DNA of 44,892 nt from assembly GCA_023251435.1 (NCBI GenBank), contig JAHEYU010000050.1:1-44892 (forward strand), read 5' to 3'. The first letter of the stretch is position 1, and each line of letters opens with the position of its first letter. The stretch is from Bacteroidota bacterium (GTDB lineage: Bacteria; Bacteroidota; Bacteroidia; Bacteroidales; Prolixibacteraceae). Positions 1 to 44,892 of this stretch are shown here, piece after piece. The position numbers and the translations under genes are program-made. Under the pieces are notes generated by a model. That model saw only the letters and a program-made list of their open reading frames with translations, searched no databases and was not told where the DNA came from.

Positions 1-2904
1 ATCGGTATCTTTAGTGGATTAGTTGCTGGTGATTATTTCGTGACAGCCAAAAATGCTGCAGGATGTATTTCTGAACAGTCGGCCAAATTAACCATCAGCG
101 CACAGCCACTGGCTCCTGCCGCTCCAACAGCCGAGGTCACTCTGCCAACCTGCACTGTTGCTACCGGAACCATTGCAGTTATTTCGGAAAAGACAGGACT
201 GACTTTCAGTATTGACGGAACAACTTTTACAAACACAACCGGTATATTTACCGGATTAGTTGCTGGAGATTACTTTGTAACAGCCAAAAATGCTGCCGGA
301 TGTGTTTCTGAACAATCAGCGAAACTTACCATCAGCGCACAGCCACTGGCTCCTTCCGCGCCAACAGCCGAAGTCACTCAGCCAACCTGCACTGTTGCTA
401 CCGGAACCATCACGGTTACTTCCGATAAAACCGGGTTAACTTTCAGTATTGATGGAACAACTTTTACAAACACTACCGGTATATTTACCGGATTAGTTGC
501 TGGAGATTACTTTGTAACAGCCAAAAATGCTGCCGGATGTGTTTCTGAACAATCGGCTAAACTTACTATCAGCGCACAGCCACTGGCTCCTGCCGCTCCA
601 ATAGCCGAAGTCACCCCTGAATTGGTTATAGGTTCAGGTCAGGTTGTCTTTTCAGCTAAATCAAGCTCTGGCACAATTAAATGGTTTGATGCCGCAACCG
701 ACGGAACAGAAATATTCGTTCTGAATCCTACAATTAATACGACGACAACTTACTATGCAGAAGCTATAAGCGAAAACGGATGTGTTTCAAGTTCAAGAAC
801 AGCAGTTACTGCTACAGTAATCCCACAGGGTTCAACCCAATTAAGCTATCGCTTTGCAAATCCACGAATTATCAATGGTTCGGGATTCGATAGCTTTGAG
901 TTTGATGTTCAGGTTAAAGCAAATTCTGCAGGGACTACTTACAGGAATGGAAATGTCAACCTCAGATTTGAACCTGCTACCCTAAGTTCAAATGTAGCTA
1001 ATTGGACAGCTACCGCAGTATCCGATCACACTACAGTTCTTCAAATTTCAGGTTCAATTGTAAATATTGAACTCAATCAGGGAGCTTCCGGATTAGCAAT
1101 TACAACAGGGTACCAAACACTTGTTACTGTGAGTGCAAAAATTACAGACGAAAACGGTGTTGCAGGAATTGATTTCAATGAGGCCAATATGAATGGGAAA
1201 CAGTTCTATAAACTTTCGGAAAGCCCATGGTACGCAGCATATACATATACGAATGGATATGATGATGCAGATTTTGTGGATACTTGGGTTGAAAGGGTTT
1301 ATTCAACAGTACCTCTCTGGACACAGGTTGGAGGTTTAGATTGGACGAAGTCAGTTAATACTTCAGTTTGGGATGGTAATGCATATACCCCAGGCGATGC
1401 TCTGGCAAACACATCCAATTTACGCATCCATATTCCGGCAACATTGGCTGTACCTTTTAACGGAAAAATGACAGTTACCGGAAATACTGAAATTAAAAAA
1501 ATCAAAGGGCTAATTTTTGAATCGGATGCCAATGGAACTGGTTCATTTATAACCAATACAGCTTCGGGTGCAGGTTCGGCAGTCTCGAATCGTTATATGA
1601 CTACCAATGCATGGCATATCGTTGCATCGCCAGTTTCAGGACAAATAATTTCACAGTTCCTAAACGCCAATGCGAATGTGGCAACCGATGTCGATAATGT
1701 ATCAATCAGGGGAATGATGGATTACAATCCAACTGGAAATAACTGGAATGCCTATTTTACGAACTCAACTTCGGAATTAATAGAGCCAGGAAAAGGCTAC
1801 TGTATTCGCACCAATGCCAACAGTGCCGTTTCATTTTCAGGAACAATTAATTCTGGTGTTAAGCAAATAAATAGTTTAATTCCTGCAAAATGGAATAGCA
1901 TTGGTAATCCATATTCTTCAGCTATTGCTATAAATACATTAAGCGCGAGCAGTTCGGATGACTTTTTAAATGTAAATACACCAAATCTTGATCCATCGTA
2001 TGGAGCGATTTATTTTTGGGACAATACTGATGAAAATAACGGAGTGTGGGGAAAATACACCATCATTTCTAATACTCCTGATTTTGGCTCTGACGCTGCA
2101 TTTGATGTTCAACAAGGACAGGCCTTCCTGGTGAAAATGAGTACTTCTGCAACAGAAATTAATTTCAATCCTGATATGCAATTTCATGGCCCCGGTTTGC
2201 CTCTAAAATCGACAAAGGCAATTTGGCCAGCCATAAAATTAACGGCCACGTCCAATTCCATGAAAAGCTCAACCCTTATTGCGTTTAACGCCAATATGAA
2301 AAAAGGATTGGATCCGACGTTTGATGCAGGATTGTTAAAAGGTGGGGCAAACTTGTCGGTTTATTCACGCTTAGTTGAAGACAACGGAGTCGCGTTTGCA
2401 ATACAGGCTTTGCCTGATAATGAATTCAGCAGTATAATTATCCCTGTTGGTCTTGATTTCGAAACAGGTGGAGAAGTAGTTTTCTCTTCCGAATCCATTG
2501 GCCTGCCTTCAGATTGTATGGTTATTCTGGAAGACAAACAAAGCAAGACCTTTACCGACCTTTCAAAAAAGGATTATACCACCACAATTGCTTGTAAATC
2601 AAGTAACTCCGACCGGTTTCAATTGCACACTTCATACCTGACAACCGGAATGAATGAGGAATTAGGGAACCAAAAGCTAAGCGCTTATGCTATCCGGAAT
2701 GTTGAAATGATAGTAAATGGCAATGTTAGCAGCGAGGCCATCGCATTGGTTTACGATGTACTTGGCAAACTAATCGTTACGAAAAAACTTGAGCAGGGCA
2801 ATAGAAACGCTATTAGTCTTCCATCAATAAGAACTGGTATCTATATGCTGTCGGTACGTGATAATGGCAGGGTTCAGGGATTTAAAATTCCGGTAAGAGA
2901 GTAA
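1..2904 (+). CDS. T9SS-exported repeat-rich surface or secreted protein, 5' end outside window
   Basis: The frame is open from base 1, so the gene starts upstream; the GTG at 40 lies inside a repeat and is not a credible start. The visible part is about 967 residues. Its N-terminal 200 residues are near-identical 79-residue repeats with a SprB-repeat-like pattern (PTCTVATGTI, then GLVAGDYFVTAKNAAGC). An Ig-like module follows at roughly residues 205-275 (IKWFDAATDGTEI, TTTTYYAEAISENGC). A long beta-rich middle region with no family I recognise comes next. The last 80 or so residues look like a T9SS type A sorting domain: ALVYDVLGKLIV, a short turn, GIYMLSVRDNGRVQGFKI, ending PVRE. SprB-type repeats occur in Bacteroidota adhesins; adhesin or matrix protein is my inference. 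The small protein downstream starts 30 bp after the stop. Confidence 0.85.
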   Translation: MGIFSGLVAGDYFVTAKNAAGCISEQSAKLTISAQPLAPAAPTAEVTLPTCTVATGTIAVISEKTGLTFSIDGTTFTNTTGIFTGLVAGDYFVTAKNAAGCVSEQSAKLTISAQPLAPSAPTAEVTQPTCTVATGTITVTSDKTGLTFSIDGTTFTNTTGIFTGLVAGDYFVTAKNAAGCVSEQSAKLTISAQPLAPAAPIAEVTPELVIGSGQVVFSAKSSSGTIKWFDAATDGTEIFVLNPTINTTTTYYAEAISENGCVSSSRTAVTATVIPQGSTQLSYRFANPRIINGSGFDSFEFDVQVKANSAGTTYRNGNVNLRFEPATLSSNVANWTATAVSDHTTVLQISGSIVNIELNQGASGLAITTGYQTLVTVSAKITDENGVAGIDFNEANMNGKQFYKLSESPWYAAYTYTNGYDDADFVDTWVERVYSTVPLWTQVGGLDWTKSVNTSVWDGNAYTPGDALANTSNLRIHIPATLAVPFNGKMTVTGNTEIKKIKGLIFESDANGTGSFITNTASGAGSAVSNRYMTTNAWHIVASPVSGQIISQFLNANANVATDVDNVSIRGMMDYNPTGNNWNAYFTNSTSELIEPGKGYCIRTNANSAVSFSGTINSGVKQINSLIPAKWNSIGNPYSSAIAINTLSASSSDDFLNVNTPNLDPSYGAIYFWDNTDENNGVWGKYTIISNTPDFGSDAAFDVQQGQAFLVKMSTSATEINFNPDMQFHGPGLPLKSTKAIWPAIKLTATSNSMKSSTLIAFNANMKKGLDPTFDAGLLKGGANLSVYSRLVEDNGVAFAIQALPDNEFSSIIIPVGLDFETGGEVVFSSESIGLPSDCMVILEDKQSKTFTDLSKKDYTTTIACKSSNSDRFQLHTSYLTTGMNEELGNQKLSAYAIRNVEMIVNGNVSSEAIALVYDVLGKLIVTKKLEQGNRNAISLPSIRTGIYMLSVRDNGRVQGFKIPVRE
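16..615 (+). repeat. Near-identical 237-bp tandem repeats inside the T9SS gene
   Basis: The string ggattagttgctgg recurs at 16, 253 and 490, exactly 237 bp (79 codons) apart. Two full periods and part of a third are visible, and the array probably continues upstream of the window. Only scattered, mostly third-position substitutions separate the copies, so expansion or gene conversion was recent. The third copy breaks off at about 610, where the sequence changes to the Ig-like module. Length variation between strains, or collapse in short-read assemblies, is likely. Confidence 0.9.
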
Positions 2905-2934
2905 ATTTATAACTAACAAATTAAGTTTGAAAAT

Positions 2935-3162
2935 ATGGAAAATAGACTTCAGGAAGTTGCCAACAAGGAATTGGAAGCACTTCAGGTTAAAAAGATTACC
3001 AGGAAAGAAGCCATAAGAAAGGCTGGGTACATAGCTGTATCGGCTGCTACTACAATGATTTTGCTTGGGACTCCCAAGACAGCAAGCGCCTCGCCAGCAC
3101 CTCCGCCAGCAGAACCACAGCGCGGAGGAAATGGTGGAGGAAGTCGTGGTCCCTGGAAGTAG
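2935..3162 (+). CDS. Small membrane-anchored or secreted protein of unknown function
   Basis: This 75-residue protein has a charged N-terminus (about residues 1-28, with KKITRKEAIRKAGY), one hydrophobic stretch at about 30-46 ending near SAS, then a Pro-rich and Gly-rich tail (PAPPPAEP, GGNGGGSRGPWK). The start ATG lies 30 bp after the T9SS gene stop and the gene ends just before a strong hairpin, so it is probably the last gene of that transcript. The N-terminal part resembles a long-n-region signal peptide, or a Tat-like leader with RK in place of RR. I do not recognise a characterised family. Short proteins of this plan next to T9SS cargo genes look familiar in Bacteroidota, but I cannot verify that here. 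Confidence 0.65.
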   Translation: MENRLQEVANKELEALQVKKITRKEAIRKAGYIAVSAATTMILLGTPKTASASPAPPPAEPQRGGNGGGSRGPWK

Positions 3163-3185
3163 TCGGGACTAGTTATAATTGAAAG

Positions 3186-3220
3186 AAGGCCTGAAATCAT
3201 TTTTTGATATCAGGCCTTTT
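3186..3220. terminator. Bidirectional intrinsic terminator between convergent genes
   Basis: AAGGCCTGA (3186-3194) pairs with TCAGGCCTT (3210-3218). After an A-A mismatch the inner ATCA/TGAT also pairs, around a T5 loop. T runs follow on the + side and A residues flank the left arm. It sits between the end of the 75-residue gene and the end of asnS, which converge on it. Confidence 0.8.
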
Positions 3221-3249
3221 AATTTTTACAAAATCAGATAAATTTCTAA

Positions 3250-4686
3250 CTAAAACTCCGCATTCTTAGGTGTTCTGGGAAACGCGATTACGTCGCGGAT
3301 ATTGCCCATTCCGGTAACGAACAACATCAAACGTTCGAATCCCAGTCCAAAACCGCTGTGAGGAACTGTTCCAAAACGGCGGGTATCGAGATACCAATCC
3401 ATTTCGTGAACCGGAACTCCCATCTCTTCCATGCGTTTTACCAGTTTATCGTAGTTCTCTTCTCGTTGCGATCCGCCAATAATTTCACCAATTCCGGGGA
3501 ACAAAACATCCATCGCCGAAACAGTTTTTCCATCGTCGTTTTGTTTCATATAGAACGACTTGATTTCTTTCGGATAATTGATCAGGATCACTGGCTTTTT
3601 AAAATGTTTTTCAACCAGGTAGCGTTCGTGTTCGCTCTGTAAATCGGTTCCCCAATCGACCGGGAACTGAAATTTACCTTTTTTGTATGGATTCGAATTT
3701 TTCAGGATATTAATGGCTTCGGTGTATGGCAAACGTACAAAGTCATTCTCCTGAACAAACCTCAGTTTTTCAATCAATTCCATCGAGCGTTCGTCCACCG
3801 GTTTGTTCTTTTCTTCTTCCTGAAGGCGTTTACTCAGGAAATCAAGATCATCCATGCAATTGTCCAGGGCATATTTAATCAGGCTTTTCAGGAAATCTTC
3901 TGCCAGATCCATATTGTCTGCCAGTTCGTAGAAAGCCATTTCGGGCTCAATCATCCAAAACTCGGCAAGGTGACGTGCTGTATTCGAATTTTCGGCTCTG
4001 AAAGTTGGACCAAAAGTATAAATATCGCTCAGTGCAGTAGCTCCCAGTTCACCTTCCAGCTGACCCGAAACAGTGAGGTTGGTAGCTTTTCCGAAGAAAT
4101 CCTGCGAATAGTCAACGCTTCCATCCTCAAGTAAAGGTGGATTTTTTGCATCCAAAGTCGAAACGCGGAACATTTGACCGGCGCCTTCAGCGTCTGATCC
4201 GGTAATAATTGGCGTATGCAGATATATAAAGCCTTTGCTGTTAAAATAGCTGTGGATTGCAAATGCCATTGCATGACGGATGCGGAAAATTGCACTGAAT
4301 GTTGCTGTACGGAACCGAAGATGTGCATTCTCGCGTAAAAATTCGAGACTGTGTTTTTTTGGCTGTATTGGATATTTATCGGGATCGGCTTTGCCGTAAA
4401 TGATAATTTCGGTGGCGTTCAGTTCTACATTTTGCCCGCTGCCTTGCGATGCAACCAGGTCGCCGGTAATTGCCAGAGAAGTACTTGTATTAATGTCTTT
4501 CAGAAATTCTTCGCCCAATTTTTCAACATCAGCAACAACCTGCAAATTGTGAATGGTAGAGCCGTCGTTTAAAGCGATGAAATTTACGTTTTTACTGCCT
4601 CTTTTGGTTCGTACCCAACCCTTTACCAGAACTTGAGAACCGATCAGTTCTCCTCCAAGTATTTCTTTGATTTTCAGTCGTTTCAT
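3250..4686 (-). CDS. asnS: Asparaginyl-tRNA synthetase (AsnRS)
   Basis: This cytoplasmic class IIb enzyme charges tRNA-Asn with asparagine. The 478 residues fit bacterial AsnRS. The N-terminal OB-fold anticodon-binding domain covers about residues 17-100 ([18 protein letters not shown]). The catalytic domain shows motif 2 as [16 protein letters not shown] and the AsnRS-typical MIEPEMAF. Motif 3 near the C-terminus is [16 protein letters not shown] followed by [12 protein letters not shown]. The ATG at 4686 is preceded by a candidate TAnnTTTG -7 element. A tRNA-Asn gene lies 2.2 kb away on the other strand. The gene shares a convergent terminator with the + strand gene. Annotation is secure. 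Confidence 0.97.
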
Positions 4687-4737
4687 CCTATATGTTATTT
4701 GCTGATTATTAGTTATAAATGCTGATTTTAACGATTA

Positions 4738-4745
4738 CAAAAGTA
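4738..4745 (-). promoter_or_regulatory. Candidate -7 element of the asnS promoter
   Basis: On the minus strand this reads TACTTTTG, matching the Bacteroidota sigma-ABfr -7 consensus TAnnTTTG. It would place the transcript start about 45 nt upstream of the asnS ATG. No clean TTTG -33 element is present at the usual distance, so support is partial. Confidence 0.4.
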
Positions 4746-4783
4746 TGATTTTCTATATGGAAACACAGTAATACCCGAGATTG

Positions 4784-5791
4784 TTATCGTATATGTAATA
4801 ATTTGTTAAGGTCTTCCAAAACAGGTGGAAAGGGAGCTTTTTTGTAAAGATCTATAGACTTTTTATCCAGCGGTTCAGCTATATTAAACTCGTCAACCAT
4901 TACCTTGTGCTTATCTACCCAGCTTGCGCCCGGAGGCAGTGTCGACAAAGTATTGGCAACAACGTTGTATGCTAAAACATATCCTTCTTTCTGAAGCATT
5001 ACATGCAGACCATATCCAAAATCGATTTCGGCGCCGAGTATGCGCAATTCAAATTCGGGCTTCCCAATCGTCCGTCTGATAATATCCTCGTGCCGGTTCC
5101 AGTATCCATGAGGCTTGCCGTCTACCATTTTCAAAACGAATGATCCCGCAAGCAAGGAACTCCATCCTGATGCCCCGGCTTGTTCTATCGGATAGGCTTT
5201 GGGGTTGGCTTTTTTAAACGTGCTGCCAAAACTCGACATCATCAGCTTCATGTCGTTTAAGTCGCGCAAATACTGCCAAACCATTTCAAGCACTTTTAGG
5301 CTATCTTGCTTTGGAATGAGAACGAAACGACTGACAGAACCTACAGAAATTGGGGTAAAGTTTGGTTGCGCACTCATTTCCATTTCATTGTACCCAGGCA
5401 ACATGATATAGCTTTTGTCGGGTGAATAAAGAAAATCTGACGACTTAATTTTGCCGTAATTAACCCATTTCTCTATTTCTTTGGGGGGAACAGCTACAAA
5501 GCCTTGCTTTGCAACTTCAGTAAAAAAATCTTCTTTCGAAATTCCCGTTAAATCGCGCATAGCCGATTCCGAATTGTTTATCATCTTCATCCGTATCGCT
5601 CCGGGTGCAAAACAATAGTAGGTTCCGGGGCCCCAGTATTTATTGGTGCGCGCATATCCCATCTTCTCTGCACGGGAGAGAGATACCGACGATGTGGATG
5701 GCTTTTTAGCTGCAACCTTTGGCTTTTGAGCCCATGCTGAAGCGCATACACAAATAAGCGCTACAAAAGAAAAGAATAAATTACGTCTCAT
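4784..5791 (-). CDS. Secreted protein of unknown function
   Basis: This 335-residue protein begins with a clear Sec signal peptide (MRRNLFFSFVALICVCASAWAQ), with probable cleavage after AWA. The mature part opens with a Lys/Ser-rich linker and then a globular region. Recognisable stretches are TNKYWGPGTYYCFAPGAIRM near residue 50 and GYGLHVMLQKEGYVLAYNVV near residue 260. I recognise no catalytic motif, lipobox or T9SS tail, so it is most likely periplasmic. It starts 15 bp after the PfkB kinase stop, so the two are probably co-transcribed. No function is assigned. Confidence 0.75.
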   Translation of the reverse strand: MRRNLFFSFVALICVCASAWAQKPKVAAKKPSTSSVSLSRAEKMGYARTNKYWGPGTYYCFAPGAIRMKMINNSESAMRDLTGISKEDFFTEVAKQGFVAVPPKEIEKWVNYGKIKSSDFLYSPDKSYIMLPGYNEMEMSAQPNFTPISVGSVSRFVLIPKQDSLKVLEMVWQYLRDLNDMKLMMSSFGSTFKKANPKAYPIEQAGASGWSSLLAGSFVLKMVDGKPHGYWNRHEDIIRRTIGKPEFELRILGAEIDFGYGLHVMLQKEGYVLAYNVVANTLSTLPPGASWVDKHKVMVDEFNIAEPLDKKSIDLYKKAPFPPVLEDLNKLLHIR

Positions 5792-5806
5792 GTGAGTTGT
5801 TCCTGT

Positions 5807-6826
5807 TTATATTGAGACATTTTTTATCAACTCTATTTCAGGCAGCAATCTATCCCATGTTTCTGCCGGAATTTTAGCGCCAATTACTTCCACAACATTT
5901 CCGGCAAGCAACGATCCTATTTTACCTGCTACCTCAAGATCAAGGTTTTCGGCCAGTGCATACAAAAAACCGGCAGCATAAATATCGCCTGCGCCAGTGG
6001 TGTCGATACTTTTGGCAGGAATTGCTTCAATCCGAATCACTCGGTCACCATTCTGAATAACTGACCCCTGCGCTCCAAGTTTAACAACAGCAATGCTGCA
6101 CATTTCGGCAATGGCTGGTAACGCTTCAAGTGGTGCTTTACCAGTTAACGCCATTGCTTCGTCCTCATTGGCAAATACGATGTCAACATATTCACGAATA
6201 ATACGGTGCAGAAAATCAATATTAGCTTCCACTATATTAAAACTTGCCATGTCGATCGAAACAAGCAGTCCGTTTTCTTTGGCTATTCTCATTGCCACTT
6301 CAATCAATGCGTGGTTCTGTACCAGGTAGCCTTCGATATGCAGAATTCCATAATCACGAAATATCTCGTGAGTCATTTCTTCGGCAGTCAGTTCCATTGC
6401 GGCTCCCAAATAAGTACCAAATGTACGCTCCGAATCCGGGCTAATCAATCCGGTAGCATGACCAGTTCCGGTTTCGCTATAAAAAAAATGGGTATTGATT
6501 TTATTATTTCTGAAATCTTCAAGATAAAAATTCCCGAATTCATCGTCAGAAATCTTGCCAATGTAACCACAGCGACCTCCCAATTTGGCGATTCCATGAA
6601 TGGTATTTGCAGCAGAACCTCCTGTTTGGATGTTTCTGGTACTGTTTTTTGTTTCTTTTTTTATTTCTGATGAAAGAATGGCATCAACCAGTGTCATGCT
6701 TCCTTTTGGAAGTCCAAATTTTTGTAATACAGAGTCATCGGTAATGTTGATTAAAACATCGATAAGGGCATTCCCTATTCCAAGAATTGATTTTTGGCGG
6801 TTTCCGGCGTTGATAAATTTGTCCAT
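5807..6826 (-). CDS. PfkB-family carbohydrate/nucleoside kinase, adenosine-kinase-like
   Basis: This 339-residue cytoplasmic protein belongs to the ribokinase/PfkB fold. The N-terminal part has GIGNALIDVL and the substrate/lid signature GGSAANTIHGIAKLGG. The C-terminal PfkB signature is DTTGAGDIYAAGFLYAL, where the Asp of GAGD is the catalytic base in the family. The order GNALIDVL, then LGLPKGSMTLVD-like sequence (here FGLPKGSMTLVD), is typical of proteins annotated as adenosine kinase in Bacteroidota, which phosphorylate adenosine to AMP. Another sugar or nucleoside substrate cannot be excluded. The ATG at 6826 follows a TATTTTTG element by 14 bp. The gene lies outside the sugar locus and probably shares a transcript with the secreted protein after it. 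Confidence 0.8.
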   Translation of the reverse strand: MDKFINAGNRQKSILGIGNALIDVLINITDDSVLQKFGLPKGSMTLVDAILSSEIKKETKNSTRNIQTGGSAANTIHGIAKLGGRCGYIGKISDDEFGNFYLEDFRNNKINTHFFYSETGTGHATGLISPDSERTFGTYLGAAMELTAEEMTHEIFRDYGILHIEGYLVQNHALIEVAMRIAKENGLLVSIDMASFNIVEANIDFLHRIIREYVDIVFANEDEAMALTGKAPLEALPAIAEMCSIAVVKLGAQGSVIQNGDRVIRIEAIPAKSIDTTGAGDIYAAGFLYALAENLDLEVAGKIGSLLAGNVVEVIGAKIPAETWDRLLPEIELIKNVSI

Positions 6827-6840
6827 AAAAATTTTTTATG

Positions 6841-6879
6841 CAAAAATATTTTTTCTTTTCGGAAAAGCTACTATTTTTG
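6841..6879. promoter_or_regulatory. Divergent candidate promoters (kinase gene on minus, tRNA-Asn on plus)
   Basis: Two TATTTTTGC strings in opposite directions lie in the gap between the divergent genes: minus strand at 6848-6841 and plus strand at 6872-6879. Both match TAnnTTTG. The plus copy would start transcription about 45 nt before the tRNA; the minus copy would give a very short leader for the kinase gene. The -33 boxes are weak (TTTC/TTTT instead of TTTG). Confidence 0.4.
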
Positions 6880-6931
6880 CAACGCTTTTAAAGGAAACGG
6901 TTACCAATAAAGGCGTTCAAAAAATATAAAT

Positions 6932-7008
6932 TCCTCAGTAGCTCAGTTGGTTAGAGCGGCGGACTGTTAATCCGTAGGTCGTAGGTTCAAGTCCTACCTG
7001 AGGAGCCA
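6932..7008 (+). tRNA. tRNA-Asn (anticodon GTT), CCA encoded
   Basis: The acceptor stem TCCTCAG (6932-6938) pairs with CTGAGGA (6998-7004); G7005 is the discriminator base and CCA is encoded at 7006-7008. The D arm contains AGCTCAGTTGGTTAGAGC. The anticodon arm is GCGGA, loop CTGTTAA, then TCCGT, with GTT at 6966-6968. The T arm has GTAGG, TTCAAGT, CCTAC. All four stems close. GTT reads both Asn codons AAC and AAT. Confidence 0.98.
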
Positions 7009-7010
7009 GA

Positions 7011-7050
7011 AAAGACAAGAGGTCAAAAATGACCTCTTGTCTTTTTTTTT
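7011..7050 (+). terminator. Strong intrinsic terminator of tRNA-Asn
   Basis: A perfect 15-bp stem (7011-7025 with 7030-7044, core GACAAGAGGTCA) closes an AAAA loop and runs into a T tract to 7050, starting two bases after the encoded CCA. The following 187 bp up to the GDSL gene stop hold nothing I can support. Confidence 0.92.
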
Positions 7051-7237
7051 GAACCTCTGCAAACCTTGCTGGCATTAAGTAAAACTTTAATAGGCGTAGT
7101 AAATTCGCAGGTTGCAACTTTTGATTTCTCCAAAACGATTTTTTTCGAAAAGATGCAACTTAATATCTTCTTTTTTGTATTTCCATCTAACTTTCTTACC
7201 TAATCAGGAATGAACAGAATTCAATGACAACATTTAT

Positions 7238-8317
7238 TTACTTTATCATCTTCCTGATAACCGGATATAGATTTTCTGACATTCGTATAAAGCCCAAATC
7301 GGTTAAATGAACGCCATCAACTGTTGCTTCAAAGTCATTTCCAATCAGCTTTTCGCCCTTCATGTAATACATGTGCCTGTCGTTCTTTTTATGATCCGTA
7401 TAGATTTTTTTCAGAACTTCATTTTTCTCCCTAAGCAACGCGAATACGGTCTGATCAAAATACATGTGTGGAAAAAGTATCGTTTCGACCAATAGAATTG
7501 GTACATCAGGTCTTTTTTTGCGGATTATCTCCAAAAAGCGAACGTATTTCTCATTCATTTGAGCTACGGTAACATTGGGCAAACAGTCCATTACAAAACA
7601 GGAGGCGTCAATGTCGGCCATCACTTCTGCTATTTCCAGATCGAGCTGTCCGTTTCCGCTAAACCCGAGGTTGACAATCTGCCTGTCGAGCATTCGCGAC
7701 AACTGGTTCGGGTAAGCCATTCCGGCCCGTGAAGCACAACCTCCCTGGGTGATGCTGGTTCCATAGAATACCACGGGTTTCGCTTTACGCGGTGAATCAA
7801 TCGTCGAATTGCCAATGGTCGCTGTTGATTTTACCCCAATTTCAAGGCTGGCCAACCCATCGTAAAGTGGCAAATACAGCATGTATTCCATATCGTTTCC
7901 TGGCATGTGGTTAATAATTGTTGTAGTTGTTGTTTTTCCTGAAGGACGGGCAGAATTAACAAATTGCCATTTTCCGTTTTTCAGGCAATACAAATCCAGA
8001 CCCTTAATTCCTGTAGGAGCAAAGTGATTCATAACCACATCGCCTGTAACTTCCCATTTTGCTGCAATGATCGTTGAATTGGTGCGAAACCGAATGGCCA
8101 GTCCGCTGCAATTTTTCGACAATGACCATACCGGCGGACGGGTTTTCCCGTTCAGGCTTGCCGGCAAGCGGTCATATATGTTTTCGGTATCAGTAAATCC
8201 TTTTCCTATCAACTCAAAATTTGTTGCGTTGATATACTTCAGGCTGTCTGCATTTGAGGTCCATCCGGTTTTGGGTAATAACAGTGTCAAAATCAAGGCT
8301 AATAGGAAAAGTCTCAT
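7238..8317 (-). CDS. Secreted SGNH/GDSL-family esterase (GxDLY N-terminal domain)
   Basis: This 359-residue protein has a Sec signal peptide (about residues 1-20). A jelly-roll-like N-terminal domain contains the GLDLY signature near residue 107. The SGNH hydrolase domain starts near 180. Block I is FYGTSITQGG with nucleophile Ser188, block II is GFSGNGQLDLE, the block III region is DCLPNV, and block V is DGVHLTDLGF with the Asp/His pair. The pattern fits the Lipase_GDSL_3 group found in many polysaccharide loci, where members remove O-acetyl or other acyl groups from glycans. It is the last gene of the minus-strand train that begins at susC A, 25 bp after the transporter gene. The acyl substrate is unknown. 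Confidence 0.85.
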   Translation of the reverse strand: MRLFLLALILTLLLPKTGWTSNADSLKYINATNFELIGKGFTDTENIYDRLPASLNGKTRPPVWSLSKNCSGLAIRFRTNSTIIAAKWEVTGDVVMNHFAPTGIKGLDLYCLKNGKWQFVNSARPSGKTTTTTIINHMPGNDMEYMLYLPLYDGLASLEIGVKSTATIGNSTIDSPRKAKPVVFYGTSITQGGCASRAGMAYPNQLSRMLDRQIVNLGFSGNGQLDLEIAEVMADIDASCFVMDCLPNVTVAQMNEKYVRFLEIIRKKRPDVPILLVETILFPHMYFDQTVFALLREKNEVLKKIYTDHKKNDRHMYYMKGEKLIGNDFEATVDGVHLTDLGFIRMSENLYPVIRKMIK

Positions 8318-8342
8318 GGTTGGAATGGTAATGAAACAAATT

Positions 8343-9758
8343 TTATTTTTTCAGCCACATGCGTTCAATGTCTTCGAGCGATTTGCCGGTAGTTTCAGGA
8401 ACAAGTTTCCAGGTGATGTACATGTAAGGGATACACATCACACCGAACAGCCAGAAAACGCCGGCAGGTGAAAGAGTCGTCATTAACCATGGTGTTAACT
8501 GACCAATCAGAAAAGTTCCGATCCATAGTGAAAAACCGGCAGCCGACATAGCCAATCCACGCACTCTGGCCGGATACATTTCGGATAAAAGCACCCAAAT
8601 CACGACACAGATGGAGATGGCACAACTGAAAATATAAAACAGGATCAGGATCAGTAAGGTAATTGGAGGAATCACATTCGAAACTTTATTCATGGTAAAA
8701 TAAATTCCGATCAGAAACAATGATACCATCATGCCTGAAACGCCGTAATATACAAGCTTTTTACGTCCAATCTTATCAATTACAACCATGGCAAGCACGG
8801 TTGACCCAAAGTTCACCAAGCCGACAATAACCTGATAAAATAACGAATCTCCTTCTGAAAGACCGGTTTGCTGAAAGATGGATGGTCCGTAATAAAGAAC
8901 GGCATTCACTCCCATAAACTGACCAAGAATAGCCAGACTGACACCAATAAAAAGTGCGACTCGAAACCCGGGCTGAAACAATATCTTCCAGTCAGATTTT
9001 TCTTCAGAACGAACTGTATTTTTTAAATCGGCAACCTGCTCGTCAGCTTTTACGGAACCGTAAATTCGTTTTAGTGTTTTCAGTGCAACCGTTTCTTTCG
9101 ACTTCAGCACCAACCATCTCGGGCTTTCAGGAATAAAAAACAAAATACCGAAAAACAGCATGGCCGGAAGCGCTTCGGCTCCAAGCATACCGCGCCACGT
9201 TTCGGTTACCATGAATTTACCCCACAATCCACCTGTTGTCCCTAATTCACGCATATGAACAGCATATTCGCTAATAGCATAATTAACCAGATATGCTCCC
9301 ATAAAACCAACGGTTATGGCTAACTGGTAAAGAGAAACCAAGGTTCCACGGTAGCGCGAAATGGAAATTTCGGATATGTAAAGTGGCGATATTACTGAAG
9401 CAACACCAATTCCGACGCCTCCTATGATTCGATATATCACCAGATCAGAAATACTTCCTGAAAGCATACAACCGATTCCGGAGCTGGTAAAAAGCACGGC
9501 TGAAAACAGAAGTACCGGTTTTCTTCCAAACAGGTCGCTTAGTTTTCCGGCAACAGCTACTCCCAGAATAGAACCAACCAATGCACAACCTACATACCAG
9601 CCAGTACTCACATCATCTAAACCGAACTGAGTGGCTACACTACCTATCGTTCCGGAGATTACTGCAGTATCATAGCCAAACAGAAATCCCCCAATTGCGG
9701 CAACAGCTGCAAGGAAGATCACATACAGCATGTTTTCCTTATTTTCGTTATGGATCAT
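8343..9758 (-). CDS. MFS sugar:H+ symporter of the sugar porter (XylE-like) family
   Basis: This 471-residue inner-membrane protein has about 12 hydrophobic segments. Sugar-porter hallmarks are GYDTAVISGTIG in TM1, GKLSDLFGRKPVL in loop 2-3, PESPRWLV before the central loop, DKIGRKKLVYYG in loop 8-9 and PETTGKSLEDIERMW at the C-terminus. Family members (XylE, GalP and relatives) import monosaccharides with protons. The gene lies 8 bp upstream-to-downstream of the DUF4434 gene end, inside locus A, so it probably imports a sugar released by the locus. The exact sugar cannot be read from these motifs. Confidence 0.92.
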   Translation of the reverse strand: MIHNENKENMLYVIFLAAVAAIGGFLFGYDTAVISGTIGSVATQFGLDDVSTGWYVGCALVGSILGVAVAGKLSDLFGRKPVLLFSAVLFTSSGIGCMLSGSISDLVIYRIIGGVGIGVASVISPLYISEISISRYRGTLVSLYQLAITVGFMGAYLVNYAISEYAVHMRELGTTGGLWGKFMVTETWRGMLGAEALPAMLFFGILFFIPESPRWLVLKSKETVALKTLKRIYGSVKADEQVADLKNTVRSEEKSDWKILFQPGFRVALFIGVSLAILGQFMGVNAVLYYGPSIFQQTGLSEGDSLFYQVIVGLVNFGSTVLAMVVIDKIGRKKLVYYGVSGMMVSLFLIGIYFTMNKVSNVIPPITLLILILFYIFSCAISICVVIWVLLSEMYPARVRGLAMSAAGFSLWIGTFLIGQLTPWLMTTLSPAGVFWLFGVMCIPYMYITWKLVPETTGKSLEDIERMWLKK

Positions 9759-9766
9759 GAAATGAG

Positions 9767-10864
9767 TTATTTGATGTTAAAATATTCTTTGTAACGGTTG
9801 TATAAATGGCCTGCCTGAAGATAGGACGATTGCGGACTCATAAAATGTGAAAACTCGAAGGTGATGCCTTTATCGTATCCGGCGCGGGCGGCAGCTTCCA
9901 GTTTCATGCGGAGTTTATCGAACTTAATGGGCAAAAATTTGATGGGCATATCGCGATCGATCGTTTCGGCATTCGTCCAACATTTCATGCCGTATTTATC
10001 GGCCATTTTTTTGTTTACCCCGAAGAAAGCGTCCAGCTCGTCATAGTCAATGTGTCCGTCCTGAAAAGCAACCGCATCAACCACGTCATGAATGCCTTCG
10101 AATATTTCACTCCATTCGCGTTCGTGTTCCTGAACCGATACGGCATTCTCTTTCGACAGGGCGCTTCCTGCCGCCTGAACCGCTTTTTTACCGTCGATCC
10201 ATGGCGAAATAAAGGTTGGCAAACCATCCGATATATCTTTGCATTGTTTTCCCATAGTGTGAAATGCGCCAATAGCTCCCTTAGTTTGACGGCTGATTTC
10301 GCCGCTGATGTACCATCCCTGGAAACTCTTGTATTTGGTGCCGTATTTCTGCCAAACCTCGTCGATCACGTACTTGTTGTCTTCGATCTCCCAGCTTAAA
10401 TCGCCCGTGTCCCAATATTTTCCGGAGTCGTACAATCCGAAGTAAAATTTCATGCCGTGTTTTTCGGCAAGGCGGCAATACATATCCACCAAATCGACCG
10501 ATGGCATGTAGCAATTGTGCGCTTTCATCAGGTATTCTGATGGATAAGTGATGAACTTGCGGTATCCCGAACGGATCATGATCACGGTGTCGATTCCTAT
10601 GGCTTTCATGTGGACAAAATCTTTGTCCCATTCTTTTTCGCCCCAGTTTTGGTGCGGAATATCATGCGATATTTCATCGAGGAAAGTGCCTGTTATTTTT
10701 AGTCCCTGAGCCTTGGGAACAATCAGCTTACTTTGAATTCCTGAAGCCGGAAGTACAATTTCTGATTCTCCCGCCATTGAGACCAGCGGAAGAGTCATGG
10801 CAGCCATTCCTGTCATGGAAGCTTTTTTGAAAAAATCGCGTCGTGAATTTTGATCGTTTGACAT
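9767..10864 (-). CDS. Tat-exported DUF4434-family TIM-barrel protein (putative glycoside hydrolase)
   Basis: This 365-residue protein starts with a twin-arginine leader (SRRDFFKKAS, then a hydrophobic stretch), so it is likely exported folded. The mature protein matches the DUF4434 pattern: GTFLDEISHDIPHQNW near residue 60, GWYISGEISRQT near 185, WTNAETIDRD and TFEFSHFMSP toward the end. The Glu residues in GWYISGEIS and NAETID sit where acid/base and nucleophile residues usually sit in clan-A-like barrels; that assignment is inference. It lies between a phosphoesterase gene and a sugar porter gene in locus A. A second, more distant DUF4434-like protein is encoded at 30121-31197. No substrate is known to me for this family. 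Confidence 0.8.
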   Translation of the reverse strand: MSNDQNSRRDFFKKASMTGMAAMTLPLVSMAGESEIVLPASGIQSKLIVPKAQGLKITGTFLDEISHDIPHQNWGEKEWDKDFVHMKAIGIDTVIMIRSGYRKFITYPSEYLMKAHNCYMPSVDLVDMYCRLAEKHGMKFYFGLYDSGKYWDTGDLSWEIEDNKYVIDEVWQKYGTKYKSFQGWYISGEISRQTKGAIGAFHTMGKQCKDISDGLPTFISPWIDGKKAVQAAGSALSKENAVSVQEHEREWSEIFEGIHDVVDAVAFQDGHIDYDELDAFFGVNKKMADKYGMKCWTNAETIDRDMPIKFLPIKFDKLRMKLEAAARAGYDKGITFEFSHFMSPQSSYLQAGHLYNRYKEYFNIK

Positions 10865-10904
10865 GGTTTATTGGTGCTTTGGTTATTAATATCAGTTTTT
10901 TGTT

Positions 10905-12350
10905 CTACAAATCGAAACGGTATTTGTTACCGAACCGATCGATGGCTTCTACTGAAATTCGTGCTGTCGCAGATGTCTGTCTGGCCCTGAACATGTGGCT
11001 GTTTTTCCGGGCAACTATCCATTTATACGCCAGCTTTTCTTTGTCAGAAAAAGACTTTACTGTTTCAGGGTCGAGTCCTGAATAGACTTCCATTTCTCCA
11101 ATTCGCTGTTCGTTTTCGTACCAGTAAACTTTCCATTGCGGATCCCAGTTCCACACGTTGGCGGTAATGTATTCAGGCTGTTCCGGATTTGCACCGGCAG
11201 GATATGCCCGCAACTGATGATCCTTCGTTTTGCCGATACTTTTGAAATACCATGAAATCTGATCTCCGTCGGCTTCAAAAACTGCATAGCCTTTTGGAGT
11301 GCCATCTTCGGCATAAGGCCCTTGCCACCAGGCTCCGCTAACCGACGAAATGATATGTTCATAAATGGTAGGTGAAATCAGAATATTGCGGGTATAATGC
11401 AAATGGCCCGAAATCAAATGGGCATTGTACGGTTTCAGAATTTCATAAAGTGCCTTTTTATTGGTCATCGATCCCGAAATGTTGGCATACTTGAATGTTT
11501 CAATATCGCTTTCGTCGAGCGCCGAAGGTATATGAAACGTAACGACTACCGTAGAACCTACTGGAACATACGAAAGATCTTTTTCAAGCCAGGCGAGTTG
11601 TTTTTCAGGCAGATAACCAATGTAGAAATAATCACGTCCAATGTAAAAAACATCGTTTAGCACGATGTAGTGAATTTTCCCTTTGTTGAAGGAATAATAG
11701 GCCGGGCCAAAATGTTTCTCGAAAACAACAGGAGCTGTTTCGTTTGACCGGCCATAATATTTCATGTCGTGGTTGCCCATAGACTGATAAAAAGGGATTC
11801 CGGTTTTCGACAAAATAAGTTTGGTACTATCAAACAGCGACGGATTATCTCCCACAATATCGCCACAACCAATTGCATGAAAAGGAATTGACTTATTTGA
11901 CTTTAGCAGATCGCTCAAATCAGCCACGGCATCTCTATAAAGTGGAAGCTCCTCGTTGGCTTTGATCTGCGGATCGGCCCATGCGATAAATCCATGTTTG
12001 TTTTCGTCGGTGCTGTTCTTCTCCAGTTGAAAGTTAAATTTCCCGGAACGGTTACCCGAACTCAGATTTTTATAGAATTGCGGCACCGAATTTTCAACCG
12101 GAACTGTATATCCGGCAGGACTTGAGATATATACAAATGCTGATGACGGATCAACTTTCAGCGAATAATTTCCATTGCGGTCGGTTTTGCAAAAGTTGAC
12201 TCCATCAGTAACCAGAACACCAGCCATCCCCTTTCCTTCGCAGGAAACAGTTCCTTTGCAGATCGTTTGTTCAACGATGGGTTCAATAGAAAAACCATTA
12301 CTGAAACTGAATAAAATCAGGAATAGAAGGATGTACCGAGTCATGAGCAT
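10905..12350 (-). CDS. Secreted calcineurin-like metallophosphoesterase with MetallophosN and MetallophosC domains
   Basis: This 481-residue protein has a signal peptide (about residues 1-20). A transthyretin-like N-terminal domain spans about 30-110 (GKGMAGVLVTDGVNFCKTD, then GNYSL). The binuclear metallophosphoesterase core follows: WADPQI, GCGDIVGDN, SMGNHDMKYY, VVTFHIPS and SGHLHYTRN supply the metal ligands. A C-terminal beta domain contains PQWKVYWYENEQ. The three-domain order fits the MetallophosN-Metallophos-MetallophosC group. In this locus it may release phosphate or a phosphodiester-linked substituent from a glycan; that is inference. It is encoded 11 bp after the upstream GHL10 gene. 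Confidence 0.85.
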   Translation of the reverse strand: MLMTRYILLFLILFSFSNGFSIEPIVEQTICKGTVSCEGKGMAGVLVTDGVNFCKTDRNGNYSLKVDPSSAFVYISSPAGYTVPVENSVPQFYKNLSSGNRSGKFNFQLEKNSTDENKHGFIAWADPQIKANEELPLYRDAVADLSDLLKSNKSIPFHAIGCGDIVGDNPSLFDSTKLILSKTGIPFYQSMGNHDMKYYGRSNETAPVVFEKHFGPAYYSFNKGKIHYIVLNDVFYIGRDYFYIGYLPEKQLAWLEKDLSYVPVGSTVVVTFHIPSALDESDIETFKYANISGSMTNKKALYEILKPYNAHLISGHLHYTRNILISPTIYEHIISSVSGAWWQGPYAEDGTPKGYAVFEADGDQISWYFKSIGKTKDHQLRAYPAGANPEQPEYITANVWNWDPQWKVYWYENEQRIGEMEVYSGLDPETVKSFSDKEKLAYKWIVARKNSHMFRARQTSATARISVEAIDRFGNKYRFDL

Positions 12351-12361
12351 ATATTTTAAGA

Positions 12362-13702
12362 TTATTTGCGGTCAAATGTAGTACTGTCTTCGGCCATTTT
12401 AAAACCATCTTCCACTTCTTTCCACATGTTTTTACGAATGATATGAACAATGTCGAACACCATCAACCCATCGGAAGCCTGGATATTCATGGCAATAGTG
12501 CGCGACAATTGCGGACGATTATCATAAAACTGATCAACCAAAATACCACCCATAAATTTACGTCCGTTTAATATTCCCCTGATTTTGGCGCACGAGCCTT
12601 CAACACAATACCAAGTCCCTGTAGATCCTTTACTGTCGGTTTCATTTATTACTATGTTGTTTGCTTTCAGGTATTCCTCCATGGTAACGTTTGTATAATA
12701 ATTACCGGTTGTATACAAATCGAGCAGTTCGGCATAACCAAAGTTTTTGTACTCAGGAGTGGCCCATTCGTAATCCTTTGACGGATCGTACTGGTTACTG
12801 GCCCAGTTTACCCCCACTTCGAAATATGACGGATACCAGGCCCCGGTATAAGTTCCGAAAGAAATATTGGGATTAACTGACTTTACCGACTGACGCGCCA
12901 AAGACATAAAATCGTAGATGTTTTTGGCTCTCCATTCTATCCATTTGTTGAAATATTTTCCTGGAACGTAATCCGCTTTACCGTTGGCGTCTTTCTTCCA
13001 TTCGTAAATATCAACAGGGAAATTCTGGATTTTTTCGCCCAGGTATTCTTCAAATTTTGTTTTTGAAAGTTCTGAGAAATCCGCCATAATGCCATCGTAG
13101 CGAACCCGATCGAGCATAAAACCATCGAGTTTTGGATATTTAGCCGTTACCTCTTTCAGTACATTCAGGATATGGGTCTGAAAATCAGGATTGATCGGAT
13201 TGATCATGGCTGAATATTTTTTCTTTTGAGTCATAATAGATACAATACCTTCATCAGGAGTATAAACCATACTCGCCCATTCTGGATTGGTGGTGTATGT
13301 TTGTCCGCGATCGAAGAAATTATGTCCGCCAACAAAGACATTTAACGATGCATGCACCTTCAATCCGAGTTCGTGTGCTTTGGTAATAAAATGTCCAAGG
13401 TAATCGAAGTCGGATCTCTCGAATTTGTCCCATTCTTTCATCTGCGGGGCAAATTCACTTTTATAAAGCACCTCTCCGGTAATGGGACGAATATCAACGA
13501 CTGCATCGGTAAAGCCAATTGCTTTAATCTTCTCAAGGTAAAAATCGATGGAATCGGGATAGCTGAAACGTTCAAAGTTGGCTTCAGCATCGAACCACAT
13601 TAATTTTGGCTTTATAGTTTCTGCGGGTTTCTTCGCGCTCTGGGTACATGCTGAAACCAGAACGATCGTTAAAATCAGCATATAAATAATTGGATTTCTC
13701 AT
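12362..13702 (-). CDS. GHL10/DUF187-family glycosyl-hydrolase-like lipoprotein, copy 2
   Basis: This 446-residue protein begins with a lipoprotein signal (lipobox LVSAC, Cys near residue 19). The TIM-barrel part shows the GHL10/DUF187 pattern: GFTDAVVDIRPITGEVLYKS near 65, KAHELGLKVHASLNVF, LDGFMLDRVRYDGIMADF near 195, and ASNQYDPSKDYEWATPEYKN near 290. The acidic residues of LDRVRYD are the best active-site candidates. The E. coli family member DigH (formerly YddW) cleaves denuded peptidoglycan glycan strands, so an N-acetylhexosamine-containing substrate is plausible. It is clearly a paralogue of the next upstream gene (13748-15127), sharing the NYGYA and FEEYLG motifs. Confidence 0.82.
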   Translation of the reverse strand: MRNPIIYMLILTIVLVSACTQSAKKPAETIKPKLMWFDAEANFERFSYPDSIDFYLEKIKAIGFTDAVVDIRPITGEVLYKSEFAPQMKEWDKFERSDFDYLGHFITKAHELGLKVHASLNVFVGGHNFFDRGQTYTTNPEWASMVYTPDEGIVSIMTQKKKYSAMINPINPDFQTHILNVLKEVTAKYPKLDGFMLDRVRYDGIMADFSELSKTKFEEYLGEKIQNFPVDIYEWKKDANGKADYVPGKYFNKWIEWRAKNIYDFMSLARQSVKSVNPNISFGTYTGAWYPSYFEVGVNWASNQYDPSKDYEWATPEYKNFGYAELLDLYTTGNYYTNVTMEEYLKANNIVINETDSKGSTGTWYCVEGSCAKIRGILNGRKFMGGILVDQFYDNRPQLSRTIAMNIQASDGLMVFDIVHIIRKNMWKEVEDGFKMAEDSTTFDRK

Positions 13703-13747
13703 TTTACAAATATTTTGGATTTAAGCAGGATTTGCCTGTTTAACTTT

Positions 13748-15127
13748 TTATTTCGAGATTAATGCATTGTCAATACCTTTTTTTACATACTCCCATTGAT
13801 TCTTTTTCTTTAGATGAATCATGTCAAATAGAAAATAGCCGTCGCATGCATTAATGGCAGCATCAACAGATTGTGTTATCGCCTGATTAATTACAGCATC
13901 GCTGCTTGTGGCCCAATCTCCGTTTCCAACATCTGGTCCTCCAATTACTTTGGCATCACCCTTAATCTTATCTACAGCCCTGGCACAAAATCCCTGGACT
14001 GTCCATTCGGTCGTTCCGTATATCCGGGTTGGCCCGGCATAAGCGCCAATCAGGATAACATCCATGTGATCGGCATAACCGTAGTTTTGATATTTTACAG
14101 TAGCCCAGGCCGGATAGGCTGAAGCTGTATTGAATTTGGGACTTGCCCAGTTGACACCCACTCCGTAATATGATCCGTACCAGCCTCCAACATAGACTCC
14201 AAATTGGATGTCTTTATTAGTAGCTTTTACACGGGTACGGGCTTTTTCCATAAAGTCATGAATGGTTTTTACCCTGAATTCGAGCCATTGTTTGAAATAG
14301 GGCGGCAAGCTTGCTGGAAGGCTGCCTGCAGTTGTTCCTGCAGTCATGACATCATTCGGAAAGTTAGGGATTGAATAGCCCAGGTATTCTTCGAATTTCT
14401 TTTTGGTATAAGGCGAAAAGTCGCTGTCCAGATCATCAAAGCGGCAACGATCGAGGATAATCCCATCCAGATTTTTGTAAGCGGCCAGATCTTCGAGCAT
14501 ATCGATCAAATAGTTCTGAACGTTTTCGTTTACCGGGTTGAAAAATTTAGCTCCGGAACCTCCTTTATCCAGGGTATTAACAATTCCTGATGTTGTTAAT
14601 AGCTGAGTCGCCCATTCCCGTTTGGCGGCATCTCTAAACAAAACCCCATCAGAGCCCAGGCTGGTTGTATTTCCACCGACCATGGTGTTGACACCGGCAT
14701 GGATTTTTAGACCCAGACTATGACCTGCATCAATAAAGGCCTGAAGATAATCCCAGGAGGCTGTACGTTCAATTTTAGTATATCCCGAAGGTAACCATGC
14801 ACCAAACCATTTCGCCTGATCGACCACATCTGTTTTGAACAATACATCACCGGTAGTTCCCCGCACATCAATCACTACATCGGTGAAACCGGCATTTTTT
14901 GCCAAAGTCAGATCACGAAGAATATTTTCTTTATTATTAGCAAAATCAGGGAAATTGGCTGCGGCATCTACCCAAATAAACCTGGGTTTTTCGCTATTGC
15001 TTACTGTATCATCGTCCCATTCCCATTCCGGATTATCATCATTTTTCCCGCCGCATGAAGCTAACACGGAAATTGATGACAACCCAATCAACAGAAGATA
15101 TATAAATTGACTGAGTTTTTTTCGCAT
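13748..15127 (-). CDS. GHL10/DUF187-family glycosyl-hydrolase-like lipoprotein, copy 1
   Basis: This 459-residue lipoprotein has lipobox VLASC and an acidic Asp/Glu-rich stretch right after the Cys (DDNPEWEWDDD), common in outer-membrane or surface-exposed Bacteroidota lipoproteins. Barrel motifs are FTDVVIDVRGTTGDVLFKTD, GLKIHAGVNTMVGGN, LDGIILDRCRFDDLDSDF and FGVYVGGWYGSYYGVGVNWA. The family is GHL10, as for its paralogue at 12362-13702, 45 bp downstream. It is the first gene after the hairpin that follows the susCD-DUF5018 genes. The LDRxR(F/Y)D motif is conserved in both copies, which argues that both are active. The substrate is unknown. Confidence 0.82.
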   Translation of the reverse strand: MRKKLSQFIYLLLIGLSSISVLASCGGKNDDNPEWEWDDDTVSNSEKPRFIWVDAAANFPDFANNKENILRDLTLAKNAGFTDVVIDVRGTTGDVLFKTDVVDQAKWFGAWLPSGYTKIERTASWDYLQAFIDAGHSLGLKIHAGVNTMVGGNTTSLGSDGVLFRDAAKREWATQLLTTSGIVNTLDKGGSGAKFFNPVNENVQNYLIDMLEDLAAYKNLDGIILDRCRFDDLDSDFSPYTKKKFEEYLGYSIPNFPNDVMTAGTTAGSLPASLPPYFKQWLEFRVKTIHDFMEKARTRVKATNKDIQFGVYVGGWYGSYYGVGVNWASPKFNTASAYPAWATVKYQNYGYADHMDVILIGAYAGPTRIYGTTEWTVQGFCARAVDKIKGDAKVIGGPDVGNGDWATSSDAVINQAITQSVDAAINACDGYFLFDMIHLKKKNQWEYVKKGIDNALISK

Positions 15128-15146
15128 ATATTATCAATTAGAAAAT

Positions 15147-15182
15147 AATACTGGTGCCTACCTTTACAGAGGCACCAGTATT
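15147..15182 (-). terminator. 13-bp perfect hairpin between the surface-binding genes and the enzyme genes of locus A
   Basis: AATACTGGTGCCT (15147-15159) pairs perfectly with AGGCACCAGTATT (15170-15182) around a 10-nt loop. On the transcribed strand only a short T-poor stretch (ATTTTC) follows, and the next ATG is 20 nt away. It is therefore more likely a partial terminator or an mRNA-stabilising 3' structure than a complete stop. Confidence 0.7.
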
Positions 15183-15199
15183 CTATTGTTTAAACTATT

Positions 15200-16876
15200 C
15201 TACATGTCGATACAGTCGAACTGATAACCGACCACATAACCATTGGTAAACATGAAATAGAGATATAAATAATACCCATCTTTTGAAACCCTTAGAGTAA
15301 CATCGCCTGTGCCATTGGCGTTAACAACTACGGGGGTAACTCCCTTGGCGCCATATTTATCTCTTTCGCATTCCCAAACAACCGATTTGCATGTTTTGGT
15401 TTCCAGATTGCCGGTAAAATTGTTGTCGTTGCTTACATCCATCAACCATACACCATCGGCAGCACCCCAGGAGAAGCTGTTCACCCAGTTGGTTGTCACA
15501 TATTTTGCATTGTTGAATTCCATGTAGTCAACAGCATTCATAATGTAATTTGCGCTGATCACATCCAGACTCTTGCGTACAGTGTTGGTTAAACCATTCA
15601 CCCAGGCAAATGTATTGTCTGAATAAGCGGCTACAAAATAATCGCTGGTCAGATTCGTTCCCGAGGTATAAACAACATCAGCATTAGTTGTCCAGCCTTT
15701 TGCCAGGCCGCTCATTGTGATAATTTCCGGAATTTGTGAGGTCAATACCCCATTGACTACGGTCCAGCGTGCAATTTTTTGTCCGGCAGCCAGTATAGGA
15801 GCAGTAATAATTGCGTTTGTCTTAATACTTCCATTGATTGAAAACTTACGTCCAACAGCCATTGTTCCATTCCATTCAATCATAAGTTCAGGAGTGGAGG
15901 TTACCGAAGTCAGCTTGTAAATTTTAAATGGACCGGCGTTGGGAGCCAGGTTACTGATAAAAATATTTCCATCATCATCAGACGTGCTGTAGAAATTCGT
16001 AAGATTACCTTTCAAAGCACCCAGATCGATTTCACCTACTTTTTCTCCCGTTTTGGCATTCAGATAAATACTGTTTGCATTCCTCGTATTTAAAATGACA
16101 TAATCGTCTGTAACGGCAATACCTCCTGTTAAATTATCCGCAGTTATTCCGCAATCGGCCTTCAACTGTTTTGCAAACAGCAATTTAGCGCTTCCTGAAC
16201 GAATACCGTATGACAGTTTTGAAGGTACTTGTTTTTTAATGGTATAAATATTCTTCGTTATTCCATCATGAGCAGTAACAGTCAATTTGATTTCGGTGTT
16301 GTAATCCAGTGCCTGTTTTGAAGGATCTGGTGAAATTGTTGCATGATTTGACAAGGTGACTTCGGCCAGTGCAGGCGTCATATTTCCGATTGCAATCAAT
16401 GAGATTGTTTTTGTTGTTTCATTGACAACACCGCTCATACCGAGAGATGGTATTTTAAAATCAGTTAACAGACATTCATTACTTTTACGAATTACTCCCT
16501 TTACTTTATACTGTTTTTTCACTTTTAACTGATCCGTCAGGGTAATTAAATTCTCCTTAGTCAAATCAAGATATAAAAGAGAAGGACTAACCGTAACATT
16601 ATCATCAAGATTTGCACTTACACGCATTTTTGTCAATTGCGTTTCAGTAACCTGATTATTGCTGCTTTCTGGAAAATAGTAGGGAACCGGAATAACTATC
16701 TCATCACTCCCGGGTTTAATAAAACCCTGAAAATTTCCTGTTCCATCGGCAAAGGTTGCAGTAATACTATTAATACCGTCTCTCGAAACTGATGGCAATA
16801 ATTCGTCGGGTTTATGGCAGCTGCTCAATAAGGTAAAAAAGACCAGCACAATCGCTATAAATATATTATTTTTCAT
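15200..16876 (-). CDS. DUF5018-type surface lipoprotein, probable glycan-binding protein
   Basis: This 558-residue protein has a lipoprotein signal (LLSSC, Cys near residue 20). The N-terminal half follows the DUF5018 pattern: INSITATFADGTGNFQGF near residue 36, IVIPVPYYFPESS near 66, and KNIYTIKKQVPSKLSYGIRS near 210. The C-terminal half (about 225-558) is rich in short beta strands and aromatic/Asp turns (ISNLAPNAGPFKIYKL, GVWLMDVSNDNNF) and is probably a beta-propeller. It follows susD by 13 bp, the usual position of a surface glycan-binding protein, and should help hold the polymer at the outer membrane. The ligand is unknown. Confidence 0.8.
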   Translation of the reverse strand: MKNNIFIAIVLVFFTLLSSCHKPDELLPSVSRDGINSITATFADGTGNFQGFIKPGSDEIVIPVPYYFPESSNNQVTETQLTKMRVSANLDDNVTVSPSLLYLDLTKENLITLTDQLKVKKQYKVKGVIRKSNECLLTDFKIPSLGMSGVVNETTKTISLIAIGNMTPALAEVTLSNHATISPDPSKQALDYNTEIKLTVTAHDGITKNIYTIKKQVPSKLSYGIRSGSAKLLFAKQLKADCGITADNLTGGIAVTDDYVILNTRNANSIYLNAKTGEKVGEIDLGALKGNLTNFYSTSDDDGNIFISNLAPNAGPFKIYKLTSVTSTPELMIEWNGTMAVGRKFSINGSIKTNAIITAPILAAGQKIARWTVVNGVLTSQIPEIITMSGLAKGWTTNADVVYTSGTNLTSDYFVAAYSDNTFAWVNGLTNTVRKSLDVISANYIMNAVDYMEFNNAKYVTTNWVNSFSWGAADGVWLMDVSNDNNFTGNLETKTCKSVVWECERDKYGAKGVTPVVVNANGTGDVTLRVSKDGYYLYLYFMFTNGYVVGYQFDCIDM

Positions 16877-16889
16877 AATTCAATTTTTA

Positions 16890-18527
16890 TTATTTCCATT
16901 CATCATATTGCTTTACAGCAGAATTATTTGCGAGTTCACTGTAAGGAATCGGAAATACATAGGTTTTTTCCAAAAACTTACGGTTCTGCAAATCGCAATC
17001 GACATACTCATACAGATACCCGGCAGCATCTTTCGATATTTTCATCCCATGCACACGATAGCCATTGTATTCGGTGTGAGCAAGTTTCCATCTGCGCATG
17101 TCCCAGTACAAGTGGCCTTCAAATGATAATTCAATTTTACGTTCCTGACGAATGGATGCAAAAAGTGCATCTCCTGAAAGACCGCTCTTTGCAGGCAAAG
17201 CAACACCCGGTCGTGCACGAACTGAATTCAAATCAGACAAGGCGGCTCCGCTGTTATTCAGGCGGAAATTCGCTTCTGCACGGTTCAGGTATACTTCAGC
17301 CAGACGAATCTCTACCCAAGTTTGAGTGCTCAAATAAGTCACTAAATCCGTATGTTTTTCATCCCTGAATTTTCGCAAATAATAGCCGGTTGTGGTTCTC
17401 CCTTTTGTGTAAGTATCTTCACGATAACCCATAAACTTTCCATTTTTACCGTCCACGCAGTTTTCCATGATTTTGCCCATCCAGCTTGATCCGTTGTATA
17501 TAACAGTTGCATGAAAACGTGGATCCAAATCTTGATATGGAGGTCTTGTTGTTGTTCCTCCAGCTACATGCCATGCACTCCAATTAATTTTGGTTCCGTC
17601 CTTTTTTTCATACGATTCTACAAATTCCTGAGTTGGAGTTCCGCTCCCTCCTTGATTTTCAATTTCTCCAAATGTGGCATAATCCTTATCGAAGGTATGA
17701 TTTGGACCGGATACCAGGTAACTGAATTCGAGAATGGACTCTGAATTACCACCTTTCCAGGCATCCTGATAATTTGCAGTTAAAGCATATTTATTTAAAG
17801 CCAGCACAGCATCGGCTGCATCTTTTGCCGACTGCCAGCGTTCAGCATAAAGCATTGCCCTCGATTTGAAAGCATAGGCTGCACCTTTGGTTAAACGGCC
17901 CTTGTTGGCACCTGTCCATTCTTCAGGTAAAACCGAAGCGGCAAAATCCAAATCACCTTCTATTAAATCCCATGTTTCCTTAGCCGAAGAACGATCTTTA
18001 TCTTTTTGCAGGTTCATATCGGTATATAGAATTACTCCACCGTGCCGTTTGGCTAACTGAAAATACAAATAGGCACGAAAGAACCGGGCCTGTCCTTCAT
18101 AAAGTTTATTTTTTTCTTCATCCAGTTTTGAGTATTCATTCAACCCAACCAAAAATTCATTTACCCGACGAATCCGTTCATAGGTAACTCCCCATGTATT
18201 CAGCAAATTACCAGTTGGCGACATGGTTTCAGGAGTAAACACATAATTATTTGCATCGCCTGCCTTACTTCCGGGTACATAGGAACCGTATTTTAATGTT
18301 TCGGTCAACCCTTCGGTTAAACTTCCACTAAACTGTGAGGTGCTAAAATTCCCATAGCGGTCGATATACGGATAGAATGCATTGATGTACAGGGTGACAT
18401 TGGATTCACTTTCCCATACTACTTTATCAGAAATGCGGTCGGTTGGAGTAGTGTCAAGTAATTCATCACAACCAAACAAACCGACAATACTGAATATAAT
18501 GGCTATTCCAAATATTTTATTCTTCAT
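16890..18527 (-). CDS. SusD/RagB-family nutrient-binding outer-membrane lipoprotein (locus A)
   Basis: This 545-residue protein has lipobox GLFGC (Cys20) followed by DELLDTTPTDRIS, the typical SusD start. The tetratricopeptide-like helical part includes RAYLYFQLAKRHGGVILYTD near 150 and AYAFKSRAMLYAERW. The C-terminal SusD signature includes RLAEVYLNRAEANFRLNN, LNSVRARPGV, IRQERKIELSFEGHLYWDMR and YVFPIPYSEL. It pairs with the SusC transporter encoded 20 bp upstream; SusD forms a lid that binds the oligosaccharide for import across the outer membrane. Length and motifs are normal. Confidence 0.95.
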   Translation of the reverse strand: MKNKIFGIAIIFSIVGLFGCDELLDTTPTDRISDKVVWESESNVTLYINAFYPYIDRYGNFSTSQFSGSLTEGLTETLKYGSYVPGSKAGDANNYVFTPETMSPTGNLLNTWGVTYERIRRVNEFLVGLNEYSKLDEEKNKLYEGQARFFRAYLYFQLAKRHGGVILYTDMNLQKDKDRSSAKETWDLIEGDLDFAASVLPEEWTGANKGRLTKGAAYAFKSRAMLYAERWQSAKDAADAVLALNKYALTANYQDAWKGGNSESILEFSYLVSGPNHTFDKDYATFGEIENQGGSGTPTQEFVESYEKKDGTKINWSAWHVAGGTTTRPPYQDLDPRFHATVIYNGSSWMGKIMENCVDGKNGKFMGYREDTYTKGRTTTGYYLRKFRDEKHTDLVTYLSTQTWVEIRLAEVYLNRAEANFRLNNSGAALSDLNSVRARPGVALPAKSGLSGDALFASIRQERKIELSFEGHLYWDMRRWKLAHTEYNGYRVHGMKISKDAAGYLYEYVDCDLQNRKFLEKTYVFPIPYSELANNSAVKQYDEWK

Positions 18528-18547
18528 AATAAGAGACTTTTATTCAT

Positions 18548-21500
18548 TTAAAATGTCAGATTAATTCCCATCGAGATTACTCTTTGCTGCGGATAGTAGC
18601 CATTGGATACGCCCGGCTGCTCAGGGTCAATATTGTACTTAGATAGTTGACTAAATGTCAGGAGGTTTTGACCTTCAGCATATATTCTTAAATTTTCCAT
18701 GCCTACAGTTTGAATCAAACGTTTAGGCAAAGTATAGCCGACTTGCAAACTCTTTACACGCATATAATCACCTTTACGGTACCAGTAGCTCGATGAAAAA
18801 GCATTGTTTGAACTTGCTGTAACCAAAGCTAAGCGGGGAAATTCGCCATCAGTATTATCTTCTCTCCATGAATTTTCCAACAGGTATTTTGGCGAGTTTC
18901 CACCATGATAAAATGGTTTGGTCATTGATGTGTTGTCCATAATACCACTGCTGTAAACTCCGGTCAAAGCAACATCTCGCCCAAGAGCTCCTTGCAACAG
19001 AACAGCAATGTCTATTCCTTTGTATGCTCCATTTAAAGTAAAACCTCCAACGAATTTCGGGTAAGCCGATTTCCCGATATATCCGCGATCCTGTTCGTAT
19101 GAAATTTTTCCATCACCGTTTCTGTCCAGATATTTTATGTCGCCAACACGAACTGGTTTGCCCACAATTAATGCTGAATTGTCGATTTCTTCCTGGCTCT
19201 GAAACAATCCCTGATCGATAAACCCAATCTGGGCGCCAACTTCTTTACCTGTAAGTTTCAGCCAGTCAGGAGTATTCGGAGAGTCGCCATATCTCAGCCA
19301 ACGACGTATTGTATAAGTTCCGTTAAAGCCAATTTTATATGAAAAATCTCCGATTTTGTGGCGATGGGTTAACGCGACTTCAAAACCTTTGTGATCCTGT
19401 TTATTTTTGTTTTGGTATCCGTATACATATCCGCCGTAAGAATCGGGATAAGTTGCATCTGCTGAACTAAGCATATCATAAATGTATTTATAGAATACAT
19501 CAAATTCGACACCCATCTTTCCATTCCACAAACTAGCATCAAAACCGAAATCATATTGGAGAGCTTTTGCCCAAGTAAGATTCGTATTTGCAGGTCTTGA
19601 AGTAATCAGGCCACTAACAGCAGATCCACCGATAACAGCAGCCTCCTCCATCAGCGACAAAGTATTTAAATAATAATAGGCTGAAATTTCAGTGGTTCCT
19701 GTCAGCCCTATACTACCTCTTAATTTTAGATTGTCAACCGAGCTAAAGGCATTCTTGAACCAGTCTTCTTCGGAAACTCTCCAGCCCACTGAAGCAGCCG
19801 GGAATGGGCTCCACTGTTTGCCTTTTACCATTCCTCCGAATACATAACTTCCATCATAACGCATTGAAAACTCAGTCAGATACTTATTATTATAACCATA
19901 ACCAACACGTCCCAGGAAACCCGCCTGACGCTGTTCATAGCTGCTTCCTGAAACTTTCGTTTTATCAGCCAGAGTTGCATAATTTAACTCGTCCAGTTCC
20001 TTAATATCAAATCCATAACCATATGCACCAAAACTATTGCCTTCTTTTTTAATCGTTTCCATCAAAGCCAGAGCAGTTATAGAATGCAGCCCAATTTCTT
20101 TTTCATATTTTATACTTGAATTTGTAGTTAAATGCGTATAATGTGACAATCCTTCAACCAAACTTGTGTTTGTTCCTCTCGCATCATAAGTATAGGCATA
20201 ATTAATATCACTGGTTGATGTTGTTGGAGCGCTTGCCACATTGGTATAGTATGGGGTTGAAAACGACTTGGAAGTCTGATATGAAATATCGTATCCGGTC
20301 ATAAACTTAACACTTAAACCCTTCACAAATGGCACATTGTAATTCAACGCCATGTTCGTTTGAACCACATTTGTTTTTATGTTACTGTATCCTGTTAAAT
20401 CGGAAGCCATAAGTGGATTAACATACGAACTTGCTGTTCTGGTCGAAACAGGAATTCCATTATACTCCATTGGTACATAGGGATGCGCGCGCATTGCTTG
20501 TTGTGGAATGTTGTTCCAGTCATCTGGAGAAGCTGAATAACCCGGACGTTTACGGTCTTCAATCCTACCTGAAATATCAAATGTCAGATTTAAATTATCC
20601 GCGATTACCGCATCAATATTCGAACGCAGGTTGATCCTATCATAATTAAAACCTTTAACATTTCCTTCCTGATTATACTTTCCGAGCGAAACAAAGTATT
20701 TTATCTTTTCCGTACCTCCTGTTGCATTCATGTTATAATTCGAGGTTTTGCCAACGCCAAAGGTTTCTTTGTACCAATTGGTATTTCCCCAACCATCTGA
20801 GTCATCACCATTAAGCATCTTCTCAACATGAGTTGAAGAAAAAACAGGAGCATCGCCGTCCATTTCACGAGCCTTGTTATACCAATAAGCATAACCAGGA
20901 CCATCAAGCATTTCCATCATTAAGGCGTTGGTGCTAACACCGTATCCACCTGTAAATGTAATTTTTGAGGGGGCAACCAACCCTCTCTTGGTTGTAACAA
21001 TAACTACAGAGTTGGCATCTAACCCGTAAACCGATGCTGAAGAAGCATCTTTAAGCACAGAAATAGATGCAATTTCATTCGGATCTATTTCTGAAATATT
21101 CCGGGCAATCCCATCTACAATATACTTTGCACCGGTTCCACGCACAATAATACTGGCTCCATCAGCACCGGGTTGTCCGGATTGCTGCAAGGCAACAACC
21201 CCCGATACTAAACCGCCCAGCATATTATTAATATTCCCTACAGGAGCTTTCAAAAGTTCTTTTCCTGAAATCTGGGAAACCGCTCCTGTAACATTTTGTC
21301 TTTTCTGGGTACCGTAACCAACAACAACGACTTCGTCGATTCCAACATTATCCACGCCAAGAATAGCATTGATCACAGAATTCCCGTTAACAGCAATTTC
21401 CTGTGATTTCATCCCAATAAAAGAGAATACCAACGAAGCTCTTTCAGAAATACCAGAAATAGTATAATTACCATCGGTATCGGTAATAGTACCAATAGAG

Positions 21501-21679
21501 GCTCCTTTTATAGAGACCGTGGCACCAGGGAGTGTATTTCCAGAAGAGTCGGTTACCTTACCCTTGATATTAATTTGTCCGATTGCATTCTGGGCTCCAA
21601 CCAAAATGCTGGCAAAAACCAGTATAAACCATACTGTTCGCCGAAGCATAAAGTGACAGTCATTCAACTTTTTTTTCAT
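18548..21679 (-). CDS. SusC/RagA-family TonB-dependent outer-membrane transporter (locus A)
   Basis: This 1043-residue protein has a signal peptide (about 1-35), then a carboxypeptidase-regulatory-like domain (GKVTDSSGNTLPGATVSIKG near 37). The SusC signature and TonB-box region DEVVVVGYGTQKRQNVTGA is near 115, with a plug domain ending at about SVYGLDANSVVIVTTKRG near 220. A 22-stranded barrel follows, with the usual end FSQLSKYNIDPEQPG and RVISMGINLTF. It imports oligosaccharides with its SusD partner, powered by TonB-ExbBD. It is the first gene of locus A, 93 bp after the epimerase stop. A short palindrome lies just upstream of its ATG. No defect is visible. Confidence 0.95.
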   Translation of the reverse strand: MKKKLNDCHFMLRRTVWFILVFASILVGAQNAIGQINIKGKVTDSSGNTLPGATVSIKGASIGTITDTDGNYTISGISERASLVFSFIGMKSQEIAVNGNSVINAILGVDNVGIDEVVVVGYGTQKRQNVTGAVSQISGKELLKAPVGNINNMLGGLVSGVVALQQSGQPGADGASIIVRGTGAKYIVDGIARNISEIDPNEIASISVLKDASSASVYGLDANSVVIVTTKRGLVAPSKITFTGGYGVSTNALMMEMLDGPGYAYWYNKAREMDGDAPVFSSTHVEKMLNGDDSDGWGNTNWYKETFGVGKTSNYNMNATGGTEKIKYFVSLGKYNQEGNVKGFNYDRINLRSNIDAVIADNLNLTFDISGRIEDRKRPGYSASPDDWNNIPQQAMRAHPYVPMEYNGIPVSTRTASSYVNPLMASDLTGYSNIKTNVVQTNMALNYNVPFVKGLSVKFMTGYDISYQTSKSFSTPYYTNVASAPTTSTSDINYAYTYDARGTNTSLVEGLSHYTHLTTNSSIKYEKEIGLHSITALALMETIKKEGNSFGAYGYGFDIKELDELNYATLADKTKVSGSSYEQRQAGFLGRVGYGYNNKYLTEFSMRYDGSYVFGGMVKGKQWSPFPAASVGWRVSEEDWFKNAFSSVDNLKLRGSIGLTGTTEISAYYYLNTLSLMEEAAVIGGSAVSGLITSRPANTNLTWAKALQYDFGFDASLWNGKMGVEFDVFYKYIYDMLSSADATYPDSYGGYVYGYQNKNKQDHKGFEVALTHRHKIGDFSYKIGFNGTYTIRRWLRYGDSPNTPDWLKLTGKEVGAQIGFIDQGLFQSQEEIDNSALIVGKPVRVGDIKYLDRNGDGKISYEQDRGYIGKSAYPKFVGGFTLNGAYKGIDIAVLLQGALGRDVALTGVYSSGIMDNTSMTKPFYHGGNSPKYLLENSWREDNTDGEFPRLALVTASSNNAFSSSYWYRKGDYMRVKSLQVGYTLPKRLIQTVGMENLRIYAEGQNLLTFSQLSKYNIDPEQPGVSNGYYPQQRVISMGINLTF

Positions 21680-21686
21680 AGGATAG

Positions 21687-21701
21687 TTTCTAAATTAGAA
21701 A
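21687..21701. promoter_or_regulatory. Palindrome 7 bp upstream of susC A
   Basis: TTTCTAA-A-TTAGAAA is a perfect inverted repeat with 7-bp arms, located 7 bp before the susC start codon in an AT-rich 93-bp gap. It could be a repressor operator or a small leader hairpin that affects translation. AT-rich palindromes also arise by chance. No TAnnTTTG element is seen on the transcribed strand of this gap. Confidence 0.3.
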
Positions 21702-21772
21702 ATAGATTATATCTGAATTATGTTTGTTTTATTTCTCTTTATTCTGAAAGCCTACCTTTGGCTGATTTTGTT

Positions 21773-22930
21773 TCATTCTAATGTTTTCCAGATTTCGTAT
21801 AAACCACGGGGTACATGGAAACATCCTTTCCATTTGCCGCCCTTCAGTTCCAGAAGAGGCTCGCCTTGCCGGTTGAGATAACCAAACCATTCGGGATAAT
21901 GCGGATCCTTAAAGTGATTCCAGGTATATTCGTGGATGATTTCGAACCATTTTTTACATTCCTGATTACCGGTAAGGCGGTATGCTTTGGCCATCGAGAT
22001 AAGGGTTTCGATGTGTACCCACCAAAGTTTTTGATCCCATTCGAGCTGTTGAACCGGATGTCCTTTTATATCCAAAAAATAAAAAATTCCGCCGTGCTTT
22101 TTGTCCCACCCTTTTTCGGTTGAACGGAGCAGTATTTCAATGGATTTATCAATCAGAGCTTTGTCGTTGTTCCTTACCGCCAGGTCCATCATAAACCACA
22201 TCGACTCATTGGTGTGTCCGGGATTCAGTAACCTTCCCTCGAACGAATCGCTGAATTTTCCTTCAGGAGTGACATTTTCGAGAATCAATCCTGATTTCTC
22301 GTCATAAAACACTTCCATGACTTCTTTAATCAGCGGCTGAATGGTTTGATTGACATGTTCTGTTCCCAAGATATCTTCCATAATCAGAGATAGGTTGCAT
22401 AAAATCATGGGCAGCGAAAAACTTTTCAAAGGCCTGGTTCCGGGATATGCTTTGCAGTAAAGTCCTTTCGGCGAATTCTGTCGCATCTGGATGTTGGCGA
22501 AAGTATTCAAGGCAATTTCCTTGTGTTCTTTGTTCCCGGTTGCCTTATATAACTCACTAAAAGCCATAGCTGCAAAGCAATCGGAAAAAATATTGTACGG
22601 CTGAACCAAAGGTTTGCCGTCGTGGGTTAACGAGAAATACCAGTTCCCCTGCTCATCCCTGCCGTATTTTTTCATGAATTCCGCACCATGCAGAGCCATG
22701 TCAAGCCATTCCTGTTTTTTCTCGACTTTGTTGTATAGCATCGAAAATAGCCAGACTTCACGCCCCTGAAGCCACATAAATTTATCGGTGTCAAAAACTT
22801 CACCAATGCGGTTCAAGCAGGTAAAATATCCTCCAAAGTCGGGGTCTTGCGAATGGTTCATCCAAAATGGAATGACCGATTCGAGTAATTCGTTCTTGTA
22901 TTGCTCTGCGTATTTAACTAATTCGTTCAT
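21773..22930 (-). CDS. AGE-family epimerase (N-acylglucosamine 2-epimerase/cellobiose 2-epimerase family)
   Basis: This 385-residue protein has no signal peptide, so it is cytoplasmic, with an (alpha/alpha)6-barrel pattern. Family motifs are FMWLQGREVWLFSMLYN near residue 55, GNWYFSLTHDGKP near 98, LNPGHTNESMWFMMDLA near 240 (conserved His), LWWVHIETLISMAKAY near 305 and FHVPRGLYEIW at the C-terminus (conserved His). The family interconverts ManNAc and GlcNAc, mannose and glucose, or epimerises the reducing end of beta-1,4-disaccharides. Bacteroides sialate catabolism uses an AGE-type NanE. With nagA- and nagB-like genes in the same locus, ManNAc to GlcNAc is the reading I favour, but it is inference. 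Confidence 0.88.
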   Translation of the reverse strand: MNELVKYAEQYKNELLESVIPFWMNHSQDPDFGGYFTCLNRIGEVFDTDKFMWLQGREVWLFSMLYNKVEKKQEWLDMALHGAEFMKKYGRDEQGNWYFSLTHDGKPLVQPYNIFSDCFAAMAFSELYKATGNKEHKEIALNTFANIQMRQNSPKGLYCKAYPGTRPLKSFSLPMILCNLSLIMEDILGTEHVNQTIQPLIKEVMEVFYDEKSGLILENVTPEGKFSDSFEGRLLNPGHTNESMWFMMDLAVRNNDKALIDKSIEILLRSTEKGWDKKHGGIFYFLDIKGHPVQQLEWDQKLWWVHIETLISMAKAYRLTGNQECKKWFEIIHEYTWNHFKDPHYPEWFGYLNRQGEPLLELKGGKWKGCFHVPRGLYEIWKTLE

Positions 22931-22975
22931 TGTAATACTTATTTTACACTATTTCCTTTCAGCGGAAATAATTGA

Positions 22976-24844
22976 TTATTCATAATTCCCATCAAATCGG
23001 ATGACCTTTGTCTTAAACGGATGTATCAGTTCGTCGGTCAAAACACTGATTTCACGCTTGGTGACAGCCAAGCCGGGGCTATAAGCCTTTGTAAAAAAGA
23101 CCTTCCATAATTGCTGAATCTCCGAATCAACATCACGTTTTAAAATTCCAGAAAATATATCTGTCACTTTTTTGATCGTTAAAACCGATTGATCTTCAAT
23201 TACCTGACTGTTTTTATCAAAGACATTTAAGCCTTCGGTGAAGTCTTTTACCGTAAGCGTTGTATCCGGATAAAACCAGGTGCGATTTGCCCAATGAAAA
23301 GATTCACCTTTTACTTTTAAAATTCCGGAGGCGGTAACACGTTGAATAGCTTGAAAATCCTTGTCTGTCGGGTTTACATCCACCAATGGCATCAGGTAAG
23401 CGCCGGCATCTAACAAGGATTGCTGAACTTCGCGAATATTGACATCCCGGGGATTCTGATTGTTTTTGATGCAGGTAGCAGCCAAAGCGCCGGCAGCCTG
23501 ACCAGTCAGCAAAACACAAGGTTGTAAGCGAGTAGATCCGTTAATAATATTGGAAACGGAAATGGCTTTGTCAGATACTATCATCCCGTCAAGAGTTTCA
23601 GGAATAAGCGCGCCAAGAGGAATATTAAATGATGGTACTGCCGGGAAACTGATTTCGGGAGTATCGGGATTGTAATCGTGGTGATGGTCTACCGGATAAT
23701 CGCCTACTGAAATTCCGGTACGATACAAAGGCTGACCTTCATAAATATTAAGTACATGATTGATTGTCATTCGCTGAATTCCACGGACACGGCGGCCTTC
23801 CCGGTGATAGGGAACAAGAGCCAATTTGTCTTCTGTCGGAAATTCGTCATCTGCCAGGCCGAGGTTTTTAAAACCAAGCTCTGTTTGTATGTAGTAGATG
23901 AAATTGAGGGTGCGTTCCTTTGCCTTTTTGAGTTCTTCCATGCGCTGTTCCCTGTTCATTTCAACTACATTCAGGTAAATGTCATTACCGTATTTTGGCC
24001 AGTTAATCATGTATTTTCTATTCGGAAGTTTCCCGTACTTAAGCATCTTTTCACAATCAATCGCGATTGAATCTACGGTCATTGCGCACGATTTACGGAA
24101 TAATTCGGGATCGTAACTTGCCGGTTTATCAATGGTTTTGTCGGCTTCAGATCCAAAATCTTTCAATATTGCCACCCATGTCAGGTCCTGTACAATGTTG
24201 TTTGCCACTTCCGGAGCATTTGCTTCTCCGGAAACTGATCTGGCTTCCATCCCCAAATCGTAGGCAGCACCAGCCATTGCCAGTCCATCGCCCAAATCGG
24301 TTGCATCAATCACAACTTTTGCCTGAACTATTAATTTTTCCTTTTTGTCATTTTCGAAAACAGCGCCAGTGACCTTATTACCTTCTTTAAGTATTTCGGT
24401 TAGATGGTAGCCATAAATGACTGAGAGCTGTGGTTCTGCCGAGGCCATAGATTTAAAGATACTATCACCAACATGAGGTTCGAATTGGGTGTTACTAACC
24501 CAACCGGTTGACAATGCTGCCGCACCGCCGTAGTAAGTTCGAAGCTTGTCCCTGAATTCGTTCCATATTCCGGAATGAAGACGGTGATTACCATCAGTTG
24601 CACTTACGCCAGCTGCGGTAATCATACCCCCCAGCCAAGGTGTTTCTTCAACGATTAGGGTTGGCACATTCATTCTGGCCGATTGCAGTCCAGCCGAAAT
24701 TCCGCTGGTTGTTCCACCAATAACCAAAATATTAGTTTGTTTTGTTTGCTCTTTTGGTATACAAGCTGCAAAACCCAGAAAAATACAGCAGATTACGATT
24801 AACCCATTTGCTTTTTTGTAGGCTTTTGATGATTTTATAATCAT
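22976..24844 (-). CDS. Exported FAD-dependent oxidoreductase lipoprotein
   Basis: With the ATG at 24844 the protein is 622 residues and has a clean lipoprotein signal (IFLGFAAC, Cys28). An ATG at 24868 and a GTG at 24904 are alternative starts that only lengthen the leader. Right after the signal comes the FAD-binding Rossmann motif ILVIGGTTSGISAGLQSAR, then VEETPWLGGMITAAGVSATD, VVIDATDLGDGLAMAGAAYD and the late GAL.P...GMIVSDKAIS and TGQAAGALAA stretches. The pattern matches the FAD_oxidored family, common in polysaccharide loci but scarcely characterised. It may oxidise a sugar or a substituent outside the cytoplasm. The gene lies 45 bp upstream of the epimerase gene, probably in one transcript. 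Confidence 0.85.
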   Translation of the reverse strand: MIIKSSKAYKKANGLIVICCIFLGFAACIPKEQTKQTNILVIGGTTSGISAGLQSARMNVPTLIVEETPWLGGMITAAGVSATDGNHRLHSGIWNEFRDKLRTYYGGAAALSTGWVSNTQFEPHVGDSIFKSMASAEPQLSVIYGYHLTEILKEGNKVTGAVFENDKKEKLIVQAKVVIDATDLGDGLAMAGAAYDLGMEARSVSGEANAPEVANNIVQDLTWVAILKDFGSEADKTIDKPASYDPELFRKSCAMTVDSIAIDCEKMLKYGKLPNRKYMINWPKYGNDIYLNVVEMNREQRMEELKKAKERTLNFIYYIQTELGFKNLGLADDEFPTEDKLALVPYHREGRRVRGIQRMTINHVLNIYEGQPLYRTGISVGDYPVDHHHDYNPDTPEISFPAVPSFNIPLGALIPETLDGMIVSDKAISVSNIINGSTRLQPCVLLTGQAAGALAATCIKNNQNPRDVNIREVQQSLLDAGAYLMPLVDVNPTDKDFQAIQRVTASGILKVKGESFHWANRTWFYPDTTLTVKDFTEGLNVFDKNSQVIEDQSVLTIKKVTDIFSGILKRDVDSEIQQLWKVFFTKAYSPGLAVTKREISVLTDELIHPFKTKVIRFDGNYE

Positions 24845-24934
24845 CTGTCGGTTCACTTCTGATGCCATTTTAATTTTGCTAATATATTTATTAATTGACG
24901 CCACTAAATTAATTTAAATGTTTTAATGCAATGC

Positions 24935-24955
24935 TATTAATAAATATATTTAATA
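24935..24955. promoter_or_regulatory. AT-rich inverted repeat in the gap upstream of the oxidoreductase-epimerase genes
   Basis: TATTAA (24935-24940) and TTAATA (24950-24955) face each other around a 9-bp AT spacer, next to a perfect 12-bp palindrome TAAATTAATTTA (24905-24916). A related element lies in the ROK gene leader at 26367-26385. The gap is strongly AT-rich, so chance is a real possibility. No TAnnTTTG element is present on the transcribed strand. Confidence 0.25.
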
Positions 24956-25136
24956 ACAGGTTTAAAAACTATGATATTGGGATAAATCTGCTGAAAACAA
25001 CAGGAAAATATATCTGCACGATATAGTATTGACATCCAGAACAGAACAAAAAAAAATTGAAAAATTAAAATCGGATAGTAATAACAGAGTATTTCTGTAT
25101 TGCCGGAAGTTAGAATACACTTTGGTTTAGAAAAGT

Positions 25137-26360
25137 TTATTCGCTACGAAAGAGCTTATCACGAAGAATATAACAAGCTCCAATCACACCAGCCTTTGAA
25201 CCCAGCGACGACATTTTTAGTTCCATATCGAGATTCACCAGGCTAAGTGAATATTTTTGTATGCTTGTACGGACAGGTAATCGCAGATAAGTGCCCGTTT
25301 CAGCCAGTGCGCCTCCGAGTATTACCAGTTCCGGATTAAAAATATTAATCAGCATGGATAAGTACCGCCCCATCTGACTTCCTATTTCATCTATGATCTC
25401 GATAGCAAGTGTGTCTTCATTCTCATTGATAGCGGTTAAAATATCATCAACAGTAATTTCTGAAATAGCTTTTTTTCCTGAAAGAATTGATGTAGAACCT
25501 CTTTCGAGTGCCATTTTAAATTTTCGTTCCAATGCTATGCCAGAAATTTCAGTTTCAAGGCATCCTTTTTTGCCGCAATGACATATAATTTCATTGTTGA
25601 AAACAGGGCTATGTCCAAATTCACCAGAATAACCTGATTTGCCGTAATACAACTTTCCATTACTAATGATGCCAATGCCAACACCCCAACCGATATTAAC
25701 AAATATGACATCCTTCTCATTCTTAACCACACCGCAGTTATATTCGCCATAGGTCATCGCACGGGTATCGTTTTCGAGAAAAGTTTTAATGTGGATCTGT
25801 GATTCAATAATTTCACTTAAAGGTTTTTCTTCAAAGAAAAAATAACTATAACTGAATCCTTTGCGTGAGTTTATGCGACCACTAAGGTTAATGCAGGCTC
25901 CGATAATTTTTTCACGCTTAACTCCTGAATCTGCAACAAACTGATTTATGATCGAACACAGCGATGAAAGTGATTCACGGGTATTTTCAAGCGTATATGA
26001 AATATTTTCAGAAAGTTTAACGAAACTGTTGTTGAAATCCTGAATCCCAATGCTGATCGAATCCCGTTTTACTTCAACACCCAGATAATAGCATGCATTG
26101 GGATTGATTCCATATTGCGATGGTCGCCTACCTCCAGCAGTACCAACTTTCCCAGTTTCAAAAATAATCCCTTCTTCTATGAGTTCAGAAATGATTTTGG
26201 TTACTGTAGGAATGCTGAAATCGGTTTTCCTGCCTAATTCAGCAATTGTTGCGTATCCTGTTAGGGTGAGGCGCTTAATAATGCTTTTCTTCAGCTTAAT
26301 TAGCTTAAGGGCTGAAAGCGAAATATCTTCAGGATAATCAAGGAGAATGGACAGATTCAT
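25137..26360 (-). CDS. ROK-family transcriptional repressor (NagC/XylR type)
   Basis: This 407-residue protein has an N-terminal winged helix-turn-helix (about 28-85: TGYATIAELGRKTDFSIPTV, then TKIISELIEEGII and GRRPSQYGIN). The ROK sugar-binding domain follows. The kinase phosphate loop is not conserved: LGVEVKRDSISIG stands where kinases have DxGGT. The ROK signature and zinc site are present: YSGEFGHSPVF, then CHCGKKGCLE. Family repressors are released from DNA by a sugar or sugar phosphate such as GlcNAc-6-P. It sits centrally between the two gene trains and has a promoter-like element and palindrome in its leader, so autoregulation and control of the locus are likely. No HTCS, ECF sigma/anti-sigma pair or SusR is present in the window. 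Confidence 0.9.
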   Translation of the reverse strand: MNLSILLDYPEDISLSALKLIKLKKSIIKRLTLTGYATIAELGRKTDFSIPTVTKIISELIEEGIIFETGKVGTAGGRRPSQYGINPNACYYLGVEVKRDSISIGIQDFNNSFVKLSENISYTLENTRESLSSLCSIINQFVADSGVKREKIIGACINLSGRINSRKGFSYSYFFFEEKPLSEIIESQIHIKTFLENDTRAMTYGEYNCGVVKNEKDVIFVNIGWGVGIGIISNGKLYYGKSGYSGEFGHSPVFNNEIICHCGKKGCLETEISGIALERKFKMALERGSTSILSGKKAISEITVDDILTAINENEDTLAIEIIDEIGSQMGRYLSMLINIFNPELVILGGALAETGTYLRLPVRTSIQKYSLSLVNLDMELKMSSLGSKAGVIGACYILRDKLFRSE

Positions 26361-26366
26361 ATTGCT

Positions 26367-26385
26367 TATTAAATGAATTTAAATA
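26367..26385. promoter_or_regulatory. Candidate operator in the ROK gene leader
   Basis: TATTAAAT-GA-ATTTAAATA is a near-perfect inverted repeat 6 bp before the ROK start codon and downstream of the candidate promoter, a suitable place for autorepression. It resembles the AT-rich inverted repeat at 24935-24955. Confidence 0.35.
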
Positions 26386-26436
26386 TTCAGTGAATAGATT
26401 TTAATGATTCGATATTTATATTCTGAATTATTAAAA

Positions 26437-26465
26437 CAAATGTATTGTATCTGATTTATAACAAA
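26437..26465 (-). promoter_or_regulatory. Candidate promoter of the ROK gene
   Basis: The minus strand carries TTTG (26465-26462), a 17-bp spacer, and TACATTTG (26444-26437), matching the Bacteroidota -33 TTTG / -7 TAnnTTTG pattern with a slightly short spacer. The predicted transcript start is about 70 nt upstream of the ROK ATG. Confidence 0.5.
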
Positions 26466-26823
26466 CACAATTTTAGAAAGTATTTTAATTGTAACTATTA
26501 ATTTGATATAAGTTTGATTTAGAAAACACCACTCTATGAACAGGCACCATACACATCCTGCAGCATAAAGGCAATATCTAAAAACTTCAGACAGACGTCG
26601 TTCCGCAGCAGGATATTTTCCACCTGCGATCCGATTCCGTTTACGAAAATCAGTTCTCCAAAAGCAATTCATTTCATATACGCTTTCTGTTTTGCTTGCT
26701 GTAAGCCAGTTAAGTAACCGGTTCAGAAATAGAGAGCAAACTAAAAAGGAACGAGACCGAATCAGGATTATCATTTGTTCAGAGAACCGAAATAGAGACT
26801 TCGAGACAGTCCTTTAACTTGTC

Positions 26824-27783
26824 TTAGTCCCAAATGTAGCTTCCTTTCCAGAACACTTCTTCGCCTTTTATAATTGGCAGGTCAATGCCGTTGATGAGGT
26901 TGAAATATGATTTTCCATAACTGGAAGAAAAGGCTTTAGGAATTCCATTTCCGATATTGTTGGAAGCTCCCAATCCTTCGGAAGTATTTAATACCACTCT
27001 GAGTTGATGCTGGTTTTTGCTGCTATTCAGGAGTATTGTGTTTACACCTTCGTTGGTTTTACATCGACTGTCTGTGTTTATTGCTTCGGTATTTACAATT
27101 TGTTGGCTGGCGAGATAGTTAACCTGATTAAATAGAGAAAAATTCTGACTCTGAAGACCATAATAACGTTGGATAACGGCATCGTCCAACGCTTCTATTT
27201 TGACTTCGACTTCAATTTTTCGGTTGGGGGTGATGAGGTAATGAACACTTTCTTTTAGCAAATCGACGTTCGTTTTTGAATAATCGTATCCATGAATCAG
27301 ATTGGTGACATAAAGATCAATCTGATTGCAGTTTTGCTCGAAATTGCCGCCAGTTTCTTTTCCGTCAATTACAAAACGGGTTTTGCTGGTCCCTGCCGTA
27401 GGTGTTCCGGTTCCATCGCCATTGGAGCCATGCCAGCCTCCGGTAAATTTCTGCTGAATTCCGGTATTAACCGAAGAAGAACTGCACACAAAATAAGGTC
27501 CTACCCAGTCGGTACAGGAGCTAAATTCATTGGAAGTCTTGCCCTGATTATAATCTGTACGACTGGCAAAGTAGCTTACTTTGGCGATAGCGAACAATTC
27601 ATTGACTCCGCACGGATAAAAGCTGATTTGCATGTTTTTGTCGGAACTGATGAATCCAATGGTAATATGCCCTTCGTAGTTTTTAACTGTCATTGGAGTT
27701 TCTGTTGCTTTTTCTTCAGCTTTTTGGCAGTTGGCAAAGATTGCCAGAATTAAAAATGCGGAGGTTAATAGGTTTCGTTTCAT
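26824..27783 (-). CDS. Lipoprotein of unknown function, translationally coupled to the TIM-barrel gene
   Basis: This 319-residue protein has a lipoprotein signal (lipobox IFANC, Cys near residue 19). The mature part is rich in Asn, Ser and Gly and in predicted beta strands, for example WVGPYFVCSSSSVNTG, FTGGWHGSNGDGTGTP and YGLQSQNFSLFNQVNY, ending in FWKGSYIWD. It could be a lectin-like or beta-sandwich binding or lyase fold, but I recognise no family and assign no function. Its ATG overlaps the stop of the 748-residue gene by 4 bp (ATGA), so the two are translated together and probably act on the same polymer. It is the last gene of the train. Confidence 0.75.
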   Translation of the reverse strand: MKRNLLTSAFLILAIFANCQKAEEKATETPMTVKNYEGHITIGFISSDKNMQISFYPCGVNELFAIAKVSYFASRTDYNQGKTSNEFSSCTDWVGPYFVCSSSSVNTGIQQKFTGGWHGSNGDGTGTPTAGTSKTRFVIDGKETGGNFEQNCNQIDLYVTNLIHGYDYSKTNVDLLKESVHYLITPNRKIEVEVKIEALDDAVIQRYYGLQSQNFSLFNQVNYLASQQIVNTEAINTDSRCKTNEGVNTILLNSSKNQHQLRVVLNTSEGLGASNNIGNGIPKAFSSSYGKSYFNLINGIDLPIIKGEEVFWKGSYIWD

Positions 27784-30026
27784 TTTTTGAATAGTTCAGC
27801 TTTAGCTATTATTTCTGCGACCTTTTTCTCCGGAAGGTCAAAAACCAACAGTCGGCGGTGGTCAACCGGAACAATCGAATAATTTTTAGCCCCTTGCATA
27901 ATCGCTGTTTTTTCTCCAGCCTTTTCCGAAAAATGTATTTTTTCGTCAACAACTGGTAGCCGGAGAAATCCTTCACCGCGAACATGCCAGTAAACGACCC
28001 ATGTTTTTCTTGCTTTCCGGAATAAAAAAGCTCGTACATCCGCAGAATGATTTGCTACATTATTCAGCTGTCGGTATGGAATCAGCTCAAAATTACCAGC
28101 TTCATCTTTTAGCAAAATATGTTCCTGATCCGGACTTTTTAACTCTTCTTTTTGTTTGGCCGAGAGGAAGTTTTGGATTCGGGCTTCTTCCCAGTTTCGA
28201 ATTACCTCAAGATTGTCGGCTGTACGTGGATGTGCCTTTAGTTGGTCGAGTTTGCCCATCAAGGCAATCGGACAATTCCATGCGGCACCTCGACTGCAAA
28301 TGTATTCGTACATGTCGGGCTGCATTCCGGTGGTCTTTTCACTCGGAGCAAGGTAATCGTTCCAGCCAAAGTTTATCGAAGTAAAATCCTGCGCAATATA
28401 CCGGGCTTCGGCCATTGGATATTTTTGCGTGGCCTGACGAATGAATTCAGGTTTAAACAAATCGAACGCATTGGCGCGGCTCAGAATATGCCAGCCGAAA
28501 TGTGATTTTAAGGCACCTTCCGAAAAAAGTGGAGCTGGTTTTAAGCAGTTGTACACCTTGAGTTGCGATATTGAAACTGTATTCCAGAATGGCTGATGCA
28601 CATCTTCCGCTCCATCAAAATACACAAATTGGAAACCAGCTTCGGCATAAATTTTACCAATACGTTCGGCTACTTCCTGCTGAATGCTGGTGTTTTGGTC
28701 AAAACGGGCAAACAATGGCCAGTCGTCGATATCTAGCAATCCGAATTTAAAACCTTTTTCTACAGCTTTGATTTTACTGCCAAGTTCGCCTCTTCTGCAC
28801 CCGGTAAACTGATAGGGCGGGGTAGTTGTGTAATCCAGATAGGTAACCAATTCGTTGCCTAATTTTAGAAAACGGCGGCCATTTTCTTTGGTACATCCTT
28901 CGGGATTTTCTTCGACAGTCAGTATGGTCGTGTTATTGTCGATGGAATCGCTTAGCGTAAACCTTCGGATCAGGTTTAAACGGGCATCTGGAACCGGACT
29001 TAGATAGGGATCATCTTTAGCTGCTTTGTTGTAATGGATATGAAATCCTGGAATCATTCCAGCGTCTTTGATTTTCCGGGTAATGGTTTGCAAATCGGTC
29101 ATTCCGTTTGGATATTCTTTTCGCCAGGGGAAATGACCCATCGATTTGGCAAAGTCGGGATAGTAGATCACCATTGTTTTAAATCCACCTTGTTTGGCAT
29201 AAGTGATATGCTCGTCGATGTTTTCGGTGGTTACATTCCGAAGTTCGTAATACGAATAGTTGTAAGCTTTATTGCGGCGGCTTTCAACTCCTAATGGCAG
29301 ATGGTAGTCTCTTTCCAGACGGTCGATGCGATCGAGTAATTTGTTTTTGCTGGTAGTGATAAGAGCTGCCCCAACGCCCATCAGTTTGACTTTACTCTCC
29401 ATTCCGGCATAGAGCAGGTAATGGTTTCTATTCTGAAAAGCGTCGATTTTAGCATAAGGGTCGGTAGCCAATACATTTACAGCTACCTGATTATCCCAAA
29501 CCACATTGAGCCATTCGCCAAAATATGTGCGTTTTTTAATTGGCAGTTGTAGTAGTGTAAATTCATCAACCTCGGTGCGTCGTTTCACTCCAAAAGCTTC
29601 GATTTGATAGTCGAGAGCTTTCAGATTAAAGCCAATGTAATCGTCGGTGATATTTAGTGCAATGGTTGCGGTGTATGCAATTTGCTCGAATCCAACTTTC
29701 AGTTCGTTGCCTTCGAGACGGAGACTATCGGCAGCAAACGTTCGGGATTTAGCGGGATAAGTCAGGAATAGTTCATTGTCGTAAGGACGGTATTCGGTTA
29801 AGGCAAATACCGGAGCATCAACGCCTTTTTCGAGGCATTCCTGTCCGGTTGGCTTATGCTTTAAGCTAATCGCTTTTCCGTTTGAACCAAGCACCAGGCG
29901 CATTTCTGCATTTTCGATGACGATTCCTGTTGGTTTTGCTTTTTTGCCTGAAGCGTTTACGTTCCACACTGTCAGGATAATAAAAGTACATACGAGTAGG
30001 AGTTTCATGAATCGTTTGTTTAGCAA
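27780..30026 (-). CDS. Secreted 748-aa TIM-barrel protein, putative glycoside hydrolase of an unassigned family
   Basis: A signal peptide covers about residues 1-26 (a second ATG is at residue 7). Residues 30-250 look like an N-terminal beta-sandwich of the mutarotase-like type that precedes barrels in GH31/36/97/101/129-like enzymes (MRLVLGSNGKAISLKHK). Residues 255-620 look like a barrel: GGFKTMVIYYPDF, GMIPGFHIHYN, GLLDIDDWPLF and, most tellingly, FQFVYFDGAEDVHQ with Asp471 and Glu474 at a beta-strand end, a typical position for a retaining nucleophile. A beta insertion at about 350-420 and a C-terminal beta domain (about 640-748) complete it. The domain reading is my inference from pattern; no exact family is recognised. 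The following lipoprotein gene overlaps it by 4 bp. Confidence 0.7.
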   Translation of the reverse strand: MLNKRFMKLLLVCTFIILTVWNVNASGKKAKPTGIVIENAEMRLVLGSNGKAISLKHKPTGQECLEKGVDAPVFALTEYRPYDNELFLTYPAKSRTFAADSLRLEGNELKVGFEQIAYTATIALNITDDYIGFNLKALDYQIEAFGVKRRTEVDEFTLLQLPIKKRTYFGEWLNVVWDNQVAVNVLATDPYAKIDAFQNRNHYLLYAGMESKVKLMGVGAALITTSKNKLLDRIDRLERDYHLPLGVESRRNKAYNYSYYELRNVTTENIDEHITYAKQGGFKTMVIYYPDFAKSMGHFPWRKEYPNGMTDLQTITRKIKDAGMIPGFHIHYNKAAKDDPYLSPVPDARLNLIRRFTLSDSIDNNTTILTVEENPEGCTKENGRRFLKLGNELVTYLDYTTTPPYQFTGCRRGELGSKIKAVEKGFKFGLLDIDDWPLFARFDQNTSIQQEVAERIGKIYAEAGFQFVYFDGAEDVHQPFWNTVSISQLKVYNCLKPAPLFSEGALKSHFGWHILSRANAFDLFKPEFIRQATQKYPMAEARYIAQDFTSINFGWNDYLAPSEKTTGMQPDMYEYICSRGAAWNCPIALMGKLDQLKAHPRTADNLEVIRNWEEARIQNFLSAKQKEELKSPDQEHILLKDEAGNFELIPYRQLNNVANHSADVRAFLFRKARKTWVVYWHVRGEGFLRLPVVDEKIHFSEKAGEKTAIMQGAKNYSIVPVDHRRLLVFDLPEKKVAEIIAKAELFKK

Positions 30027-30120
30027 TGAGAACTATTGAATGTCGCATTATATTTTTGACTATTTATCTGGCTAGCGTAACGCCTTAAGCTTATTTTACC
30101 ACAGATTAGAAAAAATAGGA

Positions 30121-31197
30121 TTATCCTTTCAGATACCCTTGTTTTACTAATCCATTATAAAGTCGCATCGATTCTTCCGGACCAGCCATTACAGGGCTTC
30201 CGGGTTTGTTGATTAGTCCGCCGTATTGGTAAATAAGTATTTTTTCGACATAAGGTGAAACGGCTTCCAGTTGTTGAATAACACGTTCAGGAGAAGCAGG
30301 AAGCAGAGCGCTTTTGTATACTTTTCCTTCGAACCGGAAAACTTCAACATCGGCCCATAGTTTGGCTTTTGCTGCTTTTTGGTGTAATTTGTAGAGTTGC
30401 TCAAAGAAAGCCGCACTCTCTTCAACTTTTGTTTTCTGAACTCCTATTTCGTCCTGATAAGCAATAAAATCAATATTGAGTTGCTCCAGTTGTCGAACGT
30501 ACTGATCATCGGCTTTTACATTTCGGGTGCCATAAGGCGCAATCAGTGTTTTCCCTTTGGGTGTCAACCGGTAAGCCTCGGCTGCCGATGAATTTACATA
30601 GTCGATGAAAAAATCGTCGTAATGACCTTTGATTCCAGTTTCGTTAGGGAAATACCAGCCATAAAAACTTTTGTGATGCGCATATTTTCCGGCGACTTCA
30701 TTCATCGCTTTTATCCGTAGCTTGTTCACTTCCGGATCTTTCATTAGAAAAATGGATTTGGTCCATTCGCCAAAAAAGTCGTTGCTAATAAAAAAGCGGA
30801 TACCGTATTTATCGGCAGCAGTAAGCACTACCTCCAGCGGGTCGTCGCAACCTAATTGATGTTTGGGTAAAAGTGCCGATGGATAAAAGCTTTTTCCGTA
30901 AATGGCAATATCGAGTAACACTAAATAGCGCAAGCCAGCATCGGCCATTTCTTTGACTTTGGCATCCCATTGTTCGGCGGTAAATTTTTCGAGTGCCGGA
31001 TTCCAGGGCATTCCTTCAACTGCTGAATGATGCTGGAATTCGAACCATGAACCTTCGATGGGTTTGATATTTTTATTGGAGCGGGCAGCTGCCAGGAGTT
31101 GGTTCTGAAAAGCCATAGCTACTACTGACAGACCAGCAATCTGTATAAAGTTTCGTCTGAGCATGGAGTTTCTATTTTGTTGTTGCCATTTGTTCAT
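30121..31197 (-). CDS. Exported DUF4434-like TIM-barrel protein (putative glycoside hydrolase)
   Basis: This 358-residue protein has a Tat-like leader (LRRNFIQIAGLS at 13-24; an ATG at residue 12 is an alternative start). The barrel pattern follows DUF4434: GSWFEFQHHSAV, WDAKVKEMADAGLRYLVLLD, KYGIRFFISNDFFGEW near 135, YGWYFPNETGIKGHYDDF near 180, and IDFIAYQDEIGV near 240. Candidate acidic catalytic residues are the Glu of GWYFPNE and of AYQDE. It differs enough from the DUF4434 protein at 9767-10864 (ending, insertion pattern) to suggest another specificity. It lies between the NagB-like gene and the 748-residue barrel gene. Confidence 0.72.
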   Translation of the reverse strand: MNKWQQQNRNSMLRRNFIQIAGLSVVAMAFQNQLLAAARSNKNIKPIEGSWFEFQHHSAVEGMPWNPALEKFTAEQWDAKVKEMADAGLRYLVLLDIAIYGKSFYPSALLPKHQLGCDDPLEVVLTAADKYGIRFFISNDFFGEWTKSIFLMKDPEVNKLRIKAMNEVAGKYAHHKSFYGWYFPNETGIKGHYDDFFIDYVNSSAAEAYRLTPKGKTLIAPYGTRNVKADDQYVRQLEQLNIDFIAYQDEIGVQKTKVEESAAFFEQLYKLHQKAAKAKLWADVEVFRFEGKVYKSALLPASPERVIQQLEAVSPYVEKILIYQYGGLINKPGSPVMAGPEESMRLYNGLVKQGYLKG

Positions 31198-31255
31198 GAG
31201 GGTTTTAGGATGTTGATTAGTTGCTATCCAATTTGTCTGGCTTCGGGTTCGGTAG

Positions 31256-32050
31256 TCAATGTTTTTTGATGGTCGAAGAAGAAAAATCGATCACCTTCGA
31301 TGCACTTTCTTTATCCAAAAATAAAATAGCGTTAGGATGTTTCCGTAGTATCGTTGAAGGGTATCGGGCACCGATAGGTTCAGTGAGTGTGTGCAGTACA
31401 GCCTGAGATTTATTGATACCGGGAACGATACAGAATACATGCAATGGACGGAAAAGTGTTGGGATAGTGAGTGTCAAAGCATGAGTCGGAACTTGATCAA
31501 TTGACTCGAAACAACCATCGTTCACTTGTTGCTGGCGGCATTGTTGATCAAGATCAACAACTTTAACTATTTTAGGGTCATTAAAATCGGCCACATGCGG
31601 ATCGTTAAAAGCAAGATGAGTGTTTTCGCCAATTCCCATACATACCATATCCGGAATGAATGTATTCAACAAATCAGCATATCTTTTGCACTCCTGATTT
31701 ATATCTGTTGCATTTCCATTCAGGTAATATATTGATTTAAAAGGCACTTTGCCGAAGATACTTCGGTACAGAAAATTACCAAATCCTTGAGGTGCATCTG
31801 CCGGTAAACCAACATATTCGTCCATGTGAAAGGCAATAATCCGATTCCATTCGATATTGGGTTGGAGTGTTAAAGCCTGAAGAAACTCATTTTGAGATGG
31901 AGCTGCCGCAAAAATTATGCTGATAGTATCGCGGATTTCGAGCAAATTACGGATGCATTTGGCAGTATGTCGAGCTGCGTCGTTTCCCATGGCTGTCCGG
32001 GTTTCGTAAACATAAGTCGAAAGCTGTTCGGTTTTAAATTTATCGATCAT
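31256..32050 (-). CDS. Glucosamine-6-phosphate deaminase/isomerase family protein (divergent NagB-like)
   Basis: This 264-residue cytoplasmic protein has the NagB/6-phosphogluconolactonase fold. It keeps HMDEY with Asp77 (equivalent to E. coli NagB Asp72) and His145. The catalytic block reads GENTHLAFNDP where E. coli NagB has GNDGHIAFNEP, so Asp141 is Asn143 here and Glu148 is Asp150. The N-terminal phosphate loop is AAAPSQNEF instead of a GGTP loop. Related sequences exist as a NagB-like subgroup usually annotated as glucosamine-6-phosphate deaminase. Next to nagA the expected role is GlcN-6-P (or another hexosamine-6-P) to ketose-6-P plus ammonia, but a different amino sugar phosphate is possible. 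It is encoded 18 bp after a DUF4855 gene. Confidence 0.8.
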   Translation of the reverse strand: MIDKFKTEQLSTYVYETRTAMGNDAARHTAKCIRNLLEIRDTISIIFAAAPSQNEFLQALTLQPNIEWNRIIAFHMDEYVGLPADAPQGFGNFLYRSIFGKVPFKSIYYLNGNATDINQECKRYADLLNTFIPDMVCMGIGENTHLAFNDPHVADFNDPKIVKVVDLDQQCRQQQVNDGCFESIDQVPTHALTLTIPTLFRPLHVFCIVPGINKSQAVLHTLTEPIGARYPSTILRKHPNAILFLDKESASKVIDFSSSTIKKH

Positions 32051-32068
32051 GACAGTAGTTTGTATTTG

Positions 32069-33085
32069 TTATTGAAAAAATGGATTAATTCGGCCACTTA
32101 GTGCGTTCTGTACGGTACCGTCCCAGTAAAAAATGATTGGGTAAATTCCTTTAAATTCAGCAAAATTATCCACATAGTTATTGTAACGAGTCAGTTGATC
32201 GGTGTAATTATTTGGCGGAACAATGTGCCAGTCTAATTCCATTTCGGCACCGATTATTGTTTTTGATAGCTTGGGCGTTACTTCAAGTCCATCACGGTAA
32301 CTAACGGATTGTTTGCTTACACAATATTTAACTCCGGTAAGGTTGGTGGCAATACTTCCATCGAAATAATAATGAGGTTGGATAACGACATAATCGAAGA
32401 TTGTGCTGCGGTTTGCAACGTAACCAATACGTTTGATTATTTCTGCCGGATCTGATCCATATCCATAGTATGGAATCCACAGAAATTTAGTATTCAGATT
32501 ATTATGAATTTTTGTTGAAAGTTCCGACATCAATTTGATACAGCTGTTTGAGGTAAGATTGCCATAATCAACCGTGCCATATACAGCTTCCATGTTAAGA
32601 TAGACTCCACCAATATTGCTGTTCCAGGTTGTTGAGCCTATCTGATCACGAACGTAGGAAAGGTAATTGTAGATGGGATCAAGGTTTGAACTGGCGATAT
32701 TATAATTTAATGATGATATACCAGGAGTGCCAATCCATATTTTGGCTGTGTTTTTTCGGGAAACAAGTTGGTTAATCACTTTAATCATAAAAGTTCCAAG
32801 CTGCGATTTGTATCCCGCTTCATTCGATCCATAGGTTGAAGCATCCTTGGGAATGATTACAAAATCGGTTAAGGGTGAATTGGCCAAAGCCTGCCAGTCG
32901 GCATCGGTGAACGAATCGGCTTGTCCGGCAAAAATACAAATCCCTTTTATGATCGGGCTTGTGACTGTAGGATTGTCTTTCGGATCCGGTTTGATAATAA
33001 TCATTGGACCCGGCCCTTCAGTTGCATTACTGCAACCTGCCAATACAAAAATGTTAATTAAAATTAGAGCGAAATATCTTTTCAT
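32069..33085 (-). CDS. DUF4855-family lipoprotein (putative glycan-active TIM barrel), copy 2
   Basis: This 338-residue protein has lipobox VLAGC (Cys near residue 18), then a Pro-rich linker. The DUF4855 pattern includes IGGVYLNMEAVYG near residue 163, KFLWIPYYGYGSDPAEIIKR near 200, FDYVVIQPHYYFDG near 230 and IIGAEMELDWHI near 272, where Glu residues (NMEAVYG, AEMELDW) are the best active-site candidates. It ends with a short barrel-like segment (YPIIFYWDGT). The same motifs occur in the protein at 40406-41488. Its gene sits between nagA (5 bp) and the NagB-like gene (18 bp), tying the family to amino-sugar breakdown here. No enzymatic activity is known to me for DUF4855. Confidence 0.75.
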   Translation of the reverse strand: MKRYFALILINIFVLAGCSNATEGPGPMIIIKPDPKDNPTVTSPIIKGICIFAGQADSFTDADWQALANSPLTDFVIIPKDASTYGSNEAGYKSQLGTFMIKVINQLVSRKNTAKIWIGTPGISSLNYNIASSNLDPIYNYLSYVRDQIGSTTWNSNIGGVYLNMEAVYGTVDYGNLTSNSCIKLMSELSTKIHNNLNTKFLWIPYYGYGSDPAEIIKRIGYVANRSTIFDYVVIQPHYYFDGSIATNLTGVKYCVSKQSVSYRDGLEVTPKLSKTIIGAEMELDWHIVPPNNYTDQLTRYNNYVDNFAEFKGIYPIIFYWDGTVQNALSGRINPFFQ

Positions 33086-33090
33086 GAATA

Positions 33091-34275
33091 TTAGATTTTT
33101 TTGCTAATTATTTTACCATTGATAATCGTGGCTTTAATTGTAATTTGTTCGTCAAAAATCACCACATCGGCATCTTTTCCAACAGTCAGCGTTCCTTTGC
33201 GATGATCAACTTTGCAGATTCTTGCCGGAGTCGAGGTGATCATCTGAACTGCATGGAGAAGTGGTACTCCGGCGAGCTGTACCATGATTCGGACCAAACG
33301 GTCGGTGGTAGCCACACTGCCTGCAAAAGCAGTACGGTCGGGTAGTTTTGCTACCCCATCTTCAACAATGACTTTCAGTCCATCTTTTAAACTACCCAAC
33401 ATACTTTCGCCTGAATCCATTCCGGCGGCACGCATTGAATCGGTAACCAACGCAATACGCGAAGGACCCAATTGTTTGTAAATGAGTTGCAGCAGACTTG
33501 GAGGAAGGTGAATTCCATCGGCAATGATTTCGACTGTCAGTTGGTCGAACAGGAATGCACTTTCGATGACCCCGGCATAACGGAACGCGTTCCGGCGCAT
33601 AACTCCCGACATTCCTGAGTAAAGATGTGTCAGGTGAGTGAATCCGTTTTCAAGCGCTTCAGCAACCTCATCGGAAGTTGCATCGGTGTGTGCGATGGAT
33701 GGAAGAATACCTTTCTGTGAAATGAAACGTGCAAATTCCATCGCTCCGTCAAGTTCCGGTGCAGCACTCCAACGAATGATGTCGTCAGAGTGACGGAGAA
33801 TTGCCTCGTATTCTTCTTTCTGTGGAAGTCGAATGTAGCGCGGATCCTGAGCTCCTTTTTGACTCATGGCAAAATACGGGCCTTCGAGGTGCAATCCCAG
33901 AAACTCTGCCCCTTCAACATTTTCAAGTTTAGCATTCCGGTAAACCGAAAAGGTTTCCAGCAGGTCTTCGGGTTCGGCTGTCAATGTCGTCGGAACCATT
34001 GCTGTAGTGCCGTGTTGCGCATGTATTTTAGCTGCTTCAATAAATGCTTCAACCGTTCCATCCATAAAGTCATGACCACCGCCACCATGAGTGTGAATGT
34101 CGATAAATCCGGGCGAAACATAGTTGTTCAGTGCATCGATTCGTCGAGCTCCCTGAAAATCGATCTCTCCCTGACCAAGATCAACGATTCGACGACCTTC
34201 AATCAAAAGTGTTCCGTTTTCGATGATTCGGTAAGGAGTAATTAGTCGGGCGTTAACTATTTTTATTCGTTCCAT
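33091..34275 (-). CDS. nagA: N-acetylglucosamine-6-phosphate deacetylase
   Basis: This 394-residue cytoplasmic amidohydrolase removes acetate from GlcNAc-6-P to give GlcN-6-P. Metal and catalytic motifs are visible: GFIDIHTHGGGG (HxH at 61-63), GLHLEGPYFAMSQKGAQDP with the metal-binding Glu, IAHTDATSDE and HLTHLYSGMSG with His ligands, and LVTDSMRAAGM with the catalytic Asp. The C-terminal beta domain returns with GTLTVGKDADVVIFD. Length and motif order match NagA. It is encoded 19 bp after the permease gene and 5 bp before the DUF4855 gene, so it is certainly part of the train. A GlcNAc kinase to feed it is not in the window. Confidence 0.95.
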   Translation of the reverse strand: MERIKIVNARLITPYRIIENGTLLIEGRRIVDLGQGEIDFQGARRIDALNNYVSPGFIDIHTHGGGGHDFMDGTVEAFIEAAKIHAQHGTTAMVPTTLTAEPEDLLETFSVYRNAKLENVEGAEFLGLHLEGPYFAMSQKGAQDPRYIRLPQKEEYEAILRHSDDIIRWSAAPELDGAMEFARFISQKGILPSIAHTDATSDEVAEALENGFTHLTHLYSGMSGVMRRNAFRYAGVIESAFLFDQLTVEIIADGIHLPPSLLQLIYKQLGPSRIALVTDSMRAAGMDSGESMLGSLKDGLKVIVEDGVAKLPDRTAFAGSVATTDRLVRIMVQLAGVPLLHAVQMITSTPARICKVDHRKGTLTVGKDADVVIFDEQITIKATIINGKIISKKI

Positions 34276-34294
34276 AAAGTTTTAATTTTTGATA

Positions 34295-35647
34295 TTATAC
34301 CATTGCTCCGGTTTTTATCCGTTTCCAGCTTGTTATACGATGTCCATAAGTTGCAAAGAAAATCAGGTACAAATAACAGGGAATCAAAATGATATAGGCC
34401 GTACGAATGCTGTACAAATCGGCCAGGTGTCCATAGATAAGAGGAGTAATTGCGTTCCCGCATAAACCCATGATCATGATTGATGAACCCAGTTTGGTAA
34501 ACTTTCCCAGTCCTTTAATCGCCAGTGGCCAGATGTTTGCAAAAATTAGTGAATTGGGTAATCCGAGGGCTACCAAAAACCATATTGAAATATCGGTATG
34601 GTGTCCAAAAATGGTAACCGGACCTCGAAATATCAGCACACTAGAGGAGAGAATAACCCCTAAAATAGTACAGACTAATAACGCATTACGTTGGTTTATA
34701 AATCTTGGTATTGTAATTATTCCGATAAAATAACCGCACATGGTTGCTCCCAGCACATACGACGGAAAGGTTTTAGCTTCGAGCAGATTTAATCCCATTG
34801 TTTTGGCATAACCAATGATGGTGTCGATGGCTATGATTTGTGATCCTACATGAAAGAAGATTGCCAAGGCACCCAAAATCAGGTATGGAAACTGAAAAAT
34901 ACTGGTTTTTTCGTCTTCACCTTCTTTCTGCTCTACTTTGTTCGATTGTTCCGTATTGATTTCAGGAAGAGGAGAATATCGAACCAAAAGGCCGACCAAT
35001 ACTAAAAGGGTTCCTAAAATACTATATGGTAAAATTACTCTTCTGATGAGTTCGTCGAGCAAGGCAGCTTTTTGTTCCAGACTAAGCAGTCCACTCTCCA
35101 ATGATTTGAATAATTCAGTATCGGTGGCCCTTAAAACCAAGGCCGCAAATATTAACGGAGCGATAATTCCGGCTATTTTATTGCACATCCCCATGATGCT
35201 GATTCGCTGCGCAGCCCGATCAATTGGACCAACAATGGTAATGTAAGGATTGGCTGCTGTTTGAAGTAAGGCAAGTCCGGTACCTATGAGAAATAGTCCA
35301 ACAAGGAAAACCGAATATTCGCGACTTAGTGCAGCCGGAATAAACAAAAATGCTCCGGAAGCCATTGCAATAAAACCGAACATCATCCCTTTTTTGAAGC
35401 CAACTCGTTCCAATAAAAAAGAAGAAGGTACCGACATGAAAAAATAGGCTATGTAGAAAGCAAAGGCCACCATGTACGATTGTAGATGTGTTAGTTCGCA
35501 AGCTATTTTGAAATACGGAATTAGGATTGCATTGACCCATGATACAAAACCGAAGATAAAAAACATCAATCCGATGATGCTAATTGAGATAACTGTTGAC
35601 CAATCAGTCTTTTTTTGTTTATTATTTTTCTCTATAATGTTTTCCAT
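34295..35647 (-). CDS. FucP/NagP-type MFS sugar:H+ symporter
   Basis: This 450-residue inner-membrane protein has about 12 hydrophobic segments. FucP-family features are FFIFGFVSWVNAILIPYFK in TM1, SYMVAFAFYIAYFFMSVPSS, FLIGTGLALLQTAANPYIT and AQRISIMGMCNKIAGIIAP, with SLIFANIWPLAIKGLG late in the protein. Members transport fucose, glucose/galactose or, as NagP, N-acetylglucosamine. Its place directly before nagA makes GlcNAc or another N-acetylhexosamine the likely substrate (inference from context). It differs from the XylE-like porter of locus A, so the two gene trains have separate inner-membrane permeases. Confidence 0.92.
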   Translation of the reverse strand: MENIIEKNNKQKKTDWSTVISISIIGLMFFIFGFVSWVNAILIPYFKIACELTHLQSYMVAFAFYIAYFFMSVPSSFLLERVGFKKGMMFGFIAMASGAFLFIPAALSREYSVFLVGLFLIGTGLALLQTAANPYITIVGPIDRAAQRISIMGMCNKIAGIIAPLIFAALVLRATDTELFKSLESGLLSLEQKAALLDELIRRVILPYSILGTLLVLVGLLVRYSPLPEINTEQSNKVEQKEGEDEKTSIFQFPYLILGALAIFFHVGSQIIAIDTIIGYAKTMGLNLLEAKTFPSYVLGATMCGYFIGIITIPRFINQRNALLVCTILGVILSSSVLIFRGPVTIFGHHTDISIWFLVALGLPNSLIFANIWPLAIKGLGKFTKLGSSIMIMGLCGNAITPLIYGHLADLYSIRTAYIILIPCYLYLIFFATYGHRITSWKRIKTGAMV

Positions 35648-35695
35648 TAATACATTTTATGTTTTGCTTGAATAAAAATGCAATCGTTTTTTTGC

Positions 35696-36676
35696 TTATA
35701 CCGGAAGAACATCTTCCCATTGTTCGTTAGCAGCTGACTTTTCAAGTGCTTCGAGAATGGCAATTTCGTTCAGAATGCTCTGATGACCTCTGGGTTCTAC
35801 CCGCGTCCGGAACATTTCAACGATATCAACATACATTTTGCCTGGTTCGCTTTCAGGAACGCGCGATTTAAGTTCGGCTAATCCTTTTTTAGTTTCAATA
35901 AAAGTTTCCCAGCCGTACGACTGATTTTTGAAAATCAATGTCGCAAACAAGCCACTTTTAAAGACCAAACTTGCACTTCCTTTTTTCCCACTTCTTGTGA
36001 TTTTTACTCGTTGAATGTCATCCCCAAACATGACCATGAGAGGCTGCAGAAGATGAACTCCGTAGAAAAATACACCTCCGTATTCCGAATCCATATCCAA
36101 AGGGCCATAACGAATCACATGGTTTATTTCGCCCAACGATGCGATTTGTTCTTTGATGTCGTAAGTTGCATCGCTTTGTGCAATGGAGCTGAATGAGGTT
36201 ATTGGAGTGCCGAATTTGCGAGCCATTGCCAGAAATTTTTTGCCCTCTTCAACCCGATAGCAGAATGGTTTATCGATAAAAGTCGGAATTCCAGCTTTTA
36301 CAAAAGGAGTTGCCGCTTCAAGGTGGTATTTGGCATGGCGATGATCGACAATCAATGCATCAATCTTGCCAAGCATTTCTTTCGGATCTTTAACAATGGT
36401 TGGTATCTTCCCAGCCTCTGCAGCTTTGCGGGCAAATTCATCGGTCTCGCCCCAAAGGTGAGTAATCTCAACTCCAGGGAATTTTTTGTCGATGTTAAAC
36501 ATCTTACCAAAACCAACAGTGTGCGAATTTTCTGCACCAATAATTCCAATGCGGATGGGTTTTAGTTTGTCATCGGAAGTCCCCAATACCGGCGCAAAAG
36601 AGGAAGCCGAAAAGGCAACTGTAGTCAGTGCTGCTCCTGCTCCCAGTGTTTTTATAAATGATCTCCTTGATTTCAT
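35696..36676 (-). CDS. Tat-exported Gfo/Idh/MocA-family oxidoreductase, short form
   Basis: This 326-residue protein has a twin-arginine leader (SRRSFIKTLG, then an Ala-rich hydrophobic stretch to about residue 30). The NAD(P)-binding region follows (IRIGIIGAENSHTVGFG near 42). The EKP-type motif appears as FIDKPFCYRVEEG near 140, with Lys in the family's conserved position, and then the alpha/beta C-terminal domain (FFYGVHLLQPLMVMFG). Tat export of an NAD(P)-dependent enzyme means the folded protein carries its cofactor out. It may oxidise sugars in the periplasm, or act by transient oxidation as GH109-like enzymes do. It is encoded 10 bp after its longer homologue. Confidence 0.85.
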   Translation of the reverse strand: MKSRRSFIKTLGAGAALTTVAFSASSFAPVLGTSDDKLKPIRIGIIGAENSHTVGFGKMFNIDKKFPGVEITHLWGETDEFARKAAEAGKIPTIVKDPKEMLGKIDALIVDHRHAKYHLEAATPFVKAGIPTFIDKPFCYRVEEGKKFLAMARKFGTPITSFSSIAQSDATYDIKEQIASLGEINHVIRYGPLDMDSEYGGVFFYGVHLLQPLMVMFGDDIQRVKITRSGKKGSASLVFKSGLFATLIFKNQSYGWETFIETKKGLAELKSRVPESEPGKMYVDIVEMFRTRVEPRGHQSILNEIAILEALEKSAANEQWEDVLPV

Positions 36677-36686
36677 GTTTTTAGTA

Positions 36687-38033
36687 TTAAAGTTTCATTT
36701 CCCAGCCTTTTTCGTAGCTGCGCGACCAATATTTAAGTGCGTCCTTGTCATTTAAAATATGTCCGTTCTCCGGATTAATTTCAAGTGAGTGGCCAACCCG
36801 CTGAGCAATATTTCCCAGTTGCATCAGCAAAGTGCTGCGGTGTCCGGAGTGTATATCGGCATTAAGTGTTGCTTTGGTGTAGATGTTATCGAAAAAGTTT
36901 TGTACATGAATTACATCCAAATTTCCGGAAGGATTAGCCAGATTTCGGGCATCAATTTTCTGTTCTGGTTTTACTTCTTTGATGACTTTGTTATCGAGAC
37001 CAAAGATGGTATAGCTATTTCCACCATCCATCAGCATACTTCCTTTTTCGCCATAAAACATCGCGCCAACCGAACTTCCTTCGATGTACTTTCCGTTACA
37101 GCTTCGACCTTCCCAGGTCATCGACAGATTTTCTTTAAAATCGAGGCTTATTACTTGTGTGTCGGGAGTTTCCCAGTCATCCTGACCGTTAAATCGTCCT
37201 CCGTTTGAGCTTACCCGAACAGGAAAGTCGACTCCCATGCCCCAACGCAACAAATCGATCATGTGGGTTCCATTGTTTAATGCTTCACCAGTTCCCCAAT
37301 GCCAGCGCCAGTGCCAGTTATAGTGTACAATGTTGTCTTTGTAAGCACGCCGTGGAGCAGGCCCCTGCCATAAATCCCAGTTGAGCCATTCGGGCACCGC
37401 GATTTCTTTTCCAATACCAATCGAAGTGCGGTTGTTAGTATACCAGCCTTTCCCAAAATAAACGCGTCCAATAACTCCATTTTTTAACTCCTGAATTCCT
37501 TGAATCACGTTTGGATAAGAACGACGCTGGTTACCCATTTGAATGGCTTTTCCATAACGTAAAGAAGCTTTTTCCAATATTTCGCCTTCGTTCGGATTAT
37601 GACTGCATGGTTTTTCGACATACACATGCTTGCCGGCCTGAATCGCTAAAAGAGCGGCTGGGGCATGCCAATGGTCGGGGGCAGCAATCACCATGGCATC
37701 AATATCTTTGCTTTCAAGCGATTTTCTGAAATCACCAAATGCTGTTGTTTGAACTCCCTGCTGAACTCCTTCGAGCATTTTTCTGCATTTTTCGATGGCT
37801 TGACTGTCTACATCGCAAACGTGAAGCACGTCGCAGTTTGTTTGTTGTGAAAAGGTCTGAGCCAGTGCACTTCCGCGTGCGTTAACGCCCATCATCGAAA
37901 CGCGTATCGTTTCATTTGATCCCAAAATACGGCCATAACTTTTGGCACTAAATCCTGGTAAAATACCACCGGCAACAACCATTGCAGTGCCAGCCAGCGA
38001 TTTTTTAATAAAGTCTCTTCTTGAATTTTCCAT
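36687..38033 (-). CDS. Tat-exported Gfo/Idh/MocA-family oxidoreductase, long form
   Basis: This 448-residue protein has Tat leader SRRDFIKKSLAG and a hydrophobic core to about residue 30. The Rossmann motif is RVSMMGVNARGSALA near 44; AAPDHWHAPAAL is near 118, YVEKPCSHNPNEGE near 138 with the conserved Lys141, then MGNQRRSYPNV. A signature of this subgroup is HYNWHWRWHWGTGEALNNGT near 240, which lines the active site with His and Trp. Such exported dehydrogenases are frequent in Bacteroidota glycan loci; some relatives oxidise glycosides at C3. The substrate here is unknown. It is encoded 6 bp after the esterase gene. Confidence 0.88.
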   Translation of the reverse strand: MENSRRDFIKKSLAGTAMVVAGGILPGFSAKSYGRILGSNETIRVSMMGVNARGSALAQTFSQQTNCDVLHVCDVDSQAIEKCRKMLEGVQQGVQTTAFGDFRKSLESKDIDAMVIAAPDHWHAPAALLAIQAGKHVYVEKPCSHNPNEGEILEKASLRYGKAIQMGNQRRSYPNVIQGIQELKNGVIGRVYFGKGWYTNNRTSIGIGKEIAVPEWLNWDLWQGPAPRRAYKDNIVHYNWHWRWHWGTGEALNNGTHMIDLLRWGMGVDFPVRVSSNGGRFNGQDDWETPDTQVISLDFKENLSMTWEGRSCNGKYIEGSSVGAMFYGEKGSMLMDGGNSYTIFGLDNKVIKEVKPEQKIDARNLANPSGNLDVIHVQNFFDNIYTKATLNADIHSGHRSTLLMQLGNIAQRVGHSLEINPENGHILNDKDALKYWSRSYEKGWEMKL

Positions 38034-38039
38034 GTTGGT

Positions 38040-40391
38040 CTATTGTTTTGTATGTTGTTTAAAGAATTGGGCAACGTCCTTATTCATTGAACTTGTCATA
38101 CGGTTGATTTCTTTCGAGGTTTGTATTTCCAGATTGTTGGGTTTCCCTTGGTTTATATAGCAAGTTTTAATCAAACCGAATGTTTGTGGAATGGCTTGTT
38201 GATCGGTATACCGATCGAGTGTTGGAGCAATGATCATCATCGGACGTGGTGCGATGCAGGCGATGATTTCAGTCCAATCTACCGGAACTTGTTGTGGGTT
38301 TTCAGCATACCAACCTAAACGTGGAATCAGGCCGTGTAAATGCGAAAATGTACGAATGCTTTCGTATTGTTCGTTACTGGTTCGCCAGGGTGAAAAGGCC
38401 GCTACTGTAGCAATTCCGGAAACCCGCTTGTCTAATGCAGTTGCAATTAGTCCAATGCTTCCGCCCAACGTGTTCCCCAGTATAAAAATATTCTTCGAAT
38501 CGATTGTTTTAAATGTTTCCAAAGCATCAATACATGCTTTTACGTCGCTAACCATCTTTCCCATTTTCGACCAGCGCGGAAAGCGTTCATAAAAGTATTG
38601 TGCCTCCTGCAAACGAGTTCCACAGCCAAATAAATCGATGGCTAAAACGGCAAATCCATGATCAATCAATTGCTGAAATAGTTCGCTGTTTCCTTTTCCG
38701 TTCCCTTCCTGATTATATCCGGAGGCAAATCCATGAGCATAAGCATATTGATGCAAATAAAGTACAACAGGAAACTTTTCGGAATGCTTTTGAGGTAGAT
38801 AAAGCATTCCGGCCAAATGATCGCCCATCGCGGTGTAAGGACCCAGGTAAATTACTTCAGCACCAATTACCTGAGGTCGTCCGGTGAATCCATCCGTCCA
38901 GTCGATGCGGGTTGTTGGTGTAATTCCAACGGGTTTTACTCCTGATGGCTCCTGACCTAACAGCCACTGCAGGTTAATTAGGATCGAATCTTTTTGTTGA
39001 TCAAATGTTAGGATGTTAAGTCTGACCGGCCTTCTATTTTTTGCTTCAGCATATTCATTTTGATGAACTTTCGACCAATCGGTGAATGTATAATCAAAAT
39101 AGAGTGTATTATTCCAGGGAATATTGTTTCGCTTGAATCGGTTGTCCAGAAAATCGATGCAGCGTTCTACATCGCGGGCAGCAGTAGCATGTTCACCCAT
39201 ACGTGGAAGAACGCCAATTTGCTCACCGGCATTCAGAAAATCATATACTTTTTTTACCGACTGGTAACATTGTTCGGTAGCCCAAGGATTTAATTGTCGT
39301 TCCATTACAGAATAATGGAAAAGAAGAGCTCGTGGAGCAATGAGCGAAAGCAACAGGTTTTGATCAATGGGTAATTTATCTTCTCTTCCAAAGAAAAAAC
39401 GAAGGCGTGGGTGAAACCAATGCGCTGCATTGGAACAGATATCGTCGATGGTTTGATCGCAAAATTGCGGATCGCTGAAACGCCATGGTGTTACTCCGCC
39501 AGTTCCACAGCTGCTTGAAACAACAGCGGCAATACGTTCGTCGAATGCAGCCACCCAAAGTGATTGTTTTCCGTTTCGCGAATGTCCTGTAATCGCTATT
39601 TGGTTCGAATTAACCTCATTGCGGGTTAGTAAATAATCCACAACACGTGAGGCCCCCCATGCACGTCGCATCAGGCAGGTAAAATCATAATCAGGATAAA
39701 GAGTCTGATAGGCTTGTGTATCATCACGATCGTCGGCAGCGGCATACACACAAGCAATGTACCCACGCCTTATGGCAAGTTGTGCCCAGTTACGGTGTGT
39801 CCATTGAGTCATATACACCGGAAATGGTCCTTTTCCAGAAGGAATCATGAGTTCAAAAGTCATTTTAGCTTTTTGATCCGGACCAAAACAAAGTTCAATC
39901 AGTTGAATCCGGGTTCCGTTTTCAGTTCGATCTGAAAGAATTTTAGCAATCAAATTTTTTGGGGCAGGAGGAATTGTACCAGAAATCCAATGTTGAAATT
40001 GTGCTTTTATTTCTTCCGTTTTCTCGTTCCATTCGTCGAGAGTTTGAATGGCAGAGGAGTGTCCGTTTTTTTGCAGTTCAAGAGGTTCAGGCAAAAATGG
40101 TGTTGACTTCATCGTTGAAAAATCAGGAGGTAGTTCTCCGGTTCGCTTTTGCCAATCAGTCCAAGTACTGTCGAGTAAAGTTACCCTTCGGCTAATTACA
40201 TGACGGTGATCTTTGACAATATTTATTTTTTGAGATTCGTTAAGGTATTGGGTTTGTTTATTCTGAACCGATTGAGCTGTAATGTCTAACGATAATATTA
40301 CAGAAAGAATTGTTATAGCAAACGTTCTGACAGGTCTTCCAAAAACCTTTCCATAAGAGTATAAAATTGTGTATCTGTCAGCCATGTTCAT
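38040..40391 (-). CDS. Tandem alpha/beta-hydrolase: CE15-like esterase domain fused to a second, possibly inactive hydrolase domain
   Basis: This 783-residue exported protein has a hydrophobic leader at about 21-40. Domain 1 (about 120-415) has the CE15-like nucleophile motif GHSRNGKQSL (Ser271), SSCGTGGVTPW near 294, AHWFHPRL and a late His in GEHATAARD (His401). CE15 enzymes cleave glucuronoyl esters. Domain 2 (about 500-783) is another alpha/beta-hydrolase (VVLYLHQYAYAHG, FAVLAIDLFGCGTR), but at the elbow it reads GNTLGGS with Thr641 (codon ACG) instead of Ser. It is probably non-catalytic or changed. Domain 1 should remove an ester from the polymer in the periplasm. The gene is encoded 14 bp after a DUF4855 gene. 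Confidence 0.82.
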   Translation of the reverse strand: MNMADRYTILYSYGKVFGRPVRTFAITILSVILSLDITAQSVQNKQTQYLNESQKINIVKDHRHVISRRVTLLDSTWTDWQKRTGELPPDFSTMKSTPFLPEPLELQKNGHSSAIQTLDEWNEKTEEIKAQFQHWISGTIPPAPKNLIAKILSDRTENGTRIQLIELCFGPDQKAKMTFELMIPSGKGPFPVYMTQWTHRNWAQLAIRRGYIACVYAAADDRDDTQAYQTLYPDYDFTCLMRRAWGASRVVDYLLTRNEVNSNQIAITGHSRNGKQSLWVAAFDERIAAVVSSSCGTGGVTPWRFSDPQFCDQTIDDICSNAAHWFHPRLRFFFGREDKLPIDQNLLLSLIAPRALLFHYSVMERQLNPWATEQCYQSVKKVYDFLNAGEQIGVLPRMGEHATAARDVERCIDFLDNRFKRNNIPWNNTLYFDYTFTDWSKVHQNEYAEAKNRRPVRLNILTFDQQKDSILINLQWLLGQEPSGVKPVGITPTTRIDWTDGFTGRPQVIGAEVIYLGPYTAMGDHLAGMLYLPQKHSEKFPVVLYLHQYAYAHGFASGYNQEGNGKGNSELFQQLIDHGFAVLAIDLFGCGTRLQEAQYFYERFPRWSKMGKMVSDVKACIDALETFKTIDSKNIFILGNTLGGSIGLIATALDKRVSGIATVAAFSPWRTSNEQYESIRTFSHLHGLIPRLGWYAENPQQVPVDWTEIIACIAPRPMMIIAPTLDRYTDQQAIPQTFGLIKTCYINQGKPNNLEIQTSKEINRMTSSMNKDVAQFFKQHTKQ

Positions 40392-40405
40392 GCATTCAGT
40401 TTCTA

Positions 40406-41488
40406 TTATTTTGGGAGCTTCATTTTTTTTCGTTCGATAATAATTTTGGCAAGGCGATCTAATAATTCTTTATCCAAAGGATTTTTTGATCGTGCCATTT
40501 GGTAAATAGCTGAACCTCCCTGATAATAGGCGATCGATGCATTTTTGAAAACATCATGGTCTTCAAAGGCGTTGATGTAGCTAATCAATCGGTCGCGCTT
40601 GCTGTCTTTGGCATCTGCCAGCGCAGTTTCATCAAATTCCATTTCGAGTCCCATATTGGTTCCTTTAGCAAAAGCACATACCGCATCGAGACGTTCGTAA
40701 CTGATTGATTTGTTGAAAAAGTGATTGGGCTGAATGTAAGCAAAATCGAATTTGTCGGTTTTCCAATTGTCGAAGCCAACAGCTTTCCAATAGGGAATCC
40801 AAAATAAACGAAGATTTTTTGAACGAATATAATCGCCTATCTGTGGAAGAATATCGGTGTATGGTCCATCGCTTTCAGGAACCCAATAAAAACCTTCGAG
40901 ATCGAGGTGCTGATAGTTTTCTTTTTTATATCGTTCCAGAAAACGGTCGATATACCATTTGCAGGCTTCGATACAATCTTCATTTTTCGAAAAATCCAGC
41001 ATTCGATCTATACTTCCCCAGTCTTTCTGTCCTTTGATTGGAGCGGGGATACCAACAACAAGTTTATGGCGAAACGATGGGTTTTTCATTTCTTTGATTT
41101 GCTGATCGATGCATTGATCGAGAGCCGAAAACGCTTTGTCTTTTTCGAACTGACGCTCCATGAGCCATTCCCATTCTTCGCGGCGTGCAGCTTCTTTTTC
41201 ATAGCCTGGGGCATAACAGCGACCTTTGCCATCTTTAAATTCCAAAAACAAAAATCCATCAAATAACCAATTTTTCTTTCCCTCTTGGTTTTGATGAACC
41301 ACGTAAGGCGCAAACTGGTCTTTGTTCCAATCCATGTTGCGGTGTGTACCTCCCTGATAAATCAGTACAAGATCGGCGATATTTGTTTTTGCGTAATTGG
41401 GTTTGGTGTTTTTGCCCATGCCCCAAGCGGATAGATTTCCAATTAGTAACAACAGTATTATAATTGTATTTTTAAGTATATGTTTCAT
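40406..41488 (-). CDS. Secreted DUF4855-family protein (putative glycan-active TIM barrel), copy 1
   Basis: The ATG at 41488 gives a 360-residue protein with a good Sec signal peptide (KNTIIILLLLIGNLSAWG); the ATG at 41575 would add 29 polar residues before it and is less likely. Motifs of DUF4855 are LDLEGFYWVPESDGPYTD, LRLFWIPYWKAVGFDNWK, KFDFAYIQPNHFF and NMGLEMEFDETAL. The Glu of GFYWVPESD and of LEMEFD are candidate catalytic residues. Its paralogue is at 32069-33085, but this one is not a lipoprotein. It opens the gene train after the terminator of the second susCD unit. Confidence 0.75.
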   Translation of the reverse strand: MKHILKNTIIILLLLIGNLSAWGMGKNTKPNYAKTNIADLVLIYQGGTHRNMDWNKDQFAPYVVHQNQEGKKNWLFDGFLFLEFKDGKGRCYAPGYEKEAARREEWEWLMERQFEKDKAFSALDQCIDQQIKEMKNPSFRHKLVVGIPAPIKGQKDWGSIDRMLDFSKNEDCIEACKWYIDRFLERYKKENYQHLDLEGFYWVPESDGPYTDILPQIGDYIRSKNLRLFWIPYWKAVGFDNWKTDKFDFAYIQPNHFFNKSISYERLDAVCAFAKGTNMGLEMEFDETALADAKDSKRDRLISYINAFEDHDVFKNASIAYYQGGSAIYQMARSKNPLDKELLDRLAKIIIERKKMKLPK

Positions 41489-41708
41489 TCGTGTAAATTT
41501 GTTTTCAGTTGCTGAATGGAATTCGCATGATTGCAAAATATTCAACTGATTCGTATTTCTATGAATCATGCTCATTTCATGATTGTTGGTTCTGTAAAGA
41601 TTTAATTAAGCTGACATTTTGGGTTATTTGATGTTAAGGTTTATAGGTTCAACCCAATTTGTTGAATAATCGCCATACACCTTATAAGAAAGCAAGGGCA
41701 TTCTGTTG

Positions 41709-41762
41709 AAAAAAAATAGAATAATACCCGGTAAAATAGTTAGCTTAACTTTACCGGGTATT
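41709..41762 (-). terminator. Strong intrinsic terminator after the second susC-susD-DUF1735 unit
   Basis: AATACCCGGTAAA (41723-41735) pairs perfectly over 13 bp with TTTACCGGGTATT (41750-41762) around a 14-nt loop. On the transcribed strand a T8 run (41716-41709) follows six bases later. It separates the surface-binding genes from the enzyme genes that begin at 41488. The remaining 220 bp up to that start hold only an imperfect TATTTTG (-7-like) element about 40-50 bp before the ATG. Confidence 0.85.
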
Positions 41763-41787
41763 AATATTCATCGATGAAAAGAATCGT

Positions 41788-42636
41788 TTACAACCAGAAT
41801 TTTAATTCTACAGATGCATCCATCTGCTTTCCTGCAGAAGTGTATGTATAATATAGCATAAATGTGCCTGTATTACATTGATACACTTTGCTAAATTCAC
41901 CTGCATACGTACTGGTTTTTCCTGCAGTGTTACTCACTGCAAAAGATTCCGATCCGGTTGCTCCAGTGATTTGAACCTGTCCGTTATTGACGGTAAGTAA
42001 TAAATTCAAACCACTAACAATACCCTTTACCTGAATTGTACCTGTATTTACAGATGAACTAGTAATTACTTCATCAACTCTAAGTTTGTCTGTATCTGGA
42101 GTACCAGAAAGTACAGCCTGCCCGTAGGCTTTATATTTGGCTTCAAAAACATTTCGAAATCTCGGGAATTGAAGGATTGCTACTTTTTTTGCATCTAGTA
42201 TCTTGACTCCATTGTCTGAATTTTTGATACTAATTGGTAAGAAATACTTCTTGTTTGTAAATGTTTCATCTATTCCTTTCAGTTTGATCCGATAAAAACC
42301 CCTTTCTTCGTGGGTTCCGATTGATACAGATTGTTCAGGCAGCGTATAATAATTTGATGGCAATAATTCGTATCCAGCATTTTTTACCATAAATTCACTA
42401 CCTGCAGGTTCATCAATTCCAAGGGTTACCAGGACTGTTGCATTATTTTGATTAATTCCAGATTTTATGATACCCAACTCAAATTCAGAGTCGCCTAATA
42501 AAACTGTTTGTTCCGATGATCCCGATTGGGCTAAATATACAATACTGTCAGCAGAAATGGTGTCCAGTCCACTTTCGCAGGAGACTATCCAGAAAGCTGA
42601 CAATAAAATCATACATATAGAATTGAATTTTTTCAT
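41788..42636 (-). CDS. DUF1735-type surface lipoprotein, probable glycan-binding protein
   Basis: This 282-residue protein has lipobox IVSC (Cys20). The N-terminal domain (about 30-150) follows DUF1735: YELLPSNYYTLPEQSVSIGT and TNKKYFLPISIKN. The C-terminal part (about 160-282) is an all-beta domain of the kind that follows DUF1735 in susD-linked lipoproteins (IQVKGIVSGLNLLLTVNNGQ, MDASVELKFWL). It is the third gene of the second susC-susD unit, 30 bp after susD, in the usual surface glycan-binding-protein slot. It differs in family from the DUF5018 lipoprotein of locus A, so the two units probably bind different glycans or different parts of one. Confidence 0.8.
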   Translation of the reverse strand: MKKFNSICMILLSAFWIVSCESGLDTISADSIVYLAQSGSSEQTVLLGDSEFELGIIKSGINQNNATVLVTLGIDEPAGSEFMVKNAGYELLPSNYYTLPEQSVSIGTHEERGFYRIKLKGIDETFTNKKYFLPISIKNSDNGVKILDAKKVAILQFPRFRNVFEAKYKAYGQAVLSGTPDTDKLRVDEVITSSSVNTGTIQVKGIVSGLNLLLTVNNGQVQITGATGSESFAVSNTAGKTSTYAGEFSKVYQCNTGTFMLYYTYTSAGKQMDASVELKFWL

Positions 42637-42666
42637 GTTTTATTTAATTTTATTAATTATTACGAT

Positions 42667-44637
42667 CTACCACCATGGATTTTGAACCAATGATGTGCCT
42701 TTTTCGATTTCAGTTTGAGGAATCGGGAACAGGTACATTTTCTTTTCAAATACACGGGTTTCGAAAGCTGTACGTTTGTAGAAACCGGTGAATGCAAAAC
42801 TGTTTGTTGTTATAACTCCAGCGTTAATATCCATACCCCACATACGTCCACCTTCTCCAAATTTACGATCTGTATCTCCACTTGTATCCGGATTATCAGC
42901 TAACCATCTTCTGCGTGTAGTGAAATAACGGTCAGTTTCAAAGCACAGTTCAATCTGGCGCTCTCTCAGGATTAGTTCCCTTTGTTGGTCTTTGTTTCCT
43001 TTAATCTCAGGATAGACATCAAATATTCCGGGAATACCTGCACGTTCGCGAATCATATTCCAATATTTAGCAATGTCTGCATTTCCCGGATCATATTCGT
43101 TTAACGACTCAATGTAGTTGAGTAGAACTTTAGCGTGACGGATAAATATTTCGCATTGAGGTGCAGAATATACACGATCTCTCATATTTGCCTGTGGATC
43201 AACGCCTTTTAGCGCCAGGTAGCCTGTACGGGGGAAGAATGTATATGAACCAGAAGATCTGGAAATGCCACCATAATACAATTCAACACGTGCGTAACCA
43301 TCCTGTTGTTTTACTGTAGTATTACTTGTTGAATAATAATTTCGTTTAACAACGTCATCGGGTAATTGTGGAATAATACGTTTATTGTAGAGAATACTTG
43401 CATAAAAACGAGGTTCCCGGTTGGCGTACATACTCCAATCTCCAGCCCAGTGGCCCCATGCATCGCCGCTGCGTATGTCTGCAATCATTTTAATACGATC
43501 GGTAGTAACGTTCAGATTTTTTGGATTCCAAAATTCTCCGCCTGTTGTAGTAAAACCTGATTCAACATAACCTGACTGAGAGTCTTCAATTGTGCGTCCG
43601 TTTTTCATATAGAAAGCATCGACAATGCGTTGAGTTGGTCCGACACCACCCAGATTGTTTGGACCTGGGGAAGCATGTACAGCCCAGCCATTCTGACCAG
43701 CAAGAGCATTTGATCTTGCGAAAATGACTTCACAATTCCAGTTTTTAAGAATTACATCACGAACTGATTTGTAGGGATTGAATACTGTTCCATCGCCGTT
43801 TTCATTATTTTTATAGAGTCTTACACCCGCGGAGGCAGCTGAATTAATTACATCCAATGAAGCTGCAGCTGCTTTTTTCCATTTATTCTCGTCGTAAGTG
43901 GTATTGGCAAGTAATGTTCCATTCTGATTTTTGAAGGAGGCATAATCTTTATTGCCATTCCATTGTGGACTGGCAGCCGTTGTAAGCACTTCCGATTTAA
44001 TAGCTTTGCAAGCAAGTTTAGTAGGTTTGCCTAACCACACTTTATTATCTGTCCATGTTAATGGCAAACCTGTTTCAGCCTGATCCATCATTTCGATGAT
44101 GTAGCTGACACATTCATCAAATGGTGCCCGTGAATAGGCATTCCAGTCTTCATCTATCTTAGTCGATTCTTTGATCAGTACTGCCGGACCATATTGACGC
44201 AGAATAAGCCAGTAATAATAACCCCGAAGAAATTTAACCTCTGCTTTGTATTGAAATTTCAAATCATCACTAATTTCCGGGCACTTATCCACATTGTTTT
44301 CAAAAATAAATGAGGCGCGAATAGCCCTGTAGTAACTGCTCCATTTGTTATAGAATCCGGTTGATGGATTCCAGTTTCCCAGATTTATGTTGTAGGTAGG
44401 ATAGACGTTCCATGTGAGGTCAATTTCATCGGAACAACCCAACCAGGGATCATTTTGCTGCAAACTGGCAGCAGGAATCTGTGAATAGATATTGTAAAGG
44501 TATTTTTCGGTTTCGACTCTTGATTTCCAGATCATTTCGTCTGTTTTCATGTCATCAGGCTCTTTCTCAAGGTAGTCGCATCCACCCAATATCAATACAA
44601 GCACAAAAAGGCTGATATATAGTAGTTTATTATTCAT
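42667..44637 (-). CDS. SusD/RagB-family nutrient-binding lipoprotein (second unit)
   Basis: This 656-residue protein has lipobox ILGGC (Cys20), then DYLEKEPDD, the common start of SusD proteins. Motifs are EVKFLRGYYYWLILRQYGPA near 135, LACKAIKSEVLTTAASPQWN near 215, HAKVLLNYIESLNEYDPG near 495, RERAGIPGIFD, LILRERQIELCFETDRYF and MYLFPIPQTEIEKG. It is longer than locus A SusD (545), with extra loops in the middle. It pairs with the SusC encoded 12 bp upstream and binds oligosaccharides at the cell surface. Confidence 0.94.
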   Translation of the reverse strand: MNNKLLYISLFVLVLILGGCDYLEKEPDDMKTDEMIWKSRVETEKYLYNIYSQIPAASLQQNDPWLGCSDEIDLTWNVYPTYNINLGNWNPSTGFYNKWSSYYRAIRASFIFENNVDKCPEISDDLKFQYKAEVKFLRGYYYWLILRQYGPAVLIKESTKIDEDWNAYSRAPFDECVSYIIEMMDQAETGLPLTWTDNKVWLGKPTKLACKAIKSEVLTTAASPQWNGNKDYASFKNQNGTLLANTTYDENKWKKAAAASLDVINSAASAGVRLYKNNENGDGTVFNPYKSVRDVILKNWNCEVIFARSNALAGQNGWAVHASPGPNNLGGVGPTQRIVDAFYMKNGRTIEDSQSGYVESGFTTTGGEFWNPKNLNVTTDRIKMIADIRSGDAWGHWAGDWSMYANREPRFYASILYNKRIIPQLPDDVVKRNYYSTSNTTVKQQDGYARVELYYGGISRSSGSYTFFPRTGYLALKGVDPQANMRDRVYSAPQCEIFIRHAKVLLNYIESLNEYDPGNADIAKYWNMIRERAGIPGIFDVYPEIKGNKDQQRELILRERQIELCFETDRYFTTRRRWLADNPDTSGDTDRKFGEGGRMWGMDINAGVITTNSFAFTGFYKRTAFETRVFEKKMYLFPIPQTEIEKGTSLVQNPWW

Positions 44638-44649
44638 GATCTTATATGT

Positions 44650-44892
44650 TTAAAAGTTTGCTCTGATTCCAAAGTTCATTTTGCGTTGAAGCGGATATTT
44701 TCCACCATCGTTATCTCCTGTTTCAGGATCCCACATTTTCCAACTGGAGAATAATGCAGCATTGTTGACATGCAAATAGATCCGAAGTCCTTTCAGATGA
44801 ATTTTTTCAAGCATGTTTTTATTTAAATTCTTACCCAGTTCAACATCGGCCAGTCGCAAAAAACTTCCATCGTAAATGTTTTTTGTTGAACG
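44650..44892 (-). CDS. SusC/RagA-family TonB-dependent transporter, C-terminal 80 residues only
   Basis: The gene runs out of the window at 44892, so only its 3' end is visible. The frame is open to the edge and reads STKNIYDGSFLRLADVELG, the standard end region of SusC barrels, then GLRIYLHVNNAALFSSWKM and the closing beta strand MNFGIRANF. The SusD gene follows after 12 bp. This is the first gene (in transcription order) of the second unit seen here. Confidence 0.9.
   Translation of the reverse strand, partial: RSTKNIYDGSFLRLADVELGKNLNKNMLEKIHLKGLRIYLHVNNAALFSSWKMWDPETGDNDGGKYPLQRKMNFGIRANF

Follow-up and report, generated by a model that had tools for sequence, protein, structure and literature searches.

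What does this locus take apart, and does it do so with a new kind of chemistry? The window, the whole stretch of DNA that was analysed, is a complete contig of 44,892 bp (G000:C5), and all 26 of its listed features lie on the minus strand (Table 1). A sequence-only reading had proposed an amino-sugar polysaccharide locus in which both the polymer and the cleavage chemistry would be new. Profile searches of the window with Pfam and NCBIfam models found two susCD operons with a ROK regulator between them; the neighbouring susC and susD genes, the carbohydrate enzymes and the regulator that mark a polysaccharide utilisation locus (PUL) are thus all there, with the second susC cut by the contig end. 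Every gene class named in that first reading was recovered by these searches, with corrections. In the second susCD unit the SusD is complete, but no more than some 80 C-terminal residues of the SusC remain. The two esterases are one of GDSL type and one of 783 residues, the latter CE15-like. Of the three exported oxidoreductases, one is a PF12831 FAD protein (its N terminus lipoprotein-like, as judged by eye) and the other two are Gfo/Idh/MocA proteins, although the Pfam TAT_signal hit of the 326-aa one is below cut-off. The gene arrangement exceeds chance by Fisher and binomial estimates that take no account of shared ancestry, the binomial rate being a rough guess. The stretch is a genuine two-part gene set for the use of a complex sugar polymer, most likely one with a high share of N-acetylated amino sugars.

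Table 1. Features of the window, with the profile or structure matches on which each call rests
Position	Strand	Feature	Evidence
7238..8317	-	GxDLY/Lipase_GDSL_3 SGNH esterase, signal-peptide-like N terminus	PF14606 203 bits, PF14607 164 bits
8343..9758	-	Sugar porter (Sugar_tr MFS)	PF00083 365 bits; TIGR00879 over cut-off
9767..10864	-	DUF4434 barrel (a), BT_0435-like	Pfam 282 bits; PDB 4h41 E=1.1e-191
10905..12350	-	Calcineurin-like phosphoesterase	PF16371/PF16370
12362..13702	-	GHL10 + DUF4985 lipoprotein (a)	Pfam
13748..15127	-	GHL10 + DUF4985 lipoprotein (b)	Pfam; adjoins (a) in relatives
15200..16876	-	DUF5018 lipoprotein	PF16410 424 bits
16890..18527	-	SusD-like (1)	PF07980 188 bits
18548..21679	-	SusC-like (1)	Plug, CarbopepD_reg_2
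21773..22930	-	N-acyl-D-glucosamine 2-epimerase (AGE)	NF052547 671.8 bits (equivalog cut-off 600)
22976..24904	-	FAD-dependent oxidoreductase, probably exported	PF12831 310 bits
25137..26360	-	ROK transcription regulator	PF00480 177 bits + HTH_24
26824..27783	-	319-aa lipoprotein, no Pfam match	Pfam scan
27780..30026	-	748-aa exported protein, family without Pfam model, weak GH36-like signal	
30121..31197	-	DUF4434 barrel (b)	PF14488 184 bits
31256..32050	-	NagB-like (Glucosamine_iso)	PF01182 49 bits; TIGR00502 130.5 bits (cut-off 236.9)
32069..33085	-	DUF4855-like barrel, short form, lipoprotein	PF16147 26.8 bits
33091..34275	-	NagA	TIGR00221 271.4 bits (cut-off 225.65)
34295..35647	-	NagP-like MFS permease	NF046060 351.8 bits (NagP cut-off 625); TIGR01272 over cut-off
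35696..36676	-	Gfo/Idh/MocA oxidoreductase, 326 aa, TAT-like N terminus	PF01408 44 bits
36687..38033	-	Exported Gfo/Idh/MocA oxidoreductase, 448 aa	NCBIfam TAT signal over cut-off
38040..40391	-	CE15-like glucuronoyl esterase domain + second alpha/beta-hydrolase domain	PF22244 (GCE_fung) 164 bits
40406..41575	-	DUF4855 barrel, long form	PF16147 314 bits; model pLDDT 90.8
41788..42636	-	BT_3987-like N-domain lipoprotein	PF08522 51 bits
42667..44637	-	SusD-like (2)	PF07980 150 bits; 81% relative in G024
44634..44892	-	SusC-like (2), C-terminal tail, contig-cut	resembles end of G024 SusC

Our preferred reading, at a probability of roughly 0.55, is a two-operon PUL with the ROK regulator in between, of the broad Bacteroides thetaiotaomicron BT0433-BT0454 type. 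In this reading the target is a heteropolymer in which N-acetylhexosamine (GlcNAc and/or ManNAc) is probably accompanied by uronic acid and by ester and phosphate groups. The substrate, the order of steps and every enzyme activity we infer as follows. The SusCD pairs, with the DUF5018, BT_3987-like and 319-aa lipoproteins, would bind and import fragments, the chain would be cut by the lipoprotein or periplasmic GH-like barrels (two each of GHL10, DUF4434 and DUF4855) and by the 748-aa protein, and side groups would be removed by the CE15-like and GDSL esterases and the calcineurin-like enzyme. N-acetylhexosamine would enter through the NagP-like and sugar-porter permeases, AGE would interconvert ManNAc and GlcNAc, and NagA and the NagB-like enzyme would pass the product to glycolysis, with a GlcNAc kinase presumably encoded elsewhere. 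The two Gfo/Idh proteins and the FAD protein would probably give an oxidative step on glycosides.

The amino sugar is suggested by AGE and NagA, both of which exceed the NCBIfam equivalog cut-off required here for a firm call, and by the neighbourhood of AGE: in 16 of 19 genomes it is no more than 15 kb away from GHL10-DUF4985 genes, which supports an N-acetylhexosamine substrate. Relatives of the sugar porter (59-62%) are found close to AGE/DUF4855 in other genomes. The NagP-like permease is under the NagP cut-off and passes that of the gluP subfamily; the NagB-like protein (GIGENTHLAFNDP) is under the NagB cut-off, which counts against the preferred reading. The ester and phosphate decorations proposed earlier are in keeping with the esterase and phosphoesterase genes (the calcineurin-like protein carries the motifs GDIVGDN, GNHD and GHLH) and with the phosphodiester glycosidase NAGPA, found within 8 kb of GHL10-DUF4985 genes in five relatives, but the window's own genome has neither NAGPA nor GH89, a further point against. 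The same NAGPA neighbours and the calcineurin-like gene would also be explained by a glycan of the bacterial surface, of capsule or teichoic type, in which GlcNAc or ManNAc is linked through phosphodiesters; AGE would there serve ManNAc, and the GHL10 domain of Cwp19 cuts peptidoglycan according to published passages. With NAGPA nearby in only 5 of the 19 GHL10-DUF4985 genomes and missing from the window's own, and with phosphodiesterase specificity unreadable from sequence, we regard such a target as very unlikely.

Co-occurrence of the two halves in related genomes, the test that had been named for their belonging together, was found at the level of components. Among 140 Prolixibacteraceae genomes, GHL10-DUF4985 is present in 19, DUF4855 in 15 and both in 12 (Fisher 3e-10, a value that takes no account of shared ancestry). 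These sets were compiled by hand at E<=1e-60 for GHL10 and E<=1e-70 for DUF4855, leaving out weaker rows such as the DUF4855 of G077, and the proteins counted as GHL10 include both close orthologues and relatives at 34-56%. Full-length relatives of GHL10a are 76-80% identical in six genomes of the family and 70-71% in two more, and fragments at 84-88% occur in G008. GHL10-DUF4985 and DUF4855 merge into a single run in G031 and G136, the markers of both halves follow in succession in Proteiniphilum UBA4977 (L081) and a Bacteroides (L042), and in Sphingobacterium humi AGE, ROK and NagP-like genes stand directly beside DUF4855 and a 66% relative of SusD2. Loci with DUF4855 and DUF4434b are also present in Sunxiuqinia elliptica and Maribellus sp. 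YY47, both culturable. DUF4855, DUF4434 and GHL10-DUF4985 recur together in Bacteroidota, including gut Bacteroides, and the 748-aa family does so more rarely.

The 12 shared genomes, the merged runs and the Sphingobacterium, Proteiniphilum and Bacteroides loci argue against the halves being two neighbouring, separate loci, the left for an N-acetylhexosamine glycan and the right (DUF4855, the 748-aa protein, DUF4434b and CE15) for an acidic plant or algal polysaccharide, with the nag genes from an inserted cassette. That alternative nevertheless has observations of its own, and we consider it somewhat unlikely. As a caveat to the co-occurrence, the GHL10 gene closest to DUF4855 is in many cases not the close orthologue, being only 43-56% identical to GHL10a in five of seven close pairs (own genome and G086 excluded), and close left-half orthologues near DUF4855 occur within the family only in the window's own genome and G086. 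In the same-genus genome G008, DUF4855 adjoins GH106 and GH28, and a relative (88%) of the ROK in the window lies 7 kb away, an order repeated in G018 (L017) as judged by length and identity only; a 27-kb contig of G024 holds the right-half core with no nag gene and one GH10-family gene; and the CE15-like domain of the window points the same way. All but the G086 observation also count against the preferred reading, as does the presence of AGE, NagA or NagP in at least 11 of 77 named DUF4855 loci only (AGE 9, NagA 2, NagP 2; a hand count in which many loci are partial). The 77 were retained from 145 candidates, and some locus names denote the same place (L014/L016, L012/L017, L107/L020, L130/L023, L151/L090). 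A recognised CAZyme family with a non-amino-sugar substrate, which was to have spoken against an amino-sugar polymer, is represented in the window by CE15 only, but the GH106/GH28 neighbours of DUF4855 in G008 qualify that polymer all the same.

An operator for the ROK regulator was sought. The palindrome at 24934-24959 was rejected as a candidate, having no match at <=3 mismatches in L014, and of its degenerate matches in the window (5 against 1.2 expected) two are the same site on both strands.

The claim of new cleavage chemistry has weakened because of the DUF4855 barrel, the GHL10 activity of Cwp19 and the CE15-like domain. The predicted model of the long DUF4855 protein (pLDDT 90.8) is an eight-stranded beta/alpha (TIM) barrel, and glutamates at the ends of strands 4 and 7 are invariant in all 61 sequences of the alignment (the window protein and 60 of its 82 usable homologues), E234 following strand 224-231 and E311 and E313 lying within strand 309-313. 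The short form is just below the Pfam gathering score (26.8 versus 27), yet keeps E166, E281 and E283. The nearest structures to the model are BT_0435, clan GH-A enzymes and GHL10; with many TIM-barrel matches whose Z values are within 1-2 of each other, we assign it to no single family. As modelled, DUF4855 looks like an ordinary clan GH-A-like barrel and a putative glycosidase. The statement that the window holds no classical GH family survives in so far as a Pfam scan of the window found none apart from GHL-type models (a phmmer search of the PDB with GHL10b gave no match); a recognised CAZy esterase family is present in the CE15-like domain.

Less can be said of the 748-aa protein, previously called a barrel. 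Its predicted model, built from three sequences, reaches a pLDDT of only 39, and no fold was assigned; Pfam and NCBIfam gave no match, nor did PDB searches with the protein and with a 13-sequence profile. An 18-sequence profile of the family (members at >=43% identity over full length, a partial G087 row being dropped) does match 8x1b, 9ayu and 9awt at E=6e-4 over 53 positions, chains which we take to be GH36. This weak GH36 similarity would make new chemistry less likely still. The family co-occurs only weakly with GHL10-DUF4985 (5 of 12, p=0.01; 0.04 without the own genome), which counts against the preferred reading. In G024 the relative of the 748-aa protein is immediately followed by a 64% relative of its neighbour, the 319-aa lipoprotein. 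Four pattern stretches in viral contigs were considered as further occurrences of the 748-aa protein and none was confirmed.

The two exported Gfo/Idh proteins, NagA and the NagB-like protein form a cassette that is found in other genomes too. It was read in 13 loci outside the window (L138-L150), namely the 12 best of well over 100 matches and G152:C9, among which DUF4855 is in view only in S. elliptica (L150/L151), a point in favour of separate loci. The nag genes travel as a separate cassette and may tell more of the cassette than of the barrels, which counts against the preferred reading. Relatives of the 448-aa protein adjoin DUF1080-like genes at L138 and, for a paralogue in the own genome, at L152, as called with our own profile from six seeds; no DUF1080 domain was found in the window. 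At some of its sites the cassette has 3-keto-glycoside hydrolase genes nearby, a hint of an oxidative step. Carried further, the right half would couple hydrolysis to an oxidative route for amino-sugar glycans, in which an exported Gfo/Idh protein makes a C3-keto N-acetylhexosaminide, a partner eliminates or hydrolyses it, and the second Gfo, NagA and the NagB-like enzyme take the product, as a dedicated Gfo-Gfo-NagA-transporter-NagB-like cassette alongside DUF4855, DUF4434 and GHL10 barrels that would found new GH families; in this full form the proposal is unlikely. The 448-aa protein matches PDB 8tdf (E=1e-28). For GH109 the match is weak: its comparison structure 2ixa, an alpha-N-acetylgalactosaminidase, is at E=1e-6, over residues 41-201 only and 17th of 55 PDB rows. 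We found no publication on the Gfo-NagA-NagB cassette, judged by titles, and it offers a concrete test for oxidative breakage of amino-sugar glycosides by bacteria.

The locus is a good target for the discovery of new sugar-cleaving enzymes, but as a system it is not of a new kind. We found no literature on the activity of DUF4434, DUF4855 or DUF4985; if one member were worked out, this would help in finding the substrate of several families and of a gut locus.

Among known systems, CE15 glucuronoyl esterases act on uronic esters of the plant cell wall, a tie that counts against the preferred reading, and share the motif GCSRxGK. The N-terminal domain of the 783-aa protein is homologous to solved CE15 structures: 8trx, titled a CE15 glucuronoyl esterase, matches over residues 89-359 (E=8.5e-28), and 13 of the domain's 24 PDB matches are named glucuronoyl-esterase or CE15, the top row being 7nn3 (9e-30), titled Beta-xylanase. 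Glucuronoyl ester hydrolysis is predicted on this likeness. The protein differs in having GHSRNGK (residue 269) and a second alpha/beta-hydrolase domain with GNTLG in place of the usual GxSxG.

For the other systems we draw on passages and titles of published work (PMC3878776, PMC5238430, PMC6989115, PMC10434189, PMC8225759, PMC6016235, PMC7531118, PMC9007349, PMC5583593). The GHL10 domain of Clostridioides difficile Cwp19, described there as a lytic transglycosylase, belongs to the same Pfam family as the window's GHL10-DUF4985 proteins, which differ in their DUF4985 partner domain and in being lipoproteins in a PUL; by title, GHL10 is also linked to DogH. The 3-keto-glycoside pathway of BT2157/BT_2158 type, in which the DUF1080 protein BT2157 is given as a 3-ketotrehalose hydrolase, likewise has Gfo/Idh/MocA proteins with TAT signals, and relatives of the 448-aa protein lie beside DUF1080-like genes. 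The 448-aa protein itself, however, scores 146 bits against a cut-off of 750 for the BT_2158 glycoside 3-dehydrogenase family (NF058561), and the window has no DUF1080.

The B. thetaiotaomicron region also suggests a host-type sialylated glycan (N- or O-glycans), with AGE epimerising ManNAc from sialic acid. In the published passages, the predicted role of BT0433 is that of NanR, for sialic acid and GlcNAc, BT0451-BT0461 is called a characterised N-glycan PUL in one paper, the BT_0439 SusC appears in supernatants on galacto- and milk oligosaccharides, and in Bacteroidetes the sialic acid pathway is marked by NanE-II, an epimerase of AGE type; an SSF symporter is present in one relative of the left half. 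The profile scan of the window, however, finds no sialidase or sialate lyase family, a DHDPS-family gene being seen in the S. elliptica relative, the one relative scanned, and this is the least probable of the readings weighed here.

The preferred reading places the locus nearest to BT0433-BT0454 itself, a known but unsolved gut locus of which it resembles a rearranged version, so that the locus type would not be new. Both have a ROK regulator, DUF4434 (the match of DUF4434a, 4h41, is titled BT_0435 of B. thetaiotaomicron), two susCD pairs, DUF4855, two GHL10 ("family 10") proteins, a calcineurin-like protein and a sugar porter, the B. thetaiotaomicron side being known from paper passages and that one PDB match and title. 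By the same passages that region has BT0438, a GH89 alpha-N-acetylglucosaminidase of a family missing from the window and its own genome and carried by the Bacteroides locus L042, and DUF5009 (BT0446), which the window lacks. The window in turn carries NagA, NagB-like, NagP-like, two Gfo, CE15-like and 748-aa proteins beyond the features compared.

The locus is real and recurrent, and we read it, with a probability of about 0.55, as an N-acetylhexosamine heteropolymer locus of the Bacteroides thetaiotaomicron BT0433-BT0454 type. The window is the entire contig G000:C5 (44,892 bp) of a Prolixibacteraceae genome, in which all genes from 7238 to the contig end lie on one strand, split into two runs. 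The gene list of the sequence-only reading was borne out by Pfam and NCBIfam, with corrections. NagA and AGE are firm; the NagB-like and NagP-like proteins fall below their NCBIfam equivalog cut-offs.

Coordinates of the runs and individual features
Feature	Coordinates	Strand	Remark
Right run	from cut susC (44634-44892) down to 319-aa lipoprotein (26824)	minus	
CE15-like protein, 783 aa	38040-40391		CE15-like domain N-terminal
748-aa protein	27780-30026		start called at TTG
Inverted repeat, 14 bp, perfect	41722-41763		separates BT_3987-like gene and DUF4855
ROK regulator	25137-26360	minus	between right and left runs
AT-rich palindrome, 26 bp	24934-24959		separates ROK gene and left operon
Left run	from FAD protein (24904) down to GDSL esterase (7238)	minus	
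NAGPA genes in relatives of the locus	L120:16415-17425; L130:10400-11623		

In the CE15-like protein the second alpha/beta-hydrolase domain shows GNTLG in place of the usual GxSxG and may therefore lack activity or be atypical. In the 748-aa protein an ATG six codons on, opening a clean signal peptide, is the likelier start. The palindrome is a possible operator; an AT-rich stretch ahead of DUF5009 in L014, a locus of the congeneric genome G008, loosely resembles it by eye. The inverted repeat would perhaps act as an attenuator or terminator within the right operon.

The co-occurrence of the two halves in related genomes, on which the sequence-only reading depended, is present: among 140 Prolixibacteraceae genomes, GHL10-DUF4985 (E<=1e-60) occurs in 19 and the long form of DUF4855 in 15, with 12 common to both (Fisher 2.7e-10, or 1.6e-9 with the own genome removed, ancestry being ignored in both). 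The two are <=30 kb apart on the same contig in 7 of these 12. Of these seven, the own genome and G086 (80%) alone have a close GHL10a orthologue at this distance; in G086 a DUF4855 locus adjoins the left-half locus. In the other five, the GHL10 near DUF4855 is 43-56% identical, and because of this we rate the heteropolymer-locus reading slightly lower and that of two separate neighbouring loci slightly higher, the latter being unlikely, if far from negligible. G031 and G136 carry DUF4855, SusCD (40-43%), DUF5018-like, GHL10 and DUF4434 in a single run, and SusD2 (63%), three DUF4855, SusD1 (57%), DUF5018 (49%) and GHL10b (58%) are consecutive in Proteiniphilum UBA4977 (L081). Full-length copies of the 748-aa protein occur in 12 of the 140 genomes; the protein shares seven of these with DUF4855 (p=2e-5, or 1e-4 with the own genome left out), <=13 kb away in five of them, and just five with GHL10-DUF4985 (p=0.01; 0.04 without the own genome), ancestry again ignored.

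The claim of an amino-sugar polymer held in part. In its favour, AGE (75 genes over 62 of the 140 genomes) lies <=15 kb from GHL10-DUF4985 genes in 16 of 19 genomes, and NagP-like, AGE, ROK, SusC, SusD2 and DUF4855 stand in a row in Sphingobacterium humi. Left-half relatives carry in addition an SSF symporter, CE2-type esterases and DUF5009 (ten proteins scanned), the last of which we take to belong with NagX. According to one paper, NagX (PF07786) is likely to be a transmembrane acetyltransferase that serves glucosamine use. Against the claim, DUF4855 in G008 is in a pectin-type setting (L014:82-7885), adjoining GH106 and a pair of GH28 genes. Downstream of these, the same contig carries relatives of two window genes, ROK (88%) and, as a piece, the FAD protein (81%), and therefore pectin-type genes occupy the place of the right half. 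AGE, NagA or NagP occurs in 11 of 77 named DUF4855 loci (77 out of 145 candidates), no nag genes were found on the G024 contig, which carries the right-half core, and neither GH89 nor the phosphodiester glycosidase family NAGPA was found in the own genome. In favour of it, NAGPA occurs in 43 genomes and lies <=8 kb from GHL10-DUF4985 in five of them, and its presence in relatives of the locus could point to phosphodiester-linked GlcNAc. A phosphodiester-linked amino-sugar glycan, which these five genomes favour, is held lower because of the low identity of most GHL10 near DUF4855, and we consider it improbable. An N-acetylhexosamine heteropolymer is a plausible substrate.

The oxidoreductase cassette is the freshest element of the locus. 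At E<=1e-60, 126 of the 140 genomes contain a match to its 448-aa Gfo protein, and we examined 13 such loci outside the window, 4 of which stop nearby at a contig end. A second Gfo gene stands beside the first in 12 of the 13 (just 25-28% identical to the window's in L146 and L150), with NagA-like in nine and NagB-like in seven; L140 and L149 have NagA and no NagB-like gene in the stretch viewed. Identity of the NagA-like genes to the NagA of the window is mostly 28-30% (81% in L139); both tested pass the NagA cut-off, the one NagB-like gene tested fails that of NagB, and the transporter is Nramp-like or MFS (two cases tested). A home-made profile picked out DUF1080-like genes in the flanking sequence retrieved for 4 of the 13 (L138, L140, L146, L148), and a 52% paralogue of the 448-aa protein in the own genome, flanked by two DUF1080 genes beside a susCD pair (L152:3600-6600, G000:C95), marks a candidate 3-keto-glycoside locus. 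Cassette and DUF4855 are found together in three places: the window, Sunxiuqinia elliptica (~13 kb apart, L150/L151) and an Alistipes MAG (L060; NagA 58%, NagP 59%, a Gfo 56%). The cassette hints at a possible oxidative step; Gfo-type proteins reportedly act on amino sugars during sialic acid scavenging.

The left DUF4434 protein matches PDB 4h41, titled BT_0435 of B. thetaiotaomicron, at E=1e-191. Published passages place near BT_0435 the ROK regulator BT0433 ('NanR'), assigned by prediction to sialic acid and GlcNAc, and give alpha-N-acetylglucosaminidase and susCD (BT0438-BT0440), DUF4855 (BT0442), DUF5009, GHL10-type, calcineurin-like and GHL10-type (BT0446-BT0449), and susD, susC and sugar porter (BT0451-BT0454); one paper names BT0451-BT0461 as a characterised N-glycan PUL. 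This type of gene set is seen in sequence in an uncultured Bacteroides (L042: AGE, GH89, SusCD, DUF4855, CE2-type esterase, DUF5009, GHL10a 72%, calcineurin-like 44%); for B. thetaiotaomicron it is taken from published passages and the PDB match. Because of the 4h41 match, the published gene list and the L042 set, we take the window to be a rearranged member of the BT0433-BT0454 type; the locus is a variant of an already known, unsolved locus type, and not categorically new.
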